DNA from: Sipunculus nudus
Lineage: Eukaryota > Annelida > Sipuncula > Golfingiida > Sipunculidae
Direction: 5' to 3'
Assembly: GCA_026874595.1 (NCBI GenBank)
Contig: CM049309.1
Span: 92,464,723-92,528,722, forward strand
DNA length: 64,000 bases
The notes beneath the pieces were generated by a model, which worked only from the letters and a program-made list of their open reading frames with translations, did not search any database and was not told the origin of the DNA. Position numbers and translations under genes: made by a program. Of this stretch, positions 1 to 64,000 are shown piece after piece; position 1 is the first letter of the stretch; every line of letters starts with the position of its first letter.

Positions 1-2472
1 CTCCATCCCTTTAGAGTTTGGAAATATAAAGAAGGAAACTATATTAAAATGAAAGACATGCTCCAGAAAATTAACTGGGATAATATTGTACACAAAAAAG
101 AATATATCGACATAGTTAACGAAAAATTTACGTCCACAGTCCTCTGTATATCAGAACAATGCATCCCAGTAAAAACAGTTAAAAACATAACTACCAATAA
201 AGAATGGTTCACTCATGAACTAAAATTAATAAAACGCAAGTGCTTAAGAATCAGATCCAAAGCAATGAGAACCAAAAATACAAATGATTGGGAATTATAC
301 AAAAATTCACGTAACAAATTTAATGCTGAGGTCAGAAAAGCCAAAAGTAAATATCCTTTAAAACTAGCAAATGATCTGAAGGAAAATCTTCATAACAAGA
401 CATACTGGTGGAAAACCATAGACGGCCTTATGAAAGGAACAACACATAAGACACTACCACCACTGGACAAAGGAAATGAATTGTATGTTACACTACCCAA
501 AGAAAAAGCAGAACTGTTAAACAACCAATTTATACAACAAACAATACTAAACCACAATAGCAACTATGTTCCCTTAACACCAAGAAAAACAAATAACAAA
601 TTAGAAGAAGTACAATTCGAAATAAATGATATAGAATCAATTATGAAATCCCTAGATACAAGTAAATCTAAGGGACCAGATGATATACATCCCTTCATTC
701 TAAAGACATGTTATAAAGAATTATCATACCCTATTCAAAAAATCGCTGAACTTTCCTTTAACACAGGAAAACTACCTACCCTATGGAAAAAGGCAAATGT
801 CACACCTATCTTTAAAAGTGGTGATCCTAAACAACCAGTAAACTACAGACCCATATCACTAACAAGCTGTATATGTAAAATAATAGAGAAAATTATATTT
901 GCCAGAATGCTTAACTTCTTTAAAGAAAACAGAATTATATCAGCATACCAATCAGGATTTTTACCTAGAGACTCTGCAGTGTATCAATTAACAGACTTGT
1001 ACAATACTATCACCTATGATTTAGACAATGGAAAAGAAGGAATAGGAATCTTTCTAGATATAAGTAAGGCTTTTGATAAAGTCTGGACAGATGGCCTTCT
1101 CAGTAAGCTACTCTCAGCAGGAATAACAGGTAAACTGCACAGATGGTTATACAACTATTTAACAAATAGACAACAACGAGTTATTATAGAAAATGCTCCC
1201 TCGGAATGAAAATTCCTACAGGCAGGGGTACCACAAGGATCGATCCTAGGACCCCTACTCTTCTTAGTCTTTATCGACGACATAGGAGAAAAACTCACAA
1301 GTAATATTCGTCTCTTTGCGGACGATACAATGTTATACCTAGCCATAGAAAATCCCATCTGAGCAGCCCAGATACTAAATGCTGACCTTGAAAAGATTTA
1401 CCAGTGGTCAAGGAAGTGGCTAGTCACTTTCAATGCAGGAAAAACTGAATCGGTACTCTTTTCAAGGAAAACAGCACCTGTAAACCTCCCTGACTTATAC
1501 CTAAATAAAACAAAAATAACTAGACTCAAAATGCACAAACATTTAGGAATAATCCTTAACCATAATTGCAAATGGCAAGAACATATAAACTACATTGCAG
1601 CTAAAGCAATGAACAAACTTCTCATCTTAAGCAGGTTAAAACATCTCCTAGATAGAACAACCTTACAAAATATATATTTCTCATATATCAGACCACTCTT
1701 AGAATATGGAAACATCTTATGGAGCAACTGTACCCAGGAACAAGACCAGACACTTGAAAAAATACAACTGATAGCTGCAAGAATTGTAACGGGAGGGGTA
1801 AAAGGAACATCACATGAACTCTTATATCTTGAATCAGGATGGGAAACTCTCCAAAAGAGAAGAGAAAACAAACAAATCCTCCTTGTACATAAAATGAATA
1901 ACAACGAAAGTCCGCAGTATCTACGCATTCTTCTTCCACCTCCACATAGTAACATATATGAAACCAGATTTGTAATACACAACCTTACTCCAATACAAAC
2001 AAGAACTGATTTATATTTCAACTCTTTTCTCCCAAAATCAATCAGATTATGGAACCAAATGGATCTTGATAAGAAAGCTTGCTTGACAAGTGCCTCATTA
2101 AACTACCAATCGAAAAAATCAGCTCTAAGAACTAAAACACCTATGTACTACAACTCAGGAACCAGAAAATCACAAAAAATCCATGCACGCATGAGAATGA
2201 AATGTAGTGATCTAAATTATCATATGTACACAAGACATATTAGCGACACCAAAAAATGTCAATGTGGCCACCCATCAGAAGATCCCAACCACTACCTACT
2301 GCAATGCCACCTCTATAACTCCACTAGGAAAACATACTTACCTAGGGATACCCCATTAAAAGTTCTACTTTTTGGTGACCCAAAAATAGATGAAAAATCA
2401 AACAAGGAAATATTCGAATCGGTAGCAAACTTTATTGAAAACTCAAACAGATTCTACCATAAAATAATTTGA
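1..2472 (+). pseudogene. LINE reverse transcriptase ORF with two in-frame stops
   Basis: One reading frame (frame 1) is open from the window edge to the stop at 2473 except for two TGA codons at 1207-1209 and 1360-1362; no frameshift is needed. Counting from the Met at 49, the order is an endonuclease-RT linker (VWKYKEG just before it), NYRPISL near residue 265, catalytic motif A FLDISKAFDKVW with Asp at about 337, motif [15 protein letters not shown] just after the first stop, and motif C FADDT near 425-426. A C-terminal Cys-x-Cys...His...Cys cluster (codons at 2257, 2263, 2290, 2305) is typical of LINE ORF2 tails. The enzyme would reverse transcribe its own RNA at a nicked target. The first stop sits where Trp is plausible (TGG to TGA), so this copy is probably dead but young. 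The clade (Jockey/CR1-like or RTE-X-like) is not settled. Confidence 0.88.
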
Positions 2473-2800
2473 CGATTTTGACAAACTCATCCCACACCCA
2501 CCAAAACTCTCTCTCTCCTCTCAACTGGCACCTTACACTTTCCAAATCACAACTAAAAACATAGTCATTATGCTATCCACATCTTCCATGATACTTCAGT
2601 CATCAATATGTTAACATCACACCCCCCCCCCCCCGGCCATGCATCAGAAAATTACCACTTTAGAATTCAGGAGCAAGCTTCATAAGCTTTAAGTAGCTTG
2701 CGCTCAATCTATTGATACATGTTTATATTTATATATGTGCTCAGGTAGAATACCACATGAATGTACTCACTATGTATTGTGTCAATAAATCATTCAAACA
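1..2800 (+). mobile_element. Non-LTR retrotransposon (LINE), 5' part outside window
   Basis: The window opens inside a LINE whose endonuclease part would lie upstream. The reverse-transcriptase frame runs from base 1 to 2472. About 330 bp of 3' UTR follow, with a C-run near 2623 and an AATAAA signal at 2784-2789. After about 2800 the sequence becomes the gamma repeat core ('accagtttccggtatatcac', matching the copy at 21374), so the LINE landed inside a gamma element at or next to that core's GGTGGCGCCACC palindrome. The exact 3' limit (2795-2802) is uncertain because the left junction is not in the window. Confidence 0.85.
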
Positions 2801-3126
2801 AACCAGTTTCCGGTATATCACAAGGCTATCCAAGATCTTCGGTCACCCTGATTTTTGGACCAGTCCATGCAAGCTTACTCGAGATATTTAAGAATTTGTG
2901 ATATTTTCAGCAAAAATGGATCTATTCAAGGTCAGGGTCACTCTCCTAGCATAGGTCATGACCCCATTTTAAATAGGCCTTGTCCCCTTACTTATATCTA
3001 TATAAATGTAAAGTTTGAAAAAGATCAGTGAAATATTTTTTGAGTTATCCTGCTCACAAGGTTTTTCTGTGGCGGCGGCGGGACCGTCGTGAAACCATAG
3101 TATCCTGACTTTGTCTGGGGATACAA
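2801..3126 (-). mobile_element. Gamma element, right-hand remnant (gammaL)
   Basis: This is the continuation of the gamma element split by the LINE. It matches the right third of the complete gamma at 19821-21699 closely, including a (GGC)n-rich stretch near 3073 and the terminal hairpin built on GTATCC...GGATAC that ends in GGGGATACAA at 3117-3126. Its left part lies outside the window. Confidence 0.8.
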
Positions 3127-4206
3127 TAATACCATGCATGTGCCGCACCTTGATTCAGTTTCAGAGCCCATTTCAGAAATTAGGTGAATAAATTCAAACA
3201 AAATTCTTCTTTCCATCCTTCAGTTGTCTTTAGTCAGTTAAAAATATGCCCAATGCAGCAAATAGGGACTGCGCAAACTAATCACAGTTTAATGAATCCA
3301 CTCTACTTTTGACGATCTTAAAGGATTAAAAGAGTAGCTCAATTGTGATAGTATTTTCCTTCAGACTCTTTTAGTATACCAATACAATTATTTAACTTGA
3401 TATTTGCATTCAAATGTTACTTAACCTAGTAAGAAACAGCAATAATGGCATCGTTATCCAACGCAGCTGACTCTGGCACTGTACAAATCTTACCTGACAA
3501 TTGAACCCCAACTTTATATGTAATGATTCTGTTGTTATTCCTTAAATATAAGCATTGTATTTAAGCTGTCCAATTATTTTTATGTTTAAATGGTTAATCT
3601 AGTTTATAAACCACATTAGTACTACGGGGAAGTTGGTTGTAGTCTTGCACCGCAAAGAATAGTACTTAAATTCCATGAGCATCAGGTGGTTGGGACGCCT
3701 CCTAAGGCTGGGTGCCACCTTTATCATGGTTTTTCCTGAAACAAAACATGAACGGCTATTCCCCAGGGGGATCCTAAAAGTCAGGGTGTGACTTGTAATA
3801 AGGATGCAACTTCTGCAAAGACTTTTATGGTACATCTGTAATTGAAGATATAGTACAGCAGAATAACAGGCTTGTGCATGCAGCATCAACATGGACAAAG
3901 AACAAGATATTCTAATGAAACATGACAGTCAGACACTTGGTCACTGTGCAGGAAAGCAAGAATTTCATGAATCAAGGCTTATTTAAAACTAGAATTAAAT
4001 ATAAATATTGCATGGTCAAAATATGAATAAGGAATAATACCCAAGTCATGCACATTTGTTTAATCTTGAATATTCCTGTGAATATTTTGTGTGTTGTGAC
4101 AGAATAGTGGAAAGCTTCATGTCCAGATCAACACCTTGACTAACAGGACATGTTCAGATTTAATTAACTAATCACAAAGTATTGACCCGTATCTAAGTCC
4201 ACTTAC
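3127..4206. other. Intronic sequence, no gene recognised
   Basis: This is non-repetitive AT-rich DNA just downstream (minus sense) of the FN3 exon at 4207-4332. A 99-codon open stretch on the minus strand (3898-3599) has no recognisable domain, and I found no convincing exon borders. The next exon of the receptor gene must lie to the left of the window or has been missed here. Confidence 0.5.
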
Positions 4207-4332
4207 CCTGGTCACTTGAATTTCTTAGTGTGGTGGCTGTCTGCCAGGGCCACATGTGTTCATTCAGTTCTGGATAGCCAACTTTAGTGGCGGCCAACAC
4301 AAGGACTTCATACTCTGTCTCAGGTTTCAACC
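4207..4332 (-). CDS. Receptor exon 7 of window: second half of FN3 domain 2
   Basis: This 126-nt exon (42 codons, phase 1 at both ends) is bounded by TTTAAG at its 5' side and GTAAGT at its 3' side on the minus strand. It encodes GLKPETEYEVLVLAA followed by TKVGYPELNEHMWPW and ends ...LRNSSDQ. GLKPETEY is the classic E-F loop and F strand of a fibronectin type III domain. It joins in phase to the exon at 21843-22034, whose final G plus this exon's GG restores the Gly codon. Together they make one complete FN3 domain of the extracellular part of an Ig/FN3 receptor. It has no Met start and falls below usual ORF cut-offs, so open-frame searches miss it. The upstream intron is 17.5 kb and filled with nested elements. 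Confidence 0.88.
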
Positions 4333-4591
4333 CTTAAATAAACAATGCATTTAATTTACCTTACTCAGGTTATTAGAATACCTGCTGCAATATATACTCT
4401 CACAACTAAATATAAACTAACTTTATAATCCCACCTCGAAATTAGTCCATTATCAGAATATAACACAAGTACTTTTACAATACTGATTTGGTGATTTGAA
4501 CATTCCTTGGAGTATGTACGTTCTGCTGTTCTCCTTACACATCATCATTTTCTGAACAATTTATGACTAAAAATGAAAGAATAAAAATAAA
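4333..4591. other. Intron sequence between exon 7 and gamma0
   Basis: Unique AT-rich DNA carrying the 3' splice site of exon 7 at its left edge. Nothing else is recognised. Confidence 0.5.
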
Positions 4592-5517
4592 CTAGACATT
4601 TTTTGGCATCGCAGATGCCACAGTATCCCCAGACAATTAATTCCCCTGGCCTTCAAAAATAGGCCCCCATCTTAAAAGCAAATACTGACACTTGGCAATC
4701 CACCAGGGTTTCTACAGATGTGACCTTCAAAAACAAGGTCAAGTTCACTAGTCTTTTTCAACAACTTATCATCTAACATTTTTCATTTTGGTTTTCAGAT
4801 ACATATACATCAACTGACTTGAGAATCAATATTTTTCACCAAGTATGGGAATAATGAAGGTCAAGGCCACTCCCATAGTAAAGGCCATAACCCCTATTTA
4901 AATATACCTCCTTCCATACCCCATATCTATGTAGATGCATAATATGAAAGAAATCTGTCCATTAGTATTTTTACTTATAATGCTCATGGTACTATCAAAT
5001 GGCAATGATTGGGGTGGAAAAGGTGGAAAAACATGAAAAGGACAATAGGTGGCGGCACCTGTCTTCCACAGAAGCCAAAGCTATCTTTGATTTACTGTTA
5101 ATTTGATTTTAGGACTATGCATACATCCCTTATTGAAATATTTAAGATTTTGTATGATTTTTACCAAATATAGAATTTTTCAAGGTCACGGCAACTCTCA
5201 TAAGAAAGATCATGACCCCAATTTAAAAATATGTAATCATATAACCCATATCCATGTATATACATAATATGAAAGAAATCTGTCTATTACTTTTTGACTA
5301 ATAATGCTCACAGTACTGTAAAAAGGCAATGATGGGGGTATTAAAAGGAACAAAAACAAAACAAGGCCTACAGGCCTAATGCAAACCTGTGCAAAGATTG
5401 GGAGTATGAATGGAGGTTTATTTTTTAAATTTAATATTGATCCTCTTAAGTCCTGCATATCCACGTTAGTCATTATGATTTCAGCCAAATGTTTCAGACC
5501 TGCAAGTTTCGAGAATT

Positions 5518-6861
5518 CAAGAAATATGAGCTTGGATGTCTGCAGAGAAAACGTGAATGTAGGTGGTGCCACCTGTCATAAAATCGAGAAAGCTGTCCAG
5601 GATGTATAAACCTGCAAAATTTCAGGTGGAAAAGTCAAACCACTTCTGAGATATGAGTGATTTTATACCAAAGCAGATGAACAGATGGACGCTGTGCTAA
5701 AATGGTTGCAGATGGCACCACCAATTTTGCCTATGATGAAGATCTATGTGAGATCTATACACAAGCAAAATTTTGGCTCAATCAGTCGAACGGTTCGAGA
5801 AATATGAGCTTGGATGTCTGCAGATTAAAAGTGAATGTAGGTGGCACCACCTGTCATAAAATCGAGAAAGCTGTCCAGGATGTATAAACCTGCAAAATTT
5901 CAGGTGGAAAAGTCAAACCACTTCTGAGATATGAGTGATTTTTTCCCAAAGCAGATGAACAGATGGACGCTGTGCAAAAATGGTTGCAGGTGGGGCCACC
6001 AGTTTTGCCTATGTTGAAGAGCTATGTGAGATCTATACTCATGCAAAATTTTGGCTCAATCGGTCATACGGTTCCCTAGATATGAGCTTGAATGTCTGCA
6101 GAGTAAACATGAATGTAAGTGGTGCCACCTGTCGTAAATCAAAAAGCTGTCCAGGATGTATAAACCTGCAAAATTTCAGGTGGAAAAGTCAAACCACTTC
6201 TGAGATATGAGGATTTTATCCCAAAGCAGATGAACAGATGGACGCTGTGCAAAAATGGTTGCAGGTGGCGCCACCAGTTTTGCCTATGATGAAGAGCTAT
6301 GTGAGATCTATACACATGCAAAATTTTGGCTCAATCGGTCAAACGGTTCCCTAGATATGAGCTTGGATGTCTGCAGAGTAAACGTGAATGTAGGTGGCGC
6401 CACCTGTCATAAAATCAAGAAAGCTGTCCAGGATGTATGAACTGCAAAATTTCAGGCAGAAAAGTCAAACCGCTGAGTGATATTATCCCAAAGCAGATGA
6501 ACAGATGGACGCTGTGCAAAAATGGTTGCAGGTGGCGCCACCATTTTTAGTGTATGTTATAAAGCTTTCCATTTGTGCAAAATTTTTAGCCTGATCGGTC
6601 AAACTGTTCCCGAGATATGTGGGTTTATGTGTGGAAACTGACGCACAAATGGACGCTGGGCAGAGAGGAAAGGTCAGAGGTCAACCAAAAATAAGGGGGC
6701 AGCAGTTCACATGATCAGCAGACCGATCATAATTCCGAATTTTAAAAAACTCTGCCCAGTGGTTATGGAGGAGTTCTCCGGAAACCTATGCAGCAATGGC
6801 GGCAGCGTCGGCGTCCAACTGAAAACATAGTATCCGCAAAACTCAGTTTTGGCGGATACAA
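5518..6861 (-). mobile_element. Beta element beta0, left end deleted
   Basis: Beta-type tandem core units, each with a GGTGGCGCCACC-like palindrome (for example near 5561, 6120 and 6395) and the phrase 'atatgagcttggatgtctgcag', run to a complete beta right end. There a hairpin on GTATCCGC...GGCGGATAC finishes in GGCGGATACAA at 6851-6861. The left terminus is missing: delta sequence passes straight into core at about 5517, suggesting a deletion. Confidence 0.68.
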
Positions 6862-7558
6862 TGATTGTAGCTGGCACCACCAGTCTTATATACAACGAAG
6901 AGATATATAAATATGCCCAATGTCAGACTGATATGTCAAACCCCTCCTGTGAAATAAGCAGGGACATAGACTGTGCAAAAATTATTGTAGGTGGCGCCAC
7001 CAGTCTTATACACTATAAAGGTACCCGATATGTATAAACATGCCCGACTTAAGGCTGATGTATCAAATTCCTCTGTAGAAATAAGCGGGCGCATACACTG
7101 CAAAAGTCAATGTAGGTGGCACCACTTGTCTTGTTAATAAGAATACCATCAAACACGCATAGACAGGTCAAAATATCAGTCCAATACATCAAACTTCCCC
7201 AGAGTTTGATGCACTGAGCTGACAAGGCTTAGGTGAGTAAGGCAGTTGCCCCGGAGTGACCTGTGACAAATTGCTGCCTCAAGCTACTGCACTGAGTGAA
7301 CTCTTAACCGGCACCTGGCTAGACTGAGTGGACTTTTGACCTGTACCTGGCTGCACTGAGTGAACTCTTGACCTATTGCATAATTTGACACAGTTGGCAG
7401 TCTGCCAAAGCTATAAATAGATTCAGGCTGAACTTTGGTGCCAAATATGATGCAGTGAGCAGTCTTCCAAAGCTATAAATAGAATGCAGCTACTGCACTG
7501 AGAGAACTCTTGACCTCTACCTGGCTGCACTTCTTCCAATCCTGGCACTGTGCCAAAA
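6862..7558 (-). repeat. Delta-specific core repeats
   Basis: Three diverged core units start with '(a)ggtggc(g/a)ccaccagtctt' (for example near 6878 and 6990), followed by sequence also present at 24962-25560 in delta2 ('ggcagtctgccaaagctataaatag'). It is the internal part of deltaA between beta0 and gamma1. Confidence 0.6.
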
Positions 7559-9957
7559 CTAGATATTTCTTGGCACCGCAGGTGCCATAGTATCCCCAGA
7601 CAATTAATCCCCCCCCCCTTTAAGAATAGGCCCCCCATCTTCAGCAACAATTAATATCAGACCACACTCATAGAAAAAGTCATTCTCATAGAAAAGGTCA
7701 TGATCGAAATTTCAATATACATCATCCCCTAACCCATGTCTATGTATATGCATGAAATCTGTCCATTAGTTTTTGACTTAAAATGCTCACATTACTGTTG
7801 AGTGGCAATGATGGGGTATTAAACGGCACGAAAACAAGTAAAAGAATAACAGGTGGCACCACCTGTTTCCAGTACATGACAACACTACACAAGATCTTCG
7901 TTCAAGTTGATTTTTGGACCAATCAATGCATCCCTTATTGAGAAATTAATGATTTTGTGTGATTTTCACCATATATGGCAATATTCAAGGTCAAAGCCAC
8001 TCATTGGAAAGGTCATGACCCCTATTCAAATTAACATTATCCTATAACCCATATCCATGTATATGCATAATATGAAAGAAATTTGTCCATTAGTTTTTGA
8101 CTTATAATGCTCACAGTACTGATAAATGGCAATGATGGGGTATTAAACGGCACAAAACAAGTAAAAGAATAACAGGTGGGGCCACCTGTTTCCGGTACAT
8201 GACAATACTTTCCAAGATCTTCGAACATGTTGATTTTTGGACCAAAGCATGCATCCCTTATTGAGATATTAATGATTTTGTGTAATTTTCACCATATATG
8301 GCAATATTCAAGGTCAAGGCCACTCTCATAGGAAAGGTCATGACCCCAATTTATATATACATCATCCCATAACCCATGTCTATGTATATGCATAATATGA
8401 AAGAAATCTGTCCATTAGTTTTTGACTTATAAGGCTCACAGGTTATAAATGTACTGTTAAGTGGCAATGATGGGGTATTTAACGGCACAAAAACAAGTAA
8501 AAGAATAACAGGTGGCGCCACCTGTTTCCAGTACATGACATTACTATCCAAGATCTTCGGTCAAGTTGATTTTTTGGACCAATGCATGCATCCCTTATTG
8601 AGAAATTAATGATTTTGTGTGATTTTCACCATATATGGCAATATTCAAGGTCAAGGCCACTCATTGGAAAGGTCATGACCCCTATTCAAATAAACATTAT
8701 CCTATAACCCATATCCATGTATATGCATAATAGGAAAGAAATCTGTCCATAAGTTTTTGACTTATAACGTCACAGTACTGATAAATGGCAATGATGGGGT
8801 ATTAAACGGCACAAAACAATTAAAAGAATAACAGTTGGCGCCACCTGTTTCCGGTACATGACAATACTTTCCAAGATCTTCCATATCCATGTATATGCAT
8901 AATAGGAAAGAAATCTGTCCATAAGTTTTTGACTTATAACGTCACAGTACTGATAAATGGCAATGATGGGGTATTAAACGGCACAAAACAATTAAAAGAA
9001 TAACAGTTGGCGCCACCTGTTTCCGGTACATGACAATACTTTCCAAGATCTTCGAACATGTTGATTTTTGGACCAACGCATGCATCCCTTATTGAGATAT
9101 TAATGATTTTGTGTAATTTTCACCATATATGGCAATATTCAAGGTCAAGGCCACTCTAATAGGAAAGGTCATGACCCCAATTTATATATACATCATCCCA
9201 TAACCCATGTCTATGTATATGCATAATATGAAAGAAATCTGTCCATTAGTTTTTTACTTATAATGCTCACAGGTTATAAATGTACTGTTAAGTGGCAATG
9301 ATGGGGTATTAAACGGCACGAAAACAAGTAAAAGAATAACAGGTGGCGCCACCTGTTTCCGGTACATGACATTACTATCCAAGATCTTCAGTCAAGTTGA
9401 TTTTTGGACCAATGCATGCATCCCTTATTGAGAAATTAATGATTTTGTGTGATTTTCACCATATATGGCAATATTCAAGGTCAAGGCCACTCTCATAGGA
9501 AAGGTCATGACCCCAATTTAAATAAACATCATCCCATAACCCATATCTATGTATTTGCATAATATGAAAGAAATCTGTCCATTAGTTTTTGACTTATAAT
9601 GCTCACAGTACTGTCAAGTAGCAATTTTGGGGATATTAAACGGCATGAAAACAAGTAAAGAATAATAGGTGGCGCCACCAGTTTCTGGAACATGACAACC
9701 CTATCCATGATCTTCGATCAACTTGATTTTGGGATCAATCCATGCAAGTTTTCTTGAGATATTTAAGAATTTATGTGATTTTCCCCAAAATTGAACCTAT
9801 TCAAGGTCAAGGTCACTCTCCTAGTTGAGGTCATGACCTCATTTTAAATAGGCGTTGTCCTCTCACCCATATCTATACATATACCAAGTTTGGTAAAGAT
9901 ACGTGAAATTTTTTTTGAGTTATTGTGTCCAAAAGAAATCTCTGCGGCGGCAGCAAT
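7559..9957 (-). mobile_element. Gamma element gamma1, right end lost
   Basis: It starts CTAGATATTTC with perfect hairpin TGGCACC-GCA-GGTGCCA (7571-7587), then GTATCCCCAGACA and a C-run. Seven core units of about 325-336 bp follow, each carrying the palindrome in the context ACAGGTGGCGCCACCTGT (near 7851, 8175, 8511, 8837, 9009, 9345 and 9669). The right terminal hairpin is absent; homology fades after the (GGC)-rich stretch near 9950. It sits inside deltaA. Confidence 0.72.
8709..9052. repeat. Perfect 172-bp tandem duplication in gamma1
   Basis: Bases 8709-8880 are repeated by 8881-9052 with no difference that I can see. The unit is shorter than the normal 325-336 bp core period, so it is a later partial duplication. 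It starts and ends at 'aagatcttc|ccatatcc'. Confidence 0.85.
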
Positions 9958-10546
9958 ACAACAATTTATAGAGCTGACATCATCTTGGCTAATGGCCAAC
10001 ATCAAGGCACTGGCAATCTGCCAATGGTAAACCAAGTGCTGCCATCTGTAAACAAAAGTGATCCCTACTTGAAATAACTTTGAAATTTATTTTCCCAATA
10101 CAAAATGCTTTTCAGCTGACTTTTTATAAAAAAGAAATCAGGAATATATGTAAAATTATTACGGATGCATACTGAATGCAAAATCAAAACTAGAATACGG
10201 GTAGTCGACAAGCGACTACGTGTATCCGCCTAAATCAGAGTGGAACGGGTGGAGTGAGGCATGTATTGAGTGGCAAGGGAGAATAGAGTGAAGTGTTGCA
10301 TATAAGCATGGATGTCTGCAGCCAAATGGTGTATGTAGGTTGCGCCACCTACCACAAAATCCAACAAGTGACCCATGGGTCATGACGCTCAGCTGACTGG
10401 GAAGAGATTCGCAAAAGGAAATTTTATCACCAGAATGGTAGTATATACCCATTTAACTGAAGCATCAAACAGATTAACCAACAGGCCAAGATTTAGTCTG
10501 TATTTATATATCTCAAAAATAGAGAAAAATGTGTAAACTTTTAAAA

Positions 10547-11719
10547 CTAGAATACGGGTAACCAACAAGTGACTACATGTATCTGCCAAAATCGGATAGT
10601 GAGGCATGGATTGAGTGGCAAGGGGAAATAGAGTGAGGTATGTTGCATATTAGCATGGATGTCTGCAGCCTAAATGTGTATGTAGGTTGTGCCACCTACC
10701 ACAAATCCAGAAATCTGTCCAAGTTGTATACACCTGCAAAATTTTAGGCAGAAAAGTCAAACCACTACATGTATATGAGCGATTTTTGCCCATGGCAGAC
10801 AAACAGACAAACACTGTGCAAAAATCTTTGCAGGTAACCCCTCCAGTTTTGTGTATGATAAAGACCTATGTGAGATCTAAACACATGCACAATTTTGGCC
10901 CAATCGGTCAAATGGTTCCTGAGATATGAGCTTGGATGTGTCCAGCGTTAACTAGAATGTAGGTGGCGCCACCTGTCATAAAATCAAGAAAGCTGTCCAC
11001 GATGTATAAACCTGCAAAATTTTAGGCAGTTATGTCGAACCACTACAGAGAAATGTGTAATTTTAGGCCACGGCAGACTAACAGACAGACGCTGTGCAAA
11101 CATTGTTACAGGTGGCGCCACCATTTTTTGTGTATGTTACAGAGCTATCAAAGGGCTACATTTGTATAAATTTTATTTCCTGATCGGTCAAACGGTTCCC
11201 AAGATATAAGCTTCGATGTCATCAGCGTGAACGTGAACGTAGGTGGCGCCACCTGTCATAAAATCAAGAAAGCTATCCTGGATGTATACACATGACAAAT
11301 TTCAGGTGAATTAGTCAATTCACTGCAGAGATATGAGTGATTTTAACCCAAGGCAGATGAACAGATGGACACTGTGCAAACATGGTTACAGGTGGCGCCA
11401 CCATTTTTTGTGTATGTTATAAAGCAATCCAAGGGCTACATTTGTATCAATTTTATTTCCTGATCGGTCAAACGGTTCCCGAGATATGAGGGTTTATGAG
11501 TGGAAACAGACCCACAAATGGACACTGGATAGAGAGGAAAGGTCAGAGGTCAATGCAAATTGGTTAGGCACCAGTTCACATGTGACCCGATAATAGGTGT
11601 AAGTTTGGGAAAAATCGGTCCATTAGTCTCCGAGGAGCTCTCTGGAAACGAACGCCGCTACGGCGGAGGAACTCGGTCAAAAACATAGTATCCGCAAAAC
11701 TTCGTTTTGGCGGATACAA
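10547..11719 (-). mobile_element. Beta element beta2, complete, 1,173 bp
   Basis: It is intact from CTAGAATACGG (the hairpin arm is degenerate in this copy) to the terminal hairpin near 11689-11718, ending GGCGGATACAA. Its core contains four or five units with palindromes near 10965, 11112, 11242 and 11392. It is nearly identical to beta3 at 35979-37151 and occupies the same site in the alpha host. Confidence 0.85.
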
Positions 11720-11757
11720 AAATACAGGTGGCTCCACCAGTCTGCAGAAACTAATAA

Positions 11758-14399
11758 CAAGGGACCTATGGGTCACGACGCTCAGCTGTTATATATAATA
11801 AAAAAATATTATTTAGAAATGAGGCACATGCTGGTTTTGTGTGGTAATAAATATAAGCTGTATTATGAGTTGTTGTTGTTTAGCTTATGTATGATTTTGA
11901 TAGTACCTTTGGAGACAGGGAAGAGGATTGATTTCATTTATTTTATTAACAAATGGAGTACTACTGTCACACAGATTTTGACTTGGCCATATAACTTATA
12001 AGCAGAACATATAATATAAGAGTTTAACTATTTATTAAAAAAATTACAAATATTGTCCCAAATATAATTTTTATTAAAAATAATAAGAGAATCATATGAT
12101 TTTTTAAAATGAAATATAACTGATATGATTATTAAAATAATATTAAAGAATATATTCATGAATGCATTCATGAATACATTTTGAAAGTATTTGCACGAGT
12201 ATTCATATACTTTCATTTTTACCTGAATTCCCATTCTTTATGCAAGAAATTTTATAATGGAGTACATAATCATATTCGTATTTAAATACAATTACAAAGT
12301 ATTCGCACCACGTCTGGTATTTATTCAGTTTTCACCAAACAATGATGTTGAGAATCCAGAATATACAAAATTCACACATTTAAATAATGATCATAAGTAC
12401 CTGGTTTTATGGCTTTTATTTATATTAAAAAATAACTGTAAAAAATTCATTTTGGACTAATTTCACATCAATGTACACACTAGACACAGTAGGAATCTAG
12501 ATTAATATTATCAACTGCATCTTTGTCTATCATTAATTTCCTTCATATAATCCTTAATGATTAGTAATGAATAATATGATTTACTTCTTTATCATTAAAA
12601 ATGAACTGAAAAATGCCATAGGTGACTGCATGGTGTTATTTGGAATATGTGACATTCTACCCATCGATACAAGATTCTTATATCATCAGTAACTGCAAGT
12701 TAATTTCCTGTTATTATAAACTAACAAATTCCTTTTCTATTTTTCTTTAATTTGTTATTAAAAACCAATAAAAATTTATTAATTTATTGTTTATTGTTAT
12801 GTTGTTGGTTAAAACTACTAGATGAGTTGGGTTGAACACCTGGATCAACTGTGGCTGGCCATCAGCTGCCTGGATTCTCCCCTCAAGCGTGCATAATTTG
12901 ATGAAAGGTCAACAAGGTCAACATACAGGCGACTCAAGAGGGGCTTGAGAGAGCCAAAGTCTGACAGGGTCTCATAAAAAACATTAATAAAAGCTACAAT
13001 ATTTGGCAAATTTCTTTCAGCTTTCTAAACTAAAAAGCTGAAATCCTTATGTGTGCAAGATATGAAAATTATATCAACAGTGCTCACGGGAAACAAACGT
13101 GCCATGGTCACAGTTGGGCAAAATTTAAGGTACTAATTTTATATTTATACTAATAACTTATAAAATTTGAAAAATTCAGAACTAATTTTGGGTATTCAAT
13201 TGAATCTTGATTAAATAATGTTACATCCCTGACAAAAAAAAATCTCTAGCTTCAGCAATGCCCTTGTTAAGGGAGTAAATATATTTCTTGATTTTTTACA
13301 AAGTGCATTATGTTTGGGCCCATAACTTAAAAAAAATACACAATACTGACATCATTTCTGGCATGTGCATAGTGAATGTATAGAAAAATATGTATATTAT
13401 ATATGATCAAAGTCAGATCAGTGGTTTTGATATTAGGCAGTCTTAAAGTGTAACATTGGGTTTTTAATGGAAAAATTAAGTTTTTCATTGATATCTTGAA
13501 GGAATTAAGTCCTACTGACCAAATTCTTGGCATGGTAGGGGATTTGGAGAAATCTAACTGTATGCCAAATTTAAGGAACTTAGAGCTGAAGCTCGGGAGC
13601 TGAGCTCTAGCAAACTGCATAACACTAGCCATATGTGACATGGTGCTTGAAAACTTGAATAAAATCTACAGTTTTTGATCAACTGGTTTCAAATTTTTGG
13701 TGTTAACAGTTGAAATGCTAACAAAAACATGCTGTGAAAATTAAATCCACAGCAGTTACAGCAAAAAAACGTGCCATGGTCAAAGTTGAGCAAAATTTAA
13801 GGTACCAATTTTTTATTTTTGCTAATATTTTTAAAAATTTAAAAGATTTTGATCTAATTTTGGGTATACAATTTAATTTTGATTAATAAAAGTAATATTA
13901 CTGGAAAAAAAGTGCTTAGCTTTAACAAGTTTTGTGTTAAGTGATAAAATTTCTTTCCTGATTATTTAAAAAATGCATTATGTTTGGGCTCATAACTTTT
14001 TTAAATTAAATAATACAGACCTAATTTCTGGCATGTACATAGGAATTATATAGAGGATTATTTATAGGAAATATGAGGAAAAACAGATGAGTGGTTTTGA
14101 TATTAGGCAGTCCTAAAGTGTGAAAATAGGTTTTTAATAAAAAATTGAGGTTTTTCCTTAATTTCTCAAAGGAATGAAGTCGCAAAGACCCAGTTTTTGG
14201 CTTGGTAGGAGATCTTGGGGACATCTAACATTATGCTGAATTTTGGATTCCTAGGTCTTACGGTTTCAAAACGTGCCACATCTACGGACGGACGGACGGA
14301 CGGACGGACGGACGGACGGACGGACGGACGGACGGACGGACGGACGACGGACAATGGACCACGACTATAGCTCAGATGACTTATAGTCAGCTGAGCTAA
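11758..14399 (-). mobile_element. Alpha element alpha2, complete, 2,642 bp
   Basis: It starts CAAGGGACCTATGGGTCACG and then GCTCAGCTG (11780-11788). It ends with the hairpin arms AGCTCAGATGACT / AGTCAGCTGAGCT and CTAA at 14396-14399. The interior is AT-rich and without coding sequence; an (ACGG)n tract lies just inside the right end. The empty site is preserved at about 37184 (ACTAATAAAAACACTT) and the A count fits insertion with no duplication. Closely related copies are at 42553-45184, 52393-54052 and 62214-63759. Confidence 0.88.
14284..14349. repeat. (ACGG)n microsatellite in alpha2
   Basis: About 16 near-perfect tandem ACGG units lie roughly 50 bp inside the right end of the element. 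The same tract recurs at the same place in related copies. It generates the repetitive Ser/Val/Arg/Pro open frames seen on the minus strand. Confidence 0.95.
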
Positions 14400-16345
14400 A
14401 AACACTTAATGGTCAATATCCATGCAAAAAAATCATGGTGATCTCTGCATTAGTTGTTCAGATACTTCAGTTTTTGTATCAAATTGTCCATTATTCTGAG
14501 GGATACTTCGGAGTCCTGTAGCTTGAAGGATATGGGTAACAGAGACCTAATTTCAAGTTTCCACAGGCACCTTTCATGGGCCTCCTTGCATGACAAGAAT
14601 GAAGATTCTAGGTCCAGTTGTTGCGATTTGTACCCTGTTGACAGATAACCACATCTTTAAAGGTCTCAAAAAAAAAGAAAAAAATTCGTAAAAATTTGAA
14701 AAAAAAATAGAGGTGGCACACCCAGTCTGCAGAAACTGATGGAACAGCTCATGATCAATATGTATGCCGAAAATCATGACCATCAGTGTTGTAGTTATTG
14801 AAATACTGCAGTTTTTGTATCAAATTTTCCATTATTCATGGGGGGGGGGGGGGGGATATTTTGGACCCATACAGCTTAAAGAATATGGGTAACAGAGACC
14901 TAATTTCAAGTTTCCATGGAGACTTTTTATGGGTCTCCCTGTGTGTCAAGAATGAAGATTCTTGGTCCAGTTTTTATGATTTGTGCCCTGTTAACAGATG
15001 TTCATATCTTTAAAGGTCTCAAAAATACAGAAAAATTTCATAAAAAAAAACGAACAAATACAGGTGGTGCCACCAGTCTGCAGAAACTTATGAAACACTC
15101 TATGATCAATATCCATGCAAACAATTATGGTTATCTCTGCATTAGTTGTTCAGATACTTCAGCTTTTGTATCAAATTTTCCATTATTCTGAGCCGTACTT
15201 TGGAGTGCCATAGCTCAAAGGATATGGGTAACAGAGACCAAATTTCAGGTTTCCATGGAGACTTATCATGGGTCTCCCTGTGTGTCAAGAACGAAGATTC
15301 TAGGTCCAGTCGTTACGATTTGTACCCTGTTGACAGATAACTACATCCTTAAAGGTCTCAAAAATGAAAAAAACAATTCATGAACATTGAAAAATACAGG
15401 TGGCGCCACCAGTCTGCACAAACTGATGAAACATCTCATGATCAATATGTATGTCGAAAATCATGACCATCAGTGATGTAGTTAATGAGATATTGAAGTT
15501 TTTGTATGAAATTTTTGACTATTCTGGGGGGTAATTTTGGGCCCCATAGTTCAAAGGATATGGGTAACAGAGACCTAATTTCTGGTTTCCATGGAGACTT
15601 TTCATAGGTCTCTCAGTGTGTCGAAAATGAAGATTCTAGGTCCAGTCGTTACGATTTGTGCCACGCTAACAGATGACAGCATCCTCAAAGGTCTCAAAAA
15701 TAGAGGAAAAAATCGTAAAAAATCAAACAGTACAGGTGGCGCCACCAGTCTGCAGGAACTGATTGAACATCTCATGATCAATATGTATGCCGAAAATGAA
15801 GACCATCAGTGATGTAGTTATTGAGATATTGAAGTTTTTGTATGAAATTTTTTACTATTCTGGGGGGTACTTTGGGGCCCGATAGCTCAAAGGATATGGG
15901 TAACAGAGACCTAATTTCTGGTTTCCAAGGAGATTTTTCATGGACCTCTCAGTGTGTCAAGAATTAAGATTCAAAGTCCAGTCTTTATGATTTGTGCCTT
16001 GTTAACAGATGTTCACATTTTTAAAGGTCTCAAAAATAGAGAAAAAAATTCGTAAAAAATCGAAAAATACAGGTGGCGCCACCAGTCTGCAGGAAGTGAT
16101 GTAACATCTCATGATCAATATGTATGCCAAAAATCATGACCATCAGTCAAGTAGTTAATGAGATATTGAAGTTTTTGTATGAAATTTTTGACTTTTCTAG
16201 GGGGTACTTTGGGGCCACATAGCTCGAAGGATATGGGTAACAGAGACCTAATTTCTGGTTTCCAAGGAGATTTTTTATGGACCTCTCAGAACCCCAAGTT
16301 ACAAGGTTCTAGGTCCAGTGGTTACGATTTGTGCCTGGTTAACGG
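14400..16345. repeat. Alpha core tandem units
   Basis: Five to six diverged units of about 336-353 bp each contain 'tatgggtaacagagacctaattt', 'gattctaggtccagt' and the palindrome before 'agtctgcag'. The palindrome is nearly invariant while the intervening sequence drifts. Confidence 0.85.
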
Positions 16346-18925
16346 ACGGACAGACGGACAGACGGACAGACAGACAGACGGACAGACGGACAGACGGACG
16401 ACGGACAAAGAGTGATCGCTATAGCTCAGATGACTTTCAGTCAGCTGAGCTAAAAAGCCGTCCAAGTTGTATACATATGCAAAATTTGAGGCAGATAAGT
16501 CAAAACACTTTATGTTTATGAGTGATTTTAGCCCGTGGCAGACAAACAGATGGACGCTGTACAAATATGGTCGAAGGTGGCGCCACCAGTTTTGCGTATG
16601 ATAAAGAGCTATGTGAGAACTATACACATGCAAAACTTTGGCCCAATCGGTCAAACGGTTCCCAAGATATGAGCTTGGATGTCTGCTGCATAAACTAGAA
16701 CGCAGGTGGCACCACCTGTCATAAAATCAAGAGAGCTGTCGGGGATGTATAAACCTGCAAAATTTTAGGCAGATATGTCAAACCACTGCCAAGATATGAG
16801 TGATTTTATCCCATGGCAGACAAACAGATTGGAGCTGTGCAAAAATGGCTGCAGGTGGCGCCACCAGTTTTGCGTATGATAAAGAGCTATGTGAGATCTA
16901 TACACATGCAAAATTTTGGCCCAATCGGTCAAACGGTTCCCGAGATATGAGCTTGGATGTCTGCAGCGTAAACGTGAATGTAGGTGACGCCACCTGTCAT
17001 AAAATCAGAAAAGCTATCCAGGATGTATACGCATGCCAAATTTCAGGTGAATTAGTCAAATCACTGCGGAGATATGAGTGATTTTAACCCAAGGCAGACG
17101 AACAGATGGACACTGTGCAAACATGGTTGCAGGTGGCGCCACCATTTTTTGTGTATGTTATAAAGCTCTCCAAGGGCTACATTTGTGCAAAAAATTTTCC
17201 TGATCCGTCAAACGGTTCCCGAGATATGTGGGTTTATGTGTGGAAACAGATGCACAAAGGGACGCAGAGCGCAGAGGAAAGGTCAGAGGTCAAAACAAAA
17301 TTGGGGCGCAGCAGTTCACATGTGACCCGAACATAATCCTGGGTTTCGTAAAATTCCGCCCATACAATTAAGTTGAGTAGGGATACCAATAATTTATAAT
17401 CAACGTACAGTTGTCTTTATATAGCCACAGAGAGCTGAATTTCCATGATTGTAACATTGCCTGGTATGATGAATAACTTAAATTATAAATCTGAATTTTT
17501 TAAAAGCTTTTAAAAAAGACTTTCTTGTCAATATTAACCAAAGATAACCTGAAATCTAAAAGTCTAGTGGTATGATGTAATAGATGCTGATTAAATGGTG
17601 CCAGGCTAGATGTAACAGCATAACACAACTAACATATATGGTAAAATGACTCAATTCAATTTCCATAATTCAGCCAAAAATCATTCATGTGGAACCATTA
17701 ATGGCAATTATTAAAAGAATTATTGTAGGGATTATTCTTGTAAAATATTTAACAAACTGGCTTCAGTGGCATCAATCGAAAAACGTTTCGCAGGTTTATA
17801 ACTCATGTAGGAAGATACAGCAAACTGGCTAAGTTCAGCTTCCCGTAACTCAGCCAAAAAGCACTGAACCAAAACCATTTGAACAAACTTAAATTATCAA
17901 CATCTGAGGATAATTAATGGGTGAGATTTAAGAATTTGGCCCAATGGTTTTTGAGAAGAAGATCTTTGTAGCCACTGAGCTAAAATGGGCTGTTATGGCA
18001 TATGAATAAATTCAGCTTCCCTTAACTCAGCCAGAAGTCACTGAACTGAGACCATTTGAACAAACTTCAGAAAGCACTACCCTATGATCATTTCTGTGCG
18101 ATATTAAACAATTTGGCCATATGGTTTCAGAGAAGATGTTTTTTGTAGATGTAAGTGTGATACAGGCACTGATGACCCTGTACAAGAAAGGCCGATGCAG
18201 GTGGCGCCACCAATACCTCAATTTCAGATATGACCTAAGTGACCAACATTGGCATAAAATTTGGTGATGATAGCTCCAGCCTGAGATTTAAATTTTAATA
18301 TGCTTTTTTGCACAGTTTACAAAGTTCAACCATCTGTAACTCTGCCAAAAATTATCGAACTGGAACCATTATAACAAACTTGAGAAAGATTGTTCCATGG
18401 ATCATTTCTGTGAAATATTGGACAATTTGGCTGGACAGTTTCGGAGAAGAAGATTTTTAAAGCTTTTTTTAGCTTTTTCCCTATAAAATCTAAGAAAATG
18501 CAGTTAGAAAAAAAATAAATAAAACCCGATAGTTTTTTGGATGACTGATCATTTGCAAAAAATTTGGTGACGCTAGCTCCTGCCGTTTATGAGATAGCTA
18601 TGGTTAACATACAGACGACGCACAACGTACGACGCCGCACCATTGCATAAGCTCACAGGTTCGCTAAAAAGACAAAAGGTGGTGCCACCTGTTTTCCGTA
18701 GAAGACCTAGCTATCTAAGATCTTCAGTCAATTTGATTTTTGGACCAATCCATACAACACTTCTTTAGTAATTAAAGAAATTGTGCGATTTTCCACCAAA
18801 ATAGATCTATTCAAGATCAAAGTCACTCTCTCAGTAAAGGTCATGACCCCATTTTAAATAGGCTTTGTCCTCTCACCAATATCTATGCACATGTCAAGTT
18901 TGGTAAAGATCTGTGAAATATTTTA

Positions 18926-19820
18926 ACTCCACTGGTAATGGGTCTGTCAGTGCCACACATTACTGCCTTGCTGTACTAAGGTCTTTTCCAGTGATGTCAG
19001 CAGTATAATTGGTCTTTACCAGAATTTATTTTTGCAAAACCAACATCGTACATTCAGTCATCGGCTTTTGCGGCTTAAGTTCCTTCGTCTATGTTTAGTT
19101 TAGCGAGGTTTTACGAGCCTCAGTGTGATCATTTATTGTTCCATCACTCTTCAAGGTGGGCCTGTTAAAACAAAATGTATTGAACTCAGCCAACCAGGTG
19201 ACATATCCAGGTGTACAAGTGACAAATGCAGTAAACAGGTAATACATGTACCCCTTGGCTGAAACGATTCGCATGTTGGCAACTTGGCAGTGGCTAAGGG
19301 AATAAATACATGGGTTCACACAAAAGCTGGTTAAGCCATATTTTGCCTGTGGGACAGCTGTTGGTATTCTCATGGCAACAATGCTGTTCATATGAGGCTT
19401 GACGGCCTGATATGCAAATACGAGTGAATCGTCAGGTCCTCTTAGAACCTTGTGATGCCCCGATATGCAAATAACTGGGATTCACTCAACAGACTTTACA
19501 GGGCTTTCATGGTAAGAGTAGACACCGAGTTACGTCTATCAGTACATGGAATCATGTTTATTTTACGCATTTTGAAGCAAACAATTAGCCCAGGCAGGGC
19601 TACAGCTGGTAACCACTATTGTACTCACCAGTATGACATCATTCAAATTTGCAAAAATATAGTAACAAATGTCTATATCAGCTTCTGTAGCAGGAGCTGA
19701 GCCATTTGCTGTGTGCACAAACACACCAGCAGTAACAATCTTCAATGCTGGGCCACGGAAGTGTTCAAATATTTTACTTAAACTGGTAAATATATATCTA
19801 CAGGGCAGTCTCATTATAAA
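18926..19820. other. Unique intronic sequence, no gene assigned
   Basis: This is about 0.9 kb without dispersed-repeat features, between truncated gamma0 and gamma2. Minus-strand open stretches at 19814-19563 and 19391-19095 exist, and a consensus-like GTGAGT donor occurs at 19628-19623, but neither open frame shows a domain I can support. The flanking exons already join in phase without them. Two ATGCAAAT octamers occur near 19412 and 19463. Confidence 0.4.
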
Positions 19821-21699
19821 CTAGATATTTCTTGGCACTGCAGGTGCCAGAGTATCCCCAGACATAATACGCCCCCCCCCCCCCTTTAAGAAAAGGCCCC
19901 CATTTTTAGCAGCATAAACTGACACTTGGCAAGCAATTATTGTTTCTTCCATCTATCAATCCACAATCATTTTGAAGATGTTGGTCCTCTGACCTTGACC
20001 TTTGACCTCATGACCCAAAAATCAATTTGGGTCTTGCTTTTTCAATGGAACAAATATAAGTCAAGTTTGAAATCTATACATCAATAAAAGCAGGAATTAT
20101 CATCCAGAAACTAATTTTTTGACAGATGGCTCCTGAGGCCTTGACCTTTGACCTTGTGACCCCAAAATTGATATTGATCATCCACTTTTATATATAAATC
20201 AATAGAGGTCTAGATTTATTGATGGGCCATATAAGTCAGATTTGAAATCCATATATTAATCTAAGATTGAATTATCATTTCAGGAACTAATTTTTGGATA
20301 GATGGCTCTTGTGACCTTCACCTTTGACCTTGTGACCTTTAAATCGACAGGCATCTTCCTCTATTGGCAGAGGAACTGTATGTGCAAGATGAAATGTCTG
20401 AGATGAAATGTTTGGCTGAAAATGCATCCACAATATTTTTAAAGATGTGTCCTGTGACCTTGACCTTTGATCTCATGACCCCAAAATCAATTGGGGTCTT
20501 GCTTTTCCAATGGGACATATACAAGTCAAGTTTGAAATCTATACATCAATAAAAGCAGGAATTATCATCCAAAAACTAATTTTAGGACAGATTGCTCCTG
20601 TGTCCTTGATCTTTGACCTTGTGACCTCAAAATTGATAGGGTTCTTCCTCTCTTGGCAGGTGAACTAAATGTGCAAGATGAAAGATCTGAGATGAAATGT
20701 TTGGCTGAAAATGCATCCACAATCTTTTTAAAGATGTGTCCTGTGACCTTGACCATTGACCTCATGACCCCAAAATCAACTGGAGTCTTGCTTTTTCAAT
20801 GGGACATATATAAGTCAAGTTTGAAATCAATACATCAATAAAAGCAGGAATTATCATCCAGAAACTAATTTTCGGACAGATAGCTCCTGTGGCCTTGACC
20901 TTTGACCTTGTGACCCCAAAATTGATATGGATCATCCACGATTGGATAGTGAGCTACATTTTCAAGATGGAAGACCTGGGATGAAAGTGTGGCTTAAAAT
21001 GCATCCACAGTATCTTTTAAGATGCAAGTCCAGTGACCTTGACCTCATGATCCTAGAACCTATAGGGTTCTTACTTTAGTGATGGGCCATACATAAGTCA
21101 CGTTTGAAATCCATATGGCTATCAACACTGGAGATATCATAAGAGGTGTGTGATTTTCACCAAATATGGACACATTTAAGGTCAAGGCCACTCTCATGGT
21201 AAAGGTCATGACCCAAATGTAAATAGACCTCATCCCATAACCAATCTCTCTACCATTGCATAATATGGAAGAAATCTGTCCATTAGTTTTTGACTTATAA
21301 TGCTTACAGTACTGTCAAGTGGCAATTATGGGGGTATTAAAAGGTGTAAAAACAATAAGATAATAGGTGGCGCCACCAGTTTCCAGTATATCACAAGGCT
21401 ATCCAAGATCTTCAGTCACCTTGATTTTTGGACCAGTCCATGCAAGCTTACTTGAGATATTTAAGAATTTGTGTTATTTTCAGCAAAAATGGACCTATTC
21501 AAGGTCAAGGTCACTCTCCTAGCATAGGTCATGACCCCATTTTAAATAGGCTTCGTCCCCTTCCCTATATCTATACAAATGTAAAGTTTGAAAAAGATCA
21601 GTGAAATATTTTTTGAGTTATCCCGCTCACAAGGTTTTTCTGCGGCGGCGGCGGGACCGTCGTGAAACCATAGTATCCCGACTTTGTCTGGGGATACAA
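19821..21699 (-). mobile_element. Gamma element gamma2, complete, 1,879 bp
   Basis: This is the best full-length gamma. CTAGATATTTC, the hairpin TGGCACT-GCA-GGTGCCA and GTATCCCCAGACA are on the left, followed by a C-run. On the right are GGC-rich sequence and TGTCTGGGGATACAA ending at 21699. The left-hand core units carry repeated TGACCTTTGACCT (for example 19996-20008 and 20142-20154); the last core unit carries the palindrome at 21366-21377. It ends 143 bp from the FN3 exon at 21843. Confidence 0.85.
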
Positions 21700-21842
21700 C
21701 TACATTAGCATATCACAAGCCTACAAGCCTGATTTACAGCTTCAGTTGTTACTCAGGTACTCTTTTCAACATTACTGATGATGTTTCCATACACAGACAA
21801 AAGCTTTTAATAACATACCATGCTACACAACATGTCGTTTAC

Positions 21843-22034
21843 CTGTTAAGACAAACTGCCTGGAAGTTCCTCCTACTTTGTCAATGTGGTTGGTCCTGCT
21901 GCCAGCTTCACGATAATGTAGCACATACTGTGTGACCTTCCCATTTGCTTGTGACAATGTCAAAGGTTTCCAAGTCACCAACAAGGAGGTTGAGGTATTA
22001 GTGCTGACCTTGACCTTTGGTGCAACCCGTGGAA
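21843..22034 (-). CDS. Receptor exon 6 of window: first half of FN3 domain 2
   Basis: This 192-nt exon (64 codons, phase 1 at both ends) has acceptor TTTGCAG at 22041-22035 and donor GTAAAC at 21842-21837. It encodes VPRVAPKVKVSTNTSTSLL followed by VTWKP (B-strand Trp), then QYVLHYREAGS and RQFVLT, the A-E strands of an FN3 domain. The preceding exon ends TLED, so the junction gives TLED-VPRVAP, a typical inter-FN3 linker in DCC/neogenin/protogenin-type receptors. The next exon (4332-4207) completes the domain with GLKPETEY. The role is extracellular ligand or partner binding; the family is inferred from domain order and linkers, not from a search. Confidence 0.9.
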
Positions 22035-22323
22035 CTGCAAATAAATTATCAGGTTCTTAGTCAAATAGTTCTAAACATAATTTAAAACAGCGCATGTATC
22101 AATTTCTCTTCTGAAAATGTTCCCAGGTGATGGTCATTCTAAATTTGGGGATGTATTTATAACTCGTGACTTTTACACATTATGACCTTCAAGTTTACAT
22201 AATGTATAATGTTCAAACTTCATTCAATGAATGTTTACATATGTATCTTATAAATTATAGATTTTTGATATTAAGTGACTAAATATATATTTTATTTTAC
22301 TGCTCCAGATATGATAATTTGAA
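22035..22323. other. Intron sequence upstream of exon 6
   Basis: AT-rich unique DNA holding the 3' splice site of exon 6. No repeat or gene is recognised. Confidence 0.5.
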
Positions 22324-23499
22324 CAAGGCCACCAGGCCTTATGTAAACCTGTGCAAAGTTTGGGAGTATGAATGCAGGTTTATTTTTAAAATTTAATATT
22401 GATCCTCTTATGTCCTGCATATCTACCTTAACCATTTACTGTTTGTATTTGATTGTCACAAAACACCCCCCTTACTGTTCAGATCAATTTAGGTTTCTCA
22501 CACTTTGAATTTCGACACACTGTACATCAATGTTATGATTGATAACGTGATCAATTTTTGGTGGATCCTTATGACACATTACAGAGACAACAAGCATGAG
22601 GTTAATGACTTTACCAATCATAAATTTTACATATATCTATTAACAGAACCAGGTAAATCAGGTAAATTCAGGTAAATATTGTGTCTTTGTTGTTTCAGCA
22701 TATTTGTACATGAATGTCTATAGTATATCCCAGTGAAGACATTGTAGAATTTAGGAACAAAAAGGAATTATCATCCGCTGGTACCTTGTGTATTGTCATC
22801 AAAGATCTAGTTAATACAGGTTAATGAAATATGATTAAGGTTATTTAAGTAATTAAAGGTGGGGAGTCCTGAAATAAATTAATAAACAAAACCATATATG
22901 ATTTGTTTGAAGAAATTTATAAAAAAAAAATAATACTTGTATATTTGACATAAAATGTCATTTTGATTTCAAATAAGGATAAATTGCAATTGCCTACCTG
23001 TTCAGGTATGAAGAACTAATTAAGACCAGGTGAACTTCAAAGAAAGGTGACAAAAATGCAAATTCACAGATTCATACTTCAAATATGTATAAAATCCCAT
23101 GGAAATAGCCAGAAGTCCACTAGAATGTTAAAATCTAACATTTATGTATGTATTTCAACCTATGTTATGTTAACTTAGATCGTTTTGGTACTGCCGGATA
23201 AACGTGTATTTCCCTTTTTGTCAAATGGTGACAGTTTTTTTCCGGGGAATCCCCCTGGAATTGCATGATGGTTAACGGTGTCAAAACGATGTCAGATGTC
23301 TTTTTTTACCTTAAGACATAATTAACATTCTTGAATTTCAGTAAGTAAGCTTTATTGAACATCTTTTCATATTTATTTTGTTCAAAACATATTCTAAGAT
23401 ATGTCAAAGCATGAGGTCCATCAAGTGGCAAGTCCGACGGCCGCCATCTTGAAAACTGGTGACATCGCTCGACCTTCATACAAGCATCATAAACATAGA

Positions 23500-26400
23500 C
23501 AAGGCCTACAGGCCTAATGCGAACCTGTGCACTGGATAATACACCAAATATAATGCTTCAATGCTGGACCAATTACTTCTCATGTATATGAACAATGCAG
23601 ATACTAAACTTTTTGAATCAGAAACAATTACACAAACATCACTGCTGAAAATCTTGCATGGGTGCACACAACACAACTAGGGACCCATGGGTCTCGACGC
23701 TCAGCTGAATTTGTCTATAAGGACATTTTTAAAGAATTTTTTTTTCAGAATGACAGTCCTGTGACCTTAACATATGACCTTGTGACCAAAACATCTTAGA
23801 ACTTAATATCCTTGAACTTGCAGCATTAGGATTATTGTAACAATCTTTTAAAAAGTGACCTTGACCTCTGACCAGATAACCTAAAATTCTATAGGTTTCC
23901 TCACTTTGGGCAAGTAAGCCATGTGTGAACGTTGGAAAGTTCAGGATGAAAAGTTTGATTTACAGTGCATCGACAATCTTTTTAAAGATGTGGCTTCTGT
24001 GACCTTCAACTTAGATCGCTTGACCCTGAAAATCAAAATGAATTTATTTATGTGTTTGGTCATTATTAAAACAAGTTTGAAGCCAGTCTGTCTATCCAAA
24101 GCAGAATTATCATCCAAAAACTAATTTGTGAATGGATGGGCCCTGTGACCTTGACCTTTGACCGAAAAATCAGACAGAATCTTCCCTTGTGGCAGGTTAG
24201 CAATATCTTGAAGATGGTAGGTTTGCAATGAAAAGTTTGGCATCAAATGAATACACATTCCTTTTAAAGAAATGGGTCCTGTGACCTTGACCATTGACCT
24301 CATGACCCCAAAATCATATAGGTTTTTGCTTTAGTGGTGGGCCATGTGTAAGTCAAGTTTGAAATCCATATGCCAATCCAACTTGGAGTTATCGTCTGGA
24401 AACAAATTTGTGTGGATGGACGGATTGACACACAGACAGACATACAAACAGACAGGGTGATTAGTATTGGGCATCCACTTGTGATCAATAAACACACCAG
24501 GTTTGGGGACACCAGATGTAATCACAGCTGAGAAACTGACATGATTGTTGTCATTTTATAGTAATTAAATAGAAAATTTTTCGTTAAAATAGGAAAAAAT
24601 ATAGGTGGCACCACCAAGTTTCAGGAACTGACAAAACTAGTCATGGTTAATATTCAAGGCAAGATTCATGACAAACCAGGCATTAATTATCAAGATATTG
24701 GAGGTTTTGTATCAAATTTTTTACTATTCTGGGGGGTACTTTCAAGCCCCATAGCTTGAAGGATATAGGTCACAGTGACCTAATTTCAGGTTTCCGAGGA
24801 GATTTTTAATTGACCTCCCTGGATGTTCACTTAGAAGTTTCTAGGACCAGCGGTTACGATTTGTGCCCCGCTAACTGACAGCCAGATGCCCAGACCTTCG
24901 GACGGAAGACTGACAAAGTGCCATTCCTATACCTCAGTTGACTTACAGTCAGCTGAGCTAAAAATGATTGTAGCTGGCACCACCAGTCTTGTATACAACG
25001 AAGCTATCAGAGATATATACATATGCCCAAGTTCAGACTGATATATCAAACCCCTCCTGAGAAATAAGCAGGTACACACACTGTGCAAAAATTATTTTAG
25101 GTGGCATCACCAGTCTTGTATACGACAAAGCTATTCGATAGGTATAAACATGCAAAAATTTCAGGATGATATATCAAATTCCTCTATAGAAATAAGCAGG
25201 CACAAAAGTCACACACTGTGCAAATGTCACTGTAGGTGGTGACACCTGTCTTGTGAACGAGAAAGCCATCAAAGACACATAGACAGGTCAAAATATCAGG
25301 CTAGTACATCAAACTTACCTTGAATCTGATGCAAGGGGCTGACCAGGCTTAGGTGAGTAAGGCAGTTGCCCCGAGTGAACTGGGACAAATTTGCTGGCTC
25401 AGGCTACTGTGGCTCAGGCTACTGTGGCTCAGGCTACTGCACTGAGTGAACTCATGACCTGCACCTGGCTAGACTGGGTGAACATTTGACCTGTTGCCTA
25501 ATCTGATACAGTTGGCAGTCTGCCAAAGCTATAAATAGATTGGCTCCACATGCAGCCCTGAGGGGCATAACACCCATGAGGTGATAACATGGTGCTCATG
25601 AGGTGTTCACATGTCACCCATGAGATGATCACATGCCTTGTGCTTGGCTGCACTGATTGAACTCTCGACCTATATCTGGCTGCACTGAATGAACTCCTGA
25701 TCTATTGGCAAATCTGAAACAGTTGGCAGTTTCTTAACCTATTTAAATATACAGACACAATCTTGGCCTGATGGCAAATCTGTTTACACATACTGAAAGG
25801 CTTTGGCTAAAATGCTTTTTTCAAGCTGAAATATTCATAAACTTTTTATCAAAATATCTAGAATAATAAAAGATGCAGTTCTTTCATTGTTAAAGGTCCA
25901 ATAATTCTGCCAAAAATTATTCAAGTAAACTTGAACAAAGGCCACCTAAAAACAATTTTTGTGCCATGTTACAGAAGTTATAATTGAAACAATAATTTTG
26001 TAGAAGAACAGTTTTGCAGTCCTCAGTTTGAGTTAGACATAATATTGGCCATAAGACCAACTTAAGCTTTTCTGATATGATTGAAAGAACCATGTCCTAG
26101 GATAATTCTTTTGAAAAATTGAACCATTCAACTTGACAGTTTCATCATAAACATTTTAAGCTGAAAGAGGCTAAAATTATGAGGTTTTAGCCCATAAAAA
26201 CAGGTCAACGTAGGTGGCACCACAAAATCTGCAACTTAAAATATGAGTCATGTGACCAACATTTGCAAAATACTTGGTAATGCTAGCTTCTGTCATTTCT
26301 GAGATAACTATGTCAGTATGCTTTCTTGGCCAAATGAATGTTCAAATTCGTTTAACTCCACTAAAATTCATCAAATGCAAACCATTGCCTCTGGGATCAT

Positions 26401-28270
26401 TTCTGTCAAATATTAAACAATTTGGCTGGACCGTTTACAAGAAGACTTTTAAAGGTTTTTCAGCTTTCCCCCCTATAAAATCTAAGTAAAAGCAGATAGC
26501 AAAAAATAAGCTGAATCCCACAACATTTGATATATGACAGATTATTGCATAAAATCTGGGTATGGTAGATCCTGCTATTCCTGAGAAATTATGGGTTGAT
26601 ATAGAAATGACCAATGACCCCTGAACAAAAAAAGGTCAATGCAGGTGGCGTCCCAAAACCTGAATTTCATATATGACTCATGTGACCAACACTTGCATAA
26701 AATTTGGTGATGACAGCTCTGGCCGTTTCTGAGATTTTCATTTTAGTATGCTTTATTGGACAGATGACTAAGTTCAACTTCCTGTAATTCGGTCAAAATT
26801 CACCGAACTTAAACCATTTGAACAAATTTGAGAGAGATGGTATAAAAGATTATTTCTGTGAAAAATTGAACAAATTGGCTTGACCGTTTCATGGGAGAAG
26901 ATTTTTGAAGGTTTTTTAGTTTTTTCTCTATAAAATCTGAGAAAATGCAGATTTTTCCAGATGACTAATTTTTTGCATTAAATTTCATGATGCTAGCTCC
27001 AGTCGCTTACGAAATAGTATGGGTTAACGTATACCTGTGATTCCCTGGCATGAGGAATATCTAAAATCATAAATCTACATTTTTTAAAAGTTTTTAAAAA
27101 CATTCTTGTCAATATTAACCATAGATAACCTGAAATCTAAATGTCTGGAGGCATGATGTAACGGATGCTGATAAACTGGTACCAGGCTAGATGTATCTGC
27201 TTCACACAGCTACCATATATGGTAAAATTACTCAATTCGATCTTTATAAATCAGCCAAAATTCATTCTTTGGAACCATAAAAGAAAATTATTGTAAGAAT
27301 TATTCAGGGGATTATTCTTGTAAAATATTAAACAAATTGGCCTCAGTAGCATCAGTCAAAAAACGTTTTGCAGGTTTATAATTCATATGGGAAAATAAAG
27401 CAAAATGGCTAAGTTAAGGTTGCCATAACTCAGCCAAAAATCACTGAACCAAAACCATTTGAACAAACTTAAATTATCAACATCTGAGGATAATTAATGG
27501 GTGAGATTTAAGAATTTGGCCCAATAGTTTTTGAGAAGATCTTTCTAGCCACTGAGCTAAAATGGGCTGTTATGGCATATGAATAAATTCAGCTTCCCTT
27601 AACTCAGCCAAAAGTCACTGAACTGAGACCATTTGAACAAACTTCAGAAAGCACTACCCGATGATCATTTCTGTGCGATATTAAACAATTTGGCCATATG
27701 GTTTCAGAGAAGACCGTTTTTGTAGATGTAAGTGTGATACGGGCACTGATGACCCCCGTACAAAAGGCCGATGCAGGTGGCGCCACCAATTCCTCAATTT
27801 CAGATATGACTCATGTGACCAACATTGGCATAAAATTTGGTGATGATAGCTCCAGCCATTTCTAAGATTGTAATTTTAGTTTGCTTTTTTGGACAGATGA
27901 TTAAGTTCAACTAGCTGTAACTGGGCCAAAAATCACCAAACTTAAACCATTCGAACAAATTTGAGAGAGATTGTTCCAGGGATCATTTCTGTGAAATATT
28001 GGACAATTTGGCTGAACATTTTCGGAGAAGAAGATTTTTAAAGCTTTTTTATCTTTTTCCCAATAAAATCTAAGAAAATGCAGTTAGCCAAAAAACAAGT
28101 AAAATCAGATAGAGTTTTTCAGATGACTAATTTTTTGCATAAAATTTCTTGATGCTAACTCTTGCTCTTTTCAAGATAGTATGGGTTAACGTATAGACGA
28201 CGGACGCGGGACGCCGGATGATAGACGACGGACGATGCCACACCAATGCATAAGCTCACAGGTTCGCTAA
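23500..28270 (-). mobile_element. Delta element delta2, 4,771 bp including alpha insertion
   Basis: It starts CAAGGCCTACAGGCCTAATG, then GCGAACCTGTG, and ends AAGCTCACAGGTTCGCTAA at 28270. The left core has palindrome variants (24970-25240); the right core has units containing 'gtaactcagccaaaaatcac' and the palindrome at 27776-27787. The empty site in zeta1 ('cacagaaaatgg', near 60576) has the same number of A residues as the two flanks joined, so there is no target duplication. Confidence 0.82.
23677..24961 (-). mobile_element. Alpha-type element inside delta2, 1,285 bp
   Basis: It starts CTAGGGACCCATGGGTCTCG with GCTCAGCTGA just inside and ends GTCAGCTGAGCTAA at 24961. The start CTAG rather than CAAG shows that alpha and beta/gamma/epsilon termini share one C(A/T)AG rule. 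The interior mixes TGACCTTGACC-rich gamma-like sequence with one alpha core unit near 24600. Confidence 0.78.
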
Positions 28271-29056
28271 AAATTGCTTAAAGAATGAGAAATATTCAAA
28301 TTTTAAGTACAACATGATAATAATTGAGATAGATATCAATCTTTTGTGGAAGTTTAATACGAGTAATTGTCATAACAACATGGCACAGTCAGTTGAAACA
28401 TTTTGCTTGTTGGCAAACTTTGTGTCACTTTGCAGACTCAATTCAACCAATGGGCTTGCCAACACAGTCCTTATTAGAATTTCATTCATATTCACAAGAA
28501 ATTCCCATGTAAATAAATAAAAAAATTATCAACTTTACGGTACGGGTGTCCTTGAGCCATATAGAAACGTGTTCAATAGTGTAGCATAGATATTTAACGC
28601 AAATTATTGGCATGGAAAATCGGTTTTGACAGTAAGTCTATGGTGCGTTATCGTGCGTTATGAATACAGGGCATTAGTTTTGTGAGGGGCATCCAGGGGG
28701 CGCAGCAAACAGCAATCGGTTAATCATTATGATTTCAGCAAAATGGACATTTCGGACCTGCAAGTTTAGGACTAGGACATTTTAAAACTAGGATGTATCA
28801 GTCAGGATATTTCGTATATGTTCTTTATGCCAGGGAGGATTATTTGGACAGATGAACGGACAATTTGACAACATGGTTTAGGAGATGAACATTTTTAAAT
28901 TTCATAAAACCTAGAAAATTCAGTTGGCCAAGAAATAAGCAAATTCCAAGGAATTTTTAAGATGACAAATTTTTGGTGATGCTAGCTCCTGCCCTTTTTG
29001 AGATAGCTATGATGCAGGACGGGCAACACCATCGCATAAGCTCACAGATTCGCTAA

Positions 29057-29919
29057 AAATGCAAACCAAGTTTTTTCAAACAGTTGAAAGATATAGTTCC
29101 ACAAGTTCTAATCTGGGCATTCTGTGTCTAGACAATGTGTCTAGACGTCTAGACACATCGTCTTGAAACCAGACTGAGCCAGGTCAGTTACCATGGTGAT
29201 TTCTGGACTGCACCTGGTTAAACTGAGTGACCTCTTGACTTGGCATGTTGAAACTTGGCATGTTGTCAAATCTGTTTTCAAACACTGAAAGCCTTTTTCT
29301 ATTGGCTAAACTGCTTTTTTAGAGCTGCATTTACCCAATCTATTCTTATAAAACTGGCAGAACCCAACCATAGAATAATTCTTGTAAATGTTTAAACCAA
29401 TCAGCTAGACAGTTTTATCATAAAACAGAGTATAAGCTAGAAGAGTCTAAAATTACATTTTTGCTTGTAAAAATCAGCAGGTGTTGCACCAACAATACCT
29501 CAATTTCAGATATGAATTATGTGACAAAAATTGGCATAAAATTTGGTGATGATAGCTCCAGCCGTTTCTAAGATTTTAATTTTAGTGTGCTTTTTTGGAC
29601 AGATGACTAAGTTCAACCTCCTGTAACTCGGCCAAAAATCTCTGAACTGGAACCATTCGGGAAAACTTGAGAGAGTTTGTTCCAGGGCCCATTTCTGTGA
29701 AATATTGGACAAATTAGCTGGACAGTTTCGGAGAAGATTTTTAAAGCTTTTTTTTTGCTTTTCCACAATCTAAGAAAATGCAGTTAGAAAAAAATCAACA
29801 AAATCTGATAGAGCTTTTTAAATGACCAATTTTTAGCTCAGCCATTATCGAGAAAGTATGGGTTAACAAACAGTCAACAGACGATGCCACACCATCGCAT
29901 ACGCTCACAGGTGCGCTAA
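29057..29919 (-). mobile_element. Delta right-end fragment
   Basis: The sequence from 'tgcaaaccaagttttttc' to a second delta terminus ending CGCTAA at 29919 matches the right part of deltaB (45237-46044). It has no left terminus of its own next to it, so it is either the true end of delta1 or part of a tandem delta array. Confidence 0.6.
29136..29157. repeat. 22-bp perfect palindrome built on TCTAGACGTCTAGA
   Basis: The central TCTAGACGTCTAGA is extended by TGTG/CACA on each side with no mismatch. A diverged version with further TCTAGA motifs occurs in deltaB near 45303-45365, so it is an old feature of the delta right half. Confidence 0.8.
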
Positions 29920-30325
29920 AAATGAAGTCTCCACAGTTCAACTGAATATGGCAAAATATTTATTCTTCTAAACTTATATATTTTACATGGATTGTACAAC
30001 CAGTTATTAAACTAATCAAGGCACTCTCCATGGCTCAGATGATGGCGCTTGGTAGAATGTAGGGTGGAGGAAACTGGAGAACACGGTGGTTTATTGTGCC
30101 ATTACCTGTGTGAACCAATTATTACTGACTATTCAGAAAATATCTTTCTTGAGAAAATAAAGTGTATAAAGTAATAGAGGATACAAACTTATGAAAGTTC
30201 CATGTTCAATTGTATTTATTTATATTGGTACCGTAGGCAAAAGGCCTTTTCTACAATAAATTCTTCAACTATATGTATATGTGCTTGTCATGATCAGATT
30301 AAACATTGATTATTAAACAACATAC
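29920..30325. other. Intron sequence downstream of exon 5
   Basis: Unique AT-rich DNA with the 5' splice site of exon 5 at its right edge. Nothing else is recognised. Confidence 0.5.
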
Positions 30326-30475
30326 CATCTTCCAGTGTTTGCTGGGAAATTGTTTCTGATGAACCACTGGAGTATCTGTGTGTGTAGACCTTAACGTAGA
30401 TTTTGTACTCTGTAAACGGCCGTAACCCTGTGATGTTTCCCTGGGATTTATCCACAACCGTCTGTAATTCATCAC
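30326..30475 (-). CDS. Receptor exon 5 of window: second half of FN3 domain 1
   Basis: This 150-nt exon (50 codons, phase 1 at both ends) has acceptor TTGCAG at 30481-30476 and donor GTATGT at 30325-30320. It encodes DELQTVVDKSQGNIT, then GLRPFTEYKIYVKVY (E-F loop and F strand of FN3) and THRYSSGSSETISQQTLED. It completes the FN3 domain begun in exon 32609-32336 (junction TDPEG-DELQ) and leads in phase into exon 22034-21843 (TLED-VPRV). The 49/51-bp minisatellite begins inside the intron right at its 3' splice site, so the upstream pyrimidine tract and branch region consist of repeat sequence. Confidence 0.92.
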
Positions 30476-30480
30476 CTGCA

Positions 30481-31827
30481 AGAATGTCCATACTGTATCA
30501 ATCATCTATACATGTCAAACAGGATGAGAAGAATGTCCATACTGTATCAATCATCTATACATGTCAAACAGGATGAGAAGAATGTCCATACTGTATCAAT
30601 CATCTATACATGTCAAACAGGATGAGAAGAATGTCCATACTGTATCAATCATCTATACATGTCAAACAGGATGAGAAGAATGTCCATACTGTATCAATCA
30701 TCTATACATGTCAAACAGGATGAGAAGAATGTCCATACTGTATCAATCATCTATACATGTCAAACAGGATGAGAAGAATGTCCATACTGTATCAGTCATC
30801 TATACATGTCAAACAGGATGAGAAGAATGTCGATACTGTATCAGTCATCTATACATGTCAAACAGGATGAGAAGAATGTCCATACTGTATCAATCATCTA
30901 TACATGTCAAACAGGATGAGAAGAATGCCCATACTGTATCAATCATCTATACATGTCAAACAAGATGAGAAGAATGTCCATACTGTATCAATCATCTATA
31001 CATGTCAAACAGGATGAGAAGAATGTCCATACTATGTATCAATCATCTATACATGTCAAACAGGATGAGAAGAATGTCCATACTATGTATCAATCATCTA
31101 TACATGTCAAACAGGATGAGAAGAATGTCCATACTGTATCAATCATCTATACATGTCAAACAGGATGAGAAGAATGTCCATACTGTATCAATCATCTATA
31201 CATGTCAAACATGATGAGAAGAATATCCAGACTGTATCAATCATCTATACATGTCAAACATGATGAGAAGAATGTCCATACTATGTATCAATCATCTATA
31301 CATGTCAAACAGGGTGAGAAGAATGTCCATACTTTGTATCAATCATCTATACATGTCAAACAGGATGAGAAGAATGTCCATACTATGTATCAATCATCTA
31401 TACATATCAAACAAGATGAGAAGAATGTCCATACTATGTATCAATCATCTATACATGTCAAACAGGATGAGAAGAATGTCCATACTATGTATCAATCATC
31501 TATACATGTCAAACAGGATGAGAAGAATGTCCATACTATGTATCAATCATCTATACATGTCAAACAGGATGAGAAGAATGTCCAGACTGTATCAATCATC
31601 TATACATGTCAAACAGGATGAGAAGAATGTCCATACTATGTATCAATCATCTATACATGTCAAACAGGATGAGAAGAATGTCCATACTATGTATCAATCA
31701 TCTATACATGTCAAACAGGATGAGAAGAATGTCCATACTATGTATCAATCATCTATACATGTCAAACAGGATGAGAAGAATGTCCATACTATGTATCAAT
31801 CATCTATACATGTCAAACAGGATGAGA
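30481..31827. repeat. Minisatellite, 27 units of 49 or 51 bp
   Basis: The unit starts AGAATGTCCATACTGTATCA and ends AACAGGATGAG(A). The first 11 units (30481-31019) are 49-mers. From 31020 on, most units carry TATGT in place of TGT, making 51-mers, with 49-mers at 31122, 31171, 31220 and 31575: 15 x 49 + 12 x 51 = 1,347 bp. Units differ by only a few substitutions, implying recent expansion or homogenisation. The array lies in the intron between exons 4 and 5 and ends inside exon 5's acceptor region. Confidence 0.97.
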
Positions 31828-31854
31828 AGATTTCAATTGTGTTGTTAATATGAA

Positions 31855-32280
31855 CAAGTGGCCCATGGGCCATGATGCTCAGCTGAATTTGATGTACCGG
31901 CAATGCATGCATTAATTATTGAGATATCAATGAACATATGAAATTTTACTCAAAATGTAATAATAACAGTGAAAGTTAGTCTGCATTAATGCCATAATCT
32001 GTACTATTGGTTGGGAAAATTTTGTTCAAACTTTACATTATGACATAATAACCTGTGAGGCATGTTAATTCAATGTTACAACCAAATGACAAGTAATTGG
32101 CCTTGAATTCAGGGGTAGAATGACTTCCAGAAAGCTCAAACTCATACATTTTTTTCCACAGAAAATAGTCTAGTGATCAAACATTGGTTTTTCATGAAAA
32201 TTTCACCAGGACCTCCCTAGGTGGTATATTATAAGTTTCTAGGTAAAATAGTTACTATCTGTGCCCTGACTGACTTTTAA
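31855..32280 (-). mobile_element. Alpha fragment with left end only
   Basis: It starts CAAGTGGCCCATGGGCCATG, an alpha left end in which both hairpin arms changed together (GGCCCATGGGCC instead of GACCCATGGGTC), followed by GCTCAGCTGA. Alpha-like sequence ('aagtttctaggtaaaatagttac') continues to about 32280 and stops without a right terminus. Confidence 0.6.
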
Positions 32281-32335
32281 GGTGCTCAAGATCATGTCAT
32301 ACTTCCTAGCACTAATTAATTATTTTGTTGCTCAC

Positions 32336-32609
32336 CCTCAGGGTCAGTGTAATGTATTGAGTATCCAACAATGTGGTTGCGATCACAGGTCACATGACTG
32401 TGGTTCCATGTGACCTGGATCCTCGTGCTGCTCAGGGCGGAAGCCTTCAGGTTGAATGGTGGATCAGGCCGTGTTTTGGGTCCGAGTATAGCCAGCTGTA
32501 TGGTCCCATATGCAGAGCCTGCTGCATTCTCGGCCACACACTGGTAATACCCAGAGTCTTCACTGATGTCACTTGGTGTAAACGACAGCCGGCTCCCTCT
32601 ATCTGTAAT
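32336..32609 (-). CDS. Receptor exon 4 of window: Ig C-half plus FN3 domain 1 N-half
   Basis: This 274-nt exon starts in phase 0 and ends in phase 1, with acceptor TTTTCAG at 32616-32610 and donor GTGAGC at 32335-32330. It encodes the end of an I-set Ig domain (SRLSFTPSDI, EDSGYYQCVAEN with the second conserved Cys, then GSAYGTIQLAIL), a short linker (GPKTRPDPP), and the start of FN3 domain 1 (FNLKASALSS, QVTWN with the B-strand Trp, HIVGYSIHYTDPEG). An Ig-to-FN3 transition within one exon fixes the domain order. DSGYYQCVAEN followed by an AxxxxQLAIL strand and PDPP linker resembles the last Ig of DCC/neogenin/protogenin proteins. Confidence 0.93.
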
Positions 32610-32709
32610 CTGAAAACAACATATATTCAAATAAGGTGGTTCCTAGTAACTGTTTTTGAAATATCACATTGAACATGCAGACCTGAAGGACAAATTGGTA
32701 AAAATTAAA
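32610..32709. other. Intron sequence upstream of exon 4
   Basis: About 100 bp of unique intron carry the 3' splice site of exon 4; the 14.3-kb intron beyond is almost all nested elements. Confidence 0.5.
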
Positions 32710-34179
32710 CAAGGCCTTCAGGCCTAATGCGAACCTGTGCAAAGTTTGGGATTATGAATGGAGGTTTATTTTTAAAATTTAATATTGATCCTCTTAAGTC
32801 CTGCATATCTACGTTAGTCATTATGATTTCAGCAAAATGGACGTTCCGGACCTGCAAGTTTCAGACTAGGACATTTTAAAACTAGAATATGGGTAGTCAA
32901 CAAGCAACTAAGTGTATCCGCAGAAATCAGAGTGGGACGGATGAAGTAAGGCATGGATTAAGTGGCAAGGGGAAAAGAGTGAGGTGTGTTGCATATAAGC
33001 ATGGATGTCTGCAGCATAAACGTGAATGTAGGTGGTGCCACCTGTCATAAAATCAAGAAAATTGTCCAGGGTGTATAAACCTGCAAAATTTCAGGTGGAT
33101 AAGTCAAACCACTTCTGAGATATGAGTGATTTTATCCCAAGGCAGATGAACAGATGGACGCTGTGCATAAGTGGTTCCAGGTGGCACCACCAGTTTTGCC
33201 TATGATTAAGAGCTATGTGAGATCTATACACGTGCAAAATTTTGGCCCAATCGGGTAAACGGTTCCCTAGATATGAGCTTGGATGTCTGCATAGTAAACC
33301 TGAATGTAGGTGGTGCCACCTGTCATAAAATCATGAGAGCTGTCCAGTATGTATAAACCTGCAAAATTTCATGTGGAAAAGTCAAACAACTGCTGAGATA
33401 TGAGTGATTCTATCCCAAGGCAGATGAACAGATGGATGCTGTGCATAAACTAGACATTTCTTGGCACCGCAGGTGCCAGAGTATCCCCAGACATATTAAG
33501 TACCCCCCCCCCTTTAAGAATAGGCCCCCATTTTTAGCAGCATATACTGACACTTGGCAAGCAATTATTGGTTCTTCCATTTATCAATCCACAATCTTTT
33601 TGAAGATGTTGGTCCTGTGACCTTGACCTTTGACATCATGACCCCAAAATCAATTGGGGTCTTGCTTTTTCAATGGGACATATATAAGTCAAGTTTGAAA
33701 TCTATACATCAATAAAAGCAGGAATTATCATCCAGAAACTAATTTTTTGACAGATGGCTCCTGTGGCCTTGACCTTTGACCTTGTGACCCCAAAAGTGAT
33801 ATCGATGATCCACTTTTATATATAAATCAATAGAGGTCTAGATTTATTGATGGGCCATATATAAGTCAGGTCTGAAATCCATAAATTAATCCAAGCTTGA
33901 ATTATCATCTCGGGAACTAATTTTTGGACAGATGGCTCCTGTGACCTTCACCTTTGACCTTGTTACCTCAAAATTGATAGGGTTCTTCCTCTATTGGCAG
34001 GGGAACTGTATGTGCAAGATTAAATGTCTGAGATGAAATGTTTGGCTGAAAATGCATCCACAATCTTTTTAAAGATGTGTCCTGTGACCTTGACCTTTGA
34101 CCTCATGACCCCAAAATCAATTCGGGTCTTGCTTTTCCAAGGGGTCATATACAAGTCAAGTTTGAAATCCATACATCAA

Positions 34180-35215
34180 CTAGAGTATCAGCAGAAGCTG
34201 ACAAAAGCCCTCAGCCAAAACAACAGTGTTTAGAGGTGGTAACAGTAACAAGTACTAAATATCTGTTCTCACATGGATGTATATCTGTACATGTCTCAGT
34301 TATAAATTTAAAATGGAGAAGTATGTACCATGATTCATAAAAATCCACCAAATGCTTCCTGAAAAATAAGCTTCTAAGTTTTATTCTATTATAAGCTCTG
34401 TGACCTTGAAAAGTAGGTCAAGGTCACCCATCTTCGAACTTGACCGAGATTTTGTAGATATACGTCTTCACCAAAGAAATAAAATTTCTCTTGTGAATCC
34501 TTTTAGAGATATCCCGCTCACAAGGCCAAAGTTGAAAAATCCAAGAAAAATTCATTAAAAATCAGAAATTGCAGGTGGCACCCCCAAACTTGTTCATCAG
34601 TTACAGACCATCAGTCCCTATGATCATAGTAAGAATTGTGAAAATCCTCCTAATGGTTTCTGAGAAATAAGCTTCTAAATGTTTTTTCTATAATCAGCTC
34701 TAAAACGTAGAAAAATAGGTCAAGGTCACCCATCTTCGAACTTGACCGAGATTTTGTCAATAAACATCTTCACCGAAAAAATAAAATTCCTACGGTGAAT
34801 CCTTTAAGAGATATCCTGCTCACAAGCCCAAAGTTGAAAAATCCGATAAAAATCTATTAAATAAATCAGAAATTGTAGGTGGCGCCACCAAACTTGTGAA
34901 GCTATTACAGACTATCAGTCCCAATAATCATAGTAAGTTTTGTGAAAATCCACCAAATGGTTCCTGAGTAATAAGCATCTAAGTGTTTTTCTATAATCAG
35001 CTCTAAAATGTAGAAAAATAGGTCAAGGTCACCCATCTTCGAACTTGACCGAGATTTTGTCGATATACATCTTTACCAAGGAAATAAAATTCTGATGGTG
35101 AATCCTTTTCAAGATATCCCGCTCACAAGGTAAAAGTTAACGGACGCCAGACGGACGGACGGACGGACAGCTTGGGTGACGACAATAGCCCATCAGCCTA
35201 AGGGCTGAGGGCTAA
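34180..35215 (-). mobile_element. Epsilon element, complete, 1,036 bp
   Basis: It starts CTAGAGTA, hairpin TCAGC-AGAA-GCTGA (34188-34201), then AGCCCTCAGCC (34206-34216). The perfect inverse GGCTGAGGGCT lies at 35203-35213 and the element ends CTAA. Three core units of about 300 bp carry 'cgaacttgaccgagattttgt'; one has the palindrome at 34878-34889. An (ACGG)n tract lies just inside the right end near 35153. The empty site in other gammas reads CATCAATAAAAG, and the flanks restore it exactly. Confidence 0.85.
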
Positions 35216-35978
35216 TAAAAGCAGGAATTATCATCCAGAAACTAATTTTTGGACAGATGGCTCCAGTGACTTTCACCTTTGACCTTGTTACCTCAAAATT
35301 GATAGGGGTCTTCCTCTATTGGCAGATGAACTATATGTGCAAGATGAAAGGTCTGAGATGAAATGTTTGGCTGAAAATGCATCCACAATCTTTTTAAAGA
35401 TGCGAGTCCAGTGACCTTGACCTTTGACCTCATGACCCCAAAATCACTTGGAGTCTTGCTTTTTCAATGGGACATATATAAGTCAAGTCTGAAATCAATA
35501 CATCAATAAAAGCAGGAATTATCATCCAGAAATTAAATTTTTGGACAGATGGCTCCTGTGACCTTCACCTTTGACCTTATGACCACAAAATTGATAGGGT
35601 TCTTCCTCTCTTGGCAGGTGAACTAAATGTCCAAGATGAAAGATCTGAGATTAAATGTTTGGCTGAAAATGCATCCACATCTTTTTAAAGATGTGTCCTG
35701 TGACCTTGACCTTTGACCTCATGACCCAAAAATCAATTCGGGTCTTGCTTTTCCAATGGGACATATACAAGTCTAGTTTGAAATCCATACATAAAACAAG
35801 TGACCCATGGGTCATGACGCTCAGCTGACTGGGAAGAGATTCGCAAAAGGAAATTTTATCATCAGAATGGTAGTATATACCAATTCAACTGAAGCATCAA
35901 ACAGATTAACCAACAGGCCAAGATTTAGTCTGTATTTATATATCTCAAAAATAGAGAAAAATGTGTAAACTTTTAAAA

Positions 35979-37151
35979 CTAGAATACGGGTAACCAACAA
36001 GTGACTACATGTATCTGCCAAAATCGGATAGGGAGGCATGGATTGAGTGGCAAGGGGAAATAGAGTGAGGTATGTTGCATATTAGCATGGATGTCTGCAG
36101 CCTAAATGTGTATGTAGGTTGTGCCACCTACCACAAATCCAGAAAGCTGTCCAAGTTGTATACACCTGCAAAATTTTAGGCAGAAAAGTCAAACCACTAC
36201 ATGTATATGAGCGATTTTTGCCCATGGCAGACAAACAGACAAACACTGTGCAAAAATCTTTGCAGGTAACCCCTCCAGTTTTGTGTATGATAAAGACCTA
36301 TGTGAGATCTAAACACATGCACAATTTTGGCCCAATCGGTCAAATGGTTCCTGAGATATGAGCTTGGATGTGTGCAGCGTTAACTAGAATGTAGGTGGCG
36401 CCACCTGTCATAAAATCAAGAAAGCTGTCCACGATGTATAAACCTGCAAAATTTTAGGCAGTTATGTCGAACCACTACAGAGATATGAGTGATTTGAGGC
36501 CATGGCAGACTAACAGACAGACGCTGTGCAAACATTGTTACAGGTGGCGCCACCATTTTTTGTGTATATTACAGAGCTATCAAAGGGCTACATTTGTATA
36601 AATTTTATTTCCTGATCGGTCAAACGGTTCCCAAGATATAAGCTTGGATGTCATCAGCGTGAACGTGAACGTAGGTGGCGCCACCTGTCATAAAATCAAG
36701 AAAGCTATCCTGGATGTATACGCATGACGAATTTCAGGTGAATTAGTCAATTCACTGCAGAGATATGAGTGATTTTAACCCAAGGCAGATGAACAGATGG
36801 ACACTGTGCAAACATGGTTACAGGTGGCGCCACCATTTTTTGTGTATGTTATAAAGCAATCCAAGGGCTACATTTGTATCAATTTTATTTCCTGATCGGT
36901 CAAACAGTTCCCGAGATATGAGGGTTTATGAGTGGAAACAGACCCACAAATGGACACTGGATATAGAGGAAAGGTAAGAGGTCAACGCAAATTGGTTAGG
37001 CACCAGTTCACATGTGACCCGATAATAGGTGTAAGTTTGGGAAAAATCGGTCCATTAGTCTCCAAGGAGCTCTCTGGAAACGAACGACGCCGCGTTGGAG
37101 GAACTCGGTCAAAAACATAGTATCCGCAAAACTTCGTTTTGGCGGATACAA
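35979..37151 (-). mobile_element. Beta element beta3, complete, 1,173 bp
   Basis: It has the same length and nearly the same sequence as beta2, from CTAGAATACGG to GGCGGATACAA, inserted at the identical point in its alpha host ('aaacttttaaaa|ctag'). Confidence 0.85.
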
Positions 37152-37469
37152 AAATACAGGTGGCTCCACCAGTCTGCAGAAACTAATAAAAACACTTAAT
37201 GGTCAATATCCATGCAAAAAATCATGGTGATCTCTGCATTAGTTGTTCAGATACTTCAGTTTTTGTATCAAATTGTCCATTATTCTGAGGGATACTTTGG
37301 AGTCCTATAGCTTGAAGGATATGGGTAACAGAGACCTAATTTCAAGTTTCCACAGGCACCTTTCATGGGCCTCCTTGCATGACAAGAATGAAGATTCTAG
37401 GTCCAGTTGTTTCGATTTGTACCCTGTTGACAGATAACCACATCTTTAAAGGTCTCAAAAAAAAGAAAA

Positions 37470-39365
37470 CAAGGGACCTATGGGTCACTGTGCTCAGCTG
37501 ACGTTAACCTTGAAGGTAAAAATCTAAAATAATATCAAATGGAGATAAAGTGTAAGAGGAAGAGGTAATAAAGGCCATGGTTGGTTTATATGATTGGTTT
37601 GTATTGATGAGCAAGAAATTGTTGCAAAAAATATTTTGTGACCTGACCATGTGTTTCCTAATGTTGAAACTAAAGCATGTGAGCAGTTTGTGAACAAATG
37701 ATCTGTACTATTACCATGATCATTAGTTGGTTTTTGATTAACTGTTGACATTTCAGCAGTTTACACATTTGTTCAATTGAATCTATTTTTTTGTATAATA
37801 TATATTATTAAATATATATGTATTTTTTTATGAAATATATACAGTTGAAATATAGCTAATTAACAACATAAAACAGGGCAAACAAAGCCTGATCTCAAAT
37901 TCTGCTGAGGCAGGAAAATAATGAACAAATGTTTGTATTAAATCCTGATTTTTTAATCACATCAATTATTTTCTAATTTAAGTTTATATTTCTATACATT
38001 TCCAATTTAACATATATATCTGAATATAAAAGTTGATTCATAATTCTCAATTGCATCATCATAAATCTCAATCTTGTCAGATAACACCACATCATGCATA
38101 CAAATGTTTATTTATTTTTTACCACAAAAATATATCTTTTAAATCTGCAAAACAATAAATATCTAAAAATAATACTTGATTTAGATTTCACAATTTTTAA
38201 TTGTGTCTTTATTTATCCATAATGTGCTTCATATTTTATAATAATTTAAGCATACTGATGGGTTCAATTAGATTTGTTAAAATCATTTAAAAGAAAATTG
38301 ATTTCTTTAAAAATGCTACATTACACAACATTGCATCTTCTGGATTACACCTTGAATTTTTTTAAAGGAAAGTTTTTTCATATCGGAGTGGAAACAGCAT
38401 TACAATTAAGGAGATACAGTGAAAACAATAACAATTACCTCATAACACTTTGGGTTGGGTTTGCAGGGGGGGGGGTGATTGGGGTGGTGATATGAGAATA
38501 ACTGTACACCTGTCACAGCAGGGGATCTCCCCCAGTGACTGTAACAAATCAGAAACCCTGGCATAGCTGACTTCCAGTGACCTGGAGTGGAACCCTGCAT
38601 CTGTAATCAAAGCAAGTGACTACAGAAAAAAAAATCAATAACTAGCTTAATTTTCAAGCTTTTATTTTCAGATTTCAGATTTAGACAAACTAAATATTTA
38701 TGTTTACATGCTGTGAAAATTAAATCAATGGTGCTTACAGGAAAAAAACGTGCCATGGTCAAAGTTGGGCAAAATTTAAGGTACTGATTTTTTTTTATGC
38801 TAATAACTTAAAAAATTTACAAAATTCAGATCTAATTTTGGGTAAACAATTGAATCTTAATTAAAAATAGTTATATACTTGAGAAAATAGACTCTAGTTT
38901 CAAAATTTTTCATGTTAAGTGAGTAATTATTTTTCCTGATTTTTTACAAAGTCCATTTTGTTTGGGCCCATAACTTAAAGAATTTATACTTTACAGACTT
39001 AATTTCTGGCATGTACATAGGAACTATATAGAGGAATATTTATGGTAAATATGAGGAAAAACAGATGAGTGGTTTTGATATAAGGCAGTCCTGAAGTGTG
39101 AAAATAGGTTTTTAATAAAAAATTGAGGTTTTTCCTTAATTTCTCAAAGGAACGAAGTCGCAAAGACCCAGTTTTCGGTTTGGTAGGAGATCTTGGGGAC
39201 ATCTAACATTATGCTGAATTTTGGATTCCTAGGTCTTACGGTTTCAAAACGTGCCACATCTACGGACGGACGGACGGACGGACGGACGGACGGACGGACA
39301 GACGGACGGACGACGGACAATGGACCACGACTATAGCTCAGATGACTTATAGTCAGCTGAGCTAA
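37470..39365 (-). mobile_element. Alpha element alpha3, complete, 1,896 bp
   Basis: It starts CAAGGGACCTATGGGTCACT and GCTCAGCTGAC and ends GTCAGCTGAGCTAA. The left interior (AT-rich, with 'cttccagtgacctggagtggaaccctgc') is shared with alpha4 and alpha8; the right interior with (ACGG)n at 39262-39313 is shared with alpha2. The flanks hold 4 + 3 A residues and the empty site at 14680-14686 holds 7, so nothing was duplicated. Confidence 0.87.
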
Positions 39366-42300
39366 AAATTCGTAAAAATTTGAAAAAAAATAGAGGTGGC
39401 ACACCCAGTCTGCAGAAACTGATGGAACAGCTCATGATCAATATGTATGCCGAAAATCATGACCATCAGTGTTGTAGTTATTGAAATACTGCAGTTTTTG
39501 TATCAAATTTTCCATTATTCGGGGGGGGGGGGGTATTTTGGACCCATACAGCTTAAAGAATATGGGTAACTGAGACCTAATTTCAAGTTTCCATGGAGAC
39601 TTTTCATGGGTCTCCCTGTGTGTCAAGAATGAAGATTCTTGGTCCAGTTTTTATGATTTGTGCCCTGTTAACAGATGTTCATATCTTTAAAGGTCTGAAA
39701 AATACAGAAAAATTTCGTAAAAAAAAACGAACAAATACAGGTGGTGCCACCACTCTGCAGAAACTTATGAAACACTCCATGATCAATATCCATGCAAACA
39801 ATTATGGTTATCTCTGCATTAGTTGTTCAGATACTTTAGCTTTTGTATCAAATTTTCCATTATTCTGAGCTGTACTTTGGAGTGCCATAGCTCAAAGGAT
39901 ATGGGTAACAGAGACCAAATTTCAGGTTTCCATGGAGACTTATCATGGGTCTCCCTGTGTGTCAAGAACGAAGATTCTAGGTCCAGTCGTTACGATTTGT
40001 ACCCTGTTGACAGATAACTACATCCTTAAAGGTCTCAAAAATGGAGAAAACAATTCGTGAACATTGAAAAATACAGGTGGCGCCACCAGTCTGCACAAAC
40101 AGATGAAACATCTCATGATCAATATGTATGTCGAAAAACATGACCATCAGTGATGTAGTTAATGAGATATTGAAGTTTTTGTATGAAATTTTTGACTATT
40201 CTGGGGGGTAATTTTGGGCCCCATAGCTCGAAGGATATGGGTAACAGAAACCCAATTTCTGGTTTCCATGGAGACTTTTCATAGGTCTCTCAGTGTGTTG
40301 AAAATGAAGATTCTAGGTCCAGTCGTTACGATTTGTGCCACTCTAACAGATGACAGCATCCTCAAAGGTCTCAAAAATAGAGGAAAAAATCGTAAAAAAT
40401 CAAACAGTACAGGTGGCGCCACCAGTCTGCAGGAACTGATCGAACATCTCATGATCAATATGTATGCCATAAATGAAGACCATCAGTGATGTAGTTAATG
40501 AAATATTGAAGTTTTTGTATGAAATTTTTTACTATTCTGGGGGGTACTTTGGGGCCCCATAGCTCGAAGGATATGGGTAACAGAGACCTAATTTCTGGTT
40601 TCCAAGGAGATTTTTCATGGACCTCTCAGTGTGTCAAGAATTAAGATTCTAAGTCCAGTCTTTATGATTTGTGCCTTGTTAACAGATGTTCACATTTTTA
40701 AAGGTCTCAAAAATAGAGAAAAAAATTTGTAAAAAATCGAAAAATACAGGTGGCACCACCAGTCTGCAGGAAGTGATGTAACATCTCATGATCAATATGT
40801 ATGCCAAAAATCATGACCATCAGTCAAGTAGTTAATGAGATATTGAAGTTTTTGTATGAAATTTTTGACTTTTCTGGGGGGTACTTTGGGGCCACATAGC
40901 TCGAAGGATATGGGTAACAGAGACCTAATTTCTGGTTTCCAAGGAGATTTTTTATGGACCTCTCAGAATCCCAAGTTACAAGGTTCTAGGTCCAGCGGTT
41001 ACGATTTGTGCCTGGTTAACGGACGGACAGACGGACAACAGACAAAGAGTGATCGCTATAGCTCAGATGACTTTCAGTCAGCTGAACTAAAAAGCAGGAA
41101 TTATCATCCAGAAACTAATTTTTGGACAGATGGCTCCTGTGACCTTCACCTTTGACCTTGTGACCTCAAAATTGATAGGGGTCTTCCACTCTTGAAAGGT
41201 GAACTATATGTGCAAGATGAAAGATCTGAGATGAATTGTTTGGCTGAAAATGCATCCACAATCTTTTTAAAGATGTGTCCTGTGACATGACCTTTGACCT
41301 CATGACCCCAAAATCAATTCAGGTCTTGCTTTTCCAATGGGTCATATACAAGTCAAGTTTGAAATCAATACATCAATAAAAGCAGGAATTATCATCCAGA
41401 CACTAATTTTTAGACAGATAGTTCCTATGGCCTTGACCTTTGACCTTGTGACCCCAAAATTGATATGGATAATCCACTATTGGCAAGTGAGCTATATATT
41501 CAAGATGGAAGACCTGGGATGAAAGTTTGGCTTAAAATGCATCCACAGTATCTTTTAAGATGGAAGTCCAGTGACCTTGACCTTTGACCTCATGACCCTC
41601 GAACCTATAGGGTTCTTACTTTAGTGGTGGGCCATATATAAGTCACGTTTGAAATCCATACGGCTATCAACACTGGAGATATCATAAGAGGTGTGTGATT
41701 TTCACCAAATATGGACACATTTAAGGTCAAGGCCACTCTCATGGTAAAGGTCATGACCCAAATGAAAATAGACCTCATCCCATAAACTCTCTCTACATGT
41801 GCATAATATGAAAGAAATCTGTCCATTAGTTTTTGACTTATAATGCTTACAGTACTGTCAAGTGGCAATTATGGGGGTATTAAAAGGCGTAAAAACAAGA
41901 AAAGGATAAAAGGTGGCGACACCAGTTTCCGGTATATCGCAAGGCTATCCAAGATATTCGGTCACCTTGATTTTTGGACCAGTCCATGCAAGCTTACTTG
42001 AGATATTTAAGAATTTGTGTTATTTTCAGCAAAAATGGACCTATTCAAGGTCAAGGTCACTCTCCTAGCATAGGTCATGACCCCATTTTAAATAGGCTTC
42101 GACCCCTTACCTATATCTATACAAATGTAAAGTTTGTAAAAGATCAGTGAAATATTTTTTGATTTATCCCGCTCACAAGGTTTTTATGTGGCGGCAGGAC
42201 CGTTGTAAAACCATAGTATCCCGACTTTGTCTGGGGATACAATAATTGCAGGTTGCCCAACTAGTTTTGCCTATGATGAAGAGCTATGTGAGATCTATAC

Positions 42301-42552
42301 ACATGCAAAATTTTAGCCCAATCTGTCAAACGGTTCCCGAGATATGAGCTTGGATGTCTGCAGAGTAAACGTGAATGTAGGTGGCGCCACCTGTAATAAA
42401 ATTGAGAAAGCTGTCCAGGATGTATAAACCTACAAAATTTCAGGTGGATAAGTCAAACCACTTCTATCGGTTCCCAAGATATGTGGGTTAATGTGTGGAA
42501 ACAGACACACAAATGGACGCTGGGCAGCGAAGTAAGGTCAGAGGTCAACCAA

Positions 42553-45184
42553 CAAGGGACCTATGGGTCACGACGCTCAGCTGTTATATACGATAAAAAA
42601 ATATTATTTAGAAATGAGGCACATGCTGGTTTTGTGTGGTAATAAATATAAGCTGTATTATGAGTTGTTGTTAAGCTTATGTATGATTTTGATAGTACCT
42701 TTGGAGACAGGGAAGAGGATTGATTTCATTTATTTTATTAACAAATGGAGTACTACTGTCACACAGATTTTGACTTGGCCATATAACTTATAAGCAGAAC
42801 ATATAATATAAGAGTTTAACTATTTATTAAAAAAATTACAAATATTGTCCCAAATATAATTTTTATTAAAAATAATAAGAGAATCATATGATTTTTTAAA
42901 ATGAAATATAACTGATATGATTATTAAAATAATATTAAAGAATATATTCATGAATGCATTCATGAATACATTTTGAAAGTATTTGCACGAGTATTCATAT
43001 ACTTTCATTTTTACCTGAATTCCCATTCTTTATGCAAGAAATTTTATAATGGAGTACATAATCATATTCGTATTTAAATACAATTACAAAGTATTCCCAC
43101 CATGTCTGGTATTTATTCAGTTTTCACCAAACAATGATGTTGAGAATCCAGAATATACAAAATTCTTACATTTAAATAATGATCATCAGTACCTGGTTTT
43201 ATGGCTTTTATTTATATTAAAAAATAACTGTAAAAAATTCATTTTGGACTAATTTCACATCAATGTACACACTAGACAAAGTAGGAATCTAGATTAATAT
43301 TATTAACTGCATCTTTGTCTATCATTAATTTCCTTCATATAATCCTTAATGATTAGTAATGAATAATATGATTTACTTCTTTATCATTAAAAATGAACTG
43401 AAAAATGCCATAGGTGACTGCATGGTGTTATTTGGAATATGTGACATTCTACCCATCGATACAAGATTCTTATATCATCAGTAACTACAAGTTAATTTCC
43501 TTTTATTATAAACTAACAAATTCCTTTTCTATTTTTCTTTAATTTGTTATTAAAAACCAATAAAAATTTATTAATTTATTGTTTATTGTTATGTTGTTGG
43601 TTAAAACTACTAGATGAGTTGGGTTGAACACCTGGATCAACTGTGGCTGGCCATAAGCTGCCTGGATTCTCCCCTCAAGCGTGCATAATTTGATGAAAGG
43701 TCAACAAGGTCAACATACAGGTGACTCAAGAGGGGCTGGAGAGAGCCAAAGTCTGACCGGGTCTCATAAAAAACATTAATAAAAGCTACAATATTTGGCA
43801 AATTTCTTTCAGCTTTCTAAACTAAAAAGCTGAAATCCTTATGTGTGCATGATATGAAAATTATATCAACAGTGCTCACGGGAAACAAACGTGCCATGGT
43901 CACAGTTGGGCAAAATTTAAGGTACTAATTTTATATTTATACTAATAACTTATAAAATTTGAAAAATTCAGAACTAATTTTGGGTATACAATTGAATCTT
44001 GATTAAATAATGTTACATCCCTGACAAAAAAGATCTCTAGCTTCAGCAATGCCCTTGCTAAGGGAGTAAATATATTTCTTGTTTTTTTACAAAGTGCATT
44101 ATGTTTGGGCCCATAACTTAAAAAAAAATACACAATACTGACATCATTTCTGGCATGTGCATAGTGAATGTATAGAAAAATATGTATATTATATATGATC
44201 AAAGTCAGATCAGTGGTTTTGATATTAGGCAGTCTTAAAGTGTAACATTGGGTTTTTAATGGAAAAATGAAGTTTTTCATTGATATCTCGAAGGAATTAA
44301 GTCCTAGTGACCAAATTCTTGGCATGGTAGGGGATTTTGGAGAAATCTAACTGTTTGCCAAATTTAAGGAACTTAGAGCTGAAGCTCGGGAGCTGAGCTC
44401 TAGCAAACTGCATAACACTAGCAATATGTGACATGGTGCTTGAAAACTTGAATAAAATCTACAGTTTTTGATCAACTGGTTTCAAATTTTTGGTGTTAAC
44501 AGTTGAAATGCTAACAAAAACATGCTGTGAAAATTAAATCCACAGCAGTTACAGCAAAAAAACGTGCCATGGTCAAAGTTGGGCAAAATTTAAGGTACCA
44601 ATTTTTTATTTTTGCTAATATTTTTACAAATTTAAAAGATTTTGATCTAATTTTGGGTATACAATTTAATTTTGATTAATAAAAGTAATATTACTGGAAA
44701 AAAAGTGCTTAGCTTTAACAAGTTTTGTGTTAAGTGATAAAATTTCTTTCCTGATTATTTACAAAATGCATTATGTTTGGGCCCATAACTTTTTTAAATT
44801 AAATAATACAGACCTAATTTCTGGCATGTACATAGGAATTATATAGAGGATTATTTATAGGAAATATGAGGAAAAACAGATGAGTGGTTTTGATATTAGG
44901 CAGTCCTAAAGTGTGAAAATAGGTTTTTAATAAAAAATTGAGGTTTTTCCTTAATTTCTCAAAGGAAAGAAGTCGCAAAGACCCAGTTTTCGGCTTGGTA
45001 GGAGATCTTGGGGACATCTAACATTATGCTGAATTTTGGATTCCTAGGTCTTACGGTTTCAAAACGTGCCACATCTACGGACGGACGGACGGACGGACGG
45101 ACGGACGGACGGACGGACGGACGGACGGACGACGGACAATGGACCACGACTATAGCTCAGATGACTTATAGTCAGCTGAGCTAA
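42553..45184 (-). mobile_element. Alpha element, complete, 2,632 bp, close copy of alpha2
   Basis: It is nearly identical to 11758-14399 throughout, including the (ACGG)n tract (45077-45134) and both termini. It is inserted in beta4 between 2 and 3 A residues; the empty beta site near 6686 (AACCAAAAATAAGG) has 5. Confidence 0.88.
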
Positions 45185-46084
45185 AAATGAGGGCGCAGCA
45201 GTTCACATGTGACCTGATGATAAACCCGATATGCTTTAAATGCAAACCAAGTTTTTTCCAACAGTTGAAAGATAAAGTTCCAATAATCTGGGAATTTTGC
45301 ATCTAGACATTGTGTCTAGACGTCTAACGGCTGTGTCTAGACATCTGGACACATTGTCTAGACACTCCCCAGAGCCAGGCCAGTTGCCATGGTGATGTCT
45401 GGACCCCACCTGTTGTACTAAGTGACCTCTTGACTTGGCTGCTGAAACTCAGCATGTTATCAAATCTGTTTTCAAACACAGAAAGCCTTTTTCAATTTGC
45501 TACAATGCTTTTTTAAAGCTGTATTTACCCAATCTATTATTATAAAACTGGCAGAACCCTACCATAGAATAATTCCTGTAAAGTTTAAACCAATGGGCTT
45601 AACAGTTTCATCATAAATCAGTGTATAAGCTAGATTTTACAATTTTATATTAGCCATTTCTGAGATTTTAATTTAAGTTTGCTTTTTTGGACAGATGACT
45701 AAGTTCAACCTCCTGTAACTCGGCCAAAAATCTCCAAACTGGAACCATTCGAACAAACTTGAGAGTGATTGTTCCAGGGATCATTTCTGTGAAATATTGG
45801 ACAATTTGGCTGGACAGTTTCAGAGAAGAAGATTTTTAAAGGTTTTAAGCTTTTTCCCTATAAAATCTAAGAAAATGCAGTTAGAAAAAAAAAAAAAATC
45901 CGATAGAGTGCTACAGATGACTGATTATTTGCAAAAAATTTGGTGATGCTAGGTTCTGCCATTTTTGAGATAGCTATGGTTAACGTACAGACGACGCACG
46001 ATGCACCACGCCGCAGCATCGCATAAGCTCACAGGTTCGCTTAAAATCAACAAAGCATAAGCAAAACCTAAGGAGATAAAAACA

Positions 46085-46747
46085 CATAAGAAACACCTAC
46101 AATGTCAATGAAGAAACACCTACAATGTCAATGAAGAAACACCTACAATGTCAAAGCAGAAACACCTACAATGTCTAAGAAGATACACCTACAGGGCCAA
46201 AGAAGAAACACCTACAATGTCAAAGAAGAAACACATACAATGTCAAAGAAGAAACACCTACAAGGCCAAAGAAGAAACACATACAATGTCAAAGAAGAAA
46301 CACATACAATGTCAAAGAAGATACACCTACAAGGCCAAACCTACAATGTAAAAGAAGAAACACCTACAATGTCAAGGAAGAAATGCCTACAATGTCAAAG
46401 AAGAAACATCTTCAAAGTCAAAACAGGTACACCTACAATGTCAAAGAAGATACACCTACAATGTCAAAGAAGATACACCTACAATACCAAAGAAGAAACG
46501 CCTACAATACCAGAGAGGATACACCCTACAATGTCAAAGGAGAAACACCTACAATGTCAAAGAAGAACCACCTACAATGCCAAAGAAGAAACACCTACAA
46601 TGCCAAAGAAGATACACCTACAATGTCAAAGAAGGTACACCTACAATATCAAAGAAGAAACACCTACAATGTCCAAGAAGAAACACCTATAATGCCAAAT
46701 AACACCCATAAATGTCAAAGAAGAAACATCTTAAATGTAAAAGAAGA
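46085..46747. repeat. Minisatellite, 23-bp period, about 28 units
   Basis: The unit is about ATGTCAAAGAAGAAACACCT plus ACA, with frequent single-base changes. As 23 is not a multiple of three but the units lack stops in several frames, it yields Lys/Thr-rich open frames up to 173 codons that are not genes. It lies in the intron about 200 bp past the donor of exon 3. Confidence 0.93.
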
Positions 46748-46948
46748 TCTTAGTAAAGGTTTTAAGATATCACTTCACATATAAATGGTTCAATATATTC
46801 CTATAGATGAACAGACTGACAGACGGACAGATGGAGCTGATCACTATATATCATCAGCTCTGTTAAGACTAGGATAAATATGAAATAAATTACATAACTC
46901 ATTCCACTCAAACTTGACCTTTTAGTGACTGTTGCATGTTTTTTGTAC

Positions 46949-47097
46949 CTGTATCTTCTCATTAGTGGTGACAGCTCTGCCGTTCTTCAACCACCTGACA
47001 GCAGGTACTGGTAGGCCACTGGCTACACATGACAGCATCACGCCACTCCCAACCTCCTGCTTACAGCTTCTTGTCAGTTGGGTAAGTTTTGGTGGAT
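46949..47097 (-). CDS. Receptor exon 3 of window: N-half of second Ig domain
   Basis: This 149-nt exon starts in phase 1 and ends in phase 0, with acceptor CACTTAG (47104-47098) and donor GTACAA (46948-46943). It encodes PPKLTQLTRSCKQEVGSG, then VMLSCVASGLPVPAVRWLKN (first conserved Cys and core Trp of an I-set Ig) and ends TTNEKIQ. It joins exon 32609-32336 (ITDRGSRLSF) exactly at a codon boundary to make a full Ig domain. The preceding exon supplies the G of a linker Asp (TVH-D-PPKL). The downstream intron is 14.3 kb. Confidence 0.92.
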
Positions 47098-47476
47098 CTA
47101 AGTGAAGAGAGGAAGTTATGCTGAGAAACTGCTTTACTTACACTAATTCCCACATTTATACTCATCCCCAGAAACCATTAACTATACATCTTAAAACAAC
47201 ACCTGACATCCATGTACACTTGAAGTGATTAATACAAGAGCCCATAGGTGATGACAATCAAGATGCTTCTTACCAGTGTTTATGACATTTACCACTTGTA
47301 AGAAGTCCTCATTTTAAGGTCTTAGTATCATCAAACTACCTTCATTCAGTTTAGCTTTAAAATTTATATTAAAATGACTTTAGCCCCAATAATAAATACA
47401 TACCTGAATCCCCTAGATCATCCTCTATTAGATCTGCTGTATTTAAAGATTTTGTTGACGTGGATGTTTGACCTAC

Positions 47477-47632
47477 CATGAACAGTAAGTGTAGTTTTGG
47501 CTTCAACCTTCTGTCCATCCTGACTGGTTACTATGCACACATACTCTCCTGCATCATTTAACCTGATGTTTGAGATTTGGAGATTGCCCTGTCCAAATAC
47601 TTTATGTCTCCTGTCTTCTACCACAGGGTCAT
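47477..47632 (-). CDS. Receptor exon 2 of window: C-half of first Ig domain
   Basis: This 156-nt exon (52 codons, phase 1 at both ends) has acceptor CTTGGCAG (47640-47633) and donor GTAGGT (47476-47471). It encodes DPVVEDRRHKV, GQGNLQISNIRLNDAGEYVC (the DAGEYVC motif with the second conserved Cys), then QKVEAKTTLTVH, the G strand. Joined to the exon at 48993-48868 it completes an I-set Ig domain. The adjacent introns are only 379 and 1,235 bp, so this is the least expanded part of the gene in the window. Confidence 0.93.
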
Positions 47633-47703
47633 CTGCCAAGAAAAATAATAAAGTTTATCAAATATAGATAATTTTACAAACCAAATACATAATTTAAAAG
47701 TAA

Positions 47704-48423
47704 CATTACATCCCTTGTGCCACGGTCATCCTTCATTTGTAATAGCAAACATTACATCCCTTCTGCCATGGTCATCTTTCATCTGTAATAGCAAACATTA
47801 CATCCCTTGTGCCGTGGTCATCCTTCATTTGTAATAGCAAACATTACATCCCTTCTGCCATGGTCATCCTTCAGCTGTAATAGCAAACATTACATCCCTT
47901 GTGCCGTGGTCATCCTTTATTTGTAATAGCAAACATTACATCCCTTGTGCCATGGTCATCCTTCATTTGTAATAGCAAACATTACATCCCTTGTGCCATG
48001 GACATCGTTCATTTGTAATAGCAAACATTACATCCTTTGTGCCACGGACATCGTTCATTTGTAATAGCAAACATTACATCCCTTGTGCCAAGGACATCCT
48101 TCATTTGTAATAGCAAACATTACATCCCTTGTGCCACGGACATCCTTCATTTGTAATAGCAAACATTACATCCCTTGTGCCACGGACATCCTACATTTTT
48201 AATAGCAAACATTACATCCCTTGTGCCATGGACATCCTTCATTTGTAATAGCAAACATTACATCCCTTGTGCCATGGACATCCTTCATTTGTAATAGCAA
48301 ACATTACATCCCTTGTGCCATGGACATCCTTCATTTGTAATAGCAAACATTACATCCCTTGTACCACGGACATCCTTCATTTGTAATAGCAAACATTACA
48401 TCCCTTGTGCCACGGTCATCCTA
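47704..48423. repeat. Minisatellite, 46-bp period, about 16 units
   Basis: The unit is CATTACATCCCTTGTGCCAC plus GG(T/A)CATCCTTCATTTGTAA and TAGCAAA. Copies differ mainly at CCACGG/CCATGG/CCGTGG and GGTCAT/GGACAT. It is intronic and begins 72 bp upstream (minus sense) of exon 2's first base. Confidence 0.95.
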
Positions 48424-48867
48424 TTCTTTATAAAGGGCTCCTTCCACTTAACCACTGCCTTCTATAGCACTCTTTGTTGGGTATGATCGCTAGGGATGTT
48501 GGAATAGAACCAAGAAAATTCTGACAAAAGAGAGTGCAGAGTTGCCAGTTTCAGACTTGATAAGACTCGCAATACCAGCTGTACTAGCCTAAAACCACTG
48601 CTGAGCAAACACTGGTTCAGACTAAACATGCATGGCTGAACTGTACATATAAGAGTTTTATATAAAATGAGGTTATGGATGTTTATCAGAAGTTATTGGT
48701 GTTTACCAGACAGGTTATATATGTTAACAACACATGCATTTTGATATTTCAAAATTAGAAAGGACTACACAAACTCAAAATATTACTATTTTTTTATAGA
48801 TTTTAAACATTTACAACAGAGGTTATACATGTTACCTATTCAGGTTATAAACTTATCTTCAACTTAC

Positions 48868-48993
48868 CATCTTTGCTCCATGAGATTACGGGTTGAGGTA
48901 GACCATTTGCCTGACATTCTAGTATAACATTATCTCCTACAAGTTTTGTTGCTGTGTTTGGGCTGCCGATGATTTCTACAGACTTGGGGTTTC
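48868..48993 (-). CDS. Receptor exon 1 of window: N-half of first Ig domain
   Basis: This 126-nt exon (42 codons, phase 1 at both ends) has acceptor TTATTCAG (49001-48994) and donor GTAAGT (48867-48862). It encodes NPKSVEIIGSPNTATKLVG, DNVILECQANGLPQPV (first conserved Cys) and ISWSKD (core Trp). LVGDNVILECQANGLPQP is a standard I-set B-C strand pattern. The next exon continues SWSKD-DDPVVED. It is the most upstream exon seen; phase 1 at its start and lack of a signal peptide show the gene continues rightward beyond the window. Confidence 0.93.
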
Positions 48994-49687
48994 CTGAATA
49001 AAAAATAGATGAACTCAAATTTACAAACCCATGAATCAGGGAGTAGTATATGTCTGAAACAGAACCAATCTTCACAACAATCAAATCATCAGAAAACAGA
49101 AATCAGCAAATAAAATTTAATTAAAATTATTCTGTCTGCTTCAGTTTATCTCCATTCATAGGGCCACAGCATAAAACACACTGCTCCTTAGACAATGTTT
49201 AAAATTATGGATTTAACAGATACTGTTTTTTTTCTGTTTTTTTTTTTTTTCTTTTTTTTTTCTAGAAAACATCCCAGATGGGACAAAAAAACAAACAATT
49301 TTCAATGTCTCTGGAAGGAAAAAACCATGCTTCAGTTCTGGAAAAACATTGATACCGTTATGGATATTAAGGTCTCCAGGAAGGAGCACACATGGCAATA
49401 TTACCTGAGACTCCCTGCTCATTCATGAAATATAACTGATCCACACTAGATGTGGTCGGACAAAGGTCCTCGGAGGGCCCCGCGTTTCTGCTAGTGCTGG
49501 ACTAGTTTACTTATGGGTGAAAAATTAAGTAAAATTTGAAAAATATGACATACAGAAACAGGTTTTTATCCATATGCATGAGGGAAAATATCCTACTGGA
49601 TCAAATGATATTAGAGAAGATATGTCTGAAATGATGTGTGCAATAGAAAAATCACCAAATATAGTCTGTTAGCCATATTTGATTTTG
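48994..49687. other. Intron sequence, no gene recognised
   Basis: It holds a T-rich run (49226-49261) and a plus-strand open stretch (49195-49428) ending HTWQYYLRLPAHS with no domain I can name. A GC-richer stretch near 49466-49500 ('ggtcctcggagggccccgcg') stands out from its surroundings but is not identified. Confidence 0.4.
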
Positions 49688-49793
49688 AGCAGGTCTGTAA
49701 TTCGATAGGTCTGGAGCCCCCATAGGCACTAATGATCCCTGTGAAATTGGGAAAGCTGAAGTAGGTTGTTGTTGAGTTATCACGTGTGAAAGA
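49688..49793. repeat. Eta repeat unit, left copy
   Basis: About 105 bp, from 'ggtctgtaattcgatagg' to 'gttgagttatcacgtgtgaa', recur diverged at 56444-56550. Both copies are followed directly by an alpha left end. Confidence 0.7.
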
Positions 49794-51424
49794 CAAGGGA
49801 CCCATTGGTCACTGTGCTCAGCTGAAGTTGACCTTGAAGGTAAAAATCTAAAATAATATCAAATGGAGATAAAATGATAGAGGAAGAGGTAATATAGGCC
49901 ATGGTTGGTTTATATGATTGGTTTGTATTGATGAGCAAGAAATTATTGCAAATAATATTTTGTGACCTGACCATGTATTTCCTAATGTTGAAACTGAAGC
50001 TTGTGAGCAGTTTGTGAACAAATGATCAGGGGGGGATCAGGGTGGTGATATGAGAATAACTGAACACCTGTCACAGCAGGGGATCTCCTCCAGTAACTGT
50101 AACAAATCAGAAACCCTGGCATAGTGGACTTCCAGTGACCTGGAGTGGGACCCTGCATCTGGACCAAGCAAATGACTACAATAGAGCCTCAAGAAAATAT
50201 AAGCCTATTATTTAAGCATATCCACTTTTTCCATTAAAATAGTTTTTATCTGGTTAATTTTTTTTTATTTACAAGTTTTATAAATTTGTATTAAAAAAAC
50301 ACTGAAAATATAAATTAAAATATTAGAATTCTAAGTTGCAATCATTATATATCCAGAGTGTAGCTCATATTGGGTCATATTATGCATACACATATATTTT
50401 TATTATTTTTAAATCACAAATGTTTAAACTGAATTTAAAAGAAAATAATGCCACAACATGGCATCTACAATATTATCCCTTGAATCACTATTAAAAAGTT
50501 TTGCACACTGGAGTTTTCAGTACATGCTTAATCTTATTCACTGAAATAAAATAAAAGATTCAGTAAATTTGGTAAAATAAAAACATCTTTTCAAATAAAG
50601 TACACACACTGATGGTTGAATGAGGGACAAACAATATCATTATGCTAATTACCAACTAAGCTATAATTTATTACTGGAATTAATAGTCAATGTCACACCT
50701 GGTGAAGTTTTTACTCTTCTCAAGTATGGAATTACTTATCTGATGAACATCCACACTTTCATAGCAATACACCACTTTGTGGACACAATTAAATGTGCAC
50801 TTCAATCATTATAACCCTGGTGGTAAAGACAAAACCTAAAATGTAGCATTGCATAGCCAAGAATAAAATGAAATACAGAAAATCATAACATTCATCTAGT
50901 TAATGCACCATCTAGGGGGGGGGAGGGGGGGGGGGAGTGCAGGGCAGAGGGGAAGCCTGCTGGTAGTGGCCAAGCTGAGCCAAGGCAAGCTGCCTGGGGA
51001 GGGTTACATAATGCAAGTAAAAGCTGTACTACAAGGTGGGCTAGATGTAAACAACACTTGACATGGTGTATGAAAACTTGAATAAAAGCTACCCTTTTCA
51101 ATCAATTCCTTTGAAATTTCAGATTTTAAAAGATTAAATCCTTAGGTATATATGCAGTGAAAATTAAATCAACAGTGCTTACAGGGGAAAAACGTGCCAT
51201 TGCCAAAGTTGGACAAAATTTAAGGTATTGATTTTTTATTTATGCTAATAACTTGAAAAAATTGCAAAATTCAGATCTAATTTTGGGTAAACAATTGAAT
51301 CTTGATTAAATAAAGTTATAATCCTGAAAAAAAGTCTCCAGCTTCAGCAATTCTCATCTTAGGTGAGTAAATATATTTCTTGATTTTTTAAAAAGTGCAT
51401 GATGTTTGGGCCCATAACTTAAAA

Positions 51425-54400
51425 CAAGTGACCCAGGGGTCATGATGCTCAGCTGACCAGGAAGACATTGACAAAAGTAATTTTATCATCTGAATGTCAA
51501 ATTTGAATGAAATACTTTTTCCAAACTTGACTTTTTGTATAAAATCATCCAATATTCATTGGGCTACTATGGAGCTCTGTAGCATGAAGGATATGGGTAA
51601 CCGACACCTATTTTCAAGGTTTACAAGATGACTTTTCAGGGGTCTCCCAGCATGTCAAAAAATAAAATTCTAGGTCCAGTTATTATGATTTGTGCCCTGT
51701 TAACAGATGACCAAATGTTTATTCTGGGGGGTATTTCAAAGCCGCATAGGATGAAGGATATGGGTAACAAAGATGTAATTTCAGGTGCACAAGGAGATTT
51801 TTCAGGGGCCTCCCAGCATATCAAGAAAGGAGATTCTAGGTCAAGTCATTATAATTTGTGCTCTGTTAACAGTTGACCAAATCTTTATTCTGGGGAGTAC
51901 TTCGGAGCCCCTTAGCATGAAGGATATGGGTAACAGAGACCTAATTTCAGATTTCCAAAGAGACTTTCCAAAGGCCTCCCTGCATGTCAAGAAAGAAGAT
52001 TCTAGGTCCAGTCATTATGATTTGTGCCCTGTTAATATATGACCAAATCTTTATTCTGGGGGGTACTTCAGAGCCCCATAGCTCACAGAATATGGGTAAC
52101 AGGGACCTTATTTCATGTTGGACCTTTTATGGGCTTCCCTGCACTGAGGACAGAAGATTCTAGGTCCAGTCATTATGATTTGTGCCCTGTTAATATATGA
52201 CCAAATCTTTATTCTGGGGGGTACTTCAGAGCCCCATAGCTCACAGAATATGGGTAACAGGGACCTTGTTTCCATGTAGACCTTTTCTGGGCTTCCCTGC
52301 ACTGAGGACAGAAGATTCTAGGTCCAGTTATTATGATTTGTGCCCTGTTTACAGATGACCAAATGTTTAAAGATCACAAAAGTAGAGAAAAACAAGGGAC
52401 CTATGGGTCACGACACTCAGCTGTTATATATGATAAACAAATATTATTTAGAAATGAGGCACATGCTGGTTTTGTGTGGTAATAAATATAAGCTGTATTA
52501 TGAGTTGTTGTTGTTTAGCTTATGTATGATTTTGATAGTACCTTTGGAGACAGGGAAGAGGATTGATTTCATTTATTTTATTAACAAATGGAGTACTACT
52601 GTCACACAGATTTTGACTTGGCCATAAAACTTATAAGCAGAACATATAATATAAGAGTTTAACTATTTATTAAAAAAATTACAAATATTGTCCCAAATAT
52701 AATTTTTATTAAAAATAATAAGAGAATCATATGATTTTTTAAAATGAAATATAACTGATATGATTATTAAAATAATATTAAAGAATATATTCATGAATGC
52801 ATTCATGAATACATTTTGAAAGTATTTGCACGAGTATTCATATACTTTCATTTTTACCTGAATTCCCATTCTTTATGCAAGAAATTTTATAATGGAGTAC
52901 ATAATCATATTCGTATTTAAATACAATTACAAAGTATTTGCACCATGTCTAGTATTTATTCAGTTTTCACCAAACAAAGATGTTGAGAATCCAGAATATA
53001 CAAAATTCACACATTTAAATAATGATCATAAGTACCTGGTTTTATGGCCTTTATTTATATTAAAAAATAACTGTAAAAAATTCATTTTGGACTAATTTCA
53101 CATCAATGTACACACTAGACACAGTAGGAATCTGGATTAATATTATCAACTGCATCTTTGTCTATCATTAATTTCCTTCATATAATCCCTAATGATTAGT
53201 AATGAATAATATGATTTAGGAGACATCTAACTGTATGCCGAATTTAAGGAACTTAGAGCTGAAGATGGGGAGCTGAGCTCTTGCAAACTGCATAACACTA
53301 GCTTGATGTAAACAATATGTTACATGGTGCTTAAAACTTGATTAAAATCTACAGTTTTTGATCAACTGGTTTCAAATTTTTGGTGTTAACAGTTGAAATG
53401 CTAACAAAAACATGCTGTGAAAATTAAATCCACAGCAGTTACAGCAAAAAAACGTGCCATGGTCAAAGTTGGGCAAAATTTAAGGTACCAATTTTTTATT
53501 TTTGCTAATATTTTAAAAAATTTAAAAGATTTTGATCTTATTTTGGGTATACAACTTAATTTTGATTAATAAAAGTAATATTACTGGAAAAAAGTGCTTA
53601 GCTTTACACGTTTTTTGTTAAGTGATAAAATTTCTTTCCTGATTATTTACAAAATGCATTATGTTTGGGCCCATAACTTTTTTAAATTATATAATACAGA
53701 CCTAATTTCTGGCATGTACATAGGAATTATATAGAGGATTATTTATAGGAAATATGAGGAAAAACAGATGAGTGGTTTTGATATTAGGCAGTCCTGAAGT
53801 GTGAAAATAGGTTTTTAATAAAAAATTGAGGCTTTTCCTTAATTTCTCAAAGGAATGAAGTCGCAAAGACCCAGTTTTGGGCTTGGTAGGAGATCTTGTG
53901 GACATCTAACATTATGCTGAATTTTGGATTCCTAGGTCTTACGGTTTCAAAATGTGCCACATCTACGGACGGACGGACGGACGGACAGACGGACGGACGA
54001 CGGACAATGGACCACGACTATAGCTCAGATGACTTATAGTCAGCTGAGCTAAAAATTGTAAAAAATAAAAAAAATATGGGTGGCGCCACCAATCTCCAGA
54101 AATTGATGAAACACTCCATGATCAATATCCATGCAAAGAATCATGGTGATTAATGCATTAGTTGTTCAGATACTTGAGCTTTTGTATTAAATTTTGCATT
54201 ATTCTAGGGGGTACTTCAGAACCCCATAGCTCGAAGAATATAGGTCACAGTGACCTAATTTCAGGTTTACAAGGAGAATTTACATAGACCTCCCAGGATG
54301 TCAAGTAAGAAGATTCCAGGTCTAGCGGTTACGATTTGTGCCCTGTTCACAGACAGACGCCTGGATGGCCGGACGGACGACAGACAAAAGGTGATCCCTA

Positions 54401-55130
54401 TAGCTCAGTTGACTTTCAGTCAGCTGAGCTAAAAATTGAAAAAATACAGGTGGCGCCACCAGAATGCAGAAACTGATGAAACATTTCATGATCAATATCC
54501 ATGCAAAGAATCATGGTGATCAATATAATAATTGTTCAGATTCTTGAGCTTTTGTATCAAATTTTCCATTATTCTGGGGGGTACTTCGGAGCCCCATAGC
54601 TCAGAGGTTATGGGTAACAGGGACCTAATTTCAAGTTTTTAAGGAGACATTTCATAGGCCTCTCAGCATGTCAAGAGAGAAGATTCTAGGTCCAGTTGTT
54701 ACGATTTGTGCCATGTTAACAGATGACCGCATCTTATGAGGTCTCAAAAACAGAGAAAAATATTGGTAAAAATCGAAAAAATACAGGTGGCGCCACCAGT
54801 CTGCAGAAACTGATGAAACACTCCATGATCAATATTCATGCAAAAAATCATGATGATCAATGCATTAGTTGTTCAGATACTTGAGCTTTTGTATCAAATT
54901 TTCCATTATTCTGGGGGGTACTTCGGAACCCCATAGCTCGAAGAATATAGGTCACAGTGACCTAATTTCAGGTTTACAAGGAGAATTTCCATAGACCTCC
55001 CAGGATGTCAAGTAAAAGATTCCAGTTCTAGCGGTTACGATTTGTGCCCTGTTAACGGACAGACGCCCGGACGGCCGACGGACAAAAGGTGATCCCTATA
55101 GCTCAGATGACTTACAGTCAGCTGAGCTAA
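51425..55130 (-). mobile_element. Alpha element alpha5 with alpha6 inside and two right ends
   Basis: It starts CAAGTGACCCAGGGGTCATG (one hairpin mismatch) and GCTCAGCTGAC, followed by core units that lack the palindrome at 51540-52380. Alpha6 interrupts at 52393. The core resumes with palindromes near 54080, 54450 and 54788. A complete right terminus occurs at 54432 and again at 55130; joined flanks show that 55130 is the outer end. Confidence 0.75.
52393..54052 (-). mobile_element. Alpha element alpha6, internally deleted copy of alpha2, 1,660 bp
   Basis: Both termini are intact (CAAGGGACCTATGGGTCACG; GTCAGCTGAGCTAA). The sequence follows alpha2 closely but about 0.9 kb is missing at 53219 ('atgattta|ggagacatc'). 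The (ACGG)n tract is short (53965-54000). Confidence 0.85.
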
Positions 55131-56443
55131 AAATTACCCAATACTGACATCATTTCTGGCATGTGCATAGCGAATGTATAAAAACAAATATGTATATTAT
55201 ATATGATCAAAGTCAGATCAGTGGTTTTGATATTAGGCAGTCTTAAAGTGTAACAATGGGTTTTGAATGGAAAAATGAAGTTTTTCATTGATATCTCGAA
55301 GGAATTAAGTCCTACTGACCAAATTCTTGGCATGACAGGGGATTTTGGAGACATCTAGCTGTATGCCAAATTTAAGGAACTTAGAGCTGAAGCTCGGGAG
55401 CTGAGCTCTAGCAAACTGCATAACACTAGCTTGATGTAAACAATATGTGACATGGTGCTTGAAAACTTGAATAAAATCTACAGTTTTTGATCAACTGGTT
55501 TCAAATTTTTGGTGTTAACAGTTGAAATGCTGTCAAAAACATGCTTTGAAGTTAAATCCACAGCAGTTACAGGAAAAAAAAAGTGCCATGGTCAAAGTTT
55601 GGCAAAATATAAGGTACCAATTTTTTATTTTTGCTAATATTTTAAAAAATTTAAAAGATTTTGTTCTAATTTGGGTATACAATTTAATTTTTGATTAATA
55701 AAAATAATATTACTGGAAAAAATTGCTTAGCTTTAACAAGTTTTGTGTTAAGTGATCAAATTTCTTTCGTGATTATTTACAAAATGCATTATGTTTGGGC
55801 CCATTACTTTTTTAAATTATATAATACAGACATAATTTCTGGCAATTACATAGGAACTATATAGAGGATTATTCATGGTTAATATGGGGAAAAAAAGATG
55901 AGTAGTTTTGATATTAAGCAGTCCTGAAGTGTGAAAATAGGTTTTTAATAAAAAATTGAGGTTTTTCCTTAATTTCTCAAAGGAACAAAGTCGCAAAGAC
56001 CCAGTTTTCCGCTTGGTAGGAGACATCTTACATCTAACATTATGCCAAATTTTGGATTCCTAGGTCTTAAGGTTTCAAAATGTGCCACATCTACGGACGG
56101 ACGGACAGAGGGATGGTAAATATTAAGAAAAGCAGATAAGTAGTTTTGATATTAGGCAGTCCTGAAGTGTGATAATAGGTTCTTAATGGAAATTTGAGGT
56201 TTTTCCTAAATATCTCAAAGGAATGAAGTCATATTGACCCAATTTTCGGTATGGTAGGAGATTTTTGGGATATCTAATAGCATGCAGAATTTTGGATTCA
56301 TAGGTCTAACGGTTTCAAAACGTGCCAGTCAAACAGATGGACAGACGGACGGACTACGGACAATGGACCACAACTATAGCTCAGATGACTTAGTCAGCTG
56401 AGTTAAAAATCAGCGATCAGGCTGTGGCGGCCATACTGGAATT

Positions 56444-56550
56444 GCAATAGGTCTGTTATTCAATAGGTTTTGAGCCCTCATATGTACCAACCATCCTTGT
56501 AAATCTGGGAAAGCTGCAGTAGGTTGTTGTTGAGTTATCGTGTGAAAAAA
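56444..56550. repeat. Eta repeat unit, right copy
   Basis: It is roughly 80% similar by eye to 49688-49793, sharing 'agtaggttgttgttgagtta' at its right end, and is followed at once by the alpha7 left end. Confidence 0.68.
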
Positions 56551-57471
56551 CAAGTGACCCATGGGTCATGACGCTCAGCTGACTGGGAAGAGATTTGCAA
56601 AAGGAAATTTTATCATCTGAATGGAAGTATATACCTATTCAACTGAAGCATCAAACAGACTAACCAACAGGCTGAGATTGTGTCTATATTAATATATCTA
56701 AAAAATAGAAAAAAATGCGTAATTACAGGTGGCTCAACCAGTCTGCAGAAACTAATAAAAAGACTTAATGGTCAATATCCATGCAAAGAAGAACGGTGGT
56801 CTCTGGATTAGTTGTTCAGATACTTCAGCTTTTGTATCAAATTTTTCCATTATTCTCAGGGATACTTTGGAGTCCTGTAGCTTGGAGGATATGGGTAACA
56901 GAGACCTAATTTCAGGTTTCCACAGACACTTTTCATGGGCCTCCTTGCATGACAAGAATGAAGATTCTAGGTCCAGTTGTTACAATTTGTACCAATATGT
57001 ATGCCAAAAATCATAAGCATCAGTGTTGTAGTTATTGAGATACTGGAGTTTTTGTATCAAATTTTTCACTATTCTGGGGGTACTTGGGGCCCCATAGCTC
57101 AAAGGATATGGGTAACAGAGACCTAATTTCTGGTTTCCATGGAGACTTTTCATAGGCCTTTTAGAATGTCAAGAATGAAGATTCTAGGTCCAGTCTTTAC
57201 GATTTGTGCCCTGTTAACAGATGTCCACATTTTTAAAGGTCTCAAAAATAGAGAAAAAAATTCGTAAAAATCGGAAAAAATAGAGGTGGCGCACCCAGAC
57301 TGCAGAAACTGATGAAACACTCCATGATCAATATCCATGCAAACAATTCTTGTGATCTCTGGTAGTATATACCCATTCAACTGAAGCATCAAACAGATTA
57401 ACCAACAGGCCAAGATTTAGTCTGTATTTATATATCTCAAAAATAGAGAAAAAATGTGTAATCTTTAAAAA

Positions 57472-59197
57472 CTAGAATACAGGTAGCCGACAAGTGACTA
57501 CGTGTATCCGCCATAATCAGAGTGGAAAGGGTGAAGTGAGGCATGGTTTGAGTGGCAAGGGGAAAAAGAGTGAGGTATGTTGCATATTAGCATGGATGTC
57601 TGCAGCCTAAATGTGTATGTAGGTTGTGTCACCTACCACAAATTCAGAAAGCTGTCCAAGTTGTATACATATGCAAATTTTAGGCAGAAAGGTCAAACCA
57701 CTACATGTATATGAGTGATTTTAGCCCACGGCAGACAAACAGACAGACGCTATGCAAAAATGGTTGCAGGTGGCCCCTCCATTTTTGTGTATGATAAAGA
57801 CCTATGTGAGATCTAAACACATGCACAATTTTTTGCCCAATCAGTCGAATGGTTCCTGAGATATGAGCTTGGATGTGTGCAGCGTTAACTAGAATGTAGT
57901 GGCGCCACCTGTCATAAAATCAAGAAAGCTGTCCAGGATGTATAAACCTGCAAAATTTTAGGCAGTTATGTCAAACCACTACAGAGAAATGACTGGTTTT
58001 AACCGAAGGCAGATGAACAGATGGACACTGAGCAAACATGGTTACAGGTGGCGCCACCATTTTTTGTGCATGTTATAAAGCTCTCCAAGGGCTACATTTG
58101 TATAAATTTTATTTCCTGATCGGTCAAACAGTTCCAGAGATATGAGCTTGGATGTCATCAGCGTGAACGTGAATGTAGGTGGCGCCACCTGTCAAAAAAT
58201 CAAGAAAGCTATCCTGGATGTATACACATACCGAATTTCAGGTGAATTAGTATATTAACTGCAGAGATATGTGATTTTAACCCAAGGCAGATGAACAGAT
58301 GGACACTGAGCAAACATGGTTACAGGTGGCGCCACCATTTTTTGTGTATGTTATAGAGCTTTCCAAGGGCTACATTTGTATAAATTTTGTTTCCTGATCG
58401 GTCAAACGGTTCCCGAGATATGAGCTTGGTTGTAATCAGCGTGAACATAAATGTAGGTGGTGCCACCTGTCATAAAATCAAGAAAGCTATCCAGGATGTA
58501 TACGCATGACAAATTTCAGATGAATTAGTCAATTCACTGCAGAGATATAAGTGATTTTAACCCAAGGCAGATGAACAGATGGACACTGAGCAAAAATGGT
58601 TACAGGTGGCGCCACCATTTTTTGTATATGTTATAGAGCTTTCCAAGGGCTACATTTGTATAAATTTTGTTTCCTGATCGGTCAAACGGTTCCCGAGATA
58701 TGAGCTTGGTTGTAATCAGCGTGAACATAAATGTAGGTGGTGCCACCTGTCATAAAATCAAGAAAGCTATCCAGGATGTATACGCATGACAAATTTCAGA
58801 TGAATTAGTCAATTCACTGCAGAGATATAAGTGATTTTAACCCAAGGCAGATGAACAGATGGACACTGAGCAAAAATGGTTACAGGTGGCGCCACCATTT
58901 TTTGTATATGTTATAGAGCTTTCCAAGGGCTACATTTGTATAAATTTTATTTCCTGATCGGTCAAACGGTTCCCGAGACATGAGGGTTTATGTGTGGAAA
59001 CAGACGCACAAATGGACGCTGGATAGAGAGGAAAGGTCAGAGGTCAAAGTAAATTGGTTAGGCACCAGATAATTGGTGAAAGTTTCAGAAAAATTGGTCC
59101 ATTAGTCTCAGAGGAGCTCTCTGGAAATGTACCTGGCGGCGGCGGAGGAACCCGGTCAAAAACATAGTATCCGCAAAACTTCGTTTGGCGGATACAA
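57472..59197 (-). mobile_element. Beta element beta5, complete, 1,726 bp
   Basis: It runs from CTAGAATACAGG with hairpin arms near 57483-57501 to GGCGGATACAA at 59197. It has more core units than beta2, including a near-perfect tandem copy of about 260 bp (58324-58583 versus 58584-58910), and palindromes near 58046, 58178, 58326 and 58607. Confidence 0.83.
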
Positions 59198-59495
59198 AAA
59201 TACAGGTTGCTCCACCAGTCTGCAGAAACTAATAAAAACACTTAATGGTCAATATCCATGCAAAGAATCATGGTGATATCTGCATTAGTTGTTCAGATAC
59301 TTCAGCTTTTGTATCAAATTGTCCATTATTCTGAGGAATACTTTGGGGTCCTATAGCTTGAAGGATATGGGTAACAGAGACCTAATTTCAAGTTTCCACA
59401 GGCACTTTTCATAGGCCTCCTTGCATGACAAGAATGAAGATTCTAGGTCTAGTTGTTGAGATTTGTACCCTGTTGACAGATAATTACATCTTTAA

Positions 59496-61020
59496 CCCTT
59501 TACTGTTTGTATTTGGTTGTGACAAAACACCCCCCTTACTGTTCAGATTAATTCTAGGTTTCTCACACTTTCAATTTTGACACACTGTACATTAATGTTA
59601 TGATTGATAATGTGATCAATTTTTGGTGGATCCTTATGAAATTTTTAACACATATTACAGAGATACCAAGCAAGTGGTTAATGACTTAACCAATCATAAA
59701 TTTCACATATATCTATTAGTAGAACCAGGTAAGTTAGGTAAATTCAGGTAATTTTATTGTCTTTATTGTTTTAGCATATTTGTACATGAATGTCTATAGT
59801 ATATCCGAGTGAAGACATTGTAGAATTTAGGAACAATAAGGGAATTATCATCTGCCGGTAACTGGTGTATTGTCATGGAAGATCTAGGTAAAACAGGTTA
59901 ATGAAATATCATTAAGGTTATTTAATTTATTATAGGTTGGGAGTTCTGAAATAAATTAGACAAAACAATATATGATTTGTTCTAAGAAATTTATAAACAA
60001 AAAATAAACTTGTATATTTGACATGAAATATCATGTTGATTTAAATAAGGGTAAATTGCAATTGCCTACCTGTTCAGGTATGAAGAACTAATTAAGACCA
60101 GGTGAACTTCAAAGAAAGGTGATAAAAAATGTAAACTGACAGATTTATCCATCAAATATGTATAAAACCCTATGAAAGTAGCCAGAAGTCAACTAGAATG
60201 GTTAAATCTAACATTTATATATGTATTTCAACCTTTGTAATGTTAACTTTGACCGTTTTGGTACTCCCGGTAAAGCGTGTATTTCCCGTTTTGTCGCCCG
60301 GTGACAGTTCTTTTCGGGGAATCCCAGTGGAATTGCATGATGGTTAACAATGTCAAAACGATGTCAGACGTCTTTTTTTATCTAAAGACATAATAAACAT
60401 TCTCGAATTTCAGTCAGTAAACTTTATTGAACATCTTTTCAAATTTATTTTGTTCAAAACATATTCTGAGATTTGTCAAAGCACGAGGTCTATCGAGCGG
60501 CAAGTCCGACGGCCGCCATCTTGAAAATTTGTGACATCGCTCGACCTTCATAACAGGCATCATAAACACAGAAAATGGCTTTAGGAATGAGAAATATTCA
60601 CATTTTAAGTACAAAATGATAATAATTTAGATAGATACCGATCTTTTGTGGAAGTTTTATTTGAGTTATTGTCATAACAACCCAGCACGGTCAGTTGAAA
60701 CATTGCGCTTGTTGGCGACCCTTGTGTCACTTGCCGACTCATTTCAACCAATCGGCTTGCCAACAGAGTCCTAATTAGAATTTAAATAATATTCACGAGA
60801 AATTCCCATGTAAATAAATAAAAAATTATCAACTTTACGGTAGGGGTGTCCCTGAACAATATGGAAATGTGTTCAATGGCGTGGCATAGATATTTAACGC
60901 AAATAATTAGCAGGGAAAAATGCATTAGGACGGTGAGTCCATCGTGCGTTATCGTGGCTTATGAATACAGCGTATTAGTTTTGTGACGGGCGTCCAGGGG
61001 GCGTCCCAAACAGCAATTGG
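59496..61020. mobile_element. Zeta1: TTAA-flanked piggyBac-like element, 1,525 bp
   Basis: Flanks TTAA at 59492-59495 and 61021-61024 replace a single TTAA present in empty alpha copies ('catctttaaaggtctc', for example near 14652). The inverted repeats are CCCTTTACTGTTTG (left) and, inward from the right, CCAATTGCTGTTTG. Length, TTAA duplication and CC-start ends fit a non-autonomous piggyBac-type element. No transposase frame is visible. Confidence 0.82.
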
Positions 61021-61065
61021 TTAAAGGTCTCAAAAATAGAGAAAAAAATTCGTGAAAATTTGAAA

Positions 61066-64000
61066 CAAGGGACCTATGGGTCACTGTGCTCAGCTGAGGT
61101 AAAAATCTAAAATAATATCTAATGGAGATAAAGTGTAAGAGGAAGAGGTAATAAAGGCCATGGTTGGTTTATATGATTGGTTTGTATTGATGAGCAAGAA
61201 ATTGTTGCAAAAAAATATTTTGTGACCTGACCATGTGTTTCCTAATGTTGGAACTAAGGCATGTGAGCAGTTTGTGAACAAATGATCTGTACTATTACCA
61301 TGATCATTAGTTGGTTTTTTGATTAACTGTTGACATTTCAGTAGTTTACACATTTGTTCAATTGCATCTATTTTTTTTTATAATATATATTATTAAATAT
61401 ATATGTATTTTTTATGAAATGTATACAGTTGAAATATAGCAAATTAACAACATAAAACAGGGCAAACAAAGCCTGATCTCATATTCTGCTGAGGCAGGAA
61501 AATAATGAACAAATGTTTGTATTAAATCCTGATTTTTTTATCACATCAATTATTTTCTAATTTAAGTTTATATTTCTATACATTTCCAATTTAACATATA
61601 TGTCTGAATATAAAAGTTGATTCATAATTCTCAACTGCATCATCATAAATCTCAATCTTGTCAGATAACACCACATCATGCATACAAATGTTAATTTATT
61701 TTTTACCACAAAAATATATCTTTTAAATCTGCAAAACAATAAATATCTAAAAATAATACTTGATTTAGATTTCACAATTTTTTATTGTGTCTTTATTTAT
61801 CCATAATGTGCTTCATATTTTATAATAATTTAAGCATACTGATGGGTTCATTTATATTTGTTAAAATTATTTAAAAGAAAATTGATTTCTTTAAAAATGC
61901 TACATTACACAACATTGCATCTTCTGGATTACACCTTGAATTATTTTTTCAAGGAAAGTTTTTGCATATCGGAGTGGAAACAGCATTACAATTAAGGAGA
62001 TACAGTGAAAACAATAACAATTACTGCATAACACTTGGTGGGTTGGGTTTGGGGGGGGGGGGGGGGGGGTGATTGGAGAATAACTGTACACCTGTCACAG
62101 CAGGGGATCTCCCCCAGTGACTGTAACAAATCAGAAACCCTGGCATAGCAGTCTTCCAGTGACCTGGAGTGGGACCCTGCATCTGTAATCAAAGCAAGTG
62201 ACTACAGAACAAACAAGGGACCTATGGGTCACGACGCTCAGCTGTTATATATGATAAAAAAATATTATTTAGAAATGAGGCACATGCTGGTTTTGTGTGG
62301 AAATAAATATAAGCTGTATTATGAGTTGTTGTTGTTTAGCTTATGTATGATTTTGATAGTACCTTTGGAGACGGAAGAGGATTGATTTCATTTATTTTAT
62401 TAACAAATGGAGTACTACTGTCACACAGATTTTGACTTGGCCATATAACTTATAAGCAGAACATATAATATAAGGGTTTAACTATTTATTAAAAAAATTA
62501 CAAATATTGTCCCAAATATAATTTTTATTAAAAATAATAAGAGAATCATATGATTTTTTTAAATGAAATATAACTGATATGATTATTAAAATAATATTAA
62601 AGAATATATTCATGAATGCATTCATGAATACATTTTGAAAGTATTTGCAAGAGTATTCATATACTTTCATTTTTTCCTGAATTCCCATTCTTTATGCAAG
62701 AAATTTTATAATGGAGTACATAATCATATTCGTATTTAAATACAATTACAAAGTTGATGTTGAGAATCCAGAATATACAAAATTCACACATTTAAATAAT
62801 GATCCTAAGTACCTGGTTTTATGGCTTTTATTTATATTAAAAAATAACTGTAAAAAATTCATTTAAGACTAATTTCACTTCAATGTACACACTAGACACA
62901 GTAGGAATCTAGATTAATATTATCAACTGCATCTTTGTCTATCATTAATTTCCTTCATATAATCCCTAATGATTAGTAATGAATAATATGATTTACTTCT
63001 TTATCATTAAAATTGAACTGAAAAATGCCATAGGTGACTGCATGGTGTTATTTGGAATATGTGACATTCTACCCATCGATACAAGATTCTTATATCAGTA
63101 ACTGCAAGTTAATTTCCTGTTATTATAAACTAACAAGTTACATGGTGCTTGAAAACTTGATTAAAATCTACAGTTTTTGATCAACTGGTTTCAAATATTT
63201 GGTGTTAACAGATGAAATGCTAACAAAAACATGCTGTGAAGATTAAATCCACAGTACTTACAGGAAAAAACCTGCCATGGTCAAAGTTGGGCAAAATTTA
63301 AGGTACCAATTTTTTATTTTTATTAATATTTTTAAAAATTTAAAAGATTTTCATCTAATTTTGGGTATACAATTTAATTTTAATTAATTAAAGTTATATT
63401 ACTGGAAAAAAGGTCCATAGGTTTAACGTTTTTTGTGTTAAGTGATCAAATATCTTTCCTGATTTTTTTACAAAATGCATTATGTTTGGGCCCATAACTT
63501 TTTTAAATTAAATAATACAGACATAATTTCTAGCATGTACATAGGAACTATATAGAGGAATATTTATGGTAAATATTAAGGAAAACAGATAAGTGATTTT
63601 GATATAAGGCAGTCCTGAAGTGTGAAAATAGGTTTCAAATAAAAAATTGAGGTTTTTCCTTAATTTCTCAAAGGAACGAAGTTGCAAACACCCAGTTTTC
63701 GGCTTGGTAGGAGATTTTGGGGACATCTAACATTATGCCGAATTTTGGATTCCTAGGTCTGGACTAATACCTTTATTTCACATTCAAGGGAATAATACAT
63801 TTAAGTTTATATATTATTTAAGCATATCCACTTTTTCCATTAAAATAGTTTTTATCTGATTAATCTTTTTTATTTACAAGTTTTATACATTTGTATTAAA
63901 AAATCATTGAAAATATAAGTTAAAATATTAGAATTCTTAGTTGCAATCATTATACATCCAGAGTGTAGCTCGTATTGGGTCATATTATGCATACACATAT
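61066..64000 (-). mobile_element. Alpha element alpha8, continues past the window
   Basis: It starts CAAGGGACCTATGGGTCACT and GCTCAGCTGA; the interior follows alpha3 closely to 62200 (including a G-run near 62050). Alpha9 is inserted at 62214. Sequence after 63760 matches alpha4's AT-rich interior (50200 onward). Confidence 0.72.
62214..63759 (-). mobile_element. Alpha element alpha9, alpha2-like, right end lost
   Basis: It starts CAAGGGACCTATGGGTCACG and follows alpha2, with an internal deletion near 63135, to 'gattcctaggtct' at about 63759. There it stops before the (ACGG)n tract and terminus. Confidence 0.75.

Follow-up and report, generated by a model that had tools for sequence, protein, structure and literature searches.

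Sense orientation of non-autonomous Helentrons relative to host genes in Sipunculus nudus suggests entry into a transcription-exposed DNA strand

Orientation of the repeats relative to genes

Repeats of at least five end families (alpha, beta, gamma, delta, and epsilon) in the Sipunculus nudus genome correlate in direction with the gene in which, or beside which, they lie. In the window, by which we mean the whole analyzed stretch of 64,000 nucleotides from contig CM049309.1, the open frames with host-gene exons for Ig/FN3 (32319..32642) and Ig (48848..49102) domains are both on the minus strand, which matches the direction of the elements; the former frame sets the gene strand as minus. Of 32 loci that adjoin, or lie between, exons for FN3 or PDZ domains, 11 contain no ends, leaving 21 informative loci from two domain families. 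Sense orientation with the gene holds for 49 of 52 ends and for 18 of the 21 loci (p 0.0015). When an identity of at least 0.78 is required, it holds for 44 of 45 ends and for 17 of 18 loci (p 0.00014); this cut was picked afterwards, and the same lone exception persists at other cuts between 0.76 and 0.90. A second batch, gathered after the hypothesis was recorded, has 27 of 28 ends in sense. Ends close to the reference and diverged ends share the bias to the same degree, with 30 of 31 in sense at an identity of at least 0.9 to the reference ends, a rough proxy for young copies. The antisense exceptions in loci L004 and L012 are weak ends (identity 0.74 and 0.72, respectively), and that in L026 (identity 0.91) is on the upstream side of the exon. 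In addition, a gamma copy at C1:71,220,408 is antisense, 7.9 kb past an ion-channel exon.

The repeats that are common to the gene loci, when compared in gene sense, give 1,359 matches the same way and 13 opposite; with the window left out, there are 368 matches the same way and 7 opposite. Counted by locus pair, the values are 53 vs. 7; the match counts are inflated by tandem cores. Agreement with the nearest exon is found for 7 of 8 ends within 50 kb and for 1 of 4 ends at 50-100 kb.

The few other transposons that were checked have no sense bias. The control patterns, for a LINE (96 copies) and a pogo-like element (46 copies), are too rare for a strong test; among the matches listed, LINE and pogo-like copies within 100 kb of the ends agree with them in 2 pairs and disagree in 4, and LINE copies within 200 kb agree in 5 pairs and disagree in 3. 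The gene loci also contain three coding elements of non-Helentron type, and all three run antisense: the non-LTR retrotransposon remnant at 1..2469 of the window (plus strand, two frames, reverse transcriptase in the first), where the gene strand is extrapolated from exons 30 kb away, and the elements in L028 and L021, which were recognized by eye from their motifs.

One-way domains in the window and in the genome

All 51 ends that were recognized in the window by the tighter edit-distance scan, with thresholds set below the best match in shuffled sequence, are on the plus strand in plus reading. In a looser scan, the minus-strand matches overlap a palindromic plus-strand end, except for a poor alpha-like match at 27886, which has 9 edits of 33, against a minimum of 10 in shuffled sequence, and disappears at the tighter threshold. 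The uniform orientation of the copies went unremarked in the first-pass annotation of this DNA.

Across the 1.43-Gb genome, the alpha 5′ end occurs 16,826 times on the plus strand vs. 16,598 times on the minus strand. The 120 copies among the matches listed for C1:0-2.225 Mb form 12 direction runs, vs. a mean of 38.2 and a minimum of 25 in 10,000 shuffles of their directions; between 96 and 1,149 kb of C1, 75 copies vs. one point in one direction, and the next 14 in a row are reversed. For this list, we used 97 of 100 plus-strand places, excluding three beyond C1 2.225 Mb; its completeness up to that point was deduced from the overlap of two listings. For beta and gamma, the first 100 matches were listed, which span C1:0-67.5 Mb for beta and C1 and C2 for gamma.

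Among the matches listed, 85-92% of pairs less than 100 kb apart agree in direction, although these pairs are not independent of each other: 745 of 813 for alpha-alpha, 60 of 71 for alpha with beta or gamma, 15 of 17 for beta-beta, 9 of 10 for gamma-gamma, and 10 of 11 for beta-gamma. Agreement between beta neighbors drops to 7 of 15 at 100-200 kb, and adjacent beta copies less than 500 kb apart show no significant concordance (35 of 60, p 0.11), again among the matches listed. The uneven spacing of the copies, the involvement of several families, and the agreement at unrelated loci led us to reject segmental duplication as the only cause of such clusters. One-way repeat clusters need not be segmental duplications. 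It is possible that the one-way stretch of C1 is a piRNA cluster.

End layout and copies of the five families

The first-pass annotation had proposed that the five families share one end layout, and this is borne out by 20 copies that span both ends in the DNA examined, 9 of them in the window (a complete pair being two ends of the same family less than 4.5 kb apart). Exact search of the window recovers each of the five blocks in its claimed context, with counts of window-left/window-right ends of 5/8 for alpha, 2/4 for beta, 4/3 for gamma, 2/3 for delta, and 1/1 for epsilon. In all five families, the window-left ends consist of C(A/T)AG followed by a hairpin (stems of 5-7) and the block, and the inverted block closes the window-right ends, as had been described, so that the repeats are asymmetric. 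The window-left end had, however, been taken for the start of the element; by the Helentron convention it is the 3′ end, and therefore the copies run on the minus strand. The subterminal inverted repeat is terminal at the 5′ end and internal at the 3′ end in five of five families; at the 3′ end, the hairpin and CTAG or CTTG come after it. A second inverted copy of the block is present just inside the 5′ end in alpha, beta, gamma, and epsilon; in delta, neither this second copy nor a 5′ fold was found. The 5′ ends of four of the five families fold better than shuffled sequences (z from -2.8 to -6.4). At the 3′ end, all five families have a nearby palindrome by sequence; only in beta and gamma does its DNA folding clearly exceed that of shuffled sequences, whereas the excess is weak in delta and epsilon (17 and 14 of 200 shuffles as good, respectively) and absent in alpha (100 of 200 shuffles as good). 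The support for the 3′ hairpin of alpha, delta, and epsilon is its conservation across copies.

The complete copies in the window, all on the minus strand and recognized by end pairing, are three of beta (10547..11717, with its 3′ end at window-left and also found by end scan; 35979..37149; 57472..59195), four of alpha (11758..14396, with an empty site at window 37070-37305, 95.8%; 37470..39362; 42553..45181; 52393..54049), one of gamma (19821..21697), and one of epsilon (34180..35213, also found by exact search, with an empty site in locus L007, 94.5%). Edit-distance scans locate delta 3′ ends at 23499..23529 (further starts at 5361, 22323, and 32709) and delta 5′ ends at 28248..28267 (further starts at 18645, 29034, 29897, and 46021), likewise on the minus strand. 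The alpha 3′ end at 35796..35829 (minus) comprises the block, the hairpin, and CTTG (ACAAG in plus reading), and in the alpha 5′ end at 39336..39362 (minus) the terminal block and its inverted copy form a hairpin with z -3.98. An ACGG microsatellite at 14284..14352 adjoins an alpha 5′ end, like the left modules of known HINEs (non-autonomous Helentrons); in the subset of families checked, we found such ACGG arrays together with tandem arrays with units of 166-336 bp. The same layout was recognized by eye in at least one additional family, part of which lies at approximately 49350..49750 of the window (minus) and which also occurs in loci L006 and L017.

Class assignment, insertion sites, and autonomous partner

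Judged from their sequences, the repeats are supported as several families of bivalve-type HINEs. This Helentron-like reading, already put forward earlier, draws on the subterminal inverted repeats, the inverted copy at the 5′ end (four of five families), the 3′ hairpin, the tandem-repeat core, and the T-rich target that lacks clear target-site duplication; copies with ends elsewhere, or a DDE transposase with target-site duplications, which would speak against it, were not seen in the DNA examined. The 5′ ends have a T-run followed by AGCTC or a GTATCC-type sequence, alpha and delta end in CTTG, and both flanks are T-rich, features that differ from those of a canonical Helitron (5′ TC, 3′ CTRR, insertion between A and T). 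The repeats also differ from a DDE transposon or MITE, in that they are asymmetric and the empty sites have no clear duplication.

The CAAG/CTAG motif stands where expected in 50 of the 56 left ends in the DNA examined, and the other 6 were excluded. In plus reading, the preceding base is always A (50 of 50), and A also stands one position further out in 45 of 50; the insertion sites are T-rich, and the flanks are T-rich on the coding strand. Comparisons with empty sites revealed no clear target-site duplication, the differences being 1-3 A/T bases that are attributable to element or target alike, and many of the insertions are nested in core repeats.

An autonomous Rep-helicase element with the same ends had been anticipated, and the alpha 3′ end is found 0.99 kb behind an open frame of 2,342 aa at one of eight helicase loci, whereas the 4.5 kb upstream of this frame yielded no alpha 5′ end. 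This frame contains the domains Helitron_like_N, PIF1, and Exo_endo_phos, the last one under the cut-off. At the seven other helicase loci, the DNA behind the helicase frame showed no 3′ end of any of the five families (3.3 kb covered at five of these loci). A heuristic search for a hairpin plus CTAG found no ends but is also blind to the alpha end in locus L032 and is hence uninformative. The HINE families are probably moved by the Rep-helicase-endonuclease Helentrons of this genome, and may be served either by several Rep partners or by a single Rep that recognizes structure.

Proposed mechanism and alternative explanations

The Helraiser transposase and other HUH enzymes require single-stranded DNA for cutting, and the authors of the Helraiser study named lagging-strand replication and transcription-driven supercoiling as candidate sources of a single-stranded target (PMC4778049). 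The agreement with the gene strand leads us to prefer transcription over replication, which was the first reading of the one-way domains. We infer a mechanism, somewhat probable in our judgement, whereby germline transcription exposes the non-template strand and Rep inserts a single strand at a TT in it. The single strand of the element would join a T-T step of whichever target strand happens to be unpaired; within transcribed genes, the exposed strand would be the non-template (coding) one, in R-loops or negatively supercoiled DNA. We propose that, with the coding strand single-stranded, the element comes to lie in sense with the gene. Introns transcribed in the germline would thereby accumulate several families in a single direction, and old copies would preserve, in their orientation, the direction of germline transcription. 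The chances seem to us evenly balanced for the broader claim that Helentron insertion at transcribed DNA is strand-specific for any of at least five end families, and that the fossil copies, in their tens of thousands, map germline transcription with strand resolution.

We hold it rather unlikely that the bias stems from transcription-coupled repair, whereby elements insert at random, RNA polymerase stalls at a single-stranded insertion loop in the template strand, the loop is excised, and only the sense (non-template) copies survive the first cell cycle. This process predicts the same sense bias, including that of the ends taken above as young, and the orientation bias of human L1 has been ascribed in large part to it (PMC5717806); however, near-total removal of template-strand insertions would be required, and repair alone does not predict agreement over 100 kb at places without gene evidence.

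Selection against antisense intron copies after random insertion, e.g., for their polyadenylation or splice signals, is an unlikely source of the bias. In the nine complete window copies, the signal ATTAAA is in excess on the antisense strand (34 vs. 12 on the sense strand), but AATAAA has the opposite distribution (27 antisense, 40 sense). The antisense coding transposons would fit a purge of sense copies in their classes; however, the lack of a weaker bias among the ends nearest the reference argues against selection, and, with approximately 33,000 copies of a single end, about as many insertions would have to have been purged.

Direction could also record the course of germline replication forks, often along long genes, if elements entered the lagging-strand template, as IS608-type elements do in bacteria (PMC5371812). 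We consider this quite improbable: one-direction runs of hundreds of kilobases resemble replicon-scale domains, and lagging-strand replication is among the sources named in the Helraiser study (PMC4778049), yet the 17 of 18 loci that agree with the gene strand would demand near-complete co-orientation of forks and genes, and the agreement with the nearest exon fades beyond 50 kb. It is highly improbable that copies merely inherited their direction by entering T-rich sites of older copies, for although many insertions lie inside core repeats and tandem cores offer repeated targets, such nesting explains neither why, at 18 of 21 separate loci, the first copy should follow the gene strand nor the agreement of copies tens of kilobases apart.

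If insertion at the transcription-exposed strand is true, element orientation would be a fossil read-out of germline transcription. A strong gene-relative bias makes the source of single-stranded eukaryotic target DNA testable from existing genomes.

Comparison with known elements

The end grammar itself is ordinary and follows a published design. By its described layout, Cg_HINE of Crassostrea gigas shares with our repeats the 5′ subTIR (11-12 bp in the oyster), its complementary inverted copy inside (1-12 bp further in), the 3′ subTIR followed by a palindrome, a tetranucleotide microsatellite, and a tandem-repeat core (PMC7492417). The oyster genome has 11 Cg_HINE elements with several end families (PMC7492417), and thus the coexistence of several end families within a genome is not new. 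The pearl/CvA repeats of bivalves, as described in the same source (PMC7492417), likewise have central repeats and non-autonomous Helentron status. HINE-Mo, DINE-1, and Helentrons share palindromic subTIRs, the 3′ stem loop, the TT target, T runs at the borders, an unaltered target site, and probably the type of Rep-helicase-endonuclease partner (PMC4067079); for those elements a partner that matches at both ends is on record (PMC4067079), whereas here the match is at one end only.

Less expected is the orientation with genes, which suggests entry into the transcription-exposed DNA strand. The portions of PMC7492417 and PMC4067079 consulted report no host-gene orientation of HINEs or Helentrons, and no report of gene-aligned Helitron orientation was found among the titles and abstract openings that searches of the open-access literature brought up. 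Orientation bias of transposons in Drosophila was the subject of a 2005 paper cited in PMC9099904. In rice introns, no strong orientation bias is described for any TE family (PMC7145194), and therefore the effect, if driven by Rep, need not extend to canonical plant Helitrons. In human L1, orientation is likewise tied to transcription at insertion, but L1 is depleted in sense (PMC5717806), whereas the DNA rolling-circle elements studied here strongly favor it. A further parallel is with the bacterial IS200/IS605 elements (IS608), which transpose as single strands and whose orientation reports the strand that was single-stranded; these follow replication forks (PMC5371812), whereas the orientation of the Sipunculus repeats follows genes.

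Terminal structure, complete copies and empty sites

The first-pass annotation had proposed that five repeat families (alpha, beta, gamma, delta and epsilon) share one Helentron-like terminal grammar. This was confirmed by block search, end scan, complete copies and empty sites, and every end block named for the five families was located in the window in the context described. The window lies on contig C4 (92,464,723-92,528,722) of a 1.43-Gb genome of 153 contigs. Using edit distance, with thresholds set under the best match in shuffled sequence, we identified 51 ends of the five families in the window; a looser scan added one poor match, on the minus strand at 27886. The window and the loci fetched from elsewhere in the genome contain 20 complete copies (left end to right end of the same family) of 0.4-4.3 kb, nine of them in the window. 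CAAG or CTAG occupies the expected place in 50 of 56 left ends, preceded by A in 50/50 and by a further A outward in 45/50, and most right-end flanks start with TAAAAA or AAT. In the minus-strand reading, every element begins after T's with its block. In alpha, beta, gamma and epsilon this block pairs with a second, inverted copy to give a hairpin; no such hairpin was found in delta. Where checked, a GTCC-type microsatellite and then a tandem core lie inward of the start block, and at the far end the inverted block is followed by a hairpin and then by CTAG or CTTG, ahead of T's. One further family of identical layout was recognised by eye.

Three insertions were compared with paralogous empty sites: the alpha copy at 11758-14396 with window 37070-37305 (joined flanks 95.8% identical), the epsilon copy at 34180-35213 with a site in fetched locus L007 (94.5%), and the beta copy of locus L017 with window 49533-49770 (87.9%). 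One to three additional A/T bases are present at the joints; they may be the element's own or may amount to a tiny duplication, and the alignments inspected showed no target-site duplication longer than that. The window also holds two similar composites (10364-11788 and 35796-37151), in which an alpha 3' end precedes a complete beta with like order and spacing, as if a nested pair had moved or been duplicated as one unit. Three long minisatellites, at 30480-31830 (49 bp x 27), 46088-46747 (23/46 bp) and 47702-48422 (46 bp x 16), are not obviously part of the elements.

Candidate autonomous elements

Many PIF1 helicase frames are present in the genome (150 of 256 candidates scored), several in open frames of more than 2,200 aa. 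A 2,342-aa ORF at C17:35.6 Mb contains Helitron_like_N, PIF1 and Exo_endo_phos domains (1,999 aa scanned; Exo_endo_phos under its cut-off). The stop of this ORF is followed after 0.99 kb by an alpha 3' end (identity 0.97), and a complete beta copy lies upstream, both sharing the direction of the ORF; the 4.5 kb fetched beyond the ORF start yielded no alpha 5' end. A sequence at C13:9.11 Mb is 93% identical across the ORF, with none of the five family ends within 10 kb. At C1:45.76 Mb, beta ends are present and do not bracket the helicase frame, and five further long PIF1 frames have no such ends in 3.3 kb downstream. Arrays of tandem repeats of ~330 bp each were observed downstream of long PIF1 frames at three loci (L036, L037 and L038, where the fetched sequence begins at the stop or past it); thus, satellite-like arrays may be a feature of autonomous copies as well.

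Orientation across the genome and relative to genes

All 51 window ends lie on one strand. Genome-wide, exact matches to the alpha 5' end number 16,826 on one strand and 16,598 on the other, and therefore show no overall strand bias; the rarer beta and gamma ends split 808/803 and 289/279. Locally, the 120 alpha copies listed for C1 0-2.225 Mb fall into 12 runs (mean 38.2, minimum 25 in 10,000 shuffles). Among listed places (the first 100 each for beta and gamma), pairs closer than 100 kb, which are not independent, were concordant in 15/17 beta-beta, 9/10 gamma-gamma, 10/11 beta-gamma, 60/71 alpha with beta or gamma and 745/813 alpha-alpha cases. At 100-200 kb half of the listed beta pairs agree (7/15), and listed gamma pairs remain at 8/11 in each bin up to 400 kb; for adjacent listed pairs under 500 kb, concordance was 22/28 for gamma (p 0.002) and 35/60 for beta (p 0.11). 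Over more than 1 Mb at C1:96437-1149425, alpha 5' ends point 75 to 1 one way at a density above the genome average, and the next 14 consecutive ends are reversed over 1,228-1,469 kb; the former domain may be a giant gene, several such genes, a one-way piRNA cluster or a structure of another kind.

The window has Ig/FN3 exons on the minus strand in frames 32319-32642 and 48848-49102, and its Helentrons point likewise. We fetched 32 gene loci of 6-8 kb, chosen from exon lists with strand: 15 lay next to FN3 exons or between two of them, 14 were placed likewise relative to PDZ or FN3 exons, and three more lay next to PDZ exons. Eleven had no ends. In the 21 informative loci, 49 of 52 ends were sense, that is, ran 5' to 3' along transcription (18/21 loci, none mixed, p 0.0015). 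Under a post hoc cut requiring an identity of 0.78 or more to the reference end, this became 44/45 ends and 17/18 loci (p 0.00014), and the same single exception remained at cuts of 0.76, 0.80, 0.85 and 0.90. The second batch, fetched once the hypothesis was already written down, gave 27/28 sense ends; shuffled sequence of equal size yielded 0 and 2 false ends in the two batches. Exceptions were single weak opposite-sense ends at L004 and L012 (identity 0.74 and 0.72) and one good end at L026 (0.91), 2.6 kb from the exon on its upstream side. With every sequence turned to gene sense, blastn among the window and the first 29 loci gave 1,359 matches in the same direction versus 13 opposite; without the window the counts were 368 versus 7, or 53 versus 7 by locus pair. 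A ~350-bp dispersed repeat, 65-82% identical, also has the same gene-relative orientation in 4/4 loci (L001, L009, L015 and L020).

Listed beta, gamma and alpha ends were also compared with 90 exon places from five domain families on C1 and C2. With the nearest exon within 50 kb, 7/8 ends were sense, versus 1/4 at 50-100 kb; two of these cases concern genes that are also represented among the fetched loci, and one exon, at C1:108,985,156, has internal stops. A gamma at C1:71,220,408, 7.9 kb past an ion-channel exon, is antisense. At C2:29.67-29.73 Mb, the copy between two PDZ exons on one strand points with the gene, and another, 79 kb outside, does not. The gene link fades at 50-100 kb, where the gene probably ends. 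Other transposons do not show the Helentron pattern, in small controls: the window LINE, a LINE-type frame at L028 and a pogo-like frame at L021 (both recognised by eye) are antisense, and pairing of LINE and pogo-like patterns with listed ends up to 100 kb away gave two concordant and four discordant pairs. Separately, many of the small contigs C61-C119 contain recurrent long PDZ-domain open frames (about 465, 525 and 549 aa), each present on several contigs; they look bacterial and perhaps represent several strain versions of a symbiont, or contamination.

Possible origin of the orientation rule

HUH-class Rep proteins insert a single transposon strand at a target that is itself single-stranded. 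For these elements the receiving strand, at TT, would be the coding strand of genes, which is also the strand exposed in transcription; we thus lean towards insertion into transcription-exposed non-template DNA. The same pattern would arise if insertions in the template strand were removed in a transcription-coupled way, for which L1 provides a precedent (PMC5717806). Selection is less likely, because the bias is just as strong in the ends most similar to the reference as in the others (in the first 29 loci, sense in 28/29 ends at identity of at least 0.9, 13/13 at 0.78-0.90 and 5/7 below) and AATAAA runs the wrong way (27 antisense versus 40 sense), although ATTAAA runs the right way (34 versus 12). 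Replication direction as the determinant fits the long one-way domains but would require its near-complete co-orientation with genes.

Comparison with known elements

We found no report of an orientation rule for Helitrons or Helentrons in the open-access literature searched. The closest statement, in the Helraiser paper, names two possible origins of single-stranded DNA, replication and transcription-driven supercoiling (PMC4778049). The generality of the rule is doubtful, since in a study of rice introns none of the TE families had a strong bias (PMC7145194). In oyster, Cg_HINE comprises 11 different elements: a 5' subTIR is accompanied by a complementary IR at 1-12 bp, the microsatellites have units of four bases (GTCC, for example), the core resembles satellite DNA, and a 3' subTIR and a palindrome follow (PMC7492417). 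The window families are alike in layout (start block, with an inverted copy in four of the five; microsatellite and tandem core where checked; inverted block; hairpin), and their shared grammar and parallel families are thus of a known kind. The extra A/T bases at their joints may correspond to the variable T runs reported for HINE-Mo and DINE-1, which target TT and leave the target bases unchanged (PMC4067079). The elements are ordinary HINE/Helentron members, and the orientation rule is the new part.
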